Part shown: in pieces, positions 1 to 64,000 of the stretch
How positions within the stretch are numbered: position 1 is the stretch's first letter
How the letters are laid out: every line of letters starts with the position of its first letter
NCBI GenBank assembly: GCA_030524545.1
Contig: JAUNGM010000006.1
Span: forward strand, 1 to 64,000
Length of the DNA stretch: 64,000 bases
Reading direction: 5' to 3'
Source of the DNA: Eubacteriales bacterium
Lineage (GTDB): Bacteria > Bacillota > Clostridia > Lachnospirales > Lachnospiraceae
Translations under genes and position numbers: made by a program
The notes under the pieces: model-generated
The model's input: only the letters and a program-made list of their open reading frames with translations
Database searches by the model: none
Told to the model about the DNA's origin: nothing

Positions 1-1608
1 GTGACACCGACACCGGGAACGGAAGTTACACCAGCGCCTGGAATCGAGGTAACACCAACGCCCGGAACAGACGTGACACCAACTCCGGAACCTACGGCAA
101 CACCGTCTCCTGCTCCGACGGATGAGCTGCTTACGGAGAAGACCCGAGAAGTGATAGCCGATATCAATGCTCTGGCTAAGGTAGAGATTACTCTGGAACA
201 TGAAGCCAGGATTCAGTCAATCCGTACAAAATATGAAGCTTTGACTGATGAAGAAAAGTCTATGGTAAGCAACTATGAGCTTTTGACCGGCTTTGAAGCC
301 AGAATTATGGAGCTGAAGGCAGCTGAATTTGATGATAAAGAAAAACCGGATGTCACAGACGGGTCATCTCCGACTGTGACAGATGTGAAGATTGGTACAC
401 CGGTATACTATACGAACATGGTATCCAATATTCACGCAGGGAAAGAATTTTATCTGGATACGCTGAAGAATGAATATCACCTGAGTTTTTCGGATGATTT
501 TGTTTCAGTGATGGATTCTATAGAACAGGAATATAAGAACAAGAATAAATTGACAGATTCCAGTGACAGCCGTACAGATCATGTAACGACTTCCGCGGAT
601 TCTCTTCTGGTAAGAAACTGGCAGGATATTATTGCTGTTTATGTATATGAGAAGAGCCAGGAAGGCAAGGAGGCATTTACACTGGATGCTTCCAGCAAGG
701 ATGATCTGGCAGCGATTTTTGAGGAACTGAACCCGGTTGTCAGGGACAAGCAGAATATCACGCATGTTTCCTATGGTAACCGGCACATTAACTATTACAT
801 TAAGAAGAATAAGATTGCCAGGGAAGACAGGGAACTTCTGAAAAAATATGTAGAGACCGACTGCAAGATCCTCTGCGCAACAGTTACCGCAGCTAAGGGA
901 TTTGTACGTCAGAGTGTGGGAGATGATGTATCAGAGGAGCGTGTAAATGTTATTGCGGCTGCGTATTCCCTGGTCGGAAAGGTAGGATACTTCTGGGGCG
1001 GTAAATCCACTGTTTTCGGGGATGATCCTTCCTGGGGAACTGCTGAACGGGTAACTGCTGCAGGCAGTAACAGTACAGGGACTGTTCGCGCGTATGGCCT
1101 GGACTGCAGCGGTTTTGTTACGTGGGCAGTGGTGAATGGATATCATGACACTTCCATGCAGTCGGCTATTGGAGACGGTACTTCTGATCAATGGTTCAAG
1201 GCTCAGGTGGTCAGTGAGCAGAAGGCCCAGCCCGGAGATCTTGTTTTTCAGCGTGGCCCGGAGGCCGGATCAGACAATCATGTCGGTATTCTCTGCGGAA
1301 AGACGGATTCCGGAGACTGGATCGCGGTTCATTGCTCCTCCAGCAAGAATGGGGTTACCGTAGGTGAGGCCTACGGTGCAAGTTTCCGATATATCCGGCA
1401 GCCGTCTTTCTACCCGAGTGAGGCAGAAGTGAAAGCAATGGAAGAAAATGGCATTACTTCCGACGAAACAGAGGTTATGGTAGGAAATACTCTTCAGGAT
1501 ATTATCAAAAAGAACAACTTTACATCTAAAGATGACGATAAAGACGTAACAATCATGGATAACGTATTTGCTGATAAGGATGATATAGAAGTATTTATAG
1601 GCAGCTAA
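1..1608 (+). CDS. NlpC/P60-type cell-wall hydrolase, start outside window
   Basis: The frame is open at the left edge, so the true start is probably upstream; 535 codons are visible. Residues 1-40 are a Thr/Pro-rich spacer of 8-residue repeats (TPTPGTEV type). Residues about 45-105 form a charged helical domain common in Firmicute surface proteins. The C-terminal part, about 310-475, is an NlpC/P60 papain-like fold with Cys369 in DCSGF, His427 in DNHVGI and His444 in AVHCS as the likely catalytic triad. Family members cleave peptidoglycan stem peptides outside the cell. A Thr-Pro linker suggests an upstream secretion signal or anchor. An acidic tail of about 60 residues follows the catalytic domain. 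Family assignment is confident; the exact bond cleaved is unknown. Confidence 0.85.
   Translation: MTPTPGTEVTPAPGIEVTPTPGTDVTPTPEPTATPSPAPTDELLTEKTREVIADINALAKVEITLEHEARIQSIRTKYEALTDEEKSMVSNYELLTGFEARIMELKAAEFDDKEKPDVTDGSSPTVTDVKIGTPVYYTNMVSNIHAGKEFYLDTLKNEYHLSFSDDFVSVMDSIEQEYKNKNKLTDSSDSRTDHVTTSADSLLVRNWQDIIAVYVYEKSQEGKEAFTLDASSKDDLAAIFEELNPVVRDKQNITHVSYGNRHINYYIKKNKIAREDRELLKKYVETDCKILCATVTAAKGFVRQSVGDDVSEERVNVIAAAYSLVGKVGYFWGGKSTVFGDDPSWGTAERVTAAGSNSTGTVRAYGLDCSGFVTWAVVNGYHDTSMQSAIGDGTSDQWFKAQVVSEQKAQPGDLVFQRGPEAGSDNHVGILCGKTDSGDWIAVHCSSSKNGVTVGEAYGASFRYIRQPSFYPSEAEVKAMEENGITSDETEVMVGNTLQDIIKKNNFTSKDDDKDVTIMDNVFADKDDIEVFIGS
4..99 (+). repeat. 24-bp tandem repeat coding a TPTPGTEV-type linker
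   Basis: Three complete 24-bp units (4-27, 28-51, 52-75) and a degenerate fourth encode Thr-Pro-x-Pro-Gly-x-(Glu/Asp)-Val. This is a wall-spanning or spacer segment of the surface protein. The array probably extends beyond the window edge. Confidence 0.85.
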
Positions 1609-1619
1609 GATGAAAAGCG

Positions 1620-1712
1620 GTCTGACAGTCCGTTGGACTGTCAGACAGGCGTGCCTGGCAATAAAGAGAAGCCTGTGCCGATTCCGGGAGGAACCGGCAG
1701 GGGCTTCTTTGT
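1620..1712. terminator. Two hairpins between convergent genes
   Basis: A perfect 12-bp stem (1620-1631 with 1635-1646, 3-nt loop) is followed by a second hairpin. The second pairs AGAAGCC (1667-1673) with GGCTTCT (1702-1708), with an inner TGCCG/CGGCA pair. T-rich flanks lie on both sides of the second hairpin, so it can terminate the NlpC/P60 gene on the plus strand and pduL on the minus strand. Confidence 0.7.
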
Positions 1713-1715
1713 TGC

Positions 1716-2354
1716 TCAGCGGTGAATGCCGGAGAGAACTTCTTCAATCCATTTATCCGTATTATAATTGTCATCAAAGAGACGGACAATGACGCCGTAC
1801 GGTTCTGCATCGCTGGAAAAAGCATTGGCTTCATCGGTATCCACATGCATGGCAAGATGAAAGCTTCGATCCACACGTACAACTACGTCTGCATAGATCA
1901 GGGCACGTCCATAACTTTTGGTCAGGACGAAAACTTCATCATTATCGCGTACGCGGAGAGACCAGGCATCTTCCGGTGTCATATGAATATGACGTTTGGC
2001 AACGATTACGCCTTTTGGAATTTCCAGTTGTCCCATCGGGCCAAGGAGCGTACAGCCGGGAGTGCCATCCGTATCGCCGGACTGACGGATGATTCCGGGA
2101 ATACCTAGCTTTCTGGTGTCTGTAAGAGATACTTCCACCTGGGTTTCTTTACGGAAAGGGCCGAGAATGGCCATGTTTTCAAACTGACCGGAAGGCCCCC
2201 TGACAGTGATGCGTTCCTGACAGAGATATTGTCCCGGCTGGCTCAGTTCCTTTACATAGTGAAGTTCTGTCCCTTTGCCAAACAGCTTTTCAAAATCTTC
2301 TCTGGAAACGTGGATATGTCTCGCAGAGGTTTCAATAGGGATTTTTACACTCAT
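1716..2354 (-). CDS. pduL: PduL-type phosphate acyltransferase
   Basis: 212 residues matching PduL, the zinc-dependent phosphotransacylase that interconverts acyl-CoA and acyl phosphate. Visible family motifs are SARHIHVS (His13, His15), AKRHIHMT, and the C-terminal HLAMHVDTDEANA, which supply the metal ligands of two related beta-barrel halves. There is no N-terminal extension before the first motif. BMC-targeted PduL proteins usually carry an encapsulation peptide there, so this copy is more likely cytosolic and takes the Pta role in acetate formation. The ATG is preceded by AGGAGGA. It is monocistronic and divergent from the next gene. Propionyl-CoA versus acetyl-CoA preference cannot be read from the sequence. 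Confidence 0.92.
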   Translation of the reverse strand: MSVKIPIETSARHIHVSREDFEKLFGKGTELHYVKELSQPGQYLCQERITVRGPSGQFENMAILGPFRKETQVEVSLTDTRKLGIPGIIRQSGDTDGTPGCTLLGPMGQLEIPKGVIVAKRHIHMTPEDAWSLRVRDNDEVFVLTKSYGRALIYADVVVRVDRSFHLAMHVDTDEANAFSSDAEPYGVIVRLFDDNYNTDKWIEEVLSGIHR

Positions 2355-2384
2355 AGTTTCCTCCTGTGTTGAACAATCTTTTTT

Positions 2385-2413
2385 AGTTTAACTCCTGCGG
2401 AGTAAAATGGCAA
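2385..2413 (-). promoter_or_regulatory. Promoter of pduL
   Basis: Read on the minus strand: TTGCCA (2408-2413), 17-nt spacer, TAAACT (2385-2390), about 30 nt before the pduL start. A moderate match to the vegetative consensus. Confidence 0.5.
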
Positions 2414-2449
2414 TCTTTTTCTTTGGAGAAAAGAGGGAAACTCAATTAT

Positions 2450-2478
2450 TTGCAAATGAGACGTGAATCATATATAAT
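2450..2478 (+). promoter_or_regulatory. Promoter of the transglutaminase-like gene
   Basis: TTGCAA (2450-2455), 17-nt spacer, TATAAT (2473-2478). It lies 52 nt before the ATG at 2530 and back to back with the pduL promoter. Confidence 0.7.
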
Positions 2479-2529
2479 GGTCAGATAGACAGAGAATAAC
2501 ATTGACGAGAAATCCAAAAGGAGAGATGG

Positions 2530-3768
2530 ATGAAAAAAAGAAAATTTTCATGGATGATCTGCCTGTTTCTTCTGGTGCTGTTTACAGGAGTGTATTTTTC
2601 AGCACATAGGGTTCATACTACGGAAAAAAAATCTCCGGTGACTGAGGTGGGTGAACTGTTTCGGTCCGCAAAAGGTTTTCTGTCGGGAGAGCCGCAGGAA
2701 GTACGGGAACTTCGTGAACAGGAGGTTGCCGAGACAGATGAGGGACATCAGGAATATTATTTCCGGCTTCTGGGGGAAGAGGAGCGCCGGGGTTACAGAG
2801 AAATGCTGAATGGAATCCGGGCCGGACAGGAGGAGTTTTACCTGACGATTTCCCAGGATGCTCAGGTGGATAAAGTCTATCATGCTCTTTTAAAAGACCA
2901 TCCGGAGCTTTATTGGGTGCATAATAGAAAACAGGTATATAAAACAACCTACGAAGGGAGCGATTATTGCCTTTTTTCTCCGGGTTATTCCTATACGGAA
3001 GAGGAAAAGCAGCAGATCGAACAGTCTCTGGATGAAGCATGGCAGGAGGTGAATGCCCTGGTGCCGGAGGGTGCGGATGATTATGAGATTGTGAAGACGG
3101 TCTATACGTATCTCATTGACTCTGTAGAATATGTACTGTCAGATGATGACCAGAGTATTGCAGGAGTCTTTTGGAAAAAGAGTGCAGTCTGTGCGGGCTA
3201 TGCAGGGGCTACCCAGTATCTGCTGGAGCGATTTGGGATTCCCTGTATTTATGTAGACGGAAGTGCCGAGGGAAGTACGGAGGGACATGCGTGGAATATT
3301 GTTCAGCTTGACGGAATGTATTATTATGTGGATACTACAAATGGAGACCAGCCGCAGTTCCTGGAGGGCGATGCCGTACAGATGGCAGAACATAAGACAA
3401 CGATCTATGATTATCTGTGCCCGTTTCCGGAGGAATATGAGATGACTTATACGCCCTCAGAGGAGTTTCCGGTGCCGGAATGTACAGCTGTGGATAAGAA
3501 TTTCTATGTATTGAACCAGGGGTGCTTTGACAGCTATGACTGGCAGTCTATCTATGAATATTGTCTGATGAGGCTGAATTACGGCGCGGCAGTGGTACGA
3601 TTTAAGTTCAGCAATCAGGCTGCTTTCGATGCTGCGTATACAGACTGGGTACAGGGGAATGGAATTCAGGAGGTTGCAAAATACTATATGGACCTGTATG
3701 GATTAAATGAAGTGGAATATCATTATGGTGTTCTTGATCATATGAAGACAATTTATTTTATGTTTTAA
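2530..3768 (+). CDS. Membrane-anchored or secreted transglutaminase-like protein
   Basis: 412 residues. Residues 5-25 are a hydrophobic signal or anchor segment after a Lys/Arg-rich start. The core, about 180-275, carries the transglutaminase-like triad: Cys221 in SAVCAGYA, His253 in EGHAWN and Asp268 in YYYVDTT. Proteins with this fold act as extracellular peptidases or amidases in bacteria; real crosslinking is rare. The region from 290 on has no recognised domain. The start is fixed by GGAGAG nine bases before the ATG and by the promoter upstream. A membrane protein gene follows 32 bases later, so the two may be cotranscribed. Substrate unknown. Confidence 0.8.
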   Translation: MKKRKFSWMICLFLLVLFTGVYFSAHRVHTTEKKSPVTEVGELFRSAKGFLSGEPQEVRELREQEVAETDEGHQEYYFRLLGEEERRGYREMLNGIRAGQEEFYLTISQDAQVDKVYHALLKDHPELYWVHNRKQVYKTTYEGSDYCLFSPGYSYTEEEKQQIEQSLDEAWQEVNALVPEGADDYEIVKTVYTYLIDSVEYVLSDDDQSIAGVFWKKSAVCAGYAGATQYLLERFGIPCIYVDGSAEGSTEGHAWNIVQLDGMYYYVDTTNGDQPQFLEGDAVQMAEHKTTIYDYLCPFPEEYEMTYTPSEEFPVPECTAVDKNFYVLNQGCFDSYDWQSIYEYCLMRLNYGAAVVRFKFSNQAAFDAAYTDWVQGNGIQEVAKYYMDLYGLNEVEYHYGVLDHMKTIYFMF

Positions 3769-3800
3769 CAGACTGTTGATGGACTGTGCGAGGAGGAAAA

Positions 3801-4598
3801 ATGGCAGAGATAACTGAGATACTGATAAGGATTTTGAATATTATTGAGAGAGTCAGCACGTCAGAAGAGATTCCGGCTGTGGTGATGGGGATTTTTGGTG
3901 TGGTAATGGTATTTGGAACTCTCAATTGCGTGCTGGGCTACCGGCTTCTGCGGTTCTGGGTAATGCTGTTTGGTTTTGCGGCAGGTGCTTTTGCAGGGCT
4001 GTTTGTGGTCAGAAGCATGGGAGTTGAGGATAAGACGATTTACCTGGCGGCTATGGTAGGTTTAGGCGTTGCTGTAGGTATCGTTGCATTTTTGATCTAT
4101 AAGTTGGGCATTTTTATTCTGGGAGCAGGTATTGCATGGACATTGAGTATTTATATCCTGCACCCCACCACTTCTTTTGTTTTCTTTGTGTGCATTCTCC
4201 TTGGAGTGGCTGTGGGTACACTTGCCGTTCGTTTTGCCAGAGAGGTGATCATTGTAGGAACGAGTCTTCTTGGAGGAGTTATGGCAGGATTTTCTCTTTC
4301 CAGGCTGGGAGGGCTTGCGGAAATTCCCTATGGAATTGCTATGAGCGTGGGCTTTGCACTTCTGGGACTTTTGGTCCAGTTTGCAACCAACAAGGGGAAA
4401 GAGGAAGACGGGGATGACGAAAAGGAGGAGCGTAAAGGACGGCAAAGCGCTGCATACGGAGAAGATGCTGAATTGGAGGATGAGCTTTACGATAATTATG
4501 AGGATGATTATGAAGAAGAGGTACCGGTCAGAAGGAGAAAAGCAAATGTACCGGATGTGAAGCTGGAGGACCGTGCAAAAAGACAACACAGACGCTGA
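3801..4598 (+). CDS. Polytopic membrane protein with charged cytoplasmic tail (TMEM198/DUF4203-like)
   Basis: The start is placed at the ATG at 3801 because AGGAGG ends four bases before it; a GTG at 3786 in the same frame is less likely. 265 residues. About seven hydrophobic, Gly-rich helices fill residues 20-195. A long Asp/Glu-rich and then Lys/Arg-rich tail follows, including runs such as DELYDNYEDDYEEE. The pattern resembles the TMEM198/DUF4203 family, whose role in bacteria is not established. The 17-nt gap to ybaK suggests cotranscription. Confidence 0.65.
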   Translation: MAEITEILIRILNIIERVSTSEEIPAVVMGIFGVVMVFGTLNCVLGYRLLRFWVMLFGFAAGAFAGLFVVRSMGVEDKTIYLAAMVGLGVAVGIVAFLIYKLGIFILGAGIAWTLSIYILHPTTSFVFFVCILLGVAVGTLAVRFAREVIIVGTSLLGGVMAGFSLSRLGGLAEIPYGIAMSVGFALLGLLVQFATNKGKEEDGDDEKEERKGRQSAAYGEDAELEDELYDNYEDDYEEEVPVRRRKANVPDVKLEDRAKRQHRR

Positions 4599-4615
4599 GA
4601 CCTGGGAGGAAGAAT

Positions 4616-5101
4616 ATGGCAAAAGAAGCAAAAACCAATGCAATGCGCCTTCTTGACAGACAGAAGGTGGTATACGAAACTCTGAAATATGAATGTGATG
4701 AATTTATTGATGGGATACATAGTGCGGATCTGACAGGCGCCCCTTATGAGCAGTCCTTTAAGACCCTTGTAATGGAGGGGAAAAGCGGCGGATACTATGT
4801 GTTTGTAGTTCCCATTGAAAAAGAAGTTGACCGGAAAGCGGCTGCAAAAGCAGTCAATGAAAAAGCAGTAGATATGATCCATGTAAAGGACATTCTGAAA
4901 ATCACGGGCTATGTCCGCGGCGGGTGCAGTCCGATTGGCATGAAAAAGGCTTATCCTACGGTCTTTGACAGTTCGGCAGGAAATTTTAAAGAGATTTATG
5001 TGAGCGGCGGACGAATCGGCCTGACTCTGAAGGTTCCGCTGGATGCCCTGTTAAAAGTGACGGGCGGGAAACTGGCGGATATTACAATGAAAGATGTGTG
5101 A
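4616..5101 (+). CDS. ybaK: YbaK/EbsC-type Cys-tRNA(Pro) deacylase
   Basis: 161 residues, full length for the YbaK family, which hydrolyses Cys-tRNA(Pro) mischarged by prolyl-tRNA synthetase. Family features include a central beta segment with YYVFVVPIEKEVD, a conserved lysine in DILKITGYVRGGCSPIGM, and the Gly-rich GGRIGLTLKVPLDALL near the end. The ATG follows GGGAGGA. The 136-bp repeat begins 22 bases after the stop codon. Confidence 0.92.
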   Translation: MAKEAKTNAMRLLDRQKVVYETLKYECDEFIDGIHSADLTGAPYEQSFKTLVMEGKSGGYYVFVVPIEKEVDRKAAAKAVNEKAVDMIHVKDILKITGYVRGGCSPIGMKKAYPTVFDSSAGNFKEIYVSGGRIGLTLKVPLDALLKVTGGKLADITMKDV

Positions 5102-5123
5102 AACTGCCTGGGTGTTTATGGTA

Positions 5124-5259
5124 AGTCAAATACCCCGATGCGAGCATACGGGGCATCAAACTTGTAGCGATGCAAGCATCGGGGTATTAGACCCTCGCGG
5201 CAGTCGCCAAATGGACATGCAAGCATGTCCGCTTGGCTCGTTGCTCGCGGGAATAAAAA
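5124..5259 (+). repeat. 136-bp hairpin-rich repeat, copy 1
   Basis: Identical except for one base to the reverse complement of 49600-49735. Three nested palindromes are visible: CCCCGATGC-GA-GCAT-A-CGGGG (5133-5153), the long pair ATACCCCGATGC/GCATCGGGGTAT (5130-5141 with 5176-5187), and GGACATGC-AA-GCATGTCC (5213-5230). Hairpin apices read GCAAGC or GCGAGC. The copy starts 22 bases after the ybaK stop and runs into a terminator. It has no plausible coding role. Confidence 0.95.
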
Positions 5260-5302
5260 GGAATACGATCCGGAAAGAAAATCCCGAACCGTATTCCTTT
5301 TT
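5255..5302. terminator. Bidirectional terminator ybaK / ABC-F
   Basis: AAAAAGGAATACG (5255-5267) pairs with CGTATTCCTTTTT (5290-5302). A/T tracts on both sides allow use from either strand between these convergent genes. Confidence 0.85.
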
Positions 5303-5308
5303 CGTTGC

Positions 5309-6949
5309 TTAGTTATCGTTTTCGTCAGATTCGTTCATTTTGTAAACATGACGTTTCTTGGCCATTTCATCACTTGCAAGATATTCATCATAGGTAGTGA
5401 TCTTGTCAACCAGAGTTCCGTTCGGAAGAATCTCCATGATGCGGTTCGCAGTGGTCTGCACAAACTGATGGTCATGGGAGGTGAACAGGATGACACCGGG
5501 GAATTTAATCAGGCCGTTATTCAATGCAGTGATGGACTCCATATCCAGGTGGTTGGTAGGCTCATCCAGAAGCAGGATGTTAGCGCCGGAAATCATCATC
5601 TTGGAAAGGAGGCACCGTACCTTCTCACCACCGGAAAGAACTCTTACGCGTTTTATGCCGTCTTCACCGGGGAAGAGCATACGTCCAAGGAATCCACGAA
5701 CATAAGTGGCATCCTTAATCTCGGAATACTGAGTCAGCCAGTCTGTAATCGTCAGGTCATTGTCGAACTCCTGGGTATTGTCCTTAGGAAAATATGCCTG
5801 GGAGGTAGTAACTCCCCATTTGTAATTTCCTTCATCCGGTTCCATTTCACCCATCAGAATCTTGAAGAAGGTGGTAGTAGCCTGTTCGTTAGCGCCTACG
5901 AATGCAACCTTGTCATCATGTCCCAGCGTAAAGGAAATGTTGTCCAGAATCTTTACGCCGTCGATGGTTTTGGAAAGATTTTCTACCATCAGTACCTCAT
6001 TGCCGATTTCACGGTTGGGGCGGAAATCAATATATGGATATTTACGGCTGGATGGGCGCATATCATCCAACTGGATTTTTTCGAGAGCACGCTTACGGGA
6101 GGTTGCCTGCTTGGATTTGGAAGCGTTGGCGCTGAAACGGGAGATGAACTCCTGCAGCTCTTTGATCTTCTCTTCTTTTTTCTTATTGGCTTCTTTCATC
6201 TGCTTGATCAGAAGCTGGCTGGATTCGAACCAGAAATCGTAGTTACCTGCATATAGCTGGATCTTGCCGTAATCAATATCCGCGGTATGAGTGCAGACTT
6301 TGTTCAGGAAGTAACGGTCATGGGAGACTACGATCACAGTATTGTCAAAGTTGATCAGGAATTCCTCCAGCCATTCAATAGCGGGAAGATCCAGATGGTT
6401 GGTCGGCTCGTCCAGAAGAAGGATATCCGGATTGCCGAACAGAGCCTGTGCAAGAAGCACTTTCACTTTCTGGCTTCCGGTAAGGTCTGCCATCTGGGAA
6501 TAGTGAAATTCTGTTTCAATACCAAGGCCGTTCAAAAGGGTGGCGGCATCGGATTCGGCCTCCCAGCCGTTCATCTCGGCAAACTCACCTTCAAGCTCAC
6601 TGGCACGTATGCCGTCTTCATCGGTGAAATCCTCTTTTGCATAGATGGCGTCTTTTTCTTTCATAATTTCATAAAGTCTGGCATTACCCATGATCACGGT
6701 ATCCAGAACAGGATAAGCATCATATTTAAAGTGATCCTGCTGCAGGAAGGAAAGACGCTGTCCCGGTGTAATGACTACATCACCCTTGGTTGGTTCAAGC
6801 TGTCCGGAAAGGATTTTTAAAAAGGTGGATTTTCCTGCTCCATTGGCTCCGATGAGTCCGTAGCAGTTACCTTCTGTAAATTTGATGTTGACATCTTCGA
6901 ATAAGGCTTTTTTGCCTACACGCAGTGTAATATTATTTGCTGAAATCAT
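5309..6949 (-). CDS. ABC-F ATPase, YbiT-like, with degenerate second Walker A
   Basis: 546 residues with two ABC cassettes and no membrane segment, as in ribosome-associated ABC-F translation factors. Cassette 1: Walker A GANGAGKST near residue 35, Walker B LLLDEPTNHLD near 185, and an LTGSQK signature. A Lys/Glu-rich coiled linker occupies about 245-305. Cassette 2 has a good LSGGEK signature and LLLDEPTNHLD. Its P-loop, however, reads GANEQATTT, with Thr358 where lysine is expected (codons checked on the minus strand). Closest in feel to Firmicute YbiT/YkpA proteins, whose second P-loop is already unusual. Probably a translation factor; a resistance role is possible but nothing shows it. 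The ATG follows AAAAGAGG. Confidence 0.9.
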   Translation of the reverse strand: MISANNITLRVGKKALFEDVNIKFTEGNCYGLIGANGAGKSTFLKILSGQLEPTKGDVVITPGQRLSFLQQDHFKYDAYPVLDTVIMGNARLYEIMKEKDAIYAKEDFTDEDGIRASELEGEFAEMNGWEAESDAATLLNGLGIETEFHYSQMADLTGSQKVKVLLAQALFGNPDILLLDEPTNHLDLPAIEWLEEFLINFDNTVIVVSHDRYFLNKVCTHTADIDYGKIQLYAGNYDFWFESSQLLIKQMKEANKKKEEKIKELQEFISRFSANASKSKQATSRKRALEKIQLDDMRPSSRKYPYIDFRPNREIGNEVLMVENLSKTIDGVKILDNISFTLGHDDKVAFVGANEQATTTFFKILMGEMEPDEGNYKWGVTTSQAYFPKDNTQEFDNDLTITDWLTQYSEIKDATYVRGFLGRMLFPGEDGIKRVRVLSGGEKVRCLLSKMMISGANILLLDEPTNHLDMESITALNNGLIKFPGVILFTSHDHQFVQTTANRIMEILPNGTLVDKITTYDEYLASDEMAKKRHVYKMNESDENDN

Positions 6950-7138
6950 AAGGTACCTCTTTTCCTGGTTTTGGGTATCTGTACCGATATCGGACAGACA
7001 CGGTTATGGTTTCTTCCTATTTATATGTCAATGGCATTGTCAGCCGATTTCCATTGTACCGTAAAATATGGATTTTGCAAGAGGTATTTTGGATTTCTTT
7101 TTGAATCTGCGGTTTTTTTAGAGAAAAAGTGCATTTCC

Positions 7139-7167
7139 TTGAAATAAGGATGGGTTACTGCTATAAT
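7139..7167 (+). promoter_or_regulatory. Promoter of aroK
   Basis: TTGAAA (7139-7144), 17-nt spacer, TATAAT (7162-7167). It supports transcription starting upstream of the ATG at 7249. Confidence 0.7.
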
Positions 7168-7248
7168 TTCTGTGGAAAAAGCAGGCAGTCAGGGGTGAAG
7201 CCCGTTTCTGCCGGAAAGACTGAAAATGAAGAGAAAGAGGTTCAAAAG

Positions 7249-7791
7249 ATGAGTGACAGAACAGACGTCAGGATTTCGGGGAATATTTTTTTGATTGGTT
7301 TTATGGGATGCGGCAAAAGTACGGTTTCCGAATATCTCTGTCGGAAATATGGTATGAAAAAAGTAGAGATGGATGAGCAGATTGAGAAAGATGAGGGCAA
7401 GACCATCCAGGAGATTTTTGCTGAGAATGGGGAAGAATACTTTCGGGAATTGGAAACGGCTCTTCTGAAACGTCTTCAGGCAAGTGACAACCTGGTTGTT
7501 TCCTGCGGGGGAGGGACGGCCATGAGAGCGTGTAATGTGCAGGAAATGAAGAAGCATGGAAAAATCGTGCTTCTCTCAGCTGCGCCTCAGACAGTATACG
7601 AGCGTGTACGCTATTCCCATGACCGTCCTTTGCTGGAAGGGAATATGAATGTGGAGTATATCAGTGCTCTGATGGAAAAAAGAAATCCGAAGTATCAGGC
7701 AGCTGCAGATGTGGTCATTGCAACAGATCACAAGTCAGCAGCAGAGATTTCAAAAGAAATCTTCAAAAAATTAGGATGTTGGGAAAATTAG
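7249..7791 (+). CDS. aroK: Shikimate kinase
   Basis: 180 residues from the ATG at 7249, which has GAAAGAGG eight bases upstream. The frame is open further back to 7129, but that extension would begin upstream of the promoter -35 box. Shows P-loop GFMGCGKST, the shikimate-binding Asp of VEMDEQIEKDEG, the Walker B-like SCGGGTA, and the lid arginines around YSHDRPLL. It phosphorylates shikimate for chorismate and aromatic amino acids. Monocistronic here, with no other aro genes in the window. Confidence 0.92.
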   Translation: MSDRTDVRISGNIFLIGFMGCGKSTVSEYLCRKYGMKKVEMDEQIEKDEGKTIQEIFAENGEEYFRELETALLKRLQASDNLVVSCGGGTAMRACNVQEMKKHGKIVLLSAAPQTVYERVRYSHDRPLLEGNMNVEYISALMEKRNPKYQAAADVVIATDHKSAAEISKEIFKKLGCWEN

Positions 7792-7909
7792 AAATATAAA
7801 AAGGCTCATTCCTGAAGATAATTGGAGAAAAATAATCGAGAATTAGTCTGCAAACATGTGTATTTTATGAAAATTTTTAGAATTTTTCAAAACTTGTTTC
7901 AAAGAGTTA

Positions 7910-7938
7910 TTGAATTTTTTGGAAAGTGTTGGTATAAT
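7910..7938 (+). promoter_or_regulatory. Promoter of the Rrf2 gene
   Basis: TTGAAT (7910-7915), 17-nt spacer, TATAAT (7933-7938) in an AT-rich spacer, 118 bases before the ATG. The long leader shows no clear riboswitch. Confidence 0.65.
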
Positions 7939-8055
7939 TTGTTTAATATAAAAATCTTAATGAAGTTAAAGATATGATAATTGCACAGTTTTTGAAAAAG
8001 TTCGTAATATTTGTAGCTGATTATTTTTACCACCGAAAAGGAGAGGGCACATTAC

Positions 8056-8466
8056 ATGTTTATCACAAGAGAATGCGATTATGCAGTGAGGGTTATCCGG
8101 GCCCTGGCTGGAGAAGAAAGAATGAGTGTCAGTGAAATCTGTGAGAGAGAGTCTATCACAGCTCCATTTGCATATAAAATACTGAAAAAACTGCAGAAAG
8201 CAAAAATTGTCCGGGGATATCGGGGGGTTCACGGAGGATATTCTCTGAATCAGGCTCTGGATCGGCTGACTTTGATGGATGTTTATACTGCAATTGATCC
8301 GGAGATGTTCATAATTGAATGTATGAATCCGGATTTTCATTGTATTCGTGACGGTCAGGACGGAATTTCCTGCAGAGTACATCATGAGCTGGCAGATATT
8401 CAGGCACAATTGTGTGAGATGCTGAGGAGGAAGCCTCTGAAGGATCTTGTAGAAGAACAGCAGTAA
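8056..8466 (+). CDS. Rrf2-family transcriptional regulator
   Basis: 136 residues. An N-terminal winged helix (residues 1-70) carries the Rrf2 signature YRGVHGGYSL. Three cysteines follow in the spacing IECMNPDFHC...ISC (about 95-112), the usual position of a [2Fe-2S] ligand set in IscR/NsrR-like members. It may therefore sense iron-sulfur status, redox state or NO. It sits directly upstream of PFOR, an iron-sulfur enzyme, and is separated from it by a terminator and a new promoter. Control of PFOR is a reasonable inference, not shown. Confidence 0.88.
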   Translation: MFITRECDYAVRVIRALAGEERMSVSEICERESITAPFAYKILKKLQKAKIVRGYRGVHGGYSLNQALDRLTLMDVYTAIDPEMFIIECMNPDFHCIRDGQDGISCRVHHELADIQAQLCEMLRRKPLKDLVEEQQ

Positions 8467-8485
8467 CCAAAAAAGAATGCAAAGA

Positions 8486-8523
8486 GGGAACTTGTCAGGA
8501 CAAAAATAGACAGGTTCCTTTTT
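8486..8523 (+). terminator. Rho-independent terminator after Rrf2 gene
   Basis: GGGAACTTGTC (8486-8496) pairs, with one mismatch, with GACAGGTTCC (8509-8518), followed by TTTTT. Confidence 0.8.
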
Positions 8524-8557
8524 GTATGCGATTAGGTACAAAAAATATGCAAACCAG

Positions 8558-8587
8558 TTGGACAATATCCTGTTTTTATGATATAAT
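8558..8587 (+). promoter_or_regulatory. Promoter of PFOR
   Basis: TTGGAC (8558-8563), 18-nt spacer, TATAAT (8582-8587). A short hairpin, TAGGC/GCCTA at 8602-8620, lies just after the probable transcription start and could be an operator or mRNA-stabilising element. Confidence 0.65.
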
Positions 8588-8660
8588 CATAAACGGAATT
8601 TTAGGCACATCTGTGGCCTAGAAATAATTATTTTCATACCTTTAAGGAGGAAAAGAAACT

Positions 8661-11600
8661 ATGGCAAGAAAGATGAAAACCATGGATGGTAACCATGCAG
8701 CCGCTCATGCATCTTACGCTTTTTCTGATGTAGCTGCAATTTACCCGATCACCCCTTCATCTGTTATGGCGGAAGCAACAGACGAGTGGGCTACCCAGGG
8801 AAGAAAGAACATCTTCGGACAGGAAGTACAGGTAACTGAAATGCAGTCTGAGGCTGGTGCTGCAGGTGCAGTTCACGGATCTCTGGCAGCAGGTGCTTTA
8901 ACAACCACCTACACTGCATCCCAGGGCCTTCTTCTGATGATCCCGAACCTTTACAAAATCGCTGGTGAGCAGTTACCGGGCGTTATCAACGTATCCGCTC
9001 GTGCACTTGCATCCCACGCACTTTCTATCTTCGGTGACCATTCCGACGTTATGGCATGTCGTCAGACAGGCTGCGCTATGCTGTGTGAATCTTCCGTACA
9101 GGAAGTTATGGACTTAACTCCGGTTGCACATCTGGCAGCAATTAAGGGCAAAGTACCTTTCATCAACTTCTTTGATGGTTTCCGTACATCCCACGAGATC
9201 CAGAAGATTGAAACATGGGACTACGAAGACCTGAAAGACATGGCTGATATGGATGCAATCGCAGAATTCCGTAATCATGCCCTGAACCCGAACCATCCGT
9301 GCCAGAGAGGTTCCGCTCAGAACCCGGATATCTTCTTCCAGGCAAGAGAAGCATGTAATCCGTACTACGATGCTCTTCCGGCAGTCGTACAGGAATACAT
9401 GGACAAAGTAAATGAGAAGATCGGCACAGACTACAAACTGTTCAACTACTACGGTGCAGAAGATGCAGAACACGTAATCGTAGCTATGGGCTCTGTAAAT
9501 GATACCATCGAAGAGACCATCGATTACCTGGTAGCAGCAGGCAAAAAAGTCGGCGTTATCAAAGTTCGTCTGTACAGACCATTCAGCGCACAGGCACTGA
9601 TCGATGCTATTCCTGCTTCCGTAAAACAGATCACTGTTCTTGACAGAACAAAAGAGCCGGGTGCTCTTGGCGAGCCTCTGTACCTTGATGTTGTAGCTGC
9701 TCTGAAAGACAGCCAGTTCAAGGATGTAAAGGTATTCTCCGGACGTTACGGCTTAGGTTCCAAGGATACAACTCCGGCACAGATCGTAGCTGTATACGAG
9801 AACACTGAAAAAGAAAAATTCACCATCGGTATCGTTGATGATGTTACCAACCTTTCTCTGGAAACAGGCGCTCCGCTTGTTACGACTCCGGAAGGAACCA
9901 CCAACTGTAAATTCTGGGGCCTTGGTGCTGACGGTACAGTAGGTGCTAACAAGAACTCCATCAAGATCATCGGTGACAACACTGACATGTACGCTCAGGC
10001 TTACTTTGATTATGACTCCAAGAAGTCCGGCGGTGTTACCATGTCCCACTTACGTTTTGGTAAGAAACCGATCAAATCCACATATCTGATCCATAAGGCA
10101 GACTTCGTTGCATGCCACAACCCGTCCTATGTAAACAAATACAACATGGTACAGGAACTGGTAGACGGCGGTACATTCCTTCTGAATTGTGCATGGGATA
10201 TGGAAGGCCTTGAGAAACATTTACCGGGACAGGTAAAAGCTTTCATCGCTAACCATGACATCAAGTTCTACACCATCGACGGTGTGAAGATCGGTATCGA
10301 AACCGGTATGGGACCAACCCGTATCAACACTATCCTTCAGTCCGCATTCTTCAAACTTACCGGTATTATTCCGGAAGACCAGGCCATCGACCTGATGAAG
10401 GCTGCTGCAAAAGCAACTTACGGACGTAAAGGTGATGACGTTGTTCAGAAGAACTGGGCAGCTATCGACGAAGGTGCAAAACAGGTCGTTAAGATCGAAG
10501 TTCCGGAAAGCTGGAAAGATGCAGCAGATGAAGGCCTGTTCATGGCTCATGCTGAAACCGGAAGAAAAGACGTTGTTGATTTCGTAAACAACATCCAGGC
10601 AAAAGTAAATGCTCAGGAAGGTAACTCCCTGCCTGTATCCGCATTTAAAGAATACGTAGACGGTACCACACCATCCGGTGCTTCCGCATACGAAAAACGT
10701 GGTATTGCCGTAAATATCCCTGTATGGCAGCCGGAAAACTGTATCCAGTGTAACCGCTGTGCATATGTCTGCCCGCACGCTGTTATCCGTCCTGTAGCTC
10801 TGACAGAAGAAGAAGCTGCAGCAGCTCCGGAAGGAATGCAGACTCTGCCGATGACAGGCATGAAAGAATACAAATTCTCCATGACAGTATCCGCTCTTGA
10901 CTGTACAGGATGCGGTTCCTGTGCAAATGTCTGCCCGGGCAAGAAAGGTGCCAAAGCTCTTGCTATGGAAAACCTGGAAGCAAACGCAGGCACTCAGAAA
11001 TACTTCGACTATGCAGTAACTCTGCCGGAAAAAGCAGACGTTATCGCTAAATTTAAAGAAGCTACCGTTAAAGGAAGCCAGTTCAAACAGCCTCTGCTTG
11101 AGTTCTCCGGAGCTTGTGCAGGTTGTGGTGAAACACCATACGCAAAACTGATCACCCAGCTCTTCGGTGACAGAATGTACATTGCAAACGCAACAGGATG
11201 CTCCTCTATCTGGGGTAACTCCTCACCGTCCACACCATATACCGTAAATGCTAAGGGACAGGGTCCTGCATGGGCTAACTCCCTGTTCGAAGACAATGCA
11301 GAGTTCGGTTATGGTATGCTTCTTGCTCAGAAAGCAATCCGTGACGGTCTGAAAGGCAAAGTAGAAGGTCTTCTTGAATGCGACTGCTGCGGCGAAGACG
11401 TTAAGGCAGCTGCTCAGGAATGGCTGGATACCTTCAGCGTAGGCGCAACCAACGGAGCTGCAACTGACAAACTGGTAGCAGCCTGCGAAGCATGCGGATG
11501 CGACGAGTGCAAAGAAGTTCTGGCTCAGAAAGACTTCCTGGCTAAGAAATCCCAGTGGATCTTCGGTGGTGACGGATGGGCTTACGATATCGGATTCGGC

Positions 11601-12200
11601 GGTGTTGACCACGTTCTCGCAAGCGGACGCGACATCAACGTTATGGTATTCGATACAGAAGTTTACTCCAACACAGGCGGACAGTCCTCCAAATCCACAC
11701 CGACCGGTGCAATCGCTCAGTTCGCTGCAGGCGGTAAAGAAGTGAAGAAGAAAGATATGGCTTCCATCGCAATGAGCTACGGCTATGTATACGTTGCTCA
11801 GATTTCCATGGGCGCTGACTTCAACCAGACTGTAAAAGCAATCGCTGAAGCAGAAGCATATCCGGGACCATCCCTGATCATCGCTTACGCTCCATGTATC
11901 AACCATGGTATCAAGAAAGGTATGGCAAAAGCTCAGACTGAGGAAGAACTGGCAGTTAAGTGCGGATACTGGCACAACTTCAGATTCAACCCGGCAGCAG
12001 AAGGAAGCAAGTTCACTCTTGATTCCAAGGCTCCGAACATGGAAGACTACCAGGCATTCCTTGACGGTGAAGTTCGTTACAACTCTCTGAAACGTCAGAA
12101 TCCTGAAAAGGCAGCCAGACTGTTCGCTAAGAACGAAGCTGAAGCAAAAGCAAGATATGAATATCTGAATAAACTCATCACTCTTTACGGAGAGGAATAA
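8661..12200 (+). CDS. nifJ: Pyruvate:ferredoxin (flavodoxin) oxidoreductase
   Basis: 1179 residues, full length for the single-chain homodimeric enzyme that converts pyruvate and CoA to acetyl-CoA, CO2 and reduced ferredoxin. The order is standard: N-terminal pyrimidine-binding domain (YPITPSSVMAE), CoA/central domains, two [4Fe-4S] clusters (Cys694, 697, 700, 704 and Cys748, 751, 754, 758), the proximal-cluster cysteines (ACAGCGE), and the C-terminal ThDP site (GDGWAYDIGFGG and NTGGQSSKSTPTGA). Ribosome site AAGGAGG. Codon choice is strongly biased (CTG, GGT, AAC), as for a highly expressed gene. It would take the pyruvate released by YgeX or by glycolysis. Confidence 0.98.
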   Translation: MARKMKTMDGNHAAAHASYAFSDVAAIYPITPSSVMAEATDEWATQGRKNIFGQEVQVTEMQSEAGAAGAVHGSLAAGALTTTYTASQGLLLMIPNLYKIAGEQLPGVINVSARALASHALSIFGDHSDVMACRQTGCAMLCESSVQEVMDLTPVAHLAAIKGKVPFINFFDGFRTSHEIQKIETWDYEDLKDMADMDAIAEFRNHALNPNHPCQRGSAQNPDIFFQAREACNPYYDALPAVVQEYMDKVNEKIGTDYKLFNYYGAEDAEHVIVAMGSVNDTIEETIDYLVAAGKKVGVIKVRLYRPFSAQALIDAIPASVKQITVLDRTKEPGALGEPLYLDVVAALKDSQFKDVKVFSGRYGLGSKDTTPAQIVAVYENTEKEKFTIGIVDDVTNLSLETGAPLVTTPEGTTNCKFWGLGADGTVGANKNSIKIIGDNTDMYAQAYFDYDSKKSGGVTMSHLRFGKKPIKSTYLIHKADFVACHNPSYVNKYNMVQELVDGGTFLLNCAWDMEGLEKHLPGQVKAFIANHDIKFYTIDGVKIGIETGMGPTRINTILQSAFFKLTGIIPEDQAIDLMKAAAKATYGRKGDDVVQKNWAAIDEGAKQVVKIEVPESWKDAADEGLFMAHAETGRKDVVDFVNNIQAKVNAQEGNSLPVSAFKEYVDGTTPSGASAYEKRGIAVNIPVWQPENCIQCNRCAYVCPHAVIRPVALTEEEAAAAPEGMQTLPMTGMKEYKFSMTVSALDCTGCGSCANVCPGKKGAKALAMENLEANAGTQKYFDYAVTLPEKADVIAKFKEATVKGSQFKQPLLEFSGACAGCGETPYAKLITQLFGDRMYIANATGCSSIWGNSSPSTPYTVNAKGQGPAWANSLFEDNAEFGYGMLLAQKAIRDGLKGKVEGLLECDCCGEDVKAAAQEWLDTFSVGATNGAATDKLVAACEACGCDECKEVLAQKDFLAKKSQWIFGGDGWAYDIGFGGVDHVLASGRDINVMVFDTEVYSNTGGQSSKSTPTGAIAQFAAGGKEVKKKDMASIAMSYGYVYVAQISMGADFNQTVKAIAEAEAYPGPSLIIAYAPCINHGIKKGMAKAQTEEELAVKCGYWHNFRFNPAAEGSKFTLDSKAPNMEDYQAFLDGEVRYNSLKRQNPEKAARLFAKNEAEAKARYEYLNKLITLYGEE

Positions 12201-12258
12201 TAGAGTAGACCCGGATGGAGTTTTAGCTGTATTTTGAGTGACTCAGAATAGATTTGGG

Positions 12259-12286
12259 CCGCGGTACATTGGTACCGCGGTCTTTC
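12259..12286 (+). terminator. Terminator after PFOR
   Basis: Perfect 9-bp stem CCGCGGTAC (12259-12267) / GTACCGCGG (12272-12280) followed by TCTTTCT. Confidence 0.85.
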
Positions 12287-12327
12287 TGATTCTATAAGTA
12301 AATATATATGGTGCAGATAAATGAAAT

Positions 12328-12356
12328 TTGACAATCCTGTGATAGTTGACTATAAT
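12328..12356 (+). promoter_or_regulatory. Consensus promoter of the glycosyltransferase operon
   Basis: Perfect TTGACA (12328-12333), 17-nt spacer, perfect TATAAT (12351-12356). Confidence 0.85.
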
Positions 12357-12393
12357 CTAAGAATACGGCATGTAGAAAGAAGGGGAACTTTGA

Positions 12394-13353
12394 ATGGGTG
12401 TTTTATCAGTGATTTTGCCGGCTTACAATGAAGAACTGATGGTAGGGAAAGCCTGCCGTGTACTGCGTGAAATACTGAACAATGCCGGAATCTCTTATGA
12501 ACTTGTTTTAGTAGATGACGGATCAACCGACAATACCTGGGAGGAAATCCAAAAAGCAGGAGAAAGTGATCAAAATGTCATGGGAGTTCATTTTTCACGG
12601 AATTTCGGGAAGGAGTCTGCCATTTTTGCAGGTCTGGCCCAGGCTGCGGGAGATGTGGCAGCCGTCATGGACTGTGACCTTCAGCATCCTCCTGAAAAAC
12701 TCCTGGAAATGTACCGCTTATGGGAAAACGGTTATGAAGTGATTGAGGGTGTGAAGCAGAGCAGGGGGAAAGAAAGCCTGATCCATAAAAAAAGTGCAGG
12801 CTTTTTTTACAATATCATGTCCAGGGCAACAGGCGTGGATATGCAGAATGCCTCAGACTTTAAGATGATGGACCGCAGAGCCGTGGACAGTATTCTATCT
12901 ATGCCGGAGCGGAACATGTTTTTCCGGGCGACCTCCGGTTGGGTGGGCTTTAAGACTGCTTATGTGAAATTTGAGGTACAGGAACGTGAAGCAGGGGAAT
13001 CCAAATGGTCTTCCTGGTCACTGGTGAAATATGCATTTACCAATATTGTGGCTTTTACCACGCTGCCGCTGCAGTTTGTGACTTTGGGGGGCGTGGTGTG
13101 CCTGCTGCTTTCCCTGCTGCTTGCGGTATACTCTGTTGTGCAGTATTTCGCAGGACATGCGGTGGAAGGCTATACGACCATATTGATTATGCTGCTGTTT
13201 ATCGGAAGTGCGGTGATGATGAGCCTTGGGATCATCGGATATTATATTTCCAAAATCTATGAGGAAGTCAAGCGGCGTCCGCGCTATATTATTTCACAGA
13301 TCATGCGGGGAAAAGAAGACATTTCCAGCCAGGCAAATCAGGACGTACAATAG
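12394..13353 (+). CDS. Polyprenyl-phosphate glycosyltransferase, GtrB/DPM1-like (GT2)
   Basis: 319 residues. The GT-A domain (1-225) shows LPAYNEE, VDDGSTD, the DCDLQHPPE metal-binding motif and the SDFKMMDR segment of GtrB/ArnC/DPM1 enzymes. Two C-terminal membrane helices (about 228-255 and 265-290) anchor it, as in bacterial GtrB. Such enzymes load a sugar onto undecaprenyl phosphate at the inner face of the membrane for later transfer to envelope polymers. The GtrA-like flippase gene follows 14 bases downstream. No third, transfer-stage GT-C gene is adjacent. Donor sugar unknown. Confidence 0.88.
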   Translation: MGVLSVILPAYNEELMVGKACRVLREILNNAGISYELVLVDDGSTDNTWEEIQKAGESDQNVMGVHFSRNFGKESAIFAGLAQAAGDVAAVMDCDLQHPPEKLLEMYRLWENGYEVIEGVKQSRGKESLIHKKSAGFFYNIMSRATGVDMQNASDFKMMDRRAVDSILSMPERNMFFRATSGWVGFKTAYVKFEVQEREAGESKWSSWSLVKYAFTNIVAFTTLPLQFVTLGGVVCLLLSLLLAVYSVVQYFAGHAVEGYTTILIMLLFIGSAVMMSLGIIGYYISKIYEEVKRRPRYIISQIMRGKEDISSQANQDVQ

Positions 13354-13367
13354 GAACGGGGACACTT

Positions 13368-13784
13368 ATGAAAAATAGATTAAAATTACTTTATGGGAAT
13401 GCTGTGGTGCGCTATGTTTTTTTTGGCGGCTGCACCACCATGGTTAATCTTATCAGCTTTTATATATTGCGGAAGCTGCAGGTGGAACTGCATACGGCAA
13501 ATATGATCTCCATTATTTTGGCGATTTTATTTGCCTATGTGGTAAATTCCAGATTTGTGTTTCAGGACCGCTGTGAGACTCTGAAAGATCATTTCCGTCC
13601 TTTCTGCAAATTTATCAGTGCCAGGCTGGTCACTATGGTGATTGAAATAGGAAGTGTCTGGCTGTTGGTTGATATTATGGGATTATATGATATGGTCGGG
13701 AAATTTTTTACACAGTTTATTGTCATGGTCTTAAACTATATACTGAGTAAATTTTTTGTATTTACCACAGGGAAAAAAGCGTGA
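13368..13784 (+). CDS. GtrA-like membrane protein (putative lipid-linked sugar flippase)
   Basis: 138 residues with four predicted membrane helices and the GtrA pattern: RYVFFGGCTTMVN in helix 1, AYVVNSRFVF at the end of helix 2, and the C-terminal NYILSKFFVF. GtrA-family proteins are thought to flip undecaprenyl-phosphate sugars. It pairs with the GtrB-like gene just upstream in the same operon. Confidence 0.88.
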   Translation: MKNRLKLLYGNAVVRYVFFGGCTTMVNLISFYILRKLQVELHTANMISIILAILFAYVVNSRFVFQDRCETLKDHFRPFCKFISARLVTMVIEIGSVWLLVDIMGLYDMVGKFFTQFIVMVLNYILSKFFVFTTGKKA

Positions 13785-13797
13785 TGGCTTACAGCTA

Positions 13798-13826
13798 TTG
13801 CGCTTCTTTTTGTAATGTGCTAAAAT
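13798..13826 (+). promoter_or_regulatory. Possible promoter of cob operon
   Basis: TTGCGC (13798-13803), 17-nt spacer, TAAAAT (13821-13826). The -35 is weak. No cobalamin riboswitch elements were recognised in the short gap before cobT. Confidence 0.35.
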
Positions 13827-13896
13827 CTTAACGACTGCAGGACATAGAAAATGTCCGAAAAGTTTTTGGATCGTGAAAGAACGGGAGGAAGTAAAG

Positions 13897-14949
13897 ATGA
13901 CTTTAGAGGAAGCAGTTGCACAGGTAAAACCACTGGATCAGGAGGCAATGGAGGTGGCACGCAGACGCTGGGACAGCATCGCAAAGCCCCTGCATTCTCT
14001 TGGAAAAATGGAGGATCTGATCACCCAGATCGTGGGGATTACCGGGAAAACCAACGTAGATATCCGCAAAAAAGCCCTGGTTGCCATGTGCGCTGATAAT
14101 GGTGTTGTAGAGGAAGGCGTGACACAGACAGGGCAGGAAATCACAGCTCTTGTCGCTGATAATTTCCAGGCGGGGATCAGCACTGTCTGCGTGATGTGCC
14201 AGGAATATGGTGTGGATGTCCATCCGGTAGATGTGGGCATGGTGACAGATACCACAGTCCGCACAGATTTAAAAGTCGCATACGGTACCAGAAATATGAC
14301 AAAAGAGCCTGCTATGACAAGAGAGCAGGCAGTGAAGGCGATTGAAGCCGGTATTTTTATGGCAGAAGAATTGAAAGAAAAGGGATATCGCCTGATGGCC
14401 ACCGGTGAAATGGGAATTGGAAATACGACTACAAGCAGTGCAGTGGCTTCCGTGCTTCTTCATCAGCCTGTGGAGGATATGACCGGCAGAGGGGCAGGAC
14501 TTTCCAGCGAGGGGCTGCAGCGTAAGATTCATGCGATCAAAAAAGCAATTGAGCTTCATCAGCCGGATCCGGAAGATGCCATTGATGTTCTGGCAAAGGT
14601 CGGAGGATTTGATATTGCCGGAATGGCAGGTGTATTTTTGGGCGGTGCGGCTCTTGGGATACCGGTTTTGATGGACGGTTTTATTTCCTGCGTGGCTGCC
14701 CTGGTGGCAGGCAGTATCTGTCCGGCTGCGAGGGACTACATGATCTCATCTCATGTTTCCAAGGAGCCGGCTGCGCATTTGATCCTGGAACGTCTGGGAA
14801 AGGATCCGGTTATCCATGGGGATATGTGCCTTGGAGAAGGTACGGGGGCAATCACTCTGGTGCCGTTTTTGGATCTTGGCGCAAAGCTTTATAATACTTT
14901 GAGTACCTTTGGAGATATTCACATGGATCAGTATGAGGAGCTGAAATAG
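13897..14949 (+). CDS. cobT: Nicotinate-nucleotide--dimethylbenzimidazole phosphoribosyltransferase
   Basis: 350 residues from the ATG at 13897, chosen because GGGAGGA lies eight bases upstream; a GTG at 13873 is in frame but lacks a site. Motifs of CobT: CADNGVVEEGVTQT, TGEMGIGNTTTSSA, GGFDIAGMAG, and the C-terminal LGEGTGAI with the catalytic glutamate. It activates the lower ligand base as alpha-ribazole phosphate for cobalamin assembly. First gene of a tight cobT-cobU-cobS-(cobU-like)-cobC operon with overlapping or abutting codons. Confidence 0.95.
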   Translation: MTLEEAVAQVKPLDQEAMEVARRRWDSIAKPLHSLGKMEDLITQIVGITGKTNVDIRKKALVAMCADNGVVEEGVTQTGQEITALVADNFQAGISTVCVMCQEYGVDVHPVDVGMVTDTTVRTDLKVAYGTRNMTKEPAMTREQAVKAIEAGIFMAEELKEKGYRLMATGEMGIGNTTTSSAVASVLLHQPVEDMTGRGAGLSSEGLQRKIHAIKKAIELHQPDPEDAIDVLAKVGGFDIAGMAGVFLGGAALGIPVLMDGFISCVAALVAGSICPAARDYMISSHVSKEPAAHLILERLGKDPVIHGDMCLGEGTGAITLVPFLDLGAKLYNTLSTFGDIHMDQYEELK

Positions 14950-15477
14950 ATGCTGGTGCTGGTAACAGGCGGAAGCGGAAGCGGCAAATCTGCTTTTGCA
15001 GAGGATCGGGTGCTGTCTCTGGGGAAACGGAAGAGAATTTACATAGCTACCATGTTTCCTTTTGATGAGGAGAGCCATAAGAGGATTGCACGCCACAGAC
15101 ATATGCGTGCAGGTAAAGGCTTTGAGACTGTGGAATGTTACACGGGACTGAAAAATGTAAAAGTGCCGCAGGATTCGGCAGTGCTTCTGGAATGCATGTC
15201 CAATCTTACGGCCAATGAAATGTTTCAGGCGGATGGTGCACATGAAGAGACGGTCAGAGAAATCCTGACGGGTGTGGCCCGGCTGAAGGAACAGGCGCGC
15301 CATGTGGTGATTGTGACGAATGAGATTTTTTCCGAGGCAGCCTCCTATGAGGGGGAAACGGAGCTTTACCAGGCATACCTTGGAAAAATCAACAGGGAGA
15401 TCGCAGCTATGGCGGACGAGGTAACGGAAGTGGTTTACGGTATCCCGGTTTATCATAAAAGGAGGGGCTTTAGATGA
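14950..15477 (+). CDS. cobU: Adenosylcobinamide kinase / guanylyltransferase
   Basis: 175 residues, standard CobU length. P-loop GGSGSGKSAFAE at residues 7-18, YIATMFPFDEE, the guanylylation-site region RIARHRHMR, and VTNEIFSEA in the place of the family VTNEVG. It phosphorylates adenosylcobinamide and then makes adenosyl-GDP-cobinamide. Its ATG directly follows the cobT stop, and its stop overlaps the cobS start (ATGA). Confidence 0.93.
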   Translation: MLVLVTGGSGSGKSAFAEDRVLSLGKRKRIYIATMFPFDEESHKRIARHRHMRAGKGFETVECYTGLKNVKVPQDSAVLLECMSNLTANEMFQADGAHEETVREILTGVARLKEQARHVVIVTNEIFSEAASYEGETELYQAYLGKINREIAAMADEVTEVVYGIPVYHKRRGFR

Positions 15478-16250
15478 AGAGTCTCTGGAACAGTTTTAAA
15501 ATAGCGTTTTCCATGTTTTCCAAAATTCCGATGCCGCAGGCAGAGTGGACGAAGGAGAACATGAAGTATATGTTTTGCTTTTTTCCGTTTATCGGAGCTG
15601 TCATTGCAGGGCTGACACTGCTGGCAGCCTGGGCAGGCTGCCAGTTTGGCTTTGACAAGGGATTTGTGACGGCGGTATTGGTGCTGATTCCGGTGTTTGT
15701 CACAGGAGGAATCCATGTTGACGGACTTTTGGATACGGCGGATGCCATGAGTTCCTGGCAGGAGCGGAAACGCCGCCTGGAAATACTGAAGGATTCCAAT
15801 GCAGGTGCTTTTGCGGTGATCACGGCATGTGTATATTTTCTGGCATGGTACGGTGCTTACAGCCAGATCGGCGAAAGGGCATCGGTGATCTGTGTAATGG
15901 GAGCCGGATTTATGGTTTCCCGCTGTCTTTCCGCCCTTGGCGTGATTCTTATTCCAAAAGCAAGGGAAGACGGAACTGTGGCGGAGTTTTCCAGAAAAGC
16001 GGAGGATACGGTGGTTCGGAATGTTCTGCTGGTGTATCTGGCTCTGCTTCTGGTTTTGATGCTCCGGCTGCATCCGGTGTGCGGTGCTGCGGCATTTGCT
16101 GCTGCGGTTCTGATCTTTTTTTATTACCGCCATATGGCGATGAAATACTTTGGTGGTACGACCGGAGATCTGGCAGGATTTTTCCTGTGTATCTGTGAGG
16201 TGGGTATGGCGCTGGTGCTTGCAGTAGTGTCGAATTTTACAGGAGTATAG
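15474..16250 (+). CDS. cobS: Adenosylcobinamide-GDP ribazoletransferase
   Basis: 258 residues, polytopic membrane enzyme. CobS hallmarks: FSKIPMP near the N-terminus, the metal-binding GGIHVDGLLDTADAMSS (about residues 80-96), KDSNAGAFAV, and GGTTGDLAGF near the C-terminus. It joins GDP-cobinamide with alpha-ribazole (phosphate) in the membrane. Start overlaps cobU by four bases. Confidence 0.95.
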   Translation: MKSLWNSFKIAFSMFSKIPMPQAEWTKENMKYMFCFFPFIGAVIAGLTLLAAWAGCQFGFDKGFVTAVLVLIPVFVTGGIHVDGLLDTADAMSSWQERKRRLEILKDSNAGAFAVITACVYFLAWYGAYSQIGERASVICVMGAGFMVSRCLSALGVILIPKAREDGTVAEFSRKAEDTVVRNVLLVYLALLLVLMLRLHPVCGAAAFAAAVLIFFYYRHMAMKYFGGTTGDLAGFFLCICEVGMALVLAVVSNFTGV

Positions 16251-16254
16251 AAAA

Positions 16255-16635
16255 ATGGAAATGATTATCGGCGGCGCTTTTCAGGGAAAAAGTGCTTATG
16301 CAGAAAAGAAATATCCGGATAAAGTATGGATCAGCGGCGCATCTGCCAGTGAGGAGGAGCTTCTGAAAGCAGATGGGATTATAGGATTTCACGAGTATAT
16401 ACGCAGAGAGATGAAGGCGGGGAAGGACATAAGCGGACTTGCCGGAATTCTGATCAAGAAGAATCCTCAGGTAATCCTGGTATCCGACGAAGTGGGCTAC
16501 GGAGTGGTTCCGGTGGATGCCTTTGACAGGGCATACAGGGAAGCAGTGGGACGTATTTGTACGGAGCTTGCTTCTTATAGTTCCTGCGTGGTACGTGTGG
16601 TCTGCGGGATAGGGACGGTGATCAAGGATGATTAA
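16255..16635 (+). CDS. Short CobU-like nucleotide-binding protein
   Basis: 126 residues, about 50 fewer than CobU. It keeps a P-loop of CobU type (IIGGAFQGKSAYAE) and the segment VSDEVGYGVVPVDAFDRAYREAVGR, which corresponds to the C-terminal VTNEVG...N..G..N region of CobU. It lacks the HRxxR guanylylation segment. It may be a kinase-only or regulatory paralogue. Ends overlapping cobC by eight bases, so translation is probably coupled. Described from the sequence; function not established. Confidence 0.75.
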   Translation: MEMIIGGAFQGKSAYAEKKYPDKVWISGASASEEELLKADGIIGFHEYIRREMKAGKDISGLAGILIKKNPQVILVSDEVGYGVVPVDAFDRAYREAVGRICTELASYSSCVVRVVCGIGTVIKDD

Positions 16636-17227
16636 GTTCTGGCTGATCCGCCATGGAATGACAGAAGGAAACCGTCATGGGCGGTATATTGGTGTTACGG
16701 ACGAACCTCTTTGCCCGGAGGGACGGTCTATGCTGGACGATGTGTCTTATCCGGTACCGCAGATGGTTTTTTCAAGTCCTCTGATTCGATGCAGAGAGAC
16801 AGCCGGAATTTTGTTTCCGGAAAAAGAACCTTATGTGATCATGGAGCTTGCAGAATGTGATTTCGGCGATTTTGAAAATAAGAATTATAAAGAATTGTCC
16901 GGAAATGCGGAGTATCAGGCGTGGATCGACAGCAACGGAACCCTTCCGTTTCCGGGAGGGGAGAGCAGAGCAGAGTTCCGCGCCCGTTCCCTGACCGGCT
17001 TTGAAAAAGCAGTTCAGGAATGTATCCGGGAACACGTGGCCTGCGCAGCTTTGGTGATACATGGCGGAACGATCATGAATATCATGGAGGAATACGGCAG
17101 TCCTGCCCGTTCCTTTTATGAATGGCATGTAAAAAACGGCGGAGGATATCTGGTGGAGCTGGATGAAACAGAATGGCAGAACGGCAGGCGCAGGCTGAAC
17201 CTGTACGATACGGTAATGGAGGGATGA
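16628..17227 (+). CDS. cobC: Alpha-ribazole phosphatase / histidine phosphatase
   Basis: 199 residues of the histidine phosphatase superfamily. RHG motif at residues 8-10 (LIRHGMTEGN), SSPLIRCRET and the second catalytic histidine in VIHGGTIMNI. In cob operons this family removes the phosphate of alpha-ribazole phosphate or of adenosylcobalamin phosphate, before or after CobS. The operon position supports the cobC call. The next gene begins at its stop codon. Confidence 0.88.
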   Translation: MIKFWLIRHGMTEGNRHGRYIGVTDEPLCPEGRSMLDDVSYPVPQMVFSSPLIRCRETAGILFPEKEPYVIMELAECDFGDFENKNYKELSGNAEYQAWIDSNGTLPFPGGESRAEFRARSLTGFEKAVQECIREHVACAALVIHGGTIMNIMEEYGSPARSFYEWHVKNGGGYLVELDETEWQNGRRRLNLYDTVMEG

Positions 17228-17229
17228 GT

Positions 17230-18015
17230 ATGAATCAGAATTGGACAAGAATTGATCTGAAGATGAGAGCGAAAGAGGCTTTTAAAAAGAATTACTGGGC
17301 GGCAGTGGTCGTTTCCCTGATCGTAATTCTTGTGACTGCCGGAGGCGGTGTCGGCAATGGAAGGAGAACGTATACGACCGTTCAGGATACATATGAGGAG
17401 GTCGTAGAAAGGGATTATTTCGACTATGACCTGGATGATGAGACAGAAGCCTTTATTGATTCTTTGGATGCGCCTGCGGCATGGGGACTTAGTCTTTTGA
17501 TCACGGCATTTGCGATCGTTGTGGGCCTGGTGGTAGTCCTGTTTAAAACATTTATCGGGAATGCCCTGGAAGTGGGCGGATGTAAATTTTATATTGAAAA
17601 TCTGTATTCCAATCCAAAAATCGGCAGAATCGGATATGGATTTACTTCCGGATTCTATTTGAATGTGGTAAAAGTGATGTTCCTGCGTGGGCTTTTTACT
17701 TTTTTGTGGTCCCTGCTCTTTGTGATCCCGGGAATTATCAAGGCATATGAATATTATATGGTGCCTTACCTTCTTTCAGAGTATCCGGATATGACCTGGA
17801 AAGAGGCATCCCAAAGAAGCCGGGATATGATGTATGGGAATAAGATGGAAACCTTTATTTTGGAATTGTCATTCCTTCCGTGGCATCTGCTTTCCGCCAT
17901 TACAGGGGGAATTGTAGGGCTGTTTTATGTGAATCCTTATGTGGATGCTACGAAGGTGGAGCTTTATGACACCCTGGTATCAGGAACACAGAATATTTAT
18001 TATGAGCAGTATTAG
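17230..18015 (+). CDS. DUF975-family integral membrane protein
   Basis: 261 residues from the ATG at 17230; TGGAGGG sits seven bases upstream, and an ATG at 17224 is the alternative. A soluble N-terminus with LKMRAKEAFKKNYW, then about five membrane segments, with KAYEYYMVPYLLSEYPDM and a following helix typical of DUF975. The family is common in Firmicutes and of unknown function. Cotranscribed with the cob genes by position, though no functional link is evident. Confidence 0.8.
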   Translation: MNQNWTRIDLKMRAKEAFKKNYWAAVVVSLIVILVTAGGGVGNGRRTYTTVQDTYEEVVERDYFDYDLDDETEAFIDSLDAPAAWGLSLLITAFAIVVGLVVVLFKTFIGNALEVGGCKFYIENLYSNPKIGRIGYGFTSGFYLNVVKVMFLRGLFTFLWSLLFVIPGIIKAYEYYMVPYLLSEYPDMTWKEASQRSRDMMYGNKMETFILELSFLPWHLLSAITGGIVGLFYVNPYVDATKVELYDTLVSGTQNIYYEQY

Positions 18016-18021
18016 AGTCAA

Positions 18022-18058
18022 AGAGAAACCGTTTTTATCAGGCGGTTTCTCTTTTTTA
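18022..18058 (+). terminator. Terminator of the cob-DUF975 operon
   Basis: AGAGAAACCG (18022-18031) / CGGTTTCTCT (18043-18052), then six T. Confidence 0.9.
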
Positions 18059-18154
18059 ATGATACAGGAGAGTTCTCACTTTCCTATATCATTAAAAAGC
18101 ACTTCCAGGGAATTCTTCCGGAGTTTACTATCCATATTCCGCATATTTACAGGA

Positions 18155-18230
18155 TTTACATTGAAATCTCAAAAAAATTAAGAATGCCAAAAATTTTTTG
18201 TAATTTACTATTGAAATACCAAAAAAAGTA
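18155..18230 (+). repeat. Direct repeat upstream of ssnA, candidate regulator site
   Basis: Two imperfect copies about 49 bases apart (18155-18180 and 18204-18230) share TTTAC, TTGAAAT and a C-A7 tract. They fill the 313-base gap before ssnA, together with the terminator of the previous operon. The second copy overlaps the likely -35 box, so a repressor or activator site is plausible but inferred. Confidence 0.5.
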
Positions 18231-18239
18231 TGCTACAGT
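18211..18239 (+). promoter_or_regulatory. Possible promoter of the ssnA operon
   Basis: TTGAAA (18211-18216), 17-nt spacer, TACAGT (18234-18239), a weak -10. The leader up to ssnA is about 85 nt and ends in AAAGGAGG. Confidence 0.4.
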
Positions 18240-18328
18240 GGTAGTAGAAAATTCCCAAAAGAGAAAAGCGAAATCTGTCGTGATTTAGGAAATTTTTACA
18301 AGTAAACCATGTAAAAGGAGGAAACCAC

Positions 18329-19666
18329 ATGCTTATTATTGGAAACGGAAGAATGATTACACGGGACGCATCCAACGCCTATATCGAAAACGGAGCAGTT
18401 GCAATGGATGGTAACACCATAGTAATGGTGGGGAAAACAGAAGAAATCAAAAAGGCTTATCCGGATGCTGAGTATGTAGACGCGAAGGGCGGGGTGATCA
18501 TGCCCGCTTTCATTAATGCCCATGAGCACATCTACAGCTCCTTTGCAAGAGGCCTGAGCATCAAAGGCTACAACCCGCAGGGCTTTTTGGATATTCTGGA
18601 CGGCCAGTGGTGGACGATCGACCGTCATCTGACACTGGAACAGACCAAACTCTCCGCATATGCCACCTACATTGATTCTATTAAGAACGGCGTGACAACC
18701 GTATTTGACCACCATGCAAGTTTTGGCCACATTACAGGTTCCTTATTTGCCATTGAGGAAGCAGCCAGAGATCTTGGTGTCCGCACCTGTCTCTGTTACG
18801 AGATCTCCGACCGTGACGGAATGGAGAAATCCAAAGAATCCGTGATGGAGAACGTGAACTTTATCAAACATGCCCTGGAAGATGACAGTGACATGATCGC
18901 CGGAATGATGGGTATGCATGCATCTTTCACTATTTCGGATGAGACCATGGCACTCTGCAATGAACTGAAGCCGGAAGGCGTGGGCTACCATATCCATGTT
19001 GCAGAAGGAATCTATGATCTTCATCAGTGTCTGAAAGAGCACAGCAAACGTATCGTGGACCGTCTCTATGACTGGAACATCCTTGGGCCGAAGACCCTTC
19101 TCGGCCACTGCATCTACATCAACGAACACGAAATGGATCTGATCAAAGACACCGATACCATGGTTGTCCATAACCCGGAATCCAACATGGGCAATGCCTG
19201 CGGATGTCCTCCGACCATGGCACTGGTGCATAAAGGAGTTCTTACAGGACTTGGAACAGACGGCTATACCCACGACATGATGGAATCCTGGAAGGTAGCC
19301 AATATCCTTCACAAACATCACCTCTGTGACCCGAATGCAGCCTGGGGCGAAGTACCGCAGATGCTCTTTGAAGGAAATGCAAAGATTGCCAACCGCTACT
19401 TCAAGAAAGAACTTGGCGTTCTGAAGGAAGGCGCAGCAGCAGATGTGATCGTCATCAAATACGATCCGCTGACCCCGATGCGTGCAGACAATGTGAACGG
19501 ACATCTGTTATTCGGCGTGAACGGCAGTATGGTACAGACGACCGTATGTAACGGCAAAGTCCTGATGAAGGACAGAGAAGTTCTTGTATGCGACGAAGCG
19601 AAGATCATGGCAGACTGCCGTCAGTCCGCAAAAGAACTTGCAGACGATATTAATTTTGGAAAATAA
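18329..19666 (+). CDS. ssnA: SsnA-type amidohydrolase of the purine locus
   Basis: 445 residues of the ATZ/TRZ-like amidohydrolase superfamily. Metal motif His65-Glu66-His67 in INAHEHIYSS, then HIHVAEG, GHCIYINEHE and GLGTDGYTHDMMES with the catalytic aspartate. The long family stretch around MVVHNPESNMGNACG fits SsnA rather than guanine deaminase. SsnA accompanies selenium-dependent molybdenum hydroxylases, and a role in ring opening or deamination during anaerobic purine breakdown is the present model. Start set by AAAGGAGG. ygfK follows 19 bases after the stop; expected cotranscription. Confidence 0.93.
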   Translation: MLIIGNGRMITRDASNAYIENGAVAMDGNTIVMVGKTEEIKKAYPDAEYVDAKGGVIMPAFINAHEHIYSSFARGLSIKGYNPQGFLDILDGQWWTIDRHLTLEQTKLSAYATYIDSIKNGVTTVFDHHASFGHITGSLFAIEEAARDLGVRTCLCYEISDRDGMEKSKESVMENVNFIKHALEDDSDMIAGMMGMHASFTISDETMALCNELKPEGVGYHIHVAEGIYDLHQCLKEHSKRIVDRLYDWNILGPKTLLGHCIYINEHEMDLIKDTDTMVVHNPESNMGNACGCPPTMALVHKGVLTGLGTDGYTHDMMESWKVANILHKHHLCDPNAAWGEVPQMLFEGNAKIANRYFKKELGVLKEGAAADVIVIKYDPLTPMRADNVNGHLLFGVNGSMVQTTVCNGKVLMKDREVLVCDEAKIMADCRQSAKELADDINFGK

Positions 19667-19685
19667 GCAGCAGGAGGAGAAAACT

Positions 19686-22682
19686 ATGAGCGAAAGAATG
19701 ACCTGTATGCCTTTTGGACAGTTGATGGACTGGGTTCTGGCAGAACATGAATCAAAAGGCACCGTATTTGGCGTACACAGACCTTACATAGCAGATACTG
19801 CAAAGAAACTGCAGATTTTTGAGAGAAACCTGGAAACACCCATCGGCCCGGCAGCAGGCCCTAACACCCAGCTTGCACAGAACATTATTGCATCTTATTA
19901 TGCAGGTGCACGTTTCTTTGAACTGAAGACCGTACAGAAGATGGACGGCGATGAGCTTGCGGCATGTATCAACCGTCCCTGTATCCTTGCAGAGGATGAG
20001 TGCTATAACTGCGAGTGGTCTACGGAACTTTACGTTCCGCAGGCAATGGGAGAATATATCAAAGCATGGTTTATCCTTCATGTGATGGCGAGGGAGTTCG
20101 GCCTTGGAGACACGGACGGCTTCCAGTTCAATATTTCCGTAGGATATGACCTTGCCGGAATCAAAGAGCCGAAGATCGACACCTTCATTGACAGCATGAA
20201 GGATGCCAAAGACACCGAAATCTTTAAAGAATGCAGACAGTGGCTGCTGGACAATGCTGATCGATTTGAGAAAGTCACAAAGGAAGATATCGAAGCCATT
20301 CCGTCCGAAATCTGTAACTCCGCAACGATCTCCACTCTGCACGGATGTCCTCCAAATGAGATCGAGAGCATTGCCAATCACTTATTTAAAGAGAAACACC
20401 TGAATACCTTTATTAAATGTAATCCGACTCTTCTGGGCTATGAATTTGCCAGAAAGACCATGGATGAAATGGGCTATGATTATATTGCATTTGGCGATTT
20501 CCACTTCCTGGATGACCTGCAGTACAAGGATGCGGTACCTATGTTCCGGCGGCTTCAGGCACTGGCTGACGAGCTTGGCCTTGCCTTTGGCGTGAAGATC
20601 ACCAATACCTTCCCGGTAGATGTGACCAGGAATGAGCTTCCAAGTGAGGAGATGTACATGTCCGGCAAATCCCTGTTCCCCCTTTCCATTGCCCTGGCAG
20701 CAAGGCTTTCCGGAGAATTTGACGGAAAGCTGCGCATCGCATATTCCGGCGGAGCAGATTACTTTAATATCGACCGTATCGTTGGCTGCGGCGTATGGCC
20801 TGTGACGGTTGCCACCACCATCCTGAAACCGGGCGGCTACCAGAGATTCAGCCAGATGGCAGAGAAACTCATGGCAGACGGCGTGAAAGCCTGGGACGGC
20901 ATTGACGTGGATGCCATCGAAAAACTGGCAGCGGATGCCAGAACCGATAAGCACCATGTGAAAAACATCAAGCCTCTCCCGAAACGCAAGAGTGACAAAG
21001 AAGTACCTCTTCTTGACTGCTTCTTTGCTCCATGTCAGGAAGGATGTCCTATCCATCAGGATATCACAAACTATGTGAAGCTGGCAGGAGAAGGCAGCTA
21101 TGCCGAGGCCCTTCGTGTCATCCTGGAAAAGAATGCACTTCCGTTTATTACAGGAACCCTCTGCGCACATAACTGTATGTATAAATGTACCCGTAACTTC
21201 TATGAGGAATCCGTCAATATCCGCGGCACCAAGCTCCTTGCAGCACAGAACGGCTATGACGAAGTGATCGGTGAGATCAAGGCAGGTACAGGAAACGGCA
21301 AAAAGGTTGCTGTCATCGGCGGCGGCCCGGCAGGTATTGCATCTGCATATTTCCTTGCAAGAGCAGGTGCAGCAGTGACGATCTTTGAAAAAGAGGAGAA
21401 GCTTGGCGGTGTGATCCGTTATGTGATCCCCGGCTTCCGTATTCCGGATGACTCCATTGACAAAGACGTTTCCTTCATCGAAAAGATGGGCGTGGAAATT
21501 AAAACAAATACAGAGATCACCTCTGTTGCTGATGTAAAAGCACAGGGCTATGATGCTGTGATCGTAGCCGTAGGCGCTAATAAACCTGGAACCCTGAAGC
21601 TTAATAAAGGCGAAACAGTCAATGCCCTGAAATTCCTGGCAGACTTCAAGGCAAATGACGGCAAAGTAGACCTCGGAAAGAATGTGGTAGTCATCGGCGG
21701 AGGAAATACTGCAATGGATACCGCACGGGCTGCAAAACGCACCGAGGGTGTGGAGCATGTTTATCTGGTATACCGGAGAACCAAACGCTATATGCCTGCA
21801 GCAGAAGACGAGCTTCTGGAAGTTCTGGAAGAGGGCATTGAGTTTAAAGAACTTCTCGCCCCTGTAAGCCTGGAGGACGGAAAACTGATCTGCAGGAAGA
21901 TGGAGCTTGGTACAATGGATGCTTCCGGCCGTGCCGGCGTAACAGAGACAGATGCGATTGAAGAGGTTCCGGCTGATACGGTGATCGTAGCAGTAGGAGA
22001 AAAGGTTCCGACAGAATTCTATGAGGCAAACGGCATCAACGTGAACGAACGCGGCAAAGCAAAATTAAATGCAGCAACCCTGGAAACAAGCGTGGAAGGT
22101 GTTTACCTTGCGGGCGACGGTGCAAACGGCGCAGCGACCATTGTAGAAGCCATCCGCGACGCACAGACAGTGGCAAAGGCCATCCTGGGCACGGAAATCG
22201 TAAAAGACCAGCCTGCTCCGGGAGAAGAGGGAACCTGTTTTGCAAAGAAAGGAATCCTCGGAGAAAGCAAAGACGCAGCAAAGGAAAGCGACCGCTGCCT
22301 GACCTGCAACAAAGTCTGTGAGAACTGTGTGGATGTCTGCCCGAACCGTGCAAACATCTCCATTAAAGTACCGGGCATGGATATGAACCAGGTGATCCAT
22401 GTAGATTATATGTGCAATGAGTGCGGCAACTGCAAGGTCTTCTGCCCGTACGCAAGTGCACCGTATAAAGATAAATTTACATTATTTGCAACTGAAGCAG
22501 ATATGGAAGACAGCACAAATGACGGTTTTGTCGTACTCAATGCAGAGACGAAAGAATGTAAAGTACGTCTTCTGGGAAATATTACCGATTGCAAAGCGGA
22601 TGATCCTGCAGATAAACTTTATGAAGGCCTTCGCAGACTGATCTGTGCTGTGATAGACAATTATAGTTACCTGATCATGTAA
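19686..22682 (+). CDS. ygfK: YgfK-type iron-sulfur flavoprotein oxidoreductase
   Basis: 998 residues from the ATG at 19686 (AGGAGGAG upstream). N-terminal half (about 1-430) is dihydroorotate-dehydrogenase-like; a cysteine-rich helical link (CFFAPCQEGCPIHQD) leads to a glutamate-synthase small-subunit-like domain with two nucleotide-binding folds (GGGPAGIASAYFLARAGA and GGGNTAMDTARAAKR). The C-terminus has two ferredoxin-type cysteine groups (CLTCNKVCENCVDVCP and CNECGNCKVFCP). The architecture resembles dihydropyrimidine dehydrogenase. It was first named as a putative selenate reductase subunit, but its association with purine catabolism favours an electron transfer or ring reduction role. 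Substrate not proven by sequence. Confidence 0.93.
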   Translation: MSERMTCMPFGQLMDWVLAEHESKGTVFGVHRPYIADTAKKLQIFERNLETPIGPAAGPNTQLAQNIIASYYAGARFFELKTVQKMDGDELAACINRPCILAEDECYNCEWSTELYVPQAMGEYIKAWFILHVMAREFGLGDTDGFQFNISVGYDLAGIKEPKIDTFIDSMKDAKDTEIFKECRQWLLDNADRFEKVTKEDIEAIPSEICNSATISTLHGCPPNEIESIANHLFKEKHLNTFIKCNPTLLGYEFARKTMDEMGYDYIAFGDFHFLDDLQYKDAVPMFRRLQALADELGLAFGVKITNTFPVDVTRNELPSEEMYMSGKSLFPLSIALAARLSGEFDGKLRIAYSGGADYFNIDRIVGCGVWPVTVATTILKPGGYQRFSQMAEKLMADGVKAWDGIDVDAIEKLAADARTDKHHVKNIKPLPKRKSDKEVPLLDCFFAPCQEGCPIHQDITNYVKLAGEGSYAEALRVILEKNALPFITGTLCAHNCMYKCTRNFYEESVNIRGTKLLAAQNGYDEVIGEIKAGTGNGKKVAVIGGGPAGIASAYFLARAGAAVTIFEKEEKLGGVIRYVIPGFRIPDDSIDKDVSFIEKMGVEIKTNTEITSVADVKAQGYDAVIVAVGANKPGTLKLNKGETVNALKFLADFKANDGKVDLGKNVVVIGGGNTAMDTARAAKRTEGVEHVYLVYRRTKRYMPAAEDELLEVLEEGIEFKELLAPVSLEDGKLICRKMELGTMDASGRAGVTETDAIEEVPADTVIVAVGEKVPTEFYEANGINVNERGKAKLNAATLETSVEGVYLAGDGANGAATIVEAIRDAQTVAKAILGTEIVKDQPAPGEEGTCFAKKGILGESKDAAKESDRCLTCNKVCENCVDVCPNRANISIKVPGMDMNQVIHVDYMCNECGNCKVFCPYASAPYKDKFTLFATEADMEDSTNDGFVVLNAETKECKVRLLGNITDCKADDPADKLYEGLRRLICAVIDNYSYLIM

Positions 22683-22826
22683 CAAAGATCTGCAGGAGCA
22701 GTGAATGTGGTATCGTCCGGAAACAGGCGGTATCACGCAGCCTGCACATGATATGACGGAGAAGTTCCCTGCAGTCACCTGTGAAAGATCATTGTTTGAA
22801 CAAACAGGAAGTGAGGCGTGAAATCA

Positions 22827-25409
22827 ATGTACTCCTTTTATGTCAACGGACAAAAAATCTCAACCGAAAAAAAGCAGTCTCTGCTGCGTTTTCTGCGTGA
22901 CGAGCTGCATCTGACCTCCGTTAAGGACGGATGCAGCCAGGGAGCCTGCGGCGCATGCACGGTCATCATCAACGGCGAGACCTGCAAAGCGTGTGTTCCT
23001 ACTACGGACAGACTGGAGGGAAAAGAAATCCTTACGGTAGAAGGCCTGAGTAAGTGGGAATCCAGTGTATTTACCTATGCATACGGTGAGGCAGGGGCTG
23101 TCCAGTGCGGCTTCTGCATTCCGGGCATGGTCATGTGTACCAAGGCTTTGCTTGACAAGAACCCGGATCCCACAGTGGATGAGATTAAATACGCCCTGCG
23201 CAACAATTACTGCCGCTGTACAGGCTATGTAAAGATCATTGCAGCCGTAAAGCTGTCCGCCAAAATCCTTCGGGAAGGCTTTATTCCGGAAAAAAGCGAA
23301 GATGACTGGAAGCTTGGTTCCCGTGTCCACAGGCTGGACGTAGAAGAAAAAGTCTGCGGCACAGGCAAATATCCGGACGATTTTTATCCGGACGGGATGT
23401 GTTATGGTTCCGCTCTGCGAAGCCGTTACCCCAGGGCCAGAGTGCTGTCTATTGATACATCCGCTGCAAAGGCGGTTCCTGGCGTGATCGCAGTGCTGAC
23501 TGCAGAGGATATTCCGGGGCAGAATAAGATCGGCCATCTGAAGCATGACCAGTATACCCTGATTCCCGCAGGCGGACTGACCCACTACCTTGGGGATGCC
23601 ATTGCCCTGGTGGCAGCGGAAGATATGGAGACCGTGGAAAAGGCGAAAAAACTGATCAAAGTGGAATACGAAGTGCTTCCTGCCGTACATAACATGGCGG
23701 AGGCTGCCGCAGAGGATGCCCCTCTTGTATTTGACGAGGAAACATCCAATGTACAGGCACACAAGTATGTGAGCCGGGGAAATGCGCAGGAAGCGATCAA
23801 ACATGCGGCTCATGTGCTTTCCCATCATTTTGAAACTCCCTGGACAGAGCACGCCTTTCTGGAACCGGAGTGTGCGGTGTCCTATATGGATGAGGACGGA
23901 GATGTGATGATCATTTCCACTGACCAGTCCGCTTACTGTACCCTTCATGAGTGCAGCCTGCTTCTGGGAACAGATAAGGTAAAATGTGAAAATGCCCTGG
24001 TGGGCGGCGGTTTTGGGGGCAAAGAGGACATGACGGTACAGCATCATGCCGCACTGATCACGTACTGTACGGGCCGCCCGGTGAAGGTGCGGCTCACAAG
24101 AGCGGAGTCCCTTCTGATTCATCCGAAACGCCATCATTTTGTCATGGACTTCACCATGGGCTGTGATGAGAACGGAAAGATCATGGGGGTAAAAGCAAAG
24201 GTCGCTTCCGATACAGGAGCGTTTGCTTCCCTTGGAGGCCCTGTTCTGGAACGTGCCTGCACTCATGCGGCAGGGCCTTATGCTTATGAGAATTTTGAAA
24301 TCGAAGGGACTGCGTATTATACCAACAATCCTCCGGCAGGGGCGTTCCGCGGCTTTGGCGTGACGCAGACCTGCTTTGCCATAGAGTCTCTGCTGAATAT
24401 GATGGCGGATAAAATCGGTATCACCCCATGGGAAATCCGTATGCGTAATGCCATCCGTCCTGGCGGCATACTGCCCAACGGACAGATCGTGGATGATTCC
24501 ACAGGGCTTGTAGAGACTTTGGAAGCGGTAAAGGAGGATTTTGACGCAGCCATGGCAGCAGGGAAGCCTGTCGGAATTGCCTGCGCCATGAAAAATGCAG
24601 GCGTCGGCGTTGGTATCCCGGACTGGGGGCGGGTGAAGCTGATCGTGGAAGAGGATCATAAGCTGCACATTTATTCCGGGGCTTCCTGTATCGGACAGGG
24701 GCTTGGCACTGTATTGGTTCAGATGGTGGTCTCCAATACGGATCTTGGGCGCGGGGATATTGTTTATGAGCGCAGCAATACCTGGATCGCTCCGGATTCC
24801 GGAACCACCTCCGGTTCCCGCCAGACCCTGGTAACAGGCGAGGCATGCCGCCGTGCCTGTGAAAAGCTGATGGAAGCCAAAAAAGAGGGAATGTCTCTTG
24901 CTGATATGAGTGGCATGGAGTTTTACGGAGAATATCTGGCAAAGACAGACCCTCTCGGGGCAAATGTGCCGAATCCGGTATCTCATGTGGCATACGGCTA
25001 TGCCACACAGATGTGTATTCTTGACCCGAAGACCGGCAAAATCGAAAAAATGGTTGCTGCCCATGATGTGGGCAAGGCCGTGAATCCTCTGTCCTGCGAA
25101 GGCCAGATCGAAGGCGGCGTGGTGATGTCCATGGGATTTGCCCTGAGGGAAAAGTACCCCATTGACGAGAACTGCAAACCTGTCGAAAAATACGGAGCAC
25201 TGGGACTGTTCCGTTCCCATGAGATTCCGGAGATTAAGGCAATTGTCATCGATAAGCCTGGCTTAAATGTTGCCTGCGGTGCCATCGGTATTGGTGAGAT
25301 TACCTCCATTCCCACAGCACCGGCCATCACGGATGCCTATTACCGGCTGGACGGGGAACGTCGCTACAGCCTTCCGATTTCCGGTACGCCATACAATAGA
25401 AAGGGGTGA
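22827..25409 (+). CDS. xdhD: Fused [2Fe-2S]/molybdenum xanthine dehydrogenase, selenium-dependent type
   Basis: 860 residues from the ATG at 22827 (GAAGTGAGG upstream); a GTG at 22818 is possible but too close to that site. Residues 1-160 hold two [2Fe-2S] clusters: Cys36, 41, 44, 56 and Cys94, 97, 129, 131. Residues 165-860 are the molybdopterin-binding large subunit, with GGGFGGKED, AFRGFGVTQ, GSRQTLVTGEA and the catalytic-base position Glu824 in IGEITSIPTAP. There is no FAD domain, as in the XdhD family, so electrons must leave by another carrier, perhaps the polyferredoxin just downstream or YgfK upstream. No in-frame TGA: selenium, if present, would be a labile cofactor ligand. Likely hydroxylates purines such as hypoxanthine or xanthine. 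Confidence 0.92.
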   Translation: MYSFYVNGQKISTEKKQSLLRFLRDELHLTSVKDGCSQGACGACTVIINGETCKACVPTTDRLEGKEILTVEGLSKWESSVFTYAYGEAGAVQCGFCIPGMVMCTKALLDKNPDPTVDEIKYALRNNYCRCTGYVKIIAAVKLSAKILREGFIPEKSEDDWKLGSRVHRLDVEEKVCGTGKYPDDFYPDGMCYGSALRSRYPRARVLSIDTSAAKAVPGVIAVLTAEDIPGQNKIGHLKHDQYTLIPAGGLTHYLGDAIALVAAEDMETVEKAKKLIKVEYEVLPAVHNMAEAAAEDAPLVFDEETSNVQAHKYVSRGNAQEAIKHAAHVLSHHFETPWTEHAFLEPECAVSYMDEDGDVMIISTDQSAYCTLHECSLLLGTDKVKCENALVGGGFGGKEDMTVQHHAALITYCTGRPVKVRLTRAESLLIHPKRHHFVMDFTMGCDENGKIMGVKAKVASDTGAFASLGGPVLERACTHAAGPYAYENFEIEGTAYYTNNPPAGAFRGFGVTQTCFAIESLLNMMADKIGITPWEIRMRNAIRPGGILPNGQIVDDSTGLVETLEAVKEDFDAAMAAGKPVGIACAMKNAGVGVGIPDWGRVKLIVEEDHKLHIYSGASCIGQGLGTVLVQMVVSNTDLGRGDIVYERSNTWIAPDSGTTSGSRQTLVTGEACRRACEKLMEAKKEGMSLADMSGMEFYGEYLAKTDPLGANVPNPVSHVAYGYATQMCILDPKTGKIEKMVAAHDVGKAVNPLSCEGQIEGGVVMSMGFALREKYPIDENCKPVEKYGALGLFRSHEIPEIKAIVIDKPGLNVACGAIGIGEITSIPTAPAITDAYYRLDGERRYSLPISGTPYNRKG

Positions 25410-25413
25410 CCAT

Positions 25414-25902
25414 ATGGCAGCAAAAAAGAAATTTCCATACCGTGCCGCAGTGGTTGCCTGCAATGGCGGCTGCCGTGCAAAGGATGACCCGAAATGTGCC
25501 TATGGCTGCATTTGCTGCGGCAAATGTGTGGAATCCTGCAAGTTCGGGGCGATTTTTATCAATGAGCTCGGAGTGGCAGAAGTAGACGAAGAAAAGTGTA
25601 TTGCCTGCGGCAAATGCGCGAGAGTCTGTCCGCAGAAGGTGATTCATATTCATGAATGTGCCAATTATATTGTAGTGAAATGCTCCAACAAAGAAAAAGG
25701 CAAGGCTGCAAGGGAGGTCTGTTCTGTAAGCTGCATCGGATGCGGAATCTGCGAAAAGACCTGTACTGCGGAAGCGGTTAAGGTGATCGAAAACTGTGCC
25801 GTGATCGACGAAACCGCATGTTTAAGCTGCGGAATGTGTGCAGTAAAATGCCCGCGTCATGTAATCATTGACCAGAGAGGAATTTTGACGGAAAGATATT
25901 AA
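25414..25902 (+). CDS. Polyferredoxin with multiple [4Fe-4S] motifs
   Basis: 162 residues from the ATG at 25414; the frame is open far upstream inside xdhD, but GGGGTGA lies a few bases before this ATG. Ferredoxin motifs: CICCGKCVESC, CIACGKCARVCP, CIGCGICEKTC and CLSCGMCAVKCP, each paired with a preceding or following cysteine group; an additional N-terminal set CNGGC...CAYGC resembles RnfB. Soluble, no membrane helix. It follows xdhD by four bases and is the natural electron acceptor for the FAD-less hydroxylase and for YgfK (inference). Confidence 0.88.
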   Translation: MAAKKKFPYRAAVVACNGGCRAKDDPKCAYGCICCGKCVESCKFGAIFINELGVAEVDEEKCIACGKCARVCPQKVIHIHECANYIVVKCSNKEKGKAAREVCSVSCIGCGICEKTCTAEAVKVIENCAVIDETACLSCGMCAVKCPRHVIIDQRGILTERY

Positions 25903-25948
25903 AAGAGTGACGGATGATACGGAAATCTGTTAAAGAATAGTCAGCAAT

Positions 25949-25988
25949 AGGGGGAGTTATGAATCGTTTATGAATCATAACTCCCCCT
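25949..25988 (+). terminator. Strong hairpin after the ssnA-ferredoxin operon
   Basis: Perfect 14-bp stem (25949-25962 with 25975-25988, AGGGGGAGTTATGA type) with a T-rich stretch about 15 bases further. It ends the first purine operon. Confidence 0.8.
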
Positions 25989-26039
25989 AAAATGTTCATT
26001 TTTTCAGCCTGATTAAAATTATATAAACTAAAATGTATA

Positions 26040-26068
26040 TTGACATTGGAAGAATTATCAGTTAATAT
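26040..26068 (+). promoter_or_regulatory. Promoter of the inserted ABC exporter leader
   Basis: TTGACA (26040-26045), 17-nt spacer, TAATAT (26063-26068). It gives a transcript leader of about 430 bases before the first ABC gene. Confidence 0.6.
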
Positions 26069-26082
26069 AAAACTGAATTTTC

Positions 26083-26457
26083 AAGGAAAGGCAGGTATGT
26101 GGATGTTAGTCGTTTCTGTAATGACAAAAAACAACTAAATTTTATAAGAGGGTAAGCACTGAATATAGTGTTTTATTTGTGTTACCCTTTTCAGCATCAT
26201 TGGATGCTGGTTGTTTCTGCCTTACAGAATAGCATACTCCGGGAATAACTGTCTTATTTTGATGAATAAGAAAGATGGAAAGTATGACTGTGTTGGTCAT
26301 GCTTTTTTTATTTGAGGCCAACTGTGAAATGGAGTGCATGTTTTAAAACATTGCTGAGTTCCTTTTATGGGGAGGTTCTGTTTTGTTACATCATTTGAGA
26401 TATGAATGAATCCGTGGTTTCCGTCTGTTTTTGATGGGCAGAAACCACGTTTTTTTA
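26083..26457 (+). promoter_or_regulatory. Leader with possible attenuator upstream of ABC exporter
   Basis: This stretch of the 605-base gap has, in order: a short ORF with a ribosome site; GGGTAA...TTACCC pairing (26151-26190); the CAGCATC/GATGCTG hairpin (26193-26211); a segment GGTTGTTTCTGCCTTAC able to pair with the end of the short ORF; a terminator-like hairpin ATGAC/GTCAT followed by GCTTTTTTT (about 26284-26309); a perfect palindrome ATGTTTTAAAACAT (26338-26351); and a second terminator, CGTGGTTTC (26413-26421) / GAAACCACG (26441-26449) plus T8. The layout suggests conditional read-through into the exporter genes. Confidence 0.5.
26097..26138 (+). CDS. Candidate 13-residue leader peptide
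   Basis: ATG at 26097, stop at 26136-26138; product MWMLVVSVMTKNN. AAGGA lies nine bases upstream (26083-26087). Its 3' end (ACAAAAAACAAC) can pair with GGTTGTTT near 26208, so ribosome stalling could change the fold of the leader. No homologue is recognised; called from position and ribosome site only. Confidence 0.4.
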   Translation: MWMLVVSVMTKNN

Positions 26458-26507
26458 TGTTTTTTTAAATGTTCTGCAAAACAATATTTAAACAGGAGGT
26501 TTTAAAA

Positions 26508-27479
26508 ATGATGATTATTGAGACAAAAAATTTAACGAAAAAGTATAAGCGTTACAAAAAGCAGGAGGGCCTGACCGGAAGTATTAAAGGTCTGTTTCAC
26601 AGAGAATATGAAGAAAAAACTGCGGTAGATCATTTTGATATCGGCGTGGATGAGGGTGAGTTTGTAGGATTGATCGGACCAAATGGAGCAGGTAAAACGA
26701 CCCTGGTGAAGATGCTGACTGGTATTATTGCTCCAACAAGCGGCGAGATACAGGTTATGGGATTTTATCCTAATAAATTGGAAAAGGCATTTAAGCAGCA
26801 ATATGCGGTAGTCATGGGGCAAAAGAGCCAGCTGTTTTTTGAACTGACAGCGGAGGATACGTTGAGACTATTCAAAGAAATATACCATATTCCGGAAGAT
26901 GAGTATAGGAGAAACAAAAACTTTTTTGTGGATTTATTCCAGGTACAGGAACTTATGAATGTTCAGGTAAGAACCTTATCACTGGGAGAACGGATGAAAA
27001 TGGAACTGATTGTTGCGTTGCTTCATAATCCTAAAATATTATTTTTGGATGAGCCTACCATTGGACTGGACGCTGTGGCAAGCAAGCAGATCCGGAGTTT
27101 CTTAAAAGATGTGAATGAATCAAGAGGAACAACCATTCTTTTGACGTCGCATTATATGGAGGATATTAAGGTATTGTGTAAACGTTCCATAGTAGTGAAT
27201 CACGGAAGAAAAATATATGACGGCGATACGAATGTGTTATTCGGGCAATATCAAAAAAGTAAGAGAATGACAATCTACTTTGAGCACAGTGCAGAACCTG
27301 ATGTGCCGGAATATTGCAGGGTATTAGAAAAAACGAATGACAAACTGGTGCTTGAAATACCAAAACAGAATGCAGAAAAAGTCCTGGAATTTTATATAGC
27401 TCATTATCCGATTCGGGATATTGGAATTGAGGAAGAAGAAATAGGTTCTGTTGTAGAGCGTATCTATAAGGGGGTATAG
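26508..27479 (+). CDS. ABC exporter ATPase (NatA/DrrA-like)
   Basis: 323 residues from the ATG at 26508, with AACAGGAGG eight bases upstream; an ATG at 26469 is in frame but lies before that site. P-loop GPNGAGKTT near residue 50, Q-loop region MGQKSQLFFEL, signature LSLGERMK, Walker B ILFLDEPTIGLD, switch His in LTSHYMED. It belongs to the ABC-2 exporter ATPases that pair with ABC2_membrane_6 (DUF990) permeases, which follow directly. Base composition and codon use are visibly more AT-rich than in the purine genes on both sides. Substrate unknown. Confidence 0.9.
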   Translation: MMIIETKNLTKKYKRYKKQEGLTGSIKGLFHREYEEKTAVDHFDIGVDEGEFVGLIGPNGAGKTTLVKMLTGIIAPTSGEIQVMGFYPNKLEKAFKQQYAVVMGQKSQLFFELTAEDTLRLFKEIYHIPEDEYRRNKNFFVDLFQVQELMNVQVRTLSLGERMKMELIVALLHNPKILFLDEPTIGLDAVASKQIRSFLKDVNESRGTTILLTSHYMEDIKVLCKRSIVVNHGRKIYDGDTNVLFGQYQKSKRMTIYFEHSAEPDVPEYCRVLEKTNDKLVLEIPKQNAEKVLEFYIAHYPIRDIGIEEEEIGSVVERIYKGV

Positions 27480-27482
27480 GGC

Positions 27483-28277
27483 ATGAAGAAATATTTGGAA
27501 ATTGCCAGGGCATACATGAAAGCGCAGTTGATCTGGAGGTCAGATACCTTTGTTGACGTGATTCTGGCAGTGGCGAAGATACTGTTTGCATGGATCTTAT
27601 GGAGTATTCTATTTGAGGGAAAAGAGCAGATAGCAGGATTGGGCTTTCAGGCTATGATTTCTTACTATATCATAAGTTCCTATTTGTTCCAGATGGAAAA
27701 ATCTGCTGAGATCAGCCAGCAGATGACCGGAATGTTGAGAAACGGTACTTTTTCAAAGTATATGGTGATACCGGTACAGACACAGGGGTATTTTGTGGCA
27801 ATGGAAGCCGGGAAAATTGCGTTTTCTGCAGGCATTGGCCTTTTTGCAGCCTTTCTATGGTTTTATTTATTCAGGATTCCGTTGGTACATACGGCCAACG
27901 GGAAAATATTGCTATGCGGAATTATTATGGTTGTTTTAGGATTAGTGTTTATGGCGGAACTTAATTACTTCCTTGGGATTTTGACTTTGAAATTTGAGGA
28001 GATCAGCACTTTTCTCATGATAAAAGATAACTTTGCAGCATTTGTGACCGGGGCGGTGATCCCGCTTGTACTTTTGCCGGAATGGATAACAGAAGGTATG
28101 AGATTTTTGCCATTCTATTATGTCACATATCTTCCAAGTATGCTGTTTATAGGGGAATGTGAGGATGAAGCAATCACAGGCTTAATCGTTTTAAGCGTGT
28201 GGTGCATAGTCTTTATTGTGTTAAATCAGGTAACATATGAACATTATCGAATCAAATATGATGGAGCAGGAATATGA
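27483..28277 (+). CDS. ABC-2 exporter permease (DUF990 type), subunit 1
   Basis: 264 residues with six predicted membrane helices and an N-terminal amphipathic stretch (MKKYLEIARAYMKAQLIWRSD) typical of ABC2_membrane_6 permeases. Starts four bases after the ATPase stop and overlaps the next permease by four bases (ATGA). With the second permease it would form a heterodimeric export channel. Confidence 0.85.
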   Translation: MKKYLEIARAYMKAQLIWRSDTFVDVILAVAKILFAWILWSILFEGKEQIAGLGFQAMISYYIISSYLFQMEKSAEISQQMTGMLRNGTFSKYMVIPVQTQGYFVAMEAGKIAFSAGIGLFAAFLWFYLFRIPLVHTANGKILLCGIIMVVLGLVFMAELNYFLGILTLKFEEISTFLMIKDNFAAFVTGAVIPLVLLPEWITEGMRFLPFYYVTYLPSMLFIGECEDEAITGLIVLSVWCIVFIVLNQVTYEHYRIKYDGAGI

Positions 28278-29065
28278 AAAATAATTTTAAATTTTTATCA
28301 GAGCTAATCAAATTAAGATTATCCCATATCATGACATTCCGGTTGGGATTCTTTTGTCCGTTTTTTATTAATACCAGTTATTTTCTGGTTCAGCTTTTTG
28401 CTTTCGAGGCAATTTACGGACATGTAGACAATATTCGCGGATGGGGACATGGGGAAATACTTATTTTTATTGGAACCTTTTCCCTGATTGATGCTCTAAA
28501 CATGACCATTTGTTTTTTTGGGGTAATTTCTATACCAGAGAAAATACAAACGGGAGAATTGGATTTATATCTGACCAAACCAGTAAACCCACTATTGCGG
28601 ATTACTTTTGAAAAAGTAAATCCAGGTTCCATACCACTTCTGATATTCAGTGCATGTATTATCGCATATGGGGTGAGAGAAAGCGGTATGAGTCTTTCTT
28701 ATTCTAATATCATTGGATATCTGTTGATGGTTATGCTGATGACAATACTGTACTACGATATGGAACTTTTGATAAGGTGTTTTGCCTTTTTTGTTTTCTC
28801 CGTAAATAATCTGGTGAAAATAGAGAATACAGCCATTGATCTTTGTTTGAAAATACCGGGGATTGCTTTTTCCGGAATCTATAAATTTATTTTTTATTGT
28901 GTATTGCCATATGGAGTGATTGCAACACTGCCAACCCAGGTATTTATAGGGGCGCTGTCAGCAAAAGGATTGATGTTCGGAGTGGTGATCGTGTGCGTTT
29001 TTACACTTTTAGCATTATCTTTTTGGACATATGGCGTACACAGATATGAAAGCGCAAGCAGTTAA
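28274..29065 (+). CDS. ABC-2 exporter permease (DUF990 type), subunit 2
   Basis: 263 residues, six predicted helices, with the family-like TGELDLYLTKPVNPLLRI loop. Start overlaps the previous gene by four bases, so translation is coupled. AT-rich codon use, as in the two genes upstream. Confidence 0.85.
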   Translation: MKNNFKFLSELIKLRLSHIMTFRLGFFCPFFINTSYFLVQLFAFEAIYGHVDNIRGWGHGEILIFIGTFSLIDALNMTICFFGVISIPEKIQTGELDLYLTKPVNPLLRITFEKVNPGSIPLLIFSACIIAYGVRESGMSLSYSNIIGYLLMVMLMTILYYDMELLIRCFAFFVFSVNNLVKIENTAIDLCLKIPGIAFSGIYKFIFYCVLPYGVIATLPTQVFIGALSAKGLMFGVVIVCVFTLLALSFWTYGVHRYESASS

Positions 29066-29224
29066 TAAGTTTCATCAGCGCTTCCTGGAACAAAATTTAC
29101 TATGACACAGTATTTTTAGAGATTGCCAAGTGACTGTCAGATATGGTAAAATAACACTATCAAAAAACATTCCGCATATTGTTTGCAGCAGGAAAATACC
29201 ATAAGAAAGTAGCATGGTTCGGAG

Positions 29225-29279
29225 CCGGACGTTAGTCCTGAGGGGAACACAATTCCTTTGGAAAGCGTCCGGTTTTTTT
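29225..29279 (+). terminator. Terminator after ABC exporter operon
   Basis: CCGGACG (29225-29231) / CGTCCGG (29266-29272), enclosing a smaller stem, followed by TTTTTTT. The rest of the 289-base gap before the next gene is AT-rich, with TTGCAAAAAA repeated just before the start. Confidence 0.85.
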
Positions 29280-29354
29280 ATACCCGATATAATTGTCAGA
29301 TAATTGCAAAAAACAGGCTGATTTGCAAAAAAATGAATAAAGAAGGTGAGACAT

Positions 29355-31628
29355 ATGATTGGAAAGAGTGTTCCAAGAGTAGATGCTTATGATAAGATCA
29401 CCGGCCGTGCCAAATTTACGGACGATCTGATCCTGAATAAGTGTCTCGTAGCGAAGGTATATCATGCCAGGATCGGCAACGGAATTGTGAAATCCATTGA
29501 CACCAGCGAAGCGGAGGCCTTGGACGGCGTAGTAAAAGTAGTTACTTTTCAGGACGTACCGAATCATTGTTACCCTACACCGGGCCATCCCTGGTCTGTG
29601 GAGCCGGCGCACCAGGATGTTGCGGACAGGAATATCCTGACAGGACGCATACGTTATTATGGGGATGATATTGCTGCAGTTGTGGCGGAGGATGAGGTAA
29701 TTGCTTCCAGGGCGTTAAAGCTGATCAAAGTGGAATATGAAGAATATCCGGTAGAAATCCATCCGAGAAAATCCATGTACGGCAGCCCCCATCCCATCCA
29801 TCTGGATAAGAAAGACAATGTACTGGCACGTTCCAATTACCTGATCGGGAATGTAGAGAAGGGTCTGGCGGAAGCGGATACCGTGGTAAAGAGAAGCTAT
29901 AAAACGCCTATTGTCCAGCATTGTCATATTGAAAATCCTATCTCCTATGCCTATATGGAAAAGGGGCGGATCGTCGTGGTGACTTCCACGCAGATTCCCC
30001 ATATCGTGCGGCGGGTGATCGGGCAGGCGTTAGGAATCCCCTGGGGGAAGATACGGGTCATCAAGCCTTATATCGGCGGCGGCTTCGGAAATAAGCAGGA
30101 TGTGCTCTATGAGCCGCTGAACGCATTTTTGACAACACAGGTAGGCGGGCGTATCGTAAAGCTGGATGTGAGCAGGGAGGAAACTTTCTGCAACACCAGA
30201 ACCCGTCATTCCATTGAGTACGATCTGACAGCAGGCGTGGATAAAGAGGGACGGCTGGTTGCCAAGGATATGACGGCGTATTCCAATCAGGGTGCCTATG
30301 CATCCCACGGGCATGCCATTGCCGCCAATGGTCTGACGGCATGGCGTCTGCAGTATGCCTGTCCGAATATCCGCGGGGAGGCATACACCATTTACACCAA
30401 TACACCGGTAGCCGGAGCCATGAGGGCATACGGAATCCCGCAGGCGGCCTTTGCCATAGAATGCTTTATGGAGGATATTGCAGCGGAGATCCATATGGAT
30501 CCTCTGGAATTCAGAAAGAAAAATCTGATTCAGGGATACTATGAGGATGCCTATTTAAAACCGATCGCAGCCAATACCAACGGTATTTTTGAATGCCTGA
30601 AAAAAGGTGCGGAGTATATCGGCTGGGAGGAGAAACGAAAGAAATATGCCCGGCAGGAAGGGTATGTCAGAAGGGGTGTGGGAATGTCCCTGTTTTCCTA
30701 TAAGACGGGTGTATGGCCCATTTCCCTGGAAATTGCCGGTGCACGTATGTCGCTTAACCAGGACGGAAGCATACAGCTTCAGATCGGTGCTACGGAGATC
30801 GGGCAGGGGGCAGATACGGTCTTTTCCCAGATGGCAGCAGAGACGCTTCATATGGATGTGGAGGATGTGCATATCCAGTCCTTCCAGGATACGGATGTGA
30901 CGCCTTTTGATACGGGCGCGTATGCTTCCAGGCAGTCCTTTGTAACAGGTACCGCAGTACGCCAGTGTGCGGAGCTTCTTTACCGGAAGATCCTGGATTA
31001 TGCCCGGACGCTTCTGACGAATGAAAGCAGGGAGCTGTCCCTGGATCATGGCTATATTTATGCAGGAGAAGATCCTGTGATCTCCCTGGAGGAGGTTGCC
31101 ATGGAGAGCTATTACAGCCTGACAAATTCTTCTGCCATTACTGCGGAGGTTTCTACGCAGGTGAAGAAAAATACCATTGCTACAGGCTGCTGTTTCGCAG
31201 AAATCGAAGTGGATATGAAGCTGGGCAAGATCAGGGTACTGGACATTGTCAATGTACACGACAGCGGCAAACTCCTGAACCCGCAGCTTGCCGAGATGCA
31301 GGTACATGGGGGCATGTCCATGGGTATGGGATACGGTTTAAGCGAACAGCTTCTCCTGGATGAAAAGACAGGAAGACCGCTGAACGGAACACTTCTGGAT
31401 TATAAACTGATGACAACTATGGATACACCGGATCTGAAAGCAGAATTTGTGGAAATGGATGACCCTATGGGACCATACGGAAACAAGGCTCTCGGTGAGC
31501 CGCCTGCCATTCCTGGCGCTCCGGCCATCCGAAATGCAGTCCTTCATGCAACGGGAGTGGCATTTTACGAAAATCCGCTGACACCTCAGAGGCTGATCGA
31601 AGGATTCCAAAATGCCGGATTGATTTAG
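29355..31628 (+). CDS. xdhA: Molybdenum hydroxylase large subunit, XdhA-like
   Basis: 757 residues from the ATG at 29355 (GAAGGTGAG upstream; the in-frame GTG at 29346 lies inside that site). Molybdopterin motifs: GGGFGNKQD, GAMRAYGIPQ, ASRQSFVTGTAV, and Glu715 in ALGEPPAIPGAPAI. Forms a three-subunit enzyme with the FAD and [2Fe-2S] genes that follow in the same operon. The next genes, yqeB, yqeC and a MocA-like transferase, mark the selenium-dependent hydroxylase class. Substrate is likely a purine; nicotinate or another heterocycle cannot be excluded. Confidence 0.93.
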   Translation: MIGKSVPRVDAYDKITGRAKFTDDLILNKCLVAKVYHARIGNGIVKSIDTSEAEALDGVVKVVTFQDVPNHCYPTPGHPWSVEPAHQDVADRNILTGRIRYYGDDIAAVVAEDEVIASRALKLIKVEYEEYPVEIHPRKSMYGSPHPIHLDKKDNVLARSNYLIGNVEKGLAEADTVVKRSYKTPIVQHCHIENPISYAYMEKGRIVVVTSTQIPHIVRRVIGQALGIPWGKIRVIKPYIGGGFGNKQDVLYEPLNAFLTTQVGGRIVKLDVSREETFCNTRTRHSIEYDLTAGVDKEGRLVAKDMTAYSNQGAYASHGHAIAANGLTAWRLQYACPNIRGEAYTIYTNTPVAGAMRAYGIPQAAFAIECFMEDIAAEIHMDPLEFRKKNLIQGYYEDAYLKPIAANTNGIFECLKKGAEYIGWEEKRKKYARQEGYVRRGVGMSLFSYKTGVWPISLEIAGARMSLNQDGSIQLQIGATEIGQGADTVFSQMAAETLHMDVEDVHIQSFQDTDVTPFDTGAYASRQSFVTGTAVRQCAELLYRKILDYARTLLTNESRELSLDHGYIYAGEDPVISLEEVAMESYYSLTNSSAITAEVSTQVKKNTIATGCCFAEIEVDMKLGKIRVLDIVNVHDSGKLLNPQLAEMQVHGGMSMGMGYGLSEQLLLDEKTGRPLNGTLLDYKLMTTMDTPDLKAEFVEMDDPMGPYGNKALGEPPAIPGAPAIRNAVLHATGVAFYENPLTPQRLIEGFQNAGLI

Positions 31629-31644
31629 AGGGGAGGACTGTGTC

Positions 31645-32532
31645 ATGTATGATATTGAACATTATTACAATGCTGCAACGATTGCAGAGGCAGTAGAGCT
31701 TTTGAAGGAACATCCGGATGCCGGGATCATTTCCGGCGGAAGTGATGTACTGATCAAAATCCGGGAGGGCAAGATGGCAGGCACATCTCTTGTCTGCATC
31801 CGGGACATTAAAGAAATCAAAGGAATTCAGAGAATGGATTCCGGGGATATTTATATTGGGGCAGGGACGACCTTTTCCCATATTACGGCAGATCCTGTGA
31901 TCCGGAAGTGGATTCCCGTACTTGGAGAGGCCGTGGATCAGGTGGGAGGGCCGCAGGTGCGCAATATCGGAACCATCGGCGGAAACGTCTGCAACGGCGC
32001 GGTAAGCGCGGACAGTGCGCCTACGCTGTTTTCCCTGAATGCCATGCTCCGTCTTTCCGACGGCAAAGGAGGCAGAACAGTACCTGTGCAGAGCTTTTAT
32101 CTGGGACCGGGAAGGGTGGATCTGCAGCCCGGAGAAATCCTGACGCATATCGTCATTCCGGAACGAGAATATATGGGGTATCACGGGCATTATGTGAAAT
32201 ACTCCATGAGAAATGCCATGGATATTGCAACCTTAAGCTGCAGTGTTGTAAGCAAGGTAGATACGGAAAAGGGTGTTCTGGAGGATGTACGGATCACTTT
32301 CGGTGTTGCTGCTCCGGTACCTTACCGCTGTGTGAAGACAGAGGAAGCGGTGAAAGGAATGGAAATCGGAGAACCTCTGTACGACCAGGTGGAAAAGCTT
32401 GTGCGTACGGAAATCAATCCGAGAGATTCCTGGAGGGCCTCCAGGGCATTTCGCCTGCAGATCGGCGGCGAGATTGCAAGACGTGCCCTGATCCGTACCA
32501 TAGAACTGGCAGGTGGGAGGTGTAAGGCATGA
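31645..32532 (+). CDS. xdhB: Molybdenum hydroxylase FAD subunit
   Basis: 295 residues of the CO-dehydrogenase/xanthine-dehydrogenase FAD family. FAD-binding motifs are IISGGSDVLIKIREGK near residue 35 and the TIGGNVCNGAVSADSAP segment near 110. A C-terminal helical CO_deh_flav_C-like domain follows. Start 17 bases after xdhA (GGGGAGGA upstream); end overlaps the [2Fe-2S] subunit gene by four bases. Confidence 0.95.
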   Translation: MYDIEHYYNAATIAEAVELLKEHPDAGIISGGSDVLIKIREGKMAGTSLVCIRDIKEIKGIQRMDSGDIYIGAGTTFSHITADPVIRKWIPVLGEAVDQVGGPQVRNIGTIGGNVCNGAVSADSAPTLFSLNAMLRLSDGKGGRTVPVQSFYLGPGRVDLQPGEILTHIVIPEREYMGYHGHYVKYSMRNAMDIATLSCSVVSKVDTEKGVLEDVRITFGVAAPVPYRCVKTEEAVKGMEIGEPLYDQVEKLVRTEINPRDSWRASRAFRLQIGGEIARRALIRTIELAGGRCKA

Positions 32533-33011
32533 AGAAGCAGATGCAGTTGGTGCAGTGTACGGTAAACGGCAAAGCGGTGGCGGAATATGTAGATGTGAGG
32601 GAATCCCTTCTGGATATGCTCCGTAACCGTCTGGGCCTGACTTCCGTAAAAAAAGGCTGTGAAGTGGGCGAATGCGGGGCCTGTACAGTGATCATTGACG
32701 GGGAAACGATTGATTCCTGCATCTATCTGGCTGTATGGGCGGAAGGGAAAAACATCCGCACACTGGAGGGCCTGGAAAAAAGCGGAGAGCTGACCAGGAT
32801 CCAGGAGGCGTTTATTGAGGAAGGCGCCATTCAGTGCGGCTTTTGTACACCTGGATTTGTCATGTCGGCTACCGTGCTTCTGGAAAGAGGTGAAAAGCTT
32901 TCCAGGGAAGCTATTAAGAAGCATATGGCAGGAAATCTTTGCCGCTGTACAGGCTATCACAATATTGTGAATGCCGTAGAAAAAGTCATGAACGAGAGGA
33001 ATGGAGAATGA
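32529..33011 (+). CDS. xdhC: Molybdenum hydroxylase [2Fe-2S] subunit
   Basis: 160 residues with both cluster motifs: the plant-type set CEVGECGACTV...C near residues 44-64, and the alpha-helical set CGFCTPGF...CRCTG near 103-140. It carries electrons from molybdenum to FAD. Start and end overlap neighbours by ATGA, indicating a translationally coupled operon. The symbol follows the xdhABC usage of E. coli, not the XdhC maturation factor. Confidence 0.93.
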   Translation: MKKQMQLVQCTVNGKAVAEYVDVRESLLDMLRNRLGLTSVKKGCEVGECGACTVIIDGETIDSCIYLAVWAEGKNIRTLEGLEKSGELTRIQEAFIEEGAIQCGFCTPGFVMSATVLLERGEKLSREAIKKHMAGNLCRCTGYHNIVNAVEKVMNERNGE

Positions 33012-33814
33012 AACAAAAGAATCTGATTATCGTCCGCGGAGGCGGGGATCTGGCAAGCGGTGTGATTCATAAACTTTACTGGTGCGGTTATCGGGTTTTA
33101 ATACTGGAATGTGAGAAACCCAGCGCGATCCGGCGGGAGGTTTCTTTCTGTGATGCCGTATATGATGGTACGGCGGAAGTGGAAGGCGTTTTATGCAGGA
33201 AGGTTTCTGAGGTAAGTGAATGTGATGATGTATGGGAAGCCGGTGAAATCCCGCTGCTCGTGGATGAGACAGGAGCTGTGCTCCGTGCCCTGGGACCTGC
33301 TGCAGTTGTGGACGGTATCCTGGCCAAAAAGAACCTTGGGACTTCCAGGGATATGGCACCGCTGACTATTGCCCTTGGACCCGGATTTGAGGCTGGAAAA
33401 GATGTGGATTATGTGATAGAAACAAAGAGAGGACACCAGCTTGGCAGGATCATCGCGGAAGGCTCTGCCATTCCCAATACCGGTGTTCCGGGGATGATCG
33501 GCGGATACGGGAAGGAACGGGTCATCCATTCCCCTGCGGCAGGAATGATCCGTAATCAGGCGAAGATTGCCGATCTGGTGGAAGAGGGGCAGGTCATTGC
33601 CATGGTGGGAGAGACGCCTGTCTGTGCTTCTCTGACAGGAGTGCTTCGCGGAATCATCCGGGATGGCTATGAGGTTCCTTTGGGAATGAAGATCGCAGAT
33701 ATCGACCCCAGAAAAGAAGAGAAGGAGAACTGCTTTTCCGTGTCGGACAAAGCAAGGTGTATTGCCGGCGGCGTAGTGGAGGTTTTACTCTCGGAAGGGG
33801 TGCTGCCTGTATGA
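33008..33814 (+). CDS. yqeB: YqeB, selenium-dependent molybdenum hydroxylase maturation protein
   Basis: 268 residues. Opens with a Rossmann-like IIVRGGGDLASGVIHKL, as in the XdhC/CoxI maturation family, and contains the family blocks ALGPGFEAGKDVDYVIET, RGHQLGRII and PGMIGGYGKERVIHSP. YqeB occurs with labile-selenium molybdenum hydroxylases and is thought to act in making or inserting the selenium-modified cofactor. Overlaps xdhC and yqeC by ATGA. Confidence 0.92.
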   Translation: MKQKNLIIVRGGGDLASGVIHKLYWCGYRVLILECEKPSAIRREVSFCDAVYDGTAEVEGVLCRKVSEVSECDDVWEAGEIPLLVDETGAVLRALGPAAVVDGILAKKNLGTSRDMAPLTIALGPGFEAGKDVDYVIETKRGHQLGRIIAEGSAIPNTGVPGMIGGYGKERVIHSPAAGMIRNQAKIADLVEEGQVIAMVGETPVCASLTGVLRGIIRDGYEVPLGMKIADIDPRKEEKENCFSVSDKARCIAGGVVEVLLSEGVLPV

Positions 33815-34527
33815 GAAGCCCCGAAAGTTATCTGGAATTATTAAAGTTGGATATTGAAAAGCATCCGGTGATCGCAGTCGTGGGAGGGGGCGGGAAGACC
33901 AGCCTGATCTTCCGTCTGTGTGACGAACTGACTTCCATGGGAAAGCGGGTGGTGATTTCTACCACAACGCATATGGCGTATGAGCCGTTCCGTCCCTTTG
34001 CCCCGGATGGAGACATGAGGGATGCGGAGTATGCGCTGGAGCATAAGGGCTATGTAATCGCAGGACACAGAGAAGAGAATGGTAAGATCAGCAGGCTGTC
34101 TGCAGAAAGCCTTCAGAACCTGAGAAATCTCTGCGATGTGATGTTGATTGAAGCAGACGGTGCCAAGCATAAACCGATCAAGGTTCCGGAGGAATGGGAA
34201 CCGGTGATTCCGGATTTTGCGGATATTGTCATCAGTGTGGTCGGACTGGACTGTCTTGGGCAACCCATTTGCCAGACAGCTCACCGGATGGAGCGGACAG
34301 CAGAATTTTTGCGCAAGAGCATGGACGCTCCGGTAACGCCGGAGGATGTGGTAAAAATTGCGTCTTCAATCTGCGGCCTGTTTAAAAATGTGGAAGACCG
34401 GGTGTACCGGGTTTATCTTAATAAAGCAGATACCCTGAAAGAAACCGATGCGGCAGAGGAAATTCTGGAGGGACTGAAACAGAAGAATATTGTTGCTTCG
34501 TATGGCAGCATGGGAGAAATGGCATGA
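33811..34527 (+). CDS. yqeC: YqeC, putative selenium-dependent hydroxylase accessory protein
   Basis: 238 residues from the ATG at 33811, which overlaps the yqeB stop. P-loop VVGGGGKTSLIFRL near residue 27, TTTHMAYE, and the Walker B-like LIEADGAKHKPIK. These mark YqeC, a P-loop NTPase found with yqeB and MocA-like genes in genomes with selenium-dependent molybdenum hydroxylases. Role in cofactor maturation is inferred from co-occurrence. Confidence 0.92.
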   Translation: MRSPESYLELLKLDIEKHPVIAVVGGGGKTSLIFRLCDELTSMGKRVVISTTTHMAYEPFRPFAPDGDMRDAEYALEHKGYVIAGHREENGKISRLSAESLQNLRNLCDVMLIEADGAKHKPIKVPEEWEPVIPDFADIVISVVGLDCLGQPICQTAHRMERTAEFLRKSMDAPVTPEDVVKIASSICGLFKNVEDRVYRVYLNKADTLKETDAAEEILEGLKQKNIVASYGSMGEMA

Positions 34528-35120
34528 AACTTGCACTGATCATGCTTGCAGCAGGAAACAGCCGCCGCTTCGGATCTAATAAGCTTCTGTATTCGGTCGG
34601 GGGAAAAGCCATGTATCTGCGTATCCTGGAAACGCTTATGAAGGCAAAAGAACGGATGGAAAAAGGAGAGATATCCTGCAGTATCACGGTTGTCACCCAG
34701 TATCAGGAAATTGGAAGAGCAGCTTCAGAAATGGGAGCAGAAGTCGTTTACAATCCTTATCCTGAGAATGGGATCTCATCCTCCCTGCAGCTTGGCCTGA
34801 AGGCAAATACGAATGCAGATGCATGCCTCTTCACTGTTTCGGATCAGCCCTGGCTTACGGAGGAAACCATATGGGGGCTGATTCAAAAGTTCCTTGTTTC
34901 AGACAAGGGGATTGCCTGCCTGGAGTCTGGCGGGAGGCCCGGGAATCCATGTATTTTCTCAAAAGATTACTACCGGGAACTTTTGGCTTTAGAAGGAGAT
35001 ACCGGAGGAAAACGGGTGATCAATGCCCATATGGAAGATGTACTTATGATTCCCGTAATAGATGCCAGACAGCTTGTAGACCTGGATATCTGCCCAAAGA
35101 AAGATACTGCTTTTTGGTAA
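34524..35120 (+). CDS. MocA-like molybdenum cofactor nucleotidyltransferase
   Basis: 198 residues. N-terminal LAAGNSRRFGSNKLL is the nucleotide-binding loop of MobA/MocA enzymes; NPYPENGISSSLQLGL and SDQPWLTEE follow, and RPGNPCIFS is conserved in MocA. In E. coli MocA makes molybdopterin cytosine dinucleotide for XdhA-type enzymes. Last gene of the xdhA-yqeB-yqeC operon, overlapping yqeC by four bases. Equivalent to YgfJ in E. coli. Confidence 0.9.
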   Translation: MKLALIMLAAGNSRRFGSNKLLYSVGGKAMYLRILETLMKAKERMEKGEISCSITVVTQYQEIGRAASEMGAEVVYNPYPENGISSSLQLGLKANTNADACLFTVSDQPWLTEETIWGLIQKFLVSDKGIACLESGGRPGNPCIFSKDYYRELLALEGDTGGKRVINAHMEDVLMIPVIDARQLVDLDICPKKDTAFW

Positions 35121-35184
35121 ATTTCCGAATAGCAGTATTTTTTTGCGCATATAATGGGAGAAGCAATTTTGAAAGGATTTATCT

Positions 35185-35970
35185 GTGGACAAATATATGA
35201 TTGCGCAGGGAATCCTGGTGCCGTTCTTCGGCACCTCTCTGGGGTCTGCCTGTGTATTATTTCTGAAGAGAACTCTCAGCAATACTCTTCAAAAGGCCAT
35301 GAATGGGTTTGCCGCAGGGGTAATGGTGGCGGCTTCTATCTGGAGCCTGCTGATTCCCTCTATTGATCAGGCAGAGAATATGGGCAGATGGGCCTTTGTG
35401 CCGGCAGCAGCAGGGCTTTGCATGGGAGTTGTATTTTTGATGCTCCTGGATCATATGATTCCCTGCCTTCCCATAAATAACTCAAAAACAGACTGTCCAG
35501 GGTACGGACAAAGAAAGACCAGCATGCTTGTGCTGGCTGTAACCCTTCATAATATACCGGAAGGAATGGCGGTCGGAGCCGTTTATGCAGGTCTGCTTGC
35601 CGGTAATGAACAGATTACCGCAATGGGTGCAATGGCATTATCCGTCGGGATCGCGATCCAGAATTTTCCGGAGGGTGCCATCATCTCCATGCCGCTTCGT
35701 GCGCAGGGAACAGGCAGGTGGAAGGCTCTTTTATACGGAGTGCTTTCGGGAATTGTGGAGCCAATCGGTGCCGTGATCACAATCTGGGCAGCAGGGACAG
35801 TCGTTCCGGTATTGCCGTACCTTTTAAGCTTTGCAGCAGGAGCCATGTTGTACGTGGTTGTGGAGGAACTGATTCCAGAAATGGCAGAGGGCCGGAAAAG
35901 GAAGATCGGAACGATTCTTTTTACTGTGGGCTTTGTGACCATGATGATTCTGGATGTTGCGTTAGGATGA
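35185..35970 (+). CDS. ZIP-family divalent metal transporter
   Basis: 261 residues, about eight membrane helices. ZIP hallmarks are HNIPEGMAVG in helix 4 and QNFPEGAIISMP in helix 5, each with the metal-binding His/Gln-Asn-x-Pro-Glu-Gly pattern. GTG start with GAAAGGA seven bases upstream; an ATG at 35197 is an alternative. The metal-binding loop between helices 3 and 4 is short and lacks a His-rich tract. Likely imports zinc or iron. It sits 64 bases after the MocA-like gene; the Zn/Cd efflux genes lie 0.6 kb on, so it may belong to metal homeostasis instead. Confidence 0.88.
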   Translation: MDKYMIAQGILVPFFGTSLGSACVLFLKRTLSNTLQKAMNGFAAGVMVAASIWSLLIPSIDQAENMGRWAFVPAAAGLCMGVVFLMLLDHMIPCLPINNSKTDCPGYGQRKTSMLVLAVTLHNIPEGMAVGAVYAGLLAGNEQITAMGAMALSVGIAIQNFPEGAIISMPLRAQGTGRWKALLYGVLSGIVEPIGAVITIWAAGTVVPVLPYLLSFAAGAMLYVVVEELIPEMAEGRKRKIGTILFTVGFVTMMILDVALG

Positions 35971-35989
35971 GAAAAAAATAATTGCAGGA

Positions 35990-36350
35990 CGGGTTACTGA
36001 TGCCCCAAGCTTTGCGCCGACTGGAGGGGTTGGGGCCAGTAACGAACACAGATATGACTGTAACAGCAGCGGGGTTTACCTTGCTATTTGGGATGTCACA
36101 TGATAGAATTGAAATCATAACGCGGCTGTAAGATTAAGAAAAGGCAACGGGATAAATACCGCGTAGAGCGTGAAGACAAGGCCGGAGAGGGATAGCCCTT
36201 CGTTTTCAGGGAAAACTTGGAGAAAAACTCAATATACAGGAAAAATTCTTGCAGTAGGTATCAGCTATGATAAAAAAACAAAAGAACATGCCTGTAAAGT
36301 AGAAACGCTGGTATAGATTTTACCTCGGAGATGTCAAGCTCCGGGGTATT
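35990..36350 (+). ncRNA. Candidate structured non-coding RNA, unidentified
   Basis: A 583-base gap without an ORF of note. It begins with a long hairpin, GTTACTG-AT-GCCCCAA (35993-36008) with TTGGGGC-CAGTAAC (36030-36043). Further possible stems: ATGAT/ATCAT near 36100-36118, ACGCGG (36120-36125) with CCGCGT (36159-36164), and GGC/GCC nested pairs near 36180-36200. It ends in a terminator-like hairpin at 36321-36348 followed by TTATTT. No tRNA, RNase P, tmRNA, SRP or cobalamin-riboswitch signature was recognised. The two ends and the strand are estimates. Confidence 0.4.
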
Positions 36351-36354
36351 ATTT
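36321..36354 (+). terminator. Hairpin ending the candidate RNA
   Basis: TACCTCGGAG (36321-36330) / CTCCGGGGTA (36339-36348), one G-T pair, followed by a moderately T-rich TTATTT. Confidence 0.55.
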
Positions 36355-36460
36355 ATGGGGAGATAAGGAACATCCTGGAATAATGGGAATATTTTCAGAT
36401 TTTCAGATACTTTCAGGAACTTTTATATAAAGATTATATAAAGAACTTTTATATAAAGGA

Positions 36461-36488
36461 TTGACAATTGCCGGCAGAGTGGTATAAT
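36461..36488 (+). promoter_or_regulatory. Promoter of the metal-efflux genes
   Basis: Perfect TTGACA (36461-36466), 16-nt spacer, perfect TATAAT (36483-36488). Two near-identical AACTTTTATATAAAG copies lie just before it (from about 36418 and 36443). Confidence 0.85.
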
Positions 36489-36497
36489 ACAAATAAA

Positions 36498-36519
36498 CAT
36501 ATGAATGATTGTTCATATG
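36498..36519. promoter_or_regulatory. ArsR/SmtB-type operator
   Basis: Perfect inverted repeat CATATGAA (36498-36505), 6-nt spacer, TTCATATG (36512-36519), ten bases after the -10 box. The ATATGAA-n-TTCATAT form is the classic site of metal-sensing ArsR/SmtB repressors, and one is encoded 2.4 kb downstream. Confidence 0.8.
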
Positions 36520-36553
36520 AAAAGAAAAAGAATTTTTGAAAGGAGAAGCTATC

Positions 36554-36772
36554 ATGAAAAAGACTTACAAAATCGATGTAGACTGTGCGAACTGTGCAAA
36601 CAAAATGGAGGAAGCTGCCAGGAAAACTGCAGGTGTGAAGAACGCGACCGTAAACTTCATGGCACTGAAAATGATCGTAGAATTTGAAGAGGGACAGGAG
36701 CCGAAGGCCGTTATGCAGGAAGTTTTGAAGAACTGCAAGAAGGTTGAAGATGACTGCGAGATCTTTTTATAA
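36554..36772 (+). CDS. Small heavy-metal-associated (HMA) domain protein
   Basis: 72 residues, a complete single HMA domain: metal motif DCANCAN (residues 10-16), then helix and strands of the ferredoxin-like fold, ending DCEIFL. AGGAGA upstream fixes the ATG. It is first in line after the ArsR-type operator, and the P-type ATPase 126 bases downstream lacks its own N-terminal HMA domain. It probably acts as a detached metal-binding domain or chaperone. Confidence 0.88.
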   Translation: MKKTYKIDVDCANCANKMEEAARKTAGVKNATVNFMALKMIVEFEEGQEPKAVMQEVLKNCKKVEDDCEIFL

Positions 36773-36898
36773 GAAGAATATGCTGCTTTCCATATATTAT
36801 AGTATTCTGTAGTATCCGCAGGACAGGGGGACTTGCGTGAAAGAACCACTGTCCAAAAGACCAGGGGACGATGAGGCAGCAGGAGAGAAGGTGGAACT

Positions 36899-38764
36899 GT
36901 GAATAAGAAACAGAAAAAGGTTTTGATACGGATTATTGCGGCAGCGGTTTTGCTTGTGGTTTTGTCGCAGCTGCCGATAGAAGGTTATCTGCAATTTGCT
37001 CTGTATATGATTCCATATCTGGTGATCGGCTATGATATTCTGAAAAAGGCCTTTAAGGGAATCAGGAATAAACAGGTATTTGACGAAAACTTTCTGATGG
37101 CAGTAGCGACCATTGGCGCTATTCTTCTTGGAGATTATAAAGAAGGCGTTGCGGTTATGCTGTTTTATCAGATCGGGGAGCTGTTCCAGAGCTATGCCGT
37201 AGGCAGGAGCCGCAGGAATATCAGTGATCTGATGGATATCCGTCCGGACTATGCAAATATTGAGAAGGACGGCGGCCTTGAGAAGGTAGATCCGGATGAG
37301 GTGGAAATCGGTTCTATTATTGTAGTACAGCCTGGTGAAAAGGTTCCGATCGATGGAATTATCACAGAAGGAAAGACAACCTTAAATACCAGTGCGCTTA
37401 CAGGAGAAAGCCTTCCAAGAGATGCGGAGCCGGGAGATGAAGTCATCAGCGGCTGTATCAATATGAGCGGCGTCCTGAAGATCAGGACCACGAAGGAATT
37501 CGGAGAATCCACCGTGTCAAAGATTCTGGAACTGGTGGAAAATTCCAGCTCAAGGAAATCCAGGTCAGAGAATTTTATCTCCAAATTTGCCCGCTATTAT
37601 ACACCGGCCGTATGCTACAGTGCTCTGGCTCTTGCGATTCTTCCGCCTCTGGTAAGGCTTGTTATGGGAATGCCTCCTGCATGGGGCGACTGGATCTACC
37701 GTGCTCTGACTTTCCTGGTAATCAGCTGCCCGTGTGCTCTGGTGATCAGTATTCCCCTCAGCTTTTTCGCAGGAATCGGCGGAGCCAGCAATGCAGGTGT
37801 CCTGGTGAAAGGATCCAACTATCTGGAAACTCTTTCCGAGACAAAATATGTGGTATTTGACAAAACAGGAACCCTGACCAAAGGTGTCTTTGAAGTCAGC
37901 GGTATCCATCACAATACTTTGGAGCAGGAGAAGGTGCTGGAGTATGCAGCTCTTGCAGAAAGCTTTTCTTCCCATCCCATCAGCAGGAGCCTGAAGCAGG
38001 CCTATGGAAAGAGTATTGATCAGTCCAGAGTAACGGATGTGGAAGAAATCAGCGGAAAAGGTGTGACTGCAGTGGTAGACGGTACTGCCGTAGCGGCCGG
38101 CAACGCAAAGCTGATGAAGCATTTGGGAATTCCGTTCGAAGAATGCCACCATGTAGGAACTATCGTACATGTAGCCATTGACGGACAGTATGCAGGCCAT
38201 ATTCTGATCTCCGATGTGCTGAAGCCGAATTCCAAAGAGGCCATTAGAGAGCTGAAAAAGGCCGGCATCCAAAAGACGGTGATGCTTACCGGTGACGCAG
38301 ACAACGTAGCGCAGCAGGTAGCCGGAGAACTTGGAGTTGACCAGGTATACAGCGAGCTTCTCCCGGCAGATAAGGTTTCCAAGGTGGAAGAGCTTCTGCT
38401 TGCCAAGGGAAACAAAGAGAAGCTGGCATTCGTAGGTGACGGTATCAACGATGCGCCTGTTCTTTCCAGGGCGGATATCGGTATTGCCATGGGTGCCCTT
38501 GGATCTGACGCGGCCATTGAGGCGGCAGATATCGTATTGATGGATGACGATCCTCTGAAAATCTCAAAAGCGATCAAGATTGCACGGAAATGTATGCGTA
38601 TCGTATATGAGAATATTTACTTCGCCATCGGGGTGAAGGTACTGTGCCTGATCCTGGGCGCACTGGGAATCGCCAATATGTGGATTGCAATCTTTGCAGA
38701 TGTAGGTGTCATGGTTCTTGCCGTATTAAATGCGATTCGGACATTGTTTGTAAAGAAACTGTAA
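36899..38764 (+). CDS. Zn/Cd/Pb-exporting P1B-type ATPase
   Basis: 621 residues with GTG start (AGGAGAGAAGG upstream). P1B motifs: CPCALVIS in the metal-transport helix, DKTGTLTKG phosphorylation site, TGES actuator loop, SSHPISRS (the HP locus), and GDGINDAPVLSRADIGIAMG. A lysine-containing last helix (FVKKL) and Asp near ANMWIAIFADVG fit the Zn/Cd subgroup (ZntA/CadA). The N-terminal metal-binding domain is absent; the separate HMA protein upstream may replace it. A terminator-like hairpin follows at 38770. Confidence 0.92.
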   Translation: MNKKQKKVLIRIIAAAVLLVVLSQLPIEGYLQFALYMIPYLVIGYDILKKAFKGIRNKQVFDENFLMAVATIGAILLGDYKEGVAVMLFYQIGELFQSYAVGRSRRNISDLMDIRPDYANIEKDGGLEKVDPDEVEIGSIIVVQPGEKVPIDGIITEGKTTLNTSALTGESLPRDAEPGDEVISGCINMSGVLKIRTTKEFGESTVSKILELVENSSSRKSRSENFISKFARYYTPAVCYSALALAILPPLVRLVMGMPPAWGDWIYRALTFLVISCPCALVISIPLSFFAGIGGASNAGVLVKGSNYLETLSETKYVVFDKTGTLTKGVFEVSGIHHNTLEQEKVLEYAALAESFSSHPISRSLKQAYGKSIDQSRVTDVEEISGKGVTAVVDGTAVAAGNAKLMKHLGIPFEECHHVGTIVHVAIDGQYAGHILISDVLKPNSKEAIRELKKAGIQKTVMLTGDADNVAQQVAGELGVDQVYSELLPADKVSKVEELLLAKGNKEKLAFVGDGINDAPVLSRADIGIAMGALGSDAAIEAADIVLMDDDPLKISKAIKIARKCMRIVYENIYFAIGVKVLCLILGALGIANMWIAIFADVGVMVLAVLNAIRTLFVKKL

Positions 38765-38769
38765 AAATC

Positions 38770-38807
38770 CGGCCTGCTGTGGTATGATAAAAACAGCAGG
38801 CCGTTTC
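38770..38807 (+). terminator. Hairpin after the P-type ATPase gene
   Basis: Perfect 11-bp stem CGGCCTGCTGT (38770-38780) / ACAGCAGGCCG (38793-38803) with a short TTT. May be a partial terminator between the ATPase and the ArsR gene. Confidence 0.6.
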
Positions 38808-38902
38808 CATATGGTTTTTCGGATCACGGATGTGCCGGAGTCAGGTACCTGGCGGCTGCAGCAGAAACTACTGTGAAGAAATCAAAGAAAGCAGGGATAT
38901 GA

Positions 38903-39262
38903 ATGGAAGAAAAAGAAAACATGTGCTGTGATACTGAAGAAGTGCATGAGGAACTTTTGAAAATTGTGAATGAGACTATGCCGGATGAGACGGAGCTGTA
39001 TGATCTGGCAGAATTATTTAAAGTGTTCGGGGATTCTACCAGAATCCGGATTTTATTTGTGTTGTTTGAAGCCGAAGTTTGCGTGTGTGATCTGGCCAGG
39101 GTTCTGAATATGACTCAGTCCGCGATTTCCCACCAGCTTCGTATTCTGAAGCAGAACAAGCTGGTCAAAAACCGCAGGGAAGGAAAGTCCATCTTTTATT
39201 CCCTGGCCGATGACCATGTGCGCACGATCATTGCCCAGGGGCGGGAACATATAGAAGAATAA
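38903..39262 (+). CDS. ArsR/SmtB-family metal-sensing repressor
   Basis: 119 residues. Winged helix with the DNA-recognition helix MTQSAISHQLRIL. Two metal-site signatures are visible: the alpha-3 type EVCVCDLA with an N-terminal MCC pair (CadC-like), and the alpha-5 type D-x-H...H-x-x-E in DDHVRTIIAQGREHIEE, with exactly the spacing of the SmtB zinc site. It thus could bind Cd/Pb and Zn. The operator before the HMA gene is the expected target. It lies downstream of the ATPase. Confidence 0.9.
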   Translation: MEEKENMCCDTEEVHEELLKIVNETMPDETELYDLAELFKVFGDSTRIRILFVLFEAEVCVCDLARVLNMTQSAISHQLRILKQNKLVKNRREGKSIFYSLADDHVRTIIAQGREHIEE

Positions 39263-39289
39263 TACCTGCGCAAGAGAAAGGAAGAACAA

Positions 39290-40585
39290 ATGATATACAC
39301 CGGATATGAAATCTTATGGCTGTTTTTTGTGTATTCATTCTTTGGCTGGATCCTGGAGACATTGGCTGCTGCCATGAAGCAGAAGAGATTTGTAAACAGG
39401 GGCCTTGTGAATGCGCCGCTCTGTGTGATCTACGGTATCGGGGCAGTTATGATCACCGTAGTCTGCCAGGAATTGACGGGATTCTGGCTGTTTCTTTACT
39501 CTGTTATCACTGCTACTGTTCTGGAGTGGTCGGCAGGGCATTTAATAGAGCGCATGTACCATGAACGGTGGTGGGATTACTCAAAAAGGCGCTGGAACCT
39601 GGACGGGTACGTCTGTGCTTCCGCCTCCATATTCTGGGGCTTTTTGTCCATGGTGATGATGAAATGGGGAAATACGCTGCTGATGCAGGTATTCCATATG
39701 CTTCCGGAAGTGTTCAGGATCATTCTTATTCTGGCACTTCTGATTCTGCTTGGTTTAGACCTGGCGGCAACGCTGATCATTATGTCCGGGCGCAGCAGGA
39801 GAATGCAGCAGTGGGAGGCAGTAGATGAATGGCTGACAGAGATCAGCTCTTCCCTGGGAAGAAAAATCTACTCTTCCGTAGATGCGCGTATCCAGAGAGC
39901 TTATCCGGAAGCAAAGGTGCAGAAGGTAAGCAGAGAGGTTCCGGATGTTTTTGCGTATGGATGCAGTTTTGACAAGATTCTATGGCTCTTTGTGATCGGG
40001 GCATTCCTTGGAGACCTTACGGAAACAATTTTCTGCCGGGTGACTGCAGGCGTATGGATGAGCCGCAGCAGTGTTGTTTGGGGGCCGTTCAGTATTGTGT
40101 GGGGCCTGGCCATTGCGGCTGCGACGCTGCTTCTTTATCGATACCGGGACAGCTCCGACGGTTTTCTGTTTGCCGCAGGAACCTTCCTTGGAGGTGCCTA
40201 TGAATATCTGTGCAGCGTTTTTACGGAACTGGTATTTGGCAAGGTGTTCTGGGATTACAGCGAGATTCCGTTTAACCTTGGCGGGCGAATTAATCTTCTG
40301 TATTGCTTTTTCTGGGGAATCGCAGCAGTTGTCTGGATGAAATTGCTGTATCCCGTACTATCCTCCCTGATTGAAAAGATACCGAAAAAGGCCGGTAAAA
40401 TCCTCACATGGGTGCTTGTCCTGTTTATGTGCTGTAATATTGCGGTGTCCTGTATGGCCCTGGTGCGCAGTGACCAGCGCTCCAGAGGAATCGGGGCAGA
40501 AAAGGGCTGGCAGAAGATGATGGATGAAAGGTTTGATGACGAAAGACTGAACCGGATTTATCCCAATGCACTGGATGCCGGATGA
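39290..40585 (+). CDS. Duplicated CmpB-type putative ABC transporter membrane protein
   Basis: 431 residues with about ten membrane helices in two similar halves. Half 1 starts FFVYSFFGWILETL and half 2 starts FVIGAFLGDLTETIF; each has the NRGL/SRSSVVWGPFSIVWG-like loop and a following ...WDYS motif (RWWDYSKRRWNLDGY and FWDYSEIPFNLGGRIN). This matches the 'putative ABC-transporter type IV' (CmpB) family, duplicated. Function unknown. It begins 27 bases after the ArsR gene and may be cotranscribed with it. Confidence 0.8.
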   Translation: MIYTGYEILWLFFVYSFFGWILETLAAAMKQKRFVNRGLVNAPLCVIYGIGAVMITVVCQELTGFWLFLYSVITATVLEWSAGHLIERMYHERWWDYSKRRWNLDGYVCASASIFWGFLSMVMMKWGNTLLMQVFHMLPEVFRIILILALLILLGLDLAATLIIMSGRSRRMQQWEAVDEWLTEISSSLGRKIYSSVDARIQRAYPEAKVQKVSREVPDVFAYGCSFDKILWLFVIGAFLGDLTETIFCRVTAGVWMSRSSVVWGPFSIVWGLAIAAATLLLYRYRDSSDGFLFAAGTFLGGAYEYLCSVFTELVFGKVFWDYSEIPFNLGGRINLLYCFFWGIAAVVWMKLLYPVLSSLIEKIPKKAGKILTWVLVLFMCCNIAVSCMALVRSDQRSRGIGAEKGWQKMMDERFDDERLNRIYPNALDAG

Positions 40586-40710
40586 TACACAGAATACAGG
40601 ATGATACACAGAATACAGATACATAGAATACGGATCATACTGAACTTTCTGAACATTCATAGAATACGTAACATACAGAACATACAGAACATACATAGAA
40701 TACAGAACTT
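40583..40710 (+). repeat. Degenerate short tandem repeats (ACATACAGA / CATAGAATAC)
   Basis: About 128 bases made of ATACACAGAATACAG, ACATAGAATAC and ACATACAGA variants between the CmpB-like gene and mnmA, ending in the mnmA promoter. No constant repeat-spacer structure, so not CRISPR. Looks like slippage-generated satellite DNA. Confidence 0.8.
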
Positions 40711-40737
40711 GACAAACAGGATCAGGGAAGTTATACT
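40709..40737 (+). promoter_or_regulatory. Promoter of mnmA
   Basis: Perfect TTGACA (40709-40714), 17-nt spacer, TATACT (40732-40737). Confidence 0.8.
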
Positions 40738-40807
40738 TGCTTTGGTAAACATATGATATCAGTAGGAATAAAGAGGGATATGCAGGATACCTGCTTTGGA
40801 AAATAAT

Positions 40808-41881
40808 ATGAGAAAAGCAATTATCGCTATGAGCGGCGGCGTGGACAGCTCTGTAGCCGCTCTGCTTACAAAGGAGACCGGTGATGACTGTATCGGTGCT
40901 ACAATGAAACTGTTCCAAAACGAAGATGTGGGAAGAGAACGAGAGAAAAGCTGCTGTTCTCTGGATGATGTGGAGGATGCAAGAAGTGTCTGTTATCGGA
41001 TCGGGATACGGTTTTATGTATTTAATTTTTCTGACCGGTTCCGGGAAGAGGTGATGGAGCGTTTTGTGAGAGCTTATGAGAATGGTTGTACACCTAATCC
41101 CTGTATTGACTGCAACCGGTACCTGAAGTTTGATAAACTATTCCGGCGCATGAAAGAGATTGGGAGAGATTATATTGTAACCGGACATTATGCAAGAGTG
41201 GAATATGATGCGGAAAAAAAACGGTACCTGCTGAAGAAAGCAGCGGATGAGACGAAAGATCAGAGCTACGTTCTGTACACGCTTACCCAGGAGCAGCTTG
41301 CCCATGTGTCCTTTCCTCTGGGAGAGCTTCAGAAATCCCAGGTGAGGGAAATTGCAGAGAAACATGGTTTTGTCAATGCCGGAAAGCACGACAGCCAGGA
41401 TATCTGCTTTGTGCCGGACGGGGATTATGCCGGCTTTATTCAGCAGTATACGGGAAAACAGCCTGTCCCCGGTGATTTTATAGACAAAGACGGCAATATC
41501 CTGGGAAAACATAAGGGAATCATCCATTATACTCTCGGGCAGCGGCGCGGACTTGGCATTCCTGCTGCAGAACGTCTCTATGTCTGTGAGATTTCCCCGA
41601 AGACAAATCAGGTAACACTGGGAAAGCATGAAGAACTGTTCCGGTCAGAGCTGACGGCTGGGGATGTGAATCTGATTTCCTGTGATTCAATCCCGGAACC
41701 AATCAGAGTAAAAGCAAAAATCCGCTACCGGCATCCCGAACAGTCTGCTGCCGCATGGCAGACTCCGGATGGAAAGCTGCATGTCAGATTTGACCAGCCC
41801 CAGAGAGCCATCACAAAGGGCCAGGCAGTGGTACTTTATGATGGGGATACCGTTGTCGGCGGCGGAACGATAGAGACGTGA
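40808..41881 (+). CDS. mnmA: tRNA-specific 2-thiouridylase MnmA
   Basis: 357 residues from the ATG at 40808 (weak GGAAA site; a TTG at 40796 is in frame). PP-loop SGGVDSSVAA at the N-terminus, NPCIDCN with the first catalytic cysteine, the tRNA-binding central domain (TKDQSYVLYTL), HDSQDICFVPDG with the second cysteine, and the C-terminal HYTLGQRRGLGI. It thiolates U34 of Lys, Glu and Gln tRNAs. Bacterial MnmA is often a little longer before the PP-loop. Transcribed alone toward the aldehyde dehydrogenase gene. Confidence 0.94.
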   Translation: MRKAIIAMSGGVDSSVAALLTKETGDDCIGATMKLFQNEDVGREREKSCCSLDDVEDARSVCYRIGIRFYVFNFSDRFREEVMERFVRAYENGCTPNPCIDCNRYLKFDKLFRRMKEIGRDYIVTGHYARVEYDAEKKRYLLKKAADETKDQSYVLYTLTQEQLAHVSFPLGELQKSQVREIAEKHGFVNAGKHDSQDICFVPDGDYAGFIQQYTGKQPVPGDFIDKDGNILGKHKGIIHYTLGQRRGLGIPAAERLYVCEISPKTNQVTLGKHEELFRSELTAGDVNLISCDSIPEPIRVKAKIRYRHPEQSAAAWQTPDGKLHVRFDQPQRAITKGQAVVLYDGDTVVGGGTIET

Positions 41882-41915
41882 TGTTTTTCTGAAAAGACAG
41901 GAAAACAAAGCGCGC

Positions 41916-43295
41916 TTATTTCAGGAAGAAATGAATCAGTTTATCATTGACCTTTTTATATGGCTGGTATCTCATAGGCAGATCCAGCCATAATTTTTTG
42001 TCTACGATGCTCTTGGAATGGGAAAAGGTCAGGAAGCCTTCTTTGCCATGATAAGAACCCATGCCGCTTTCTCCAAATCCTCCGAAGCCCATTTCGCTGG
42101 TAGCCAGGTGGATGATCGTATCATTGATACAGCCTCCGCCGAATCCGCATTGTGAGGTAACACGGCGGATGTTCTGTTTGTCCTTTGTAAAAAGATAGAG
42201 AGCAAGCGGATGCGCCATGGAATTGATTTTATCGATGGCCTCATCCAGATTCTGATATGTCAGTACAGGGAGTACAGGGCCGAAGATTTCCTGCTGCATT
42301 ACTGCATCCTCAAACGTAACGGAATCCATCACCGTCGGTTCAATTTTCAGGAAATCAGAGCTGCTTTTTCCGCCTAAGACAACTTTTGCAGGATCCATCA
42401 GCCCAAGGATTCGGTGGAAATGCTTCTCATTAATGATCTTGCCGTAATCCTCACTGAAAAGAGGCGAAGTTCCGAACTGCTTTGCAATCTGTTTTTTAAT
42501 TTCTGCAAGAAGCGCATCTTTGATCTCACGGTCACAGTAGATATAGTCCGGTGCCACACAGGTCTGGCCGCAGTTTAAAAATTTGCCGAAAACGATCCGT
42601 CTGGCTGCCAGCTTCACGTCGGCAGTTCTGTCCACAATACAGGGGCTTTTGCCTCCTAGTTCCAGTGTGACGGGGGTAAGATGGGTGGCTGCCTGCTTCA
42701 TGACCTCCCTGCCTACCGCCTGGCTTCCTGTAAAGAAGATATAATCAAAGTGTTCCCCGAGAAGGCAGGTATTTTCTGCACGTCCGCCTGTGACAACAGC
42801 GACATATTCTTCCGCAAAGCATTCCTGTATGATAAGACGGATGACTTCACTGGTGTGAGGGGAATAGGCGCTGGGCTTCAGAACTGCGGTATTTCCCGCT
42901 GCAATGGCATCTACCAGAGGCTCAATGGTCAGAAGGAACGGATAATTCCAGGGACTCATGATCAGTACAACTCCATAAGGAGAAGGCTTCTTGTAGCTGC
43001 GGGAGTGGAACTGGGCAAGAGGTGTCCGGACGGTTTTTTCCCTGGCAAAAGCCTTTGTATGGCGGAGCATGTAGCTGATCTCACTTAATACCAGCCCGGT
43101 TTCACACATATAGCTCTCAAAGCTGCTTTTTCCAAGATCCGCACGGATGGCGCGGCCGATATCCTCCTGGTGTACCTGGATGCTTTTTTTCAGGCGGCGC
43201 AGGGCAGCAAGCCTTTGGTTAATATCCAGAGTTGCGCCCGTATAAAAGTATTTACGCTGGCGTGATACGATTCCTTTCATTTCCGCTTCATTCAT
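41916..43295 (-). CDS. Aldehyde dehydrogenase, class-3-like, NAD(P)-dependent
   Basis: 459 residues from the ATG at 43295, chosen because AAAGGAGG lies eight bases upstream inside the end of the alcohol dehydrogenase gene. ALDH motifs: MSPWNYPFLLTIEPL, FTGSQAVGREVMKQA, LELGGKSPCIVD with the general-base Glu, and FLNCGQTCVAPDY with the catalytic cysteine. The short length and absence of an N-terminal targeting helix fit class 3 fatty or aromatic aldehyde dehydrogenases, not a PduP/EutE enzyme. Overlaps the upstream adh gene by eight bases, so the two act as a pair on an alcohol/aldehyde/acid couple. Confidence 0.92.
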   Translation of the reverse strand: MNEAEMKGIVSRQRKYFYTGATLDINQRLAALRRLKKSIQVHQEDIGRAIRADLGKSSFESYMCETGLVLSEISYMLRHTKAFAREKTVRTPLAQFHSRSYKKPSPYGVVLIMSPWNYPFLLTIEPLVDAIAAGNTAVLKPSAYSPHTSEVIRLIIQECFAEEYVAVVTGGRAENTCLLGEHFDYIFFTGSQAVGREVMKQAATHLTPVTLELGGKSPCIVDRTADVKLAARRIVFGKFLNCGQTCVAPDYIYCDREIKDALLAEIKKQIAKQFGTSPLFSEDYGKIINEKHFHRILGLMDPAKVVLGGKSSSDFLKIEPTVMDSVTFEDAVMQQEIFGPVLPVLTYQNLDEAIDKINSMAHPLALYLFTKDKQNIRRVTSQCGFGGGCINDTIIHLATSEMGFGGFGESGMGSYHGKEGFLTFSHSKSIVDKKLWLDLPMRYQPYKKVNDKLIHFFLK

Positions 43296-44517
43296 AGATC
43301 GATTCCTCCTTTTCCGCATCTTCCATCAGCATCCGGTAGAACTGTTCCAGTTCCTCTGCATCCATCAGGACCGGAACGGGATAGAGCGGATTTGCTTCTT
43401 TATCTGCATAATGGGCAAGCTTGGGAATATCCTGTTCCCGGATTTCTTTTACAGTATCCCCGATTCCGAAGCGTTTTTTCATATCTCTGATGGCATTAAT
43501 AAAAATTTCCGCAGCCTCTTCATGAGAGAGTTCTTCCGAAGCAAGGCCGGCTTCCATGGCCAGACGGTGCAGCTTTTTATGAATGGAAGGCCCGTAGGAT
43601 TCCAGTACAAAAGGAAGAAGAATGGCATTGGCAAGGCCGTGCGGGACATTGTATTCACCGCCGAGGGAGTGCGCTACCGCATGGACATAGCCCACATAGG
43701 ATTTGGTAAACGCGCATCCTGCATAGAAGGAGGCTTTGAGCATGTTCTTGCGGGCTTCCACGTTGCTGCCGTCCGTGTAGGCAGTATCCAGATTTTCAAA
43801 GATCAGCTTTACTGCACGCAGAGCGTCACGTCTGGTATCCGGCGTGGTGGAATTTCCGATATAAGCCTCCACTGCATGGGTGAGTGCGTCCATTCCCGTA
43901 GTTGCAGTGATAAACGGCGGCAGGCTCAGGGTTACTTTCGGATCCAGAACGGCATATCTGGGGATCAGAGGGAAATCATTGATCGCATACTTATGTCTGG
44001 TTTCTGCGTCCGTAATGACAGCGGCCAGTGTTGTTTCGCTTCCGGTTCCGGCTGTGGTAGGAATCGCGATCAGAAGCGGAAGCCGTTTATGTACTTTAAG
44101 GATTCCCTTCATTTTTGCCAGTGACTGATGGGGCTTGGCAATCCGGGCGCCAACGGCCTTGGCACAGTCCATGCTGGAGCCGCCGCCGAAGCCGATGATG
44201 GCATCACAGTAATTGTCATAATACATTTCTACGGCATCCGCTACGTTGGCAGTGGTAGGGTTTGCGACTGTTTCATCGTAGATAAAATAAGGCATATCAT
44301 GATCTGCCAGGGCCTTTTCAAGACGTGTGGTCAGTCCATGGGCACGGATGCCTGCGTCTGTAATAATCAGCACACGCCCGCAGCGGCGCTTTTCTAAAAC
44401 CTCCGGTATTTCCCTGACACTGGAGACGATTTTTGGTTTCCGGTAGGGAAGAAAGGGCAGTGCAATCTTAAATACGGTCTGAAAGGTACGGCAATACGCT
44501 TTTCTTAATTTGTTCAT
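43288..44517 (-). CDS. Iron-containing alcohol dehydrogenase
   Basis: 409 residues of the Fe-ADH family. GFGGGSSMDCAKAVG (NAD-binding), PTTAGTGSETT, the metal-binding Asp/His set in GMDALTHAVEAYIG and the HAVAHSLGGEYNVPHGLANA block. Reduces or oxidises a medium-chain alcohol; EutG- and FucO-like enzymes belong to the same family. A signal-like hydrophobic start is absent, so it is cytosolic. The leader AGGAGAATCTAAC before its ATG is repeated before ygeW. Confidence 0.92.
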   Translation of the reverse strand: MNKLRKAYCRTFQTVFKIALPFLPYRKPKIVSSVREIPEVLEKRRCGRVLIITDAGIRAHGLTTRLEKALADHDMPYFIYDETVANPTTANVADAVEMYYDNYCDAIIGFGGGSSMDCAKAVGARIAKPHQSLAKMKGILKVHKRLPLLIAIPTTAGTGSETTLAAVITDAETRHKYAINDFPLIPRYAVLDPKVTLSLPPFITATTGMDALTHAVEAYIGNSTTPDTRRDALRAVKLIFENLDTAYTDGSNVEARKNMLKASFYAGCAFTKSYVGYVHAVAHSLGGEYNVPHGLANAILLPFVLESYGPSIHKKLHRLAMEAGLASEELSHEEAAEIFINAIRDMKKRFGIGDTVKEIREQDIPKLAHYADKEANPLYPVPVLMDAEELEQFYRMLMEDAEKEESIYE

Positions 44518-44552
44518 GATGTTAGATTCTCCTGATTTTTTTAATCATTTCT

Positions 44553-44580
44553 ATTTTAATCAAATTATTTTGAAAATCAA
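44553..44580 (-). promoter_or_regulatory. Promoter of adh-aldh
   Basis: Minus strand: TTGATT (44575-44580), 16-nt spacer, TAAAAT (44553-44558). Confidence 0.5.
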
Positions 44581-44651
44581 GATATTTTTATGTTTATTTT
44601 CCTTTTATTGCGATTATGAAAGCGGAAGAAAAAAGATACCTGTGAAATGAT

Positions 44652-44680
44652 TTGACACTATGCGGCGGAACAGATATACT
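44652..44680 (+). promoter_or_regulatory. Promoter of the AlkD-like gene
   Basis: TTGACA (44652-44657), 17-nt spacer, TATACT (44675-44680); 46 bases before the chosen start. It rules out a start at 44660. Confidence 0.8.
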
Positions 44681-44725
44681 GTCCATAAGAAAAAGACCGG
44701 ACATGACCGGGGAAAGAGGATGGCA

Positions 44726-45430
44726 ATGGAACAGATCGTACAGGAACTTTTGGAGCTTCAGGATATAGAATACCGGGATTTTCATACAAAGCTGATTCCC
44801 AATATTGAGCCGGAGAGAATTATCGGCGTGCGTACCCCGGCACTTCGGAAATATGCAAAAGAAGTAGCAAAACGGCCGGAGGCAGGTGAATTCCTTAAGG
44901 AGCTGCCCCATTACTACTATGAGGAAAACAATCTCCATGGAGCCCTTTTGCCGCTGCTTTATAAAGATGTGGCAAAGCTGCTTGACCAGCTTGATGTTTT
45001 TCTGCCTTATGTAGATAACTGGGCCACCTGTGACCTGATTTCGCCCAAGGTCTTTAAAAAGGATCTTCCCCTTGTTTATGAAAGGGTGAAGAAGTGGCTG
45101 AAAAGCGAAGATACTTATGTGGTTCGTTTCGGTATCGTCACGCTTCTGGGATATTTTCTGGATGAAGCGTTCCTGCCGGAAATGCTTCAGCTTGTGGCAG
45201 ATGTTCAATCTGAGGAATACTATATCAAAATGGCCGCAGCCTGGTATTTCAGCGTTGCGCTTGTGAAGCAGTATGACGCGGCGCTCCCTTATTTTACAAA
45301 GCCCCATCTGGAGCCCTGGACCCATAATAAAGCAATCCAGAAGGCCATTGAGAGCTACCGCATAGATGCAGAGAGGAAGGCTTATCTCCGCAGTTTGAAG
45401 ATTAAGGGCAAAGCAGCATCTGATCAGTAA
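44726..45430 (+). CDS. AlkD-like DNA alkylation repair protein
   Basis: 234 residues from the ATG at 44726 (AAAGAGG six bases upstream; an ATG at 44720 is the alternative). All-helical HEAT-like protein: GVRTPALRKYAKEVAK, DNWATCDLISPKVF and RFGIVTLLGYFLDE match the AlkD family, whose aromatic/Asp residues flip out alkylated bases. DNA glycosylase activity is known for some members only. Monocistronic; unrelated to the metabolism around it. Confidence 0.88.
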   Translation: MEQIVQELLELQDIEYRDFHTKLIPNIEPERIIGVRTPALRKYAKEVAKRPEAGEFLKELPHYYYEENNLHGALLPLLYKDVAKLLDQLDVFLPYVDNWATCDLISPKVFKKDLPLVYERVKKWLKSEDTYVVRFGIVTLLGYFLDEAFLPEMLQLVADVQSEEYYIKMAAAWYFSVALVKQYDAALPYFTKPHLEPWTHNKAIQKAIESYRIDAERKAYLRSLKIKGKAASDQ

Positions 45431-45444
45431 ATAAATACAGAAAG

Positions 45445-45487
45445 AATACAGGCGGGAGTCTTTGTGAGGAAGATTCCCGCCTGTATT
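45445..45487. terminator. Bidirectional terminator AlkD-like / AEC transporter
   Basis: AATACAGGCGGGAGTCTT (45445-45462) pairs with AAGATTCCCGCCTGTATT (45470-45487), one mismatch; A/T-rich on both sides. Confidence 0.88.
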
Positions 45488-45494
45488 TATAAAG

Positions 45495-46412
45495 TTACAG
45501 TAAAAATGAGGCCGCCAAAGTTACCAATGGGATTGTGATGATGGAAAGTACAGTTGTAAATGAAAAAATCTCCGAAGCATATTTATAATTGTGATTAAAA
45601 CGAATGCAGAGCATCGTGGTGGTGGCGGAAGTGGGACAGGCAGCAGCAATCAGAGTGGTATAGGCCACTGTGTAGTCCAGCTTCAGAACCCACAGAAAAA
45701 CAAGCACCGCCAGCGGCACCAGCAGCAATTTGACGATGCTGACCCAGTAAATGCGCAGGTTTGTCATAATCTTCCTTATGTCTGTCTGTGCCAGGGAAAA
45801 GCCGGCTACCAGCATGGCCACAGGCGTATTCATATCTGCTACATACTCCATAGAGTCAAGAATAACGCCCGGGATCCGAAGCTGTACGAAAAACAGGACA
45901 ACGGCAATCAGGGAAGCCACCACCATAGGAGAGAGCAGCCCCTCCTTCAGGCGCTTCAGTTCAAATTTTCTGGACAGAAGAGTCAGTCCGTGTGTCCAGG
46001 CAAGCAGATTAAAAACAGTCATATATGCAGTGAGATAGAAAACCCCTTCGCTTCCCAAAACACTGTTGATGAGAGGAATCCCGATAAAGCCGCAGTTGGA
46101 ATAAACCGCAGCAAAACGGTCGATGGCATAATTTTCGTTGTTCTTTGAGGGAATCATCAGCCTGGCAACGGCAATCGCAATGATATGCGCGGCAAAAGCA
46201 GCAGCAAAGGAGATCAAAAGTCCTCTGGCAAGGCGGGGATCATAGTCCGTCTGATACACAGTCAGGATCACACAGGGGTTGATCACCATCAGAAGGAGAT
46301 TGGAGAGGTTACGGTTTCCCTCCTGGTTGATCAGTCCGATCTTGAAGCAGATGACGGCCAGAAGCATGATAAACAGCATTTTCAGAAGCTGGTTGAATAT
46401 CAGTACAAACAT
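45495..46412 (-). CDS. AEC (auxin efflux carrier-like) family transporter
   Basis: 305 residues, about ten membrane helices in two halves. Family features: KIGLINQEGNRNLSNLLL, NPCVILTVYQ, AVYSNCGFIGIPLINSVLGSEGVFYL and NTPVAMLVAGFSLA. Bacterial members move malate, malonate and other small organic anions. Given the neighbouring purine genes, export or uptake of an organic acid intermediate is imaginable, but nothing in the sequence fixes the substrate. Confidence 0.85.
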   Translation of the reverse strand: MFVLIFNQLLKMLFIMLLAVICFKIGLINQEGNRNLSNLLLMVINPCVILTVYQTDYDPRLARGLLISFAAAFAAHIIAIAVARLMIPSKNNENYAIDRFAAVYSNCGFIGIPLINSVLGSEGVFYLTAYMTVFNLLAWTHGLTLLSRKFELKRLKEGLLSPMVVASLIAVVLFFVQLRIPGVILDSMEYVADMNTPVAMLVAGFSLAQTDIRKIMTNLRIYWVSIVKLLLVPLAVLVFLWVLKLDYTVAYTTLIAAACPTSATTTMLCIRFNHNYKYASEIFSFTTVLSIITIPLVTLAASFLL

Positions 46413-46541
46413 AAATTTCTATCCCTTTCCTTTGTCCGGATTTGCCGGCATAATTTGATGCCGCATCACAAACGCAATGCGGCATCCTTAAGGTTATCAT
46501 ATGCCAAAATGCCACACATCATCGTCTGGCAGTCGGCATGA

Positions 46542-46832
46542 TCAGTTGAATTTGTGTTTCGCAGCATCTTCTTCTACCAGCCGGACAGTCTCGCCGGATG
46601 GATTGGAGATGACTGCTGCCGCAACAACCTCGCAGGGCGGGTTCTCGCGGATGCTGTCCACGGCAGCGGTCACTGCTGCCACATCACCGCTTAAAAATAC
46701 GGTGGCATGTCCGCCGCATTTGGTGTTCCAGGTACGGAACGAAACATCGGAAGTCTTCAGCATCTGGTCTATCACAAGAATGGCATTGCTGCTGCCAAGC
46801 ACCTCTACTAATCCAAAAGCTCCATAGGTCAT
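46542..46832 (-). CDS. Bacterial microcompartment shell protein (BMC domain), 2
   Basis: 96 residues from the ATG at 46832; AAGTGAGG lies upstream, and the in-frame GTG at 46847 is part of that site. It spans one BMC (Pfam BMC) fold: GAFGLVEVLGSSNAILVIDQMLKTSDV, then GGHATVFLSGDVAAVTAAVDSI, then a third strand VVAAAVISNP. Such proteins form hexameric tiles of microcompartment shells. It starts 16 bases after the stop of a second BMC gene, so the two are made together. The usual K-x-G pore and edge residues are not conserved, so its place in a shell is uncertain. Confidence 0.85.
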   Translation of the reverse strand: MTYGAFGLVEVLGSSNAILVIDQMLKTSDVSFRTWNTKCGGHATVFLSGDVAAVTAAVDSIRENPPCEVVAAAVISNPSGETVRLVEEDAAKHKFN

Positions 46833-46848
46833 AATTTTTATCCTCACT

Positions 46849-47148
46849 TTATTTATTGATCGTCATATTCAGTGCGATTTCCGTATCAGCGGTCGGAGAT
46901 GCGATCACTGTGTGATGGACGATCTTTGCCAGTGGCTTGGCTGTTTCCAGGGCCACTTCCATAGCTGCATTCACATCTGAAACCGAACCTCTCATCTTTA
47001 CGCAGGCACCGCTTTTGAGACGGTTTCGTTCTACACTCTGGATTTTTACGTTTGCTGCCTTGGATGCAGCATCAAGGGCTACAAAGCAGGCAACCAGGTT
47101 ATCCAGCTCAAAAACACCGACCGCCATGCCGTCATATTTCTCTGCCAT
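46849..47148 (-). CDS. Bacterial microcompartment shell protein (BMC domain), 1
   Basis: 99 residues from the ATG at 47148 (GGGAGG upstream; the TTG at 47160 overlaps that site). BMC-H pattern: AVGVFELDNLVACFVALDAASKAANVKI, ACVKMRGSVSDVNAAMEVAL, and HHTVIASPTADTEIAL. Resembles hexameric EutM/PduA-type tiles in length and layout. First gene of a two-gene unit with its own promoter, between carbamate kinase and an AEC transporter. No pentameric vertex (EutN/CcmL) or trimeric shell gene is in the window. Confidence 0.88.
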   Translation of the reverse strand: MAEKYDGMAVGVFELDNLVACFVALDAASKAANVKIQSVERNRLKSGACVKMRGSVSDVNAAMEVALETAKPLAKIVHHTVIASPTADTEIALNMTINK

Positions 47149-47164
47149 AGTACCTCCCAATTTG

Positions 47165-47183
47165 AATGAATCGAATATTCATT
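47165..47183. promoter_or_regulatory. Palindrome upstream of the BMC genes
   Basis: AATGAAT (47165-47171), 5-nt spacer, ATTCATT (47177-47183), immediately before the ribosome site of the first BMC gene and after its promoter. Possible operator. Confidence 0.5.
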
Positions 47184-47204
47184 ATTTTCCGTTTTGTTTC
47201 TTCC

Positions 47205-47233
47205 AGTATACCTTTTTCTGAAGAAAATTACAA
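47205..47233 (-). promoter_or_regulatory. Promoter of the BMC genes
   Basis: Minus strand: TTGTAA (47228-47233), 17-nt spacer, TATACT (47205-47210). Lies between arcC and the first BMC gene. Confidence 0.65.
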
Positions 47234-47290
47234 GAAAATATGAAGGCTTACAGCAAGATTTTAGTGAGAGATAATTCAGACCGTAGATTT

Positions 47291-48235
47291 TTATAAATGG
47301 ATTTTTGTACCTGTTTTGCCCTGAATACCGTCTTTTGCTTTTTCCAGAAGGGTGATAAGAGCAGTGCGTCCTGTACCGGAAGCGGCAAAATCGATGGCAG
47401 CCTGAACCTTGGGAAGCATGGAGCCGGCGGCAAATTGTCCTTCTTCCACATATTTTTTTGCTTCGGAGACAGTGAGATCATCCAGCCATGTTTCGTTTTC
47501 CTTGCCGAAGTTGACAGCGACTTTTTCTACTGCTGTGAGAATGATGAGCATATCCGCATCCAGTTCTTTGGCAAGCAGGCAGCTTGCAAAGTCTTTGTCA
47601 ATGACAGCGGAAGCACCCCTTAAATGATCGTTGTCCAAAATAACCGGAATTCCGCCGCCGCCGCAGCAGATGACGATCTTATTGGCATCTACAAGGCTGC
47701 TGATGGCATCCTTCTCTACAATCTCAGCAGGTTTTGGAGATGCGACTACACGCCGGTAGCCGCGGCCTGCGTCTTCCTTCATGATATGCCCGTAAGCCTG
47801 TGACTGATGGTCAGCCTCTTCCTTTGTGAGAAAACGGCCAATAGGTTTGGAGGGATTGGAAAAAGCAGGATCCTCCTCATCTACACGGACCTGGGTAATG
47901 ACGGTGACAACCGGAGTACGCATAAATCCACGCTTGCGAAGCTCCTCCCGAAGCGCATTCTGCAGATCATAGCCGATATAAGCCTGGCTCATGGCAACAC
48001 AAACGGAAAGCGGCGTGTTGGGCTGGTCAGCATCCTCGCGGGAGAGGGCGGCCATGGCATTGTTGATCATGCCTACCTGCGGGCCGTTGCCGTGTACTAC
48101 AACAACCTGGTGGCCCTCTTCGATCAGGTCACAGAGGGCTTTGGCCGTAGTTTTTACTGCGGTCATCTGTTCCGGAAGAGTATTGCCTAACGCATTGCCG
48201 CCTAGGGCAATGACAATTCGTTTTCTTTTATACAA
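47291..48235 (-). CDS. arcC: Carbamate kinase
   Basis: 314 residues, full length. Amino-acid-kinase fold: IVIALGGNALG at the N-terminus, VVVHGNGPQVGMI, CCGGGGIPVI, VIDKDFASCLLAKELDADMLIILTAV, and FAAGSMLPKVQAAIDFA. It makes ATP from carbamoyl phosphate and ADP. No arginine deiminase is nearby; ygeW lies just upstream in the same direction, so carbamoyl phosphate from YgeW is the likely substrate. Start at the ATG at 48235 with AGGAGG upstream. Confidence 0.95.
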   Translation of the reverse strand: MYKRKRIVIALGGNALGNTLPEQMTAVKTTAKALCDLIEEGHQVVVVHGNGPQVGMINNAMAALSREDADQPNTPLSVCVAMSQAYIGYDLQNALREELRKRGFMRTPVVTVITQVRVDEEDPAFSNPSKPIGRFLTKEEADHQSQAYGHIMKEDAGRGYRRVVASPKPAEIVEKDAISSLVDANKIVICCGGGGIPVILDNDHLRGASAVIDKDFASCLLAKELDADMLIILTAVEKVAVNFGKENETWLDDLTVSEAKKYVEEGQFAAGSMLPKVQAAIDFAASGTGRTALITLLEKAKDGIQGKTGTKIHL

Positions 48236-48271
48236 TGTAAAAACACCTCCTGATGAGTGCGGAAAAACATG

Positions 48272-48302
48272 CAGGGGCCATACATCTTATGAACGGCCCC
48301 TG
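48272..48302 (-). terminator. Hairpin between ygeW and arcC
   Basis: CAGGGGCC...GGCCCCTG (48272-48302); on the minus strand the hairpin is followed by CATGTTTTT. Probably a terminator or attenuator that lowers arcC relative to ygeW. Confidence 0.55.
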
Positions 48303-48379
48303 TGTTATCTGCAATACAATACATTACAATCCAATTGTATTTCTGATGCTGTCTGCGCAGGCTGACAGCGTGTCCGGCT

Positions 48380-49573
48380 TTAGTTGAGGATTCTCGGAGC
48401 AGCCTTTACTTCCAGTTTCTTGAGAATATCCTGCGGATTTTCAAATTTAGAGAGCATGATCATGGCCGCAATGATATATGGTTTGTAGCTTGCTTCTTTA
48501 TACAGCGGAATTCTGTAGCGGTCAAATACGCTTGCGTCTACTTCGCCTGCTTCACAGCTTACGCCTGTGATATCTGCAGGCAGGCAGTGGAGATAGAGAG
48601 CCTTGCCGTCTTTTGTGGTCTTCATCAGTTCTTCCGTGCAAGCCCAGTCTTTGTGCTGTGCATTCTGTGCCAGAAGTTCCTTCTCCAGCTTGTCGATTCC
48701 GTCAAAATCACCTTCGCCGTAAAGATTGGTACGTTTTTCCATAGCAGCAAACGGAGCCCAGCTCTTTGGATAAACGATGTCGGCATCTTTAAATGCTTCT
48801 GCCATGTCGTTGGTCTTGGTAAAGGTACCGCCGGTAGCTTCTGCATTCTTGCGGGCAATTTCTTCTACTTCAGGCATGACATCATAGCCTTCCGGATGAG
48901 CCAGGATAACGTCCATGCCGAAACGTGTCATAAGTCCGATCACACCCTGCGGAACGGAGAGAGGCTTGCCGTAGGAAGGAGAGTAAGCCCAGGTCATTGC
49001 GATCTTTTTGCCTTTTAAGTTTTCCACACCGCCGAATTCATGGATGATATGAAGCATATCAGCCATACACTGGGTCGGATGGTCAACATCGCACTGCAGG
49101 TTCACAAGGGTCGGTCTCTGTTCCAGGATTCCGTCTTTGTTTCCTTCGGTGACAGCGTCCATGAATTCCTTCTGGTATGTATGGCCCTTGCCGATGTACA
49201 TATCATCGCGGATACCGATGACATCTGCCATGAAGGATACCATGTTTGCGGTTTCGCGGACAGTTTCTCCGTGAGCGATCTGGGATTTCTTTTCATCCAG
49301 ATCCTGTACTTCCAGGCCCAGAAGGTTGCAGGCGGAAGCGAAGGAGAAGCGGGTACGGGTAGAGTTGTCACGGAAAATGGAGATGCCAAGTCCGGATTCG
49401 AATACCTTTGTGGAAATATTGTTTTCTCTCATAAAGCGGAGAGCATCCGCTACGGTAAACACAGCTTCCAGTTCTTCATCGGTTTTGTCCCAGGTCCAGA
49501 AGAAATCATTGTTGTACATTTCTTTGAAATTGAGACTGTTTAATTTATCGATATAATCCTGTAAAGTTTTCAT
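48380..49573 (-). CDS. ygeW: YgeW-type carbamoyltransferase
   Basis: 397 residues from the ATG at 49573, preceded by AAGGAG. The frame is open back to 49792, but that extension runs through the 136-bp repeat and is not used. Aspartate/ornithine carbamoyltransferase fold: carbamoyl phosphate motif FRDNSTRTRFSF (Ser71-Thr-Arg-Thr-Arg75), DHPTQCMADM, and HCLPADITG. YgeW is a carbamoyltransferase with an unproven second substrate; in the purine locus it is thought to release carbamoyl phosphate from a ureido intermediate, feeding ArcC. Confidence 0.94.
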   Translation of the reverse strand: MKTLQDYIDKLNSLNFKEMYNNDFFWTWDKTDEELEAVFTVADALRFMRENNISTKVFESGLGISIFRDNSTRTRFSFASACNLLGLEVQDLDEKKSQIAHGETVRETANMVSFMADVIGIRDDMYIGKGHTYQKEFMDAVTEGNKDGILEQRPTLVNLQCDVDHPTQCMADMLHIIHEFGGVENLKGKKIAMTWAYSPSYGKPLSVPQGVIGLMTRFGMDVILAHPEGYDVMPEVEEIARKNAEATGGTFTKTNDMAEAFKDADIVYPKSWAPFAAMEKRTNLYGEGDFDGIDKLEKELLAQNAQHKDWACTEELMKTTKDGKALYLHCLPADITGVSCEAGEVDASVFDRYRIPLYKEASYKPYIIAAMIMLSKFENPQDILKKLEVKAAPRILN

Positions 49574-49599
49574 ATGGTTAGATTCTCCTTTATCAAAAA

Positions 49600-49735
49600 T
49601 TTTTATTCCCGCGAGCAACGAGCCAAGCGGACATGCTTGCATGTCCATTTGGCGACTGCCGCGAGGGTCTAATACCCCGATGCTTGCATCGCTACAAGTT
49701 TGATGCCCCGTATGCTTGCATCGGGGTATTTGACT
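49600..49735 (-). repeat. 136-bp hairpin-rich repeat, copy 2
   Basis: Reverse complement of 5124-5259 with a single substitution, which falls in the apex loop of the first hairpin and leaves its stem intact. Read on the minus strand it begins 11 bases after the ygeY stop codon and ends 26 bases before the ygeW start, that is, inside a presumed operon. Confidence 0.95.
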
Positions 49736-49746
49736 GAATAAGTGGT

Positions 49747-51057
49747 TTATTTGCAGTATGCAGTCGGAAGAGCGGCGTAAACAGCAGCGCATCTTACAAG
49801 ATCGTCTTTCCAGGTCTTTTCATTCGGTGCGTGAGCCTGTGCTTCTGCGCCGGGACCGAAGCCGATGCACGGGATTCCGTTGCGGCCCATGATGGAAACG
49901 CCGTTGGTGGAGAAGGTCCATTTGTCAGTGAGCGGACGGGCCTTTCTCATAGCTTCTGTTTCTGCGTTGCCTAAACGTTCTTCGCCGTAAAGTCCCTTGT
50001 ATGCTTCTTCCAGAGCAGCCGTTACCTTGTGATCCTTCGGAATGACCCAGGTAGGGAAGTAGCACTCGATCGGATATACCAGATTCGTATAGGACGGACG
50101 GGAGTATTCATACATGGAAACCTTTACATCCTCGCCGTATTTCTGAACGGACGGAAGCGCACGGATCTCATCCAGGCAGCTTTCCCATGTTTCGCCTGCA
50201 GTCATGCGGCGGTCCAGGGAAACGGAGCAGGAGTCAGCAACCGCACAGCGGCTTGGGGAGGTAAAGAAGATCTCGGATGTGGTTACGGTACCGCGTCCAA
50301 GGAAGTTTGCTTCCTCCCATTCCGGGTTGTATTTCTGATCCAGCATTTTTACAAGGCCTTTGATCTCGGTTCCTTCTTCCGCATCGTTTTCATTTAATGC
50401 ACGGACATCCTGAAGAATGTCGGCCATTTTATAGATGGCGTTGTCACCGCGTTCCGGAGCGGAGCCGTGGCAGGAAACACCTTTCACATCAATACGGATT
50501 TCCATACGTCCGCGCTGTCCGCGATAGATACCGCCGTCTGTCGGCTCTGTGGAAACGACAAATTCCGGGCGAACCTTATCTTCGTTGATGATATACTGCC
50601 AGCAGAGTCCGTCGCAGTCTTCTTCCTGAACGGTTCCTGTTACCAGAACCTGATATTTGTCATTGAGAAGTCCAAGGTCTTTCATGATCTTTGCACCGTA
50701 AACAGCAGATACGATACCGCCCATCTGGTCGGAGGTTCCGCGGCCGCCGATCTCGGTTTCGGACTCAAAGCCTTCGTATGGATCAAAGTTCCAGTTATTG
50801 ATATTTCCGATACCAACGGTATCAATATGTGCATCGTAACCGATCAGGGTTTCGCCGCTTCCCATGTATCCAAGGATGTTGCCCATCGGATCGATCTCCA
50901 CTTTGTCAAATCCGACTTTTTCCATTTCTTCTTTGATGCGCATGATGTGGCCTTTTTCACCGCAGCTTTCGCCCGGAATCTTTACCAGGTCACGTAAAAA
51001 ACGGGTCATATCAGCTTCGTAATTTTTGGCTGCTTCGTTAATTTTGTTAAAATCCAT
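49747..51057 (-). CDS. ygeY: YgeY-type M20 metallohydrolase
   Basis: 436 residues from the ATG at 51057 (AGGAGGA upstream). M20 peptidase family: metal motif YDAHIDTVG (His77, Asp79), [10 protein letters not shown] with the bridging aspartate, TVQEEDCDG with the catalytic and metal Glu145-Glu146, and [13 protein letters not shown] near the C-terminus. Homologues deacylate amino acid derivatives; YgeY is assigned to hydrolysis of an intermediate leading to 2,3-diaminopropionate in purine breakdown (family model, not shown here). Same strand and order as ygeX and ygeW. Confidence 0.94.
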
Positions 51058-51115
51058 GATTGGTTCCTCCTGTAGATAATGTGAAAATATGTATATGGTA
51101 AGGTGTTTGCTTTGT

Positions 51116-52345
51116 TTATTTGCTGAGTGATTCGTCTGTTCCGTAAAGGCCGTCCCAGAGGATCTCGCGGTAGCGTACCGGGTCTGTGTCACCCTCCGTG
51201 GAGATAACGAGAATGTTGGAGTTTTCGTCCAGCTTCAGGGCTTCCTTCAGATCTTTGGCATCCTCATCATGAAGGGCGGTATAGCAGAGACCGAGCGGTA
51301 CGGATCCGGATTCTCCGGAAATGATGTGCGGGTCACCCTCCAGAGGATTGGCGTAGATGCGGGTCGCCTTGGCACTCATCCAGTCCGGACAGGAAGCGAA
51401 TACTGTAACGTGGTTCTTTAAAATATCCCAGCCGATGGTATTTCCTTCTCCGCATGCAAGACCGGCCATAATGGTCTGAAGATCACCGGTGACGTTGACC
51501 AGATCTCCTGTCTTTGCTTCTGCGGAACGATAGAGACAGTCTGCGGCGCTTGCTTCGCATACAACCATGACCGGAGGATTCTCTTTATATTTGTCAGCAA
51601 AATATCCGACAACAGCTCCTGCAAGAGATCCGACACCTGCCTGCACAAATACGTGGGTCGGACGGTCGATGCCGTCTTCCTTTAACTGGTGATCCGCTTC
51701 CATGACCATGGTTCCGTAACCCTGCATGATCCAGGAAGGAATCTCCTCGTAACCGTCCCATGCAGTATCCTGTACAATGATGCCGTGTTCTGTCCGGGCA
51801 GCTTCTGCGGCGGCCATTCTTACACAGTCGTCATAATTGACCTCTTCGATGGTTACTGTGGCGCCTTCTTTGGCAATATTGTCAAAACGGGTCTTCGTGG
51901 TTCCTTTCGGCATACGTACGACTGCTTTCTGGCCCAGGCGCCTGGCTGCCCATGCAACGCCCCGGCCGTGGTTGCCGTCCGTGGCAGTGAAGAAGGTGGC
52001 CTGCCCGAATTCTTCTCTGAGCTGTTCGGAAGAGAGGACATTGTACGGCAGTTCGCTGATGTCACGTCCAAGCTCCTTGGCGATATAACGTCCCATTGCA
52101 TAGGAACCGCCGAGAACCTTAAAAGCATTGAGACCGAATCGGTAGGACTCATCCTTGCAGTAGATATTCTTTACGCCAAGATATTTAGCAAGAGCGGAAA
52201 GATTCTGCAGGGGAGTGACGGTGTACTGAGGGAAACTTTTGTGGAATTCATTTGCCTTTTTTACATTTTCTTCAGACATCAGCCCCAAAAACTTGTCATC
52301 GGATTTTGGGACTTTGTTGACTGTCCATTTTAATCCTTCTGTCAT
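51116..52345 (-). CDS. ygeX: 2,3-diaminopropionate ammonia-lyase
   Basis: 409 residues, PLP fold type II. Schiff-base Lys76 in [12 protein letters not shown], phosphate-binding [28 protein letters not shown], and a C-terminal ISTEGDTDP. The enzyme converts 2,3-diaminopropionate to pyruvate and two ammonia. Known as the final carbon-releasing step of the anaerobic purine/urate pathway. First gene of the minus-strand ygeX-ygeY-ygeW run; the pyruvate could go to the PFOR encoded at 8.7 kb. Confidence 0.95.
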
Positions 52346-52400
52346 AAAACAACCTCCCTAAAAAAATTATTTTGCTCTGATATTTTTCTTTTTTTCTAAT

Positions 52401-52431
52401 ATTATAGTACCATAAAATTTTTATTTTGCAA
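52401..52431 (-). promoter_or_regulatory. Possible promoter of ygeX
   Basis: Minus strand: TTGCAA (52426-52431), 19-nt spacer, TATAAT (52401-52406). The -10 is perfect, the spacing long. The surrounding 225-base divergent gap is very AT-rich, with several A/T tracts. Confidence 0.4.
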
Positions 52432-52570
52432 TAGGAAAATACAAAAATTTTTAGGTTTTTCAAAAAAAATTTAGAGTGTATGCAAGACCGCCTAAATATG
52501 CTAGAATTATGTCGCTTAAAATATTCTAAACTGGATAGTCCATAGGAAAAATGGACGAGAGGAGATTGTT

Positions 52571-53815
52571 ATGGCAGTGTTTCAAGCATTTTGCGCATTA
52601 AGGCCGACTCCGCAAAAGGCGAAGGAGGTAGCCGCCCTCCCGTATGATGTGGTAAATCGGGAGGAAGCCCGTGCCATCGGAGAAAAGAATGCGGACTCTT
52701 TTCTGCATGTAGACCGTGCGGAGATGGACCTAAGCCCGGAGACAGATTTATATGATCCCAAAGTTTACGAGAAAGCCAGGGAGAATTTACAGAAAATGGA
52801 AGCGGACGGTATCCTGGTACAGGATGTTAAGCCCTGCTACTATATTTATGAGCTTACCAGGAAGGGGAAGACCCAGACCGGTATCGTAGGGTGCAGTTCT
52901 ATTGACGATTATCTGAACGGCATTGTAAAGAAGCATGAACTGACAAGAGAAGATAAAGAACAGGACAGAATTCATCATGTAGATGTCTGCGATGCCAATA
53001 CCGGACCAATTTATCTGGCATGCAGGTATACAAAGGAGCTTCTTGGGATTCTGGAGGGCTGGAAGAAGGTACATCCGGCTGTGTATGATTTTGTGGAAGA
53101 GGATGAGATCGGACACAGAGTATGGGTGATCGACGGAGATGAGGTGATTTCCCGTATTCATGAGGAATTTGAGAAGATTTCTTCTATCTACATAGCAGAC
53201 GGACATCATCGTGCGGCTTCCGCAGTGAAGGTGGGACTGAAGAGAAGGGCGGAGCATCCGGATTATACAGGCAGGGAAGAATTCAATTATTTTCTTTCCG
53301 TTGTATTTCCGTACGATCAGCTTACTATCCTTCCGTATAACCGTGTAGTGAATGACCTGAACGGCCATGACGAAAAAGCGTTCTTAGGAAGCCTGAAGTT
53401 TAATTTTGAGCTGATGCTGATGCCGGGATTCCCCTGCAAGCCCGTGGAGAAACATTGTATGGGCATGTATATGGGCGGGGAATGGTATCACCTGAAAGCA
53501 TGGCAGGATGTATATGAGAAGGAAGATGTGGTAGGACAGCTTGATGTATCCATTCTTCAGAAAAAAGTGCTTTCGCCTGTTCTTGGGATTGACGACCCCA
53601 GGACTGACCAGCGAATCCGCTTTATAGGAGGAAGCCATAAGCTCAGTGAGCTGGCACAGATTGCAGATGAGACAGGGGGAGTGGCTTTTGCCATGTATCC
53701 TACTTCTATGGAGGATCTGATGAAGATTGCGGACGAGGGCAAGTTAATGCCGCCGAAATCCACCTGGTTTGAGCCGAAATTAAGAAGCGGACTTTTTATC
53801 CATAAATTATCCTGA
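52571..53815 (+). CDS. DUF1015-family protein
   Basis: 414 residues. Starts with AFCALRPTPQKAKEVAALPYDVVNREEA, and has ELTREDKEQDRIHHV, IADGHHRAASAVKVG and SVVFPYDQLTILPYNRVV, which define DUF1015. The conserved DGHHR motif suggests a catalytic or phosphate-binding site. The family often sits near serine biosynthesis genes in Clostridia, but here it is alone and divergent from ygeX. Soluble; function unproven. AGGAGATTG upstream gives the ATG. Confidence 0.85.
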   Translation: MAVFQAFCALRPTPQKAKEVAALPYDVVNREEARAIGEKNADSFLHVDRAEMDLSPETDLYDPKVYEKARENLQKMEADGILVQDVKPCYYIYELTRKGKTQTGIVGCSSIDDYLNGIVKKHELTREDKEQDRIHHVDVCDANTGPIYLACRYTKELLGILEGWKKVHPAVYDFVEEDEIGHRVWVIDGDEVISRIHEEFEKISSIYIADGHHRAASAVKVGLKRRAEHPDYTGREEFNYFLSVVFPYDQLTILPYNRVVNDLNGHDEKAFLGSLKFNFELMLMPGFPCKPVEKHCMGMYMGGEWYHLKAWQDVYEKEDVVGQLDVSILQKKVLSPVLGIDDPRTDQRIRFIGGSHKLSELAQIADETGGVAFAMYPTSMEDLMKIADEGKLMPPKSTWFEPKLRSGLFIHKLS

Positions 53816-53864
53816 ACATCAGGAAGCAGTTCATTTATCATTAAGATAGGATGGTAGCAAAAAA

Positions 53865-53908
53865 AGCCGCACAGAAACGTAAATTACGGATTCTGTGCGG
53901 CTGGTTTT
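53865..53908. terminator. Bidirectional terminator
   Basis: AGCCGCACAGAA (53865-53876) / TTCTGTGCGGCT (53891-53902), with A7 before and GGTTTT after. Serves both the DUF1015 gene and the opposite unknown gene. Confidence 0.88.
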
Positions 53909-53915
53909 ATGCTGT

Positions 53916-54440
53916 TTATATAATTTCCACAATATGTCCGGTCTCTTTATCATAACGGCAGTATTTGCCATTGCCGGAGATGAATGGCTGATAGCTGTTG
54001 TTCTTGACATCCTTTACATAAACGATGCCTGTGGCGATCATCTGAACCAGTGAGAAGCGCTCGCTTAAACTGGAAATCCATTCATAAGTTTTGTTATTGG
54101 AGGATTCTGCCATGATGAGGTTGTAGCCGTCATCACAGGCTTCCAGTGAGAAATAGATTTTCTCTGCCTTTTTTGGATTGGCGAAAACCTGGCTCACTAT
54201 GTAAGAAGAAAAATTCTTTTCTACAAAGTCTCGGAAGGTTCTGGCATTATAAGTGATGCCGGAAACTTCGTCCACGATCCTGTCTCCGCGGTCAAGACGG
54301 GTCTTAATGATCCGAAGTACGTCCACAGACCAGTTGATAAAAGAAATACTGCTGTATTCCATACATTCCAGCAGTGTGCTGATAAGGCTTTTGGATAAAA
54401 TGTTGGACTGGACTGCCTCGTTGTATAATTCCTGATTCAT
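53916..54440 (-). CDS. Unrecognised soluble protein, 174 residues
   Basis: Not recognised. Start at the ATG at 54440 with AAGGGAG upstream; the frame is open further but the promoter and ribosome site fix this start. Composition is ordinary and mixed: helical first 60 residues, then VFANPKKAEKIYFSLEACDDGYNLIMAESSNNK, and a Tyr-rich end (GNGKYCRYDKETGHIVEII) that looks like strand-turn-strand. No membrane segment, signal or metal cluster. It is transcribed alone from a strong promoter. Confidence 0.65.
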   Translation of the reverse strand: MNQELYNEAVQSNILSKSLISTLLECMEYSSISFINWSVDVLRIIKTRLDRGDRIVDEVSGITYNARTFRDFVEKNFSSYIVSQVFANPKKAEKIYFSLEACDDGYNLIMAESSNNKTYEWISSLSERFSLVQMIATGIVYVKDVKNNSYQPFISGNGKYCRYDKETGHIVEII

Positions 54441-54528
54441 ATGCTTTTCTCCCTTTACTTTTTCGTTTGCAAATATGCAGCATCTTGTGGGAGCAGCGTC
54501 TACCTTTTGCTGACTCTCCGCTGTTTTT

Positions 54529-54557
54529 ATTATAATTCTATGGTTGGCTAATTGCAA
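54529..54557 (-). promoter_or_regulatory. Promoter of the unknown 174-residue gene
   Basis: Minus strand: TTGCAA (54552-54557), 17-nt spacer, perfect TATAAT (54529-54534). Confidence 0.75.
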
Positions 54558-54648
54558 GAAAAAGGTTACACATTTAATTATGGAATTGAAAAATGGTGGA
54601 AAATATTGTATCCTGTTTAAAGGAATCAGAAAGAAGAGGATGATGAAA

Positions 54649-54852
54649 ATGAGCAGTACAGAGGTCATAGAGGAGTTTTTATCAGGGTTTTGCAGAACCT
54701 GTAATGGGACACAGTCCGTTTGCTGTGAGTATTCGATGGAAGATGGGGAGCGGATTCTGGAATTTATGGACTGCGCCCATGCATCCTGTCTTCATCGTGG
54801 GGCCTGTGAGATCTATAAGGAAGCTGTCCGCATCGGGCGTGAGCGGGAGTAA
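54649..54852 (+). CDS. Small cysteine-rich protein upstream of niaR
   Basis: 67 residues from the ATG at 54649 (AAGAGG nine bases upstream; ATGs at 54640 and 54643 also possible). Eight cysteines: CRTC, VCCEY, DCAHASC, and a final Cys in HRGAC. The pattern suggests a zinc- or iron-sulfur-binding mini-protein, but no family is recognised. It ends 32 bases before niaR on the same strand, so the two are likely cotranscribed. Confidence 0.6.
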   Translation: MSSTEVIEEFLSGFCRTCNGTQSVCCEYSMEDGERILEFMDCAHASCLHRGACEIYKEAVRIGRERE

Positions 54853-54884
54853 GGCAGCGGAAAGAATTCAGAAAGGAATTGGCA

Positions 54885-55400
54885 ATGAGAGGAGAGGAAC
54901 GCAGAAAGGAAATACTGAGATATATTGACAGAAGCCCTGGGCCTGTTTCGGGGACAAAGCTGGCAGAACAATTTCATGTCAGCCGCCAGGTGATCGTACA
55001 GGATATCGCTTTGCTTAGGGCAGAGGGGGCTGAGATTTTTTCTACGAACCGCGGATATATCTGTAAAATGCCGTCGCTGGTATCCAGAGTTTATTATGTA
55101 CATCACGATGACAGCAGGATCCGGGAGGAAATGAACCTGATCGTAGATAACGGGGGTAAGATTGAGGATGTGTTTGTCCATCATGAGGTTTACGGAGAAC
55201 TGCGCGCAGAACTTGCGGTAGATTCCAGAAAAAAGGTGGCGGATTTTATCCGGGAGATTGAGAGCGGTAAATCAAGCCCGTTAAATACGATCACTTCCGG
55301 CTATCATTATCATACGGTGACAGCAGAGTCAGCGGAAATCCTTGACTCCATAGAAGAGGAACTGAAAGAAAAAGGGTTTCTGGCTCGGGACAGGATATAA
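54885..55400 (+). CDS. niaR: NiaR-type niacin-responsive transcriptional repressor
   Basis: 171 residues from the ATG at 54885 (GAAAGGA upstream; a TTG at 54879 is in frame). N-terminal HTH_11 (RRKEILRYIDRS...VSRQVIVQDIALLRAEG) and a C-terminal 3H domain with the histidines of VHHE and GYHYHT that bind metal and niacin. NiaR represses NAD salvage and de novo genes. No nad or niacin transporter gene lies in the window, so targets are elsewhere. An SPFH gene follows 20 bases downstream. Confidence 0.93.
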   Translation: MRGEERRKEILRYIDRSPGPVSGTKLAEQFHVSRQVIVQDIALLRAEGAEIFSTNRGYICKMPSLVSRVYYVHHDDSRIREEMNLIVDNGGKIEDVFVHHEVYGELRAELAVDSRKKVADFIREIESGKSSPLNTITSGYHYHTVTAESAEILDSIEEELKEKGFLARDRI

Positions 55401-55420
55401 AAGAAAAGGAGGAATACTTA

Positions 55421-56695
55421 ATGGGATTGATCAAAATAATCGGCAGATCAGCAAGTGGTGCATTTGCGGATCAGTGGAAGGAATATTTTTACTGTGACTC
55501 TATGCCTGGTGATGTCCTGATGAAAAAAGCACATAAAAAAGTTTCCGGCAGATCCGGTAACAGAGGATCCGATAACATTATCACCAATGGTTCCGTGATC
55601 GCAGTGAATGACGGACAGTGCATGATGATCGTAGATCAGGGAAAGGTTGTTGATGTCTGTGCGGAACCCGGAGAATATACGTACGATATCTCTTCGGAGC
55701 CGTCTTTGTTTTGCGGTGATCTGGCAGACAGCATCAGGTCCGTATTTGCGAATATAGGCAAACGTTTTACTTTTGGAGGAGAAGTACCCAAAAATCAAAG
55801 AGTTTATTTTGTGAATACAAAGGAACTGGTTGGCAATAAATACGGAACGCCCAGCCCTGTACCTTTTCGGGTGGTAGATGCCAATATCGGACTTGACGTG
55901 GATATTTCTATCCGCTGTTTCGGAGAATACAGCTACCGTATTGCCAATCCGATCCTGTTTTATACGAATGTGTGCGGCAATGTGGAAGAAGACTATACAA
56001 GAGAAGAACTGGACGGTCAGCTGAAAAGTGAACTGATGACGGCGCTTCAGCCGGCATTTGCGAAAATTTCCGAAATGGGTATCCGTTACAGTGCCCTGCC
56101 GGGACATACGGCCGAGCTTTCCGGGATACTGAATCAGGTTCTCTCTGAAAAATGGAGCAATCTTCGTGGGATTGAGATCGTTTCCCTGGGCGTTTCCAGC
56201 GTGAAGGCATCGGAGGAAGATGAAACTATGATCAAAGAGCTTCAGAGAAATGCCGCTTTCCGCAATCCCACTATGGCTGCGGCTCATATGGTAGGAGCAC
56301 AGGCATCTGCCATGCAGTCCGCTGCCGCTAACCGGAATGCAGGGCCGGCGATGGCGTTTGCAGGAATGAATATGGCTGCCAATGCAGGGGGAATCCAGGC
56401 GGAGCATCTCTTTTCCATGGGACAGCAGGCTGCACAGGCTGCGCACGGGGAACAGCAGGCAGCCCGTCCGGGACAGTGGGTCTGCAAATGCGGAACAGTC
56501 AACAGCGGGAAGTTCTGTCTGGAATGCGGAAGCCCTAAGCCTGCAGCAGAATGGACATGTGCCTGCGGTACGGTGAACAGCGGCAAATTCTGCAGTGAGT
56601 GCGGAAGCCCAAGGCCGGTGGGAGAATGGACATGTACCTGCGGCAGCGTGAACAAAGGAAAATTCTGCAGTGAATGCGGAAAGCCGAGGCCATAG
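55421..56695 (+). CDS. YdjI-like SPFH/band-7 protein with three C-terminal zinc ribbons
   Basis: 424 residues. Residues 1-290 are the virion-core/YdjI-type SPFH domain (GRSASGAFADQWKEYFYCDSM start). An Ala/Met/Gln-rich linker follows (about 290-350). The tail holds three near-identical 24-residue zinc ribbons, each C-x-C-GTVNSGKFC-x-x-C. YdjI in Bacillus is recruited to the membrane with a phage-shock-like system. The zinc-ribbon protein and TPM protein downstream form an operon with it. Membrane stress or protein recruitment is the likely theme; the exact role is unknown. Confidence 0.85.
   Translation: MGLIKIIGRSASGAFADQWKEYFYCDSMPGDVLMKKAHKKVSGRSGNRGSDNIITNGSVIAVNDGQCMMIVDQGKVVDVCAEPGEYTYDISSEPSLFCGDLADSIRSVFANIGKRFTFGGEVPKNQRVYFVNTKELVGNKYGTPSPVPFRVVDANIGLDVDISIRCFGEYSYRIANPILFYTNVCGNVEEDYTREELDGQLKSELMTALQPAFAKISEMGIRYSALPGHTAELSGILNQVLSEKWSNLRGIEIVSLGVSSVKASEEDETMIKELQRNAAFRNPTMAAAHMVGAQASAMQSAAANRNAGPAMAFAGMNMAANAGGIQAEHLFSMGQQAAQAAHGEQQAARPGQWVCKCGTVNSGKFCLECGSPKPAAEWTCACGTVNSGKFCSECGSPRPVGEWTCTCGSVNKGKFCSECGKPRP
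56478..56692 (+). repeat. Three tandem zinc-ribbon-coding repeats (about 72 bp each)
   Basis: In-frame DNA repeats inside the SPFH gene coding W-x-C-x-CGTVNSGKFC-x-ECGSP. The copies differ mostly at silent positions, which suggests purifying selection on each ribbon after duplication. Confidence 0.85.
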
Positions 56696-56720
56696 CAGGC
56701 AAAGAAGAGAGGTACCAATC

Positions 56721-57821
56721 ATGAGTGTTGTAAATTATCAGTGCCCTAACTGTACCGCGGGTCTGACCTTTGACAGCAGGAAACAGAAGATGGTCTGTGA
56801 ATTCTGCGGAAGTTCTTTTACCGTGGAAGAACTCGAAAAAGAGAAAAAAGAGGAAATCCGGGAGTCAAAGAGAGAGAATGACGGGCATTGGGAGGGCTTT
56901 GAGCCGGAACAGTGGCAGACCGGGGATATGGCCGGGATGGCTGTATGGAATTGTCCGTCCTGCGGCGCAGAGATCATAGCGGAGGAGACGACAGGCGCTA
57001 CTAAGTGTCCCTACTGTGATAATCCTATGATCATGCCGGAGCAGTTTGACGGCATGTACCTTCCGGATTATATCATTCCGTTTAAAAAATCCAGGAAGGA
57101 CGCACTTGCGGCTCTGAAAAAGCACTATATGAACAAACCGTTCCTTCCAAAGGTCTTTAAGGATGAAAATCATCTGGAGGAAGTGAAAGGAATGTATGTT
57201 CCGTTCTGGCTGTTTGATCTGGAAGGGGCCGGAAGATTTACCTACGAAGGAATCAACACACGGATCTATACAGACAGCAAATACCAATATACGGAAAACA
57301 GTGTTTTTCATATTACCCGTAAGGGAAGAATGAAATTTGAGAAAATCCCTGTGGATGGATCCAAAAAGATCGACGACACTATGATGGAATCCATTGAACC
57401 CTTCAGCTATGAGGATCTGGAGCCTTTCCGGATTTCCTACCTGTCCGGTTATCTGGCAGATAAATACGATATGGAGCCGGATGATCTGACAGGCAGAGTA
57501 CATACAAGAATGAAGAACAGCATGGAGGAAACCTTCCGGGAAACAGTGACCGGCTATGATGAGGTGATCAAAAAACATGCAGATATGCATATTGCAGAAA
57601 AGGGAAATGTGAAATACGGCCTGTTTCCGGTCTGGTTTTTGAATACCAAATGGAACGGGAAACATTACACCTTCATTATGAACGGCCAGACCGGACGTAT
57701 GACCGGGGATCTGCCCATCGGTAAGGAGCTGGTGCTGCAGTACTGGTTAAAACGCCATATTCCGCTCGCTTTTCTTCTGACAGCGATTATGGTGGCGTTA
57801 AGGCTGATGGGGGTGATGTGA
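56721..57821 (+). CDS. Double zinc-ribbon protein with C-terminal membrane helix
   Basis: 366 residues from the ATG at 56721 (GAGAGG upstream). Ribbon 1 at about residues 9-32 (CPNCTAGLTF...CEFCG), ribbon 2 at about 76-102 (CPSCGAEI...CPYCD). The central part (YLPDYIIPFKKSRKDALAALKKHY and KGMYVPFWLFDLEGAGRFTYEG) resembles 'TFIIB-type zinc ribbon' membrane proteins of Firmicutes. One helix at 342-362 anchors it. Often next to YdjI-like SPFH and TPM genes, as here. Function unknown. Confidence 0.82.
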   Translation: MSVVNYQCPNCTAGLTFDSRKQKMVCEFCGSSFTVEELEKEKKEEIRESKRENDGHWEGFEPEQWQTGDMAGMAVWNCPSCGAEIIAEETTGATKCPYCDNPMIMPEQFDGMYLPDYIIPFKKSRKDALAALKKHYMNKPFLPKVFKDENHLEEVKGMYVPFWLFDLEGAGRFTYEGINTRIYTDSKYQYTENSVFHITRKGRMKFEKIPVDGSKKIDDTMMESIEPFSYEDLEPFRISYLSGYLADKYDMEPDDLTGRVHTRMKNSMEETFRETVTGYDEVIKKHADMHIAEKGNVKYGLFPVWFLNTKWNGKHYTFIMNGQTGRMTGDLPIGKELVLQYWLKRHIPLAFLLTAIMVALRLMGVM

Positions 57822-57822
57822 G

Positions 57823-58641
57823 ATGAAGAAGAGAAAATCCATTCCGGCAGCTTTGCTGATCTGTGCGGCAATGACCTTACCTGTGCAGGTCAGGGCAGCC
57901 GGGAGCATGGGAACTTCATGGGTCTATGATAACTATGACATCCTTACGGCAGAAGAGGAAGCTGAACTGAACGCGGAGCTGGAGGAAATCTCCGACACCT
58001 ACGGATTTGAGGCCGTAATTCTCACTTCAGAGGATGTAGCGGGAGATGAAAGACAGTATGCTGCAAAATTTATGCAGGAGAACGAGATTGGTTACGGTGA
58101 GGATCATGACGGCATGATCCTGTTCCATCAGCCGGACCGCAGGAATATCGCGGTTGTATTCCGCGGAGAAGCCCAGTACGCCTTTGATGAAAGGATTCAG
58201 GATATTCTCCTTGATGACTGCACGGAATATCTCAAAGAGGACGATCCCTACGGCGCTTACCAGGTAACGATAAAAGACCTGAAAGGCGGTCTTGCACGCT
58301 GGTCAAAGGGGAAATCTGTAAGACCCATGGACGTAAGCGGCGGACTCCTGTCCTATACGGTCATGTGGTTTCTGATTTCTGTTGCAGCAGCGGCAATTCC
58401 GGTTTTTATCATGACCCTGTATCAGAAAGGAAAAATGAAAACCATCGTACAGCAGTCCAATGCAGATGCCTATATTCAGAAAAACGGTGTCAGGCTTGAC
58501 GTGGAAAGGGATATTTTTGTCAGAACGAATACTATACGGACAAAATTGCCGGAACCGGATGATTCACACCATTCCGGCGGTTCCTCAGGAGGCTTTTCAA
58601 GCGGAGGAGAGCATTTTTCAGGTTCCAGCAGAAATTATTAA
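57823..58641 (+). CDS. TPM-domain (YgcG-type) membrane protein
   Basis: 272 residues. Signal peptide at 1-26 (AALLICAAMTLPVQVRA), then a TPM domain (about 32-155: WVYDNYDILTAEEEAELNAELEE, GYGEDHDGMILFHQPDRRNIAV). One membrane helix at 182-205 and a cytoplasmic tail ending in a Gly/Ser-rich segment (GGSSGGFSSGGEHFSGSS). TPM proteins occur in membrane-stress and photosystem-repair settings; some show phosphatase activity. Starts one base after the previous stop. Confidence 0.88.
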   Translation: MKKRKSIPAALLICAAMTLPVQVRAAGSMGTSWVYDNYDILTAEEEAELNAELEEISDTYGFEAVILTSEDVAGDERQYAAKFMQENEIGYGEDHDGMILFHQPDRRNIAVVFRGEAQYAFDERIQDILLDDCTEYLKEDDPYGAYQVTIKDLKGGLARWSKGKSVRPMDVSGGLLSYTVMWFLISVAAAAIPVFIMTLYQKGKMKTIVQQSNADAYIQKNGVRLDVERDIFVRTNTIRTKLPEPDDSHHSGGSSGGFSSGGEHFSGSSRNY

Positions 58642-58652
58642 AAGAAATGACA

Positions 58653-58679
58653 GAACGTGCGCCTGGCGGCGCACGTTTT
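58653..58679. terminator. Terminator between TPM gene and PAS regulator
   Basis: AACGTGCGCC/GGCGCACGTT stem (58653-58676) followed by TTATTTG. Convergent genes share it. Confidence 0.82.
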
Positions 58680-59313
58680 ATTTGTTGACATCAATATAGC
58701 TATAGAGTGTGTACTTGGAGATGCCGAAATAGCTGGCAACTTTGTCTCCGGATTTTGTGATCAGGAAAGCTCCGGAATCATTCAGAAACTGAATGGCCTT
58801 TACCTTGTCCTCCTTGTTCATCAATGCAACCGGTTTGCCCACAAGTGCAACGGATTCTTCGATGAGATGTGCCAGCAGGTCGTTGACATTGTGTGTGATC
58901 TCTTTGGGCTTTTCCTCTTTGTTTACCGGAGTGATCAGGGAATGCAGGGCACTTTCGATCATGGTAAGCTTGGTGATATCATAATTGATGCCGAAGACAT
59001 AATGCAGGGAACCGTCATCATCATGGATATAGGAAGTGCTGCACTTGAGGATCTTGCCGTCGGAAGTCTTCATCAGGTAGCCGGAGCGGTCCTCAATATC
59101 ATGCTCATTTTTGCTTTCTTTACGGATGACGTCAAATACTGCGTTGGAAGGTCCGTCGCCGATATTCCGGTTGGTGACGTGGCCGTTTTCGATGTACACA
59201 ATGGAATGCTCCGGATCCTGGGTTTTTAAGTCGTGAATGACAACTTCACAGTCAGGTCCGAACTGAGCAGCCAGATCCCGGGCGATCTGTTTTAATACGG
59301 TGAGTCGTCCCAT
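58678..59313 (-). CDS. YheO/DauR-type PAS-HTH transcriptional regulator
   Basis: 211 residues from the ATG at 59313 (AAGGAGGAG upstream). The longer frame to 59466 would begin with an unlikely hydrophobic stretch and no ribosome site. N-terminal PAS_6/YheO domain (LTVLKQIARDLAAQFGPDCEVVIHDL, SIVYIENGHVTNRNIGDGPSN, GRSGYLMKTSDGKILKCS type strands). C-terminal HTH_22 domain (KVKAIQFLNDSGAFLITKSGDKVASYFGISKYTLYSYI). Related regulators bind small nitrogen metabolites. Divergent from hydA, so it is the best candidate to control the purine genes. Confidence 0.88.
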   Translation of the reverse strand: MGRLTVLKQIARDLAAQFGPDCEVVIHDLKTQDPEHSIVYIENGHVTNRNIGDGPSNAVFDVIRKESKNEHDIEDRSGYLMKTSDGKILKCSTSYIHDDDGSLHYVFGINYDITKLTMIESALHSLITPVNKEEKPKEITHNVNDLLAHLIEESVALVGKPVALMNKEDKVKAIQFLNDSGAFLITKSGDKVASYFGISKYTLYSYIDVNK

Positions 59314-59379
59314 GTAAAACTCCTCCTTACATTTGGGGATTTTTTCTTTGTAAAAAATAATGCTGTTACCGATTGTTCC

Positions 59380-59396
59380 GGCACATTTGCTGTGCC
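59380..59396. promoter_or_regulatory. Palindrome in the regulator-hydA divergent region
   Basis: GGCACA (59380-59385), 5-nt spacer, TGTGCC (59391-59396), within the 282-base intergenic region. Possible operator for the YheO-type regulator; no second copy was noticed before other purine genes. Confidence 0.45.
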
Positions 59397-59514
59397 AATA
59401 AAAGGATATCTGATAAGCTATGATAAATATAACATATTTTTTGGGAAAGAAAAAGAACTTTAACAAAAAAAATATGTGTTCCTAAATAAATTTTTGAAAA
59501 ATGGCCTGCGATAG

Positions 59515-59543
59515 TTGAAGTGACAAACATTTGATGATATATT
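59515..59543 (+). promoter_or_regulatory. Promoter of hydA
   Basis: TTGAAG (59515-59520), 17-nt spacer, TATATT (59538-59543), about 53 bases before the ATG at 59596. Confidence 0.6.
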
Positions 59544-59595
59544 GAGTGATAAGAGAAAAGAAATGGTATTCCTGTTTTGGAGGAAAGGAGGAACT

Positions 59596-60969
59596 ATGAA
59601 GTATTTATTGAAAAACGGTACTGTCGTATCCGGTAACAGTGCGGAAAAAAAGGATATCCTCATCGAAGGAGAAAAAATTGCCGGGGTCGGAGTGGATTTG
59701 TCCGCGGCAGATGCCCAGGTGCTGGATATGACGGGAAAGCTGCTGTTCCCCGGCTTTATTGACGCACACACCCATTTTGACCTGGAAGTAGCCAATACGG
59801 TGACAGCTGATGATTTCGAGACCGGTACAAGAGCTGCCATTCTGGGCGGTACGACCATGGTGGTGGATTATGCGTCCCAGGACAAGGGCGGCGGAACATT
59901 AAAAGAAGGCCTTGCCCGCTGGCACAAGAAGGCAGACGGCAAATGTTCCTGTGACTATTCTTTCCATATGTCGATTGTGGAGTGGAATGAAGAAACGGAG
60001 AAGGAAATCCGGGATATGATCGATGAGGGAATCACCAGTTTCAAGCTTTACATGACGTATCCGGCCATGATGGTGGATGACGGAGACTTATATAGAATTA
60101 TTAAGGCATTGAACGATTTCGGCTGTTTTGCGGGAGTTCACTGTGAGAACTCCGGAGTCATAGATGCACTGATCGCAGATGCAAAAGCAGACGGACGTTT
60201 CGGCCCGGAAAACCATCCGCTGGTAAGGCCGGACGATATGGAGGCCGAAGCCGTACACAGGCTGCTGGTCATTGCCGCACAGGCGGACGCGCCGGTGATG
60301 GTGGTACACCTGACCAATAAGAAGGCCTGTCAGGAGATTCAACGGGCAAGGGCAAACGGACAGACCGTATACGCAGAGACCTGCCCGCAGTATCTTCTCC
60401 TGGAGGACAGTGTCTATTCCCGGCCGGATTTTGAGGGAGCTAAATTCGTCTGTGCCCCGCCTATCCGCAAAAAGGAAGACCAGGACTGTCTGTGGGAAGC
60501 CCTTGCAAATGGGGAGATTCAGACTGTGGCCACAGATCAGTGCAGCTTTACACTTGCACAGAAAGCTCTTGGAAAAGACGATTTTACGAAGATTCCGGGA
60601 GGCCTTCCGGGCGTGGAGACAAGGGGAACGCTTCTCTATACCTATGGTGTCCGGGAAGGCAGGATCACCCTGGAGCAGATGTGCCGTCTCCTGAGTGAGA
60701 ATGCGGCAAAGCTTTATGGCTTATATCCCCGCAAAGGAGCGATCCTTCCGGGAAGCGATGCGGATATCGCAGTGATCGACCCGGAGAAAGAAAGTGTCAT
60801 ATCTGCGAAGACCCATGCTTATCATACGGATAATAATCCTTTTGAGGGATTTGCCATCCGCGGATGTATTGACCAGGTATTTTTGCGGGGTAATCTGGCA
60901 GTTGACGGCGGGAAACTTGTGAAGGAGAAGCTGGGCAAATATATTTACCGTGGAAAAAAACAGATGTAA
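59596..60969 (+). CDS. hydA: Dihydropyrimidinase-type amidohydrolase of the purine locus
   Basis: 457 residues from the ATG at 59596 (AAAGGAGGAAC upstream). Cyclic amidohydrolase: metal motif FIDAHTHFD (His58, His60), carboxylated-lysine motif SFKLYMTYP (Lys150), VHCENSGVI, AETCPQYLLL, and catalytic Asp314 in ATDQCS. Opens hydantoin/dihydropyrimidine-like rings. Equivalent to E. coli hyuA/ygeZ, which lies with ssnA and ygeW-X-Y. In purine breakdown it would act on the reduced imidazole or pyrimidine ring (model). Monocistronic, divergent from its likely regulator. Confidence 0.93.
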   Translation: MKYLLKNGTVVSGNSAEKKDILIEGEKIAGVGVDLSAADAQVLDMTGKLLFPGFIDAHTHFDLEVANTVTADDFETGTRAAILGGTTMVVDYASQDKGGGTLKEGLARWHKKADGKCSCDYSFHMSIVEWNEETEKEIRDMIDEGITSFKLYMTYPAMMVDDGDLYRIIKALNDFGCFAGVHCENSGVIDALIADAKADGRFGPENHPLVRPDDMEAEAVHRLLVIAAQADAPVMVVHLTNKKACQEIQRARANGQTVYAETCPQYLLLEDSVYSRPDFEGAKFVCAPPIRKKEDQDCLWEALANGEIQTVATDQCSFTLAQKALGKDDFTKIPGGLPGVETRGTLLYTYGVREGRITLEQMCRLLSENAAKLYGLYPRKGAILPGSDADIAVIDPEKESVISAKTHAYHTDNNPFEGFAIRGCIDQVFLRGNLAVDGGKLVKEKLGKYIYRGKKQM

Positions 60970-60998
60970 AGACCAGATGTAAAAAACGGCAGACATTT

Positions 60999-61030
60999 AT
61001 GGGGGACCCGTCCGGACGGATCCCCCATTG
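60999..61030. terminator. Hairpin between hydA and ABC-2 permease
   Basis: GGGGGACCCGTCC/GGACGGATCCCCC (about 61001-61026) with A/T-rich flanks. Shared end of two convergent genes; no strong T run. Confidence 0.65.
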
Positions 61031-61032
61031 CA

Positions 61033-61764
61033 TTAGAGATTTTTCTTTTTGTAAATAAACCAGAAGGCAATTGCAGTGAGTACCACAAGATATGCCAACA
61101 GGATGAAAACACCCGTTATTCCGGCAGTTCCGCCTGCGGCAATGCTTCGCAGCATCGCACTTGTCTGGGACAGCGGAAGGGCGGAAACTACATCACGAAG
61201 CCCGCGCGGCATTCTTTCCGTTGAGAAGAACGTATTGCACAGGTATGCCATAGGCATGATGATATAATTGGAAAAACGAGGTACATCCGCATGATTTTTC
61301 GCAATAAAGGAAACCACAACACCCACCGCAGAAAAAACAGCACCGTTTAACAACATGATAAGCAGTGAAAAACCATTAAAGATCAGGCCGGTCTCAATCG
61401 GCATAGTGAGCAGAAGGATGATTCCGCCGGCATAAAGGCCGCGGAGGCTTCCGCCCAGAATCTGACCAATGATAAACTGCCAGAGGGGCGTGGGCGAGAT
61501 CATGACCTGGTCAAAGGCTTTTTCATAAAGCCGCTGGACATTGAGGTTCTGTGCAATGGCGTTGAAGCTTCCGTTCATAGTTGTAAGGGCCACAACACCC
61601 GGAATCAGGAAATTCAGATACGGCTCTCCGTGAGAAGTCGTCTGTATTCCAAGTCCAAATACTACCAGATACATCAGAGGTGCTACCATAGCGGCCAGAG
61701 TGATCTTATAGAAATCCCTTTTAAATTCGACCCATTTTTCCCATAAAATTGTAATGATACCCAT
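61033..61764 (-). CDS. ABC-2 type exporter permease
   Basis: 243 residues with six predicted membrane helices and the ABC-2 signature region PTPLWQFIIGQILGGSLRGLYAGGI. It pairs with the ATPase just upstream. The YKRD...PLMYLVVFGLG start is typical of drug- or lipid-exporter permeases (DrrB/NodJ class). Substrate unknown; no functional link to purine genes is evident. Confidence 0.88.
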   Translation of the reverse strand: MGIITILWEKWVEFKRDFYKITLAAMVAPLMYLVVFGLGIQTTSHGEPYLNFLIPGVVALTTMNGSFNAIAQNLNVQRLYEKAFDQVMISPTPLWQFIIGQILGGSLRGLYAGGIILLLTMPIETGLIFNGFSLLIMLLNGAVFSAVGVVVSFIAKNHADVPRFSNYIIMPMAYLCNTFFSTERMPRGLRDVVSALPLSQTSAMLRSIAAGGTAGITGVFILLAYLVVLTAIAFWFIYKKKNL

Positions 61765-61795
61765 AATTCAGCTCCATTTTTAATGTTTCTATTTT

Positions 61796-62632
61796 TTAAG
61801 ACAGATGTTTTCCTGCGTGTTCCACAAAGACATCTTCCAGCGTCGTATCACGAAGAGTAGATTTTCCCCGAATTTCTGATAAATACTGAATGGCTTTCGT
61901 CCGTTCATGGAAATACCGGCTGTGTATACCATCCGGACACATTTCATCCACTGCATAGGCGCCGAGCTCATTGATCAGAGATGCGGGAGTGTTGACTTCC
62001 TCCAGTTTACCGCTGTTCATCAGTGCCACACGGTTGCAGAGGGACTGCGCCTCTTCGATATAATGGGTAGTCAAGAGGATAGTCAGGTTCTTTTCATTTA
62101 GCTGACGGAGAAGATTCCACATCTGCCTGCGGGAAAGAGGATCCATTCCTGCAGTTGGCTCGTCCAGAAGAAGGATTTCCGGTTCCGTAAGAAGGGCACG
62201 GCATACCATCAGCTTGCGCTTCATACCGCCGGAGAGCTTTCGGACAGTTCGTTTGCGGTAATCGATGAGGCCGCAGAATTCCAGCAGTTCTTCCGTGCGT
62301 TCCCGAATCTGCCTCAGCGGCATAAAATAAAGACGGCCCTGATATTCCATGATCTCATCCATATTCATATCCTGGCGCATGGAATACTCCTGGGTGATGA
62401 CGCTGAGCTTTCTTTTCAGGTCAGGGCGTTTTCTGGTGAGGGTCTGGCCGTCGATGAGGATTTCTCCGGCTGTTGGAAGCAGCAGGGTAGACAGCATGCT
62501 GATAGTCGTTGTTTTGCCCGCACCATTAGGGCCGAGAAGGCCGAAGAATTCTCCTGTTTCAATTTTCAGGCTCAGAGAGTCCACAGCCGTAAAATCATCA
62601 AATTTTTTTGTAAGATTTCTGATTTCTATCAT
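61796..62632 (-). CDS. ABC-2 exporter ATPase (DrrA/NodI-like)
   Basis: 278 residues. P-loop GPNGAGKTTT near residue 39, Q-loop TQEYSMRQD, signature LSGGMKRK, Walker B ILLLDEPTAGMD, switch TTHYIEEA, and a C-terminal extension ending TTLEDVFVEHAG typical of DrrA/NodI. First gene of a two-gene operon with the permease that begins 31 bases downstream. Confidence 0.92.
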   Translation of the reverse strand: MIEIRNLTKKFDDFTAVDSLSLKIETGEFFGLLGPNGAGKTTTISMLSTLLLPTAGEILIDGQTLTRKRPDLKRKLSVITQEYSMRQDMNMDEIMEYQGRLYFMPLRQIRERTEELLEFCGLIDYRKRTVRKLSGGMKRKLMVCRALLTEPEILLLDEPTAGMDPLSRRQMWNLLRQLNEKNLTILLTTHYIEEAQSLCNRVALMNSGKLEEVNTPASLINELGAYAVDEMCPDGIHSRYFHERTKAIQYLSEIRGKSTLRDTTLEDVFVEHAGKHLS

Positions 62633-62835
62633 TCCTTGGAACTATGCTCCTTTGTAAAAAAATTCCTTACTATTATACTCTCCTGTATCTTTTTTTTCAA
62701 TGGAAGACAAAGAATTCTTTATGAATGTAAATGACCGGAAAGTTTAGCGTAATTTTAGCGGTCAGCAATTCTTTACATTGCAGGATCAGTATGCTATATT
62801 TACTGACATAGGTTAAAAAAAGACAGGTGGAGATT

Positions 62836-63984
62836 ATGAGGAAAACAAAATTTTATTTCTGTGAAATGGCGCTCTGTATGGCAATATCAGTGATCATGCC
62901 TGCTGTAGTGTCGGGGGCAGAAGAGAAATACAGTAAGACGGCATCTTCGGAGGAACAGGTGTCCAACACACAAACCGTAGGGAAATATGGAATGCTCCCG
63001 ATCTATGGAAGAGATGTGAAGGATGGTACCTATGAGATAGAGGTGGAATCCAGTTCTTCCATGTTCCGGATCATAGAAGCTCAGTTAATGGTGGAAGATC
63101 AGGAGATGGAAGCGGTCATTACTTTGAGCGGGACGGGTTATCTGAAGCTGTTTATGGGAACGGGCGAGGAAGCAGCCGGAGCAGATGACGGGGAATACAT
63201 TGGTTTTGAGGAGGATGCGGACGGAATGTATACGTATACCATTCCGGTGGAAGCGTTGGATAAAGAACTGCACTGTGCTGCTTACAGCAAAAGAAAAGAA
63301 CAGTGGTATGACCGTGTGATCTTATTTGATGCGTCATCACTGCCGGACGATACCCTGAAGGTGGAGCTTCCGGATTATGAAAAAATTGAGAAAGCACTGG
63401 AAGCCTATAAGGAAGCGGGGGAAGCTTCGTCTGTCCGGACTGAGGAGAGCGAAGAGACTGCGGAAAACACAGAGAATGCAGGAGAAACAGAGACAAAAGC
63501 GGAACAGTCCGTTGAAGCAGGGGCTCTTTCTCCGTTTGAGCCGGTTTCTGTAGCGAAAGAGGACGGAGTGTATGCCATAGAAGTCACCCTGACCGGAGGA
63601 AGCGGAAAGGCAAGTGTCAATTCCCCCACATATCTTACTGTCAAAGAAGGAAAAGGCTACGCCAGGATCCAGTGGAGCAGTTCCAATTACGATTACATGA
63701 TCGTAGGGGGAGAGAAGTATCTGAATGAAAGCGAGGAAGGCGGTTATTCTACTTTTACCATTCCTATTTCCGTCATGGATGAGGAAATGCCGGTAATCGC
63801 AGATACCACTGCAATGGGAGAACCCCATGAGGTAGCGTATGCATTGACCTTCTATGAAGAATCCATTGGTTCTAAAAGCCAAATGCCTCAGGAGGGAGCC
63901 AAGAGAGTGGTTGCCATTGCCATGGTAATTATTGTGGGAGGCGGCATCCTGAATCACTTTATCAATAAAAAGAAACGCGTATAA
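62836..63984 (+). CDS. Shp-type haem-binding surface protein with C-terminal anchor
   Basis: 382 residues from the ATG at 62836 (AGGTGGAG upstream; a GTG at 62827 is part of it). Signal peptide 1-27 ending ...VVSGAEE. Two related beta domains: 45-175 (degenerate) and about 235-345, the latter with GKASVNSPTYLTVKEGKGYARIQWSSSNYDYMIV and PVIADTTAMGEPHEVAY, the pattern of the Shp haem-binding domain, where two methionines ligate haem (here the Met of YDYM and of TAMG are candidates). An acidic Glu/Thr-rich linker joins them. A membrane helix and KKKRV tail anchor it. Part of a haem uptake system that probably continues past the window. Confidence 0.8.
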   Translation: MRKTKFYFCEMALCMAISVIMPAVVSGAEEKYSKTASSEEQVSNTQTVGKYGMLPIYGRDVKDGTYEIEVESSSSMFRIIEAQLMVEDQEMEAVITLSGTGYLKLFMGTGEEAAGADDGEYIGFEEDADGMYTYTIPVEALDKELHCAAYSKRKEQWYDRVILFDASSLPDDTLKVELPDYEKIEKALEAYKEAGEASSVRTEESEETAENTENAGETETKAEQSVEAGALSPFEPVSVAKEDGVYAIEVTLTGGSGKASVNSPTYLTVKEGKGYARIQWSSSNYDYMIVGGEKYLNESEEGGYSTFTIPISVMDEEMPVIADTTAMGEPHEVAYALTFYEESIGSKSQMPQEGAKRVVAIAMVIIVGGGILNHFINKKKRV

Positions 63985-64000
63985 GTAATAAAAATTAAGG

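Follow-up and report, generated by a model that had tools for sequence, protein, structure and literature searches.

We find that the analysed locus very probably encodes the anaerobic reductive urate pathway, arranged as several transcription units of which the ssnA and ygeX groups would be co-regulated, with a pair of microcompartment shell genes that would stand outside the pathway as a satellite of a PDU-type compartment. The window, that is, the whole stretch of DNA analysed, comprises the first 64 kb of a contig of 159,990 bases (C29) in a genome of 4.34 Mb and 76 contigs. Judged by named relatives, the host probably belongs to Blautia, which provides the closest named relatives by YgeW in a comparison from which the window's own genome is possibly absent. 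The result is sound but expected: the pathway has been described before, this genome is a further carrier, and the layout is typical of the genus. For anaerobic urate breakdown in this common gut genus, it provides a clear genomic example.

Profile searches bore out the purine gene list of the original prediction: ssnA, ygfK, ygeW, ygeX, ygeY, arcC, hydA, yqeB and yqeC all scored over the curated NCBIfam cut-offs. From profile scores alone, the clustering of so many families of one pathway is far beyond chance. No Rfam families and no tRNA were detected in the 64-kb window. The redox arm occupies positions 18329-35120 of the plus strand, where it had been placed, and starts with ssnA (18329..19666; NF005540, 672 bits, and TIGR03314, 604 bits, over cut-off), encoding the aminohydrolase that opens the reduced purine. 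It is followed by ygfK (19686..22682; TIGR03315, 1378 bits), encoding a flavin/iron-sulfur reductase, whose start was set from the profile start, the mechanical ORF starting at 19584. The two molybdenum hydroxylases of the original prediction were recovered as a fused selenium-type xanthine dehydrogenase with Fe-S and Mo domains (22818..25409; TIGR03311, 1197 bits), which is likely the urate reductase, and a three-subunit xanthine dehydrogenase encoded by xdhA, xdhB and xdhC (29346..33011; NF043082, NF043083 and NF043084, over cut-off). An ABC-2 type exporter, consisting of an ATPase, an unassigned 264-aa protein and a permease, interrupts the arm at 26469-29065. In several relatives, the dehydrogenase-ferredoxin genes and xdhA are much closer together than in the window with its ABC exporter.

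The arm ends at 32939..35120 with yqeB, yqeC and a MocA-like nucleotidyltransferase gene, a group for selenium/molybdenum cofactor maturation. The first two exceed the cut-offs of TIGR03309 and TIGR03172; the MocA-like assignment held at the level of a Pfam MobA-like NTP transferase match, but the score with TIGR03310 was 122 bits, under the cut-off of 186. In addition to yqeB and yqeC at the locus, selD, which is required for selenium activation, is present elsewhere in the genome, on contig C2 (TIGR00476, 405 bits in a profile search of the genome), which is the gene complement of a selenium-dependent molybdenum hydroxylase. These genes were earlier grouped with such hydroxylases by Haft and Self (PMC2276186), and the loci described in the available text of that study have yqeB, yqeC, a MocA/YgfJ-like gene, xdh, ygeW/X/Y, ssnA, ygfK and a genomic selD in common with ours. 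Those loci are mostly single and extended, whereas here the genes extend over 43 kb and are interspersed with unrelated ones.

Behind the fused dehydrogenase, a plus-strand gene at 25267..25902 encodes a ferredoxin-like protein with four CxxCxxCx(2-4)C motifs that matches RnfB-type ferredoxin profiles. The available text of PMC12990295 treats the physiological electron donor of the first enzyme as an open question. The four-cluster ferredoxin is a possible electron carrier or donor for the preceding selenium-type dehydrogenase, and as such may feed the first enzyme of the urate route. A search of relatives returned 41 matches; exclusion of 15 that were partial and 1 that was cut left 25 judged loci. 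The ferredoxin gene lies directly 3' of the selenium-type dehydrogenase in 14 of them (about 11 of 21 distinct loci, four of the 25 being duplicate contigs) and is absent from the judgeable loci of other genera. We therefore rejected the idea that it is a universal partner of this dehydrogenase.

The cleavage arm had been placed at 46.5-52.3 kb of the minus strand. Its four enzyme genes indeed lie there, at 47291-52345, but the part at 46.5-47.2 kb consists of two BMC-domain shell genes beside arcC, overlooked in the original prediction. The enzyme genes are ygeX (51116..52345; diaminopropionate ammonia-lyase; TIGR03528, 612 bits), ygeY (49747..51057; M20-family ureido hydrolase; TIGR03526, 683 bits), ygeW (48380..49573; carbamoyltransferase; TIGR03316, 802 bits) and arcC (47291..48235; carbamate kinase; TIGR00746, 394 bits). 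The starts of ygeY and ygeW were adjusted from mechanical ORFs extending to 51192 and 49792, in which the profiles start at residues 48 (YgeY) and 78 (YgeW), right after Met 46 and Met 74, respectively. The N-terminal extensions were also considered as targeting peptides and rejected, as they represent read-through of upstream sequence. The shell genes, BMCa (46849..47160; PF00936, 60.5 bits) and BMCb (46542..46847; PF00936, 66.1 bits), are on the same minus strand and were judged to lie outside the pathway.

A dispersed hairpin-rich repeat, built of ATGCAAGCAT palindromes followed by GGCTCGTTGCTCGC, occurs in the window at 49602-49721 (minus strand) and 5170-5257 (plus strand), with one copy in L023. 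Compared with its shuffles, the copy lying between ygeY and ygeW has a far more stable fold (z -7.05), and the core of the repeat was not found in the 80 ygeW loci of relatives.

As proposed, hydA stands apart at 59.6 kb with a regulator gene of its own. It encodes a hydantoinase/dihydropyrimidinase (59596..60969, plus strand; TIGR02033, 576 bits; start adjusted within ORF 59542-60969) and is divergent from a gene for a YheO-like PAS (PAS_6)/HTH_22 regulator (58678..59466, minus strand; PF08348, PF13309). Genes for the use of pyruvate are likewise present in the window: pyruvate:ferredoxin oxidoreductase (PFOR; 8661..12200, plus strand; Pfam POR domains) is a possible pyruvate sink, and a PduL-type phosphotransacylase homologue is encoded at approximately 1716-2354 on the minus strand (145 bits against the genome's other phosphotransacylase, PTAC). 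The arms are separated by genes for a ZupT-like protein (under cut-off), a P-type ATPase, ArsR, CmpB, MnmA, aldehyde and Fe-alcohol dehydrogenases, a DNA-alkylation-repair homologue and a Mem_trans carrier. An ORF at 44594-45325 of the minus strand was dropped as a gene because it overlaps the plus-strand DNA-alkylation-repair homologue.

Gene by gene, this enzyme set matches the urate-to-pyruvate set described in the available texts of PMC12507026 and PMC12990295, which supports the proposed reading as purine/urate degradation. In that route, urate is reduced to yanthine, which is dearomatised; both rings are opened, both ureido groups are stripped and pyruvate is released. Orthologues of SsnA, YgfK, the hydantoinase, YgeW, YgeY and YgeX are present over curated cut-offs, and the xanthine-dehydrogenase homologue is found both as the TIGR03311 protein and as XdhABC. 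Since the orthology is strong, the assignment stands as a firm prediction for this organism. The loci of E. coli, C. difficile and C. sporogenes, as presented in the same sources, share with ours SsnA, YgfK, a HyuA-type hydantoinase, YgeW, YgeY, carbamate kinase, YgeX and a xanthine-dehydrogenase homologue. Two features set our locus apart: its genes lie in separate groups, and its first enzyme is of the fused selenium type, encoded next to a ferredoxin, instead of XdhD-YgfM.

By orthology with steps demonstrated in other species, the molybdenum hydroxylase, probably selenium-loaded, would convert urate to yanthine with electrons that the four-cluster ferredoxin may supply. YgfK would then dearomatise yanthine, SsnA would open the first ring and HydA the hydantoin, YgeW and YgeY would take off the two ureido groups, and YgeX would release pyruvate and ammonia. 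ArcC could make ATP from carbamoyl phosphate, PFOR could take the pyruvate on, and XdhABC may feed in hypoxanthine or xanthine. Older names suggest instead a gene set for another heterocycle or for selenate reduction, and YgfK is still labelled a putative selenate reductase subunit in NCBIfam; we regard this as very improbable, given that this set of enzymes, from other species, was reconstituted in vitro with urate as substrate (PMC12507026), and that its members score highly here. We also give little credence to a locus that has decayed or is incomplete and serves purine salvage alone, without a complete urate route in the strain: the frames match their profiles across nearly full length and selD is present, even if the scattered arms, the ABC exporter within the redox arm and the hairpin repeat between ygeY and ygeW could be taken as marks of decay.

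The claim that these genes do not form one operon held, and a comparison of gene order with relatives revealed the split layout as usual in the genus. Among the 80 ygeW loci compared, 49 were at least 20 kb long; ssnA, ygfK and ygeXYW occur together in 31 of these 49, joined by hydA in 4. BMCa is present in 8 of the 49 and never in the same locus as ssnA (0/49). In most Blautia-like loci, xdhABC-yqeBC lies close to ygeXYW-arcC, and ssnA and ygfK fall outside the flanking stretch; the window's layout thus follows the genus pattern. The gap between the arms is wider in the window than in most of the 37 genus regions compared.

Motif search on ssnA upstream regions recovered a palindrome close to CCTAAAAATTTTTAGG. 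In the window, candidate operators lie upstream of ygeX (52440..52455, minus strand; 3 mismatches) and of ssnA (18186..18201, plus strand; 4 mismatches, weak by itself), and the best match upstream of hydA has 5 mismatches. With one match against 0.54 expected by chance, the ygeX site is not significant within the window alone, and its support therefore comes from its presence in relatives. There, a palindrome with at most 3 mismatches precedes ygeX in 14 of 20 distinct regions from a Blautia-like set compiled by hand (shuffles 1.5%) and in 19 of 72 regions overall (shuffles 1.1%), and precedes ssnA in 23 of 47 (shuffles 0.9%), all of these counts coming from related, not independent, species. 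At the same threshold, it was found upstream of the selenium-type dehydrogenase in 1 of 21 regions and upstream of hydA (0/31), xdhA (0/28), ygfK (0/45), arcC (0/84) and ygeW (0/85) in none. Motif searches on the ygeX and hydA upstream sets returned other motifs, not the ssnA palindrome. The palindrome, found before both ygeX and ssnA in relatives and lacking at hydA, suggests common control of the two arms via one regulator, with hydA seemingly under separate control. The genes would form several transcription units, and the palindromic site may tie the separate ssnA and ygeX groups, probably under one regulator, into one regulon.

Among orthologues, one Cys of BMCa is nearly invariant, and BMCb retains a Pro-Pro-Cys and, close to its presumed pore, a Gly-Gly-His motif. 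The genome contains 14 BMC-domain matches over five contigs. Its single BMC-P (PF03319) is encoded on C33, where its locus also comprises BMC-domain genes, a diol dehydratase and its reactivase, a class II aldolase, an aldehyde dehydrogenase, PTAC and a glycyl-radical enzyme; PduB is apart, on C40. BMC genes occur on C29, C30, C33 and C40, a scattered distribution across the genome, and the pair in the window, two contiguous PF00936 genes without PF03319 beside a complete BMC locus elsewhere (C33), has the configuration of a satellite. We consider it most likely a satellite of the genome's PDU-type compartment, a link that comes from co-occurrence only and by which the products of the pair may enter the PDU-type shell. 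A comparison, by eye only, of the upstream regions of the shell pair and the pdu genes did not establish a common promoter.

The co-occurrence with BMC-P on which the satellite reading is based was seen at two levels, with shared ancestry ignored in all p values. In a family sample of 397 genomes, BMCa matched at 1e-16 in 19 further genomes outside the genus. One of these, G173, was dropped as a paralogue, as its match lies within a pdu-type locus, which left 18 genomes with the shell pair, from 16 other genera and with differing gene neighbourhoods (orthologues L191-L208). BMC-P is present in 20/20 family pair carriers versus 97/377 others (p = 7e-12), including all 18 other-genus carriers, each with BMC-P beside PTAC and PduS; in two of the 18, the pair itself lies beside PduB. 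Within the genus, 33 of 37 pair carriers have BMC-P versus 14 of 27 other genomes (p = 0.0013), the four carriers without it being drafts of 84-93% completeness.

The position of the pair, 3' of arcC and on the same strand, also raises the question of a purine microcompartment, in which it would enclose YgeX, YgeY, YgeW and ArcC, for example holding 2-aminoacrylate or carbamoyl phosphate. We assigned this a very low probability, and testing it on relatives left it unlikely. Among 64 genus genomes, BMCa was counted in 37 (at least 84 bits, with matches near 50 bits dropped as presumed pdu-locus paralogues) and ygeW in 37 (36 over cut-off plus G054, where it is in two pieces). Both occur in 26, the pair only in 11, ygeW only in 11 and neither in 16, so that the two are associated (p = 0.023); the association is gone, however, among the 38 genomes that are at least 90% complete (p = 0.51), and 11 of the 37 carriers of either lack the other. 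The family sample gave a similar picture: ygeW is present in 9/20 pair carriers versus 55/377 others (p = 0.0017), but among BMC-P carriers the difference is reduced to 9/20 with the pair versus 26/97 without it (p = 0.12), shared ancestry being ignored in both tests.

Neighbourhoods were compared in 37 regions that came from 36 further genomes of the genus. BMCa and BMCb are adjacent in all but one of them (36 of 37), the exception being L170, where the contig ends. In 15 of the 37, arcC lies in the same stretch as the pair, as the enclosing role would have it, but on the same strand in only 9 and on the other strand in 6, and in 7 of the 9 same-strand regions an opposite-strand MATE gene stands between arcC and the pair. 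Seven genomes without ygeW still have the pair in a stretch with mocA/yqeB or DUF1015 (L135, L136, L151-L154, L166), and in the single-contig genome G062 the pair and ygeW are 630 kb apart. Outside the genus, the pair and ygeW share a contig in G078 and G402, approximately 55-59 kb apart, and 8 of the 18 carriers have ygeW somewhere in the genome; no purine genes were found near the pair in any of the 18, in stretches of 4.9-19 kb, several of which end at contig ends. A MATE-family transporter gene often neighbours the shell pair in the genus (L135-L171, e.g., L144 9386-10759) and is absent from the window.

Regulation and protein structure also argue against enclosure of the purine enzymes. 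BMCa lacks the purine palindrome upstream in all 37 regions, and the pair is preceded by its own promoter-like site, TTGTAA-17-TATACT (47205..47233, minus strand), whose 9-mer AGGTATACT recurs upstream of BMCa in 15 of the 37 genus regions. No BMC-P was found in the window, and YgeX, YgeY, YgeW and ArcC extend beyond their profiles by about 10 residues at most. The usual targeting peptide is larger than this, which leaves no room for one on these four proteins. A literature search that did not extend to supplementary files with locus diagrams of BMC catalogues found no microcompartment linked to diaminopropionate ammonia-lyase, and the word microcompartment was absent among the matches listed for uric acid or purine degradation. 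It is scarcely probable, too, that the PDU-type compartment has a second role in which the conserved pair provides a shell where the urate cleavage enzymes dock; if true, this would account for many Blautia keeping the shell pair between two purine arms. Shell genes adjoining a pathway are no proof of a microcompartment for that pathway.

The XAU/BUF1 xanthine microcompartment (PMC6620236) resembles our locus in having shell genes near purine genes. XAU, as described in the main text of that study, comprises ring hydrolases, a decarboxylase and a formimidoyltransferase, and that text does not name ygeW, carbamate kinase or diaminopropionate. Its purine locus is characterised by a complete shell (PF00936 with PF03319), whereas PF03319 has no match on C29. 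Closer to the PDU-type satellite reading are the satellite BMC loci of PMC4207490 and PMC8217296, which, in the available texts, are likewise contiguous shell genes of a single class, distant from the complete main locus that the same genome carries. The pair was not found by name in those texts and differs from the loci described there in that its two genes form a conserved unit, flanked by purine genes in many Blautia. A second small satellite is present in the same genome on contig C30 (L021, 7008-9606), where two BMC-domain genes are accompanied by an EutP/PduV-like gene, just under cut-off, and a cation diffusion facilitator gene.
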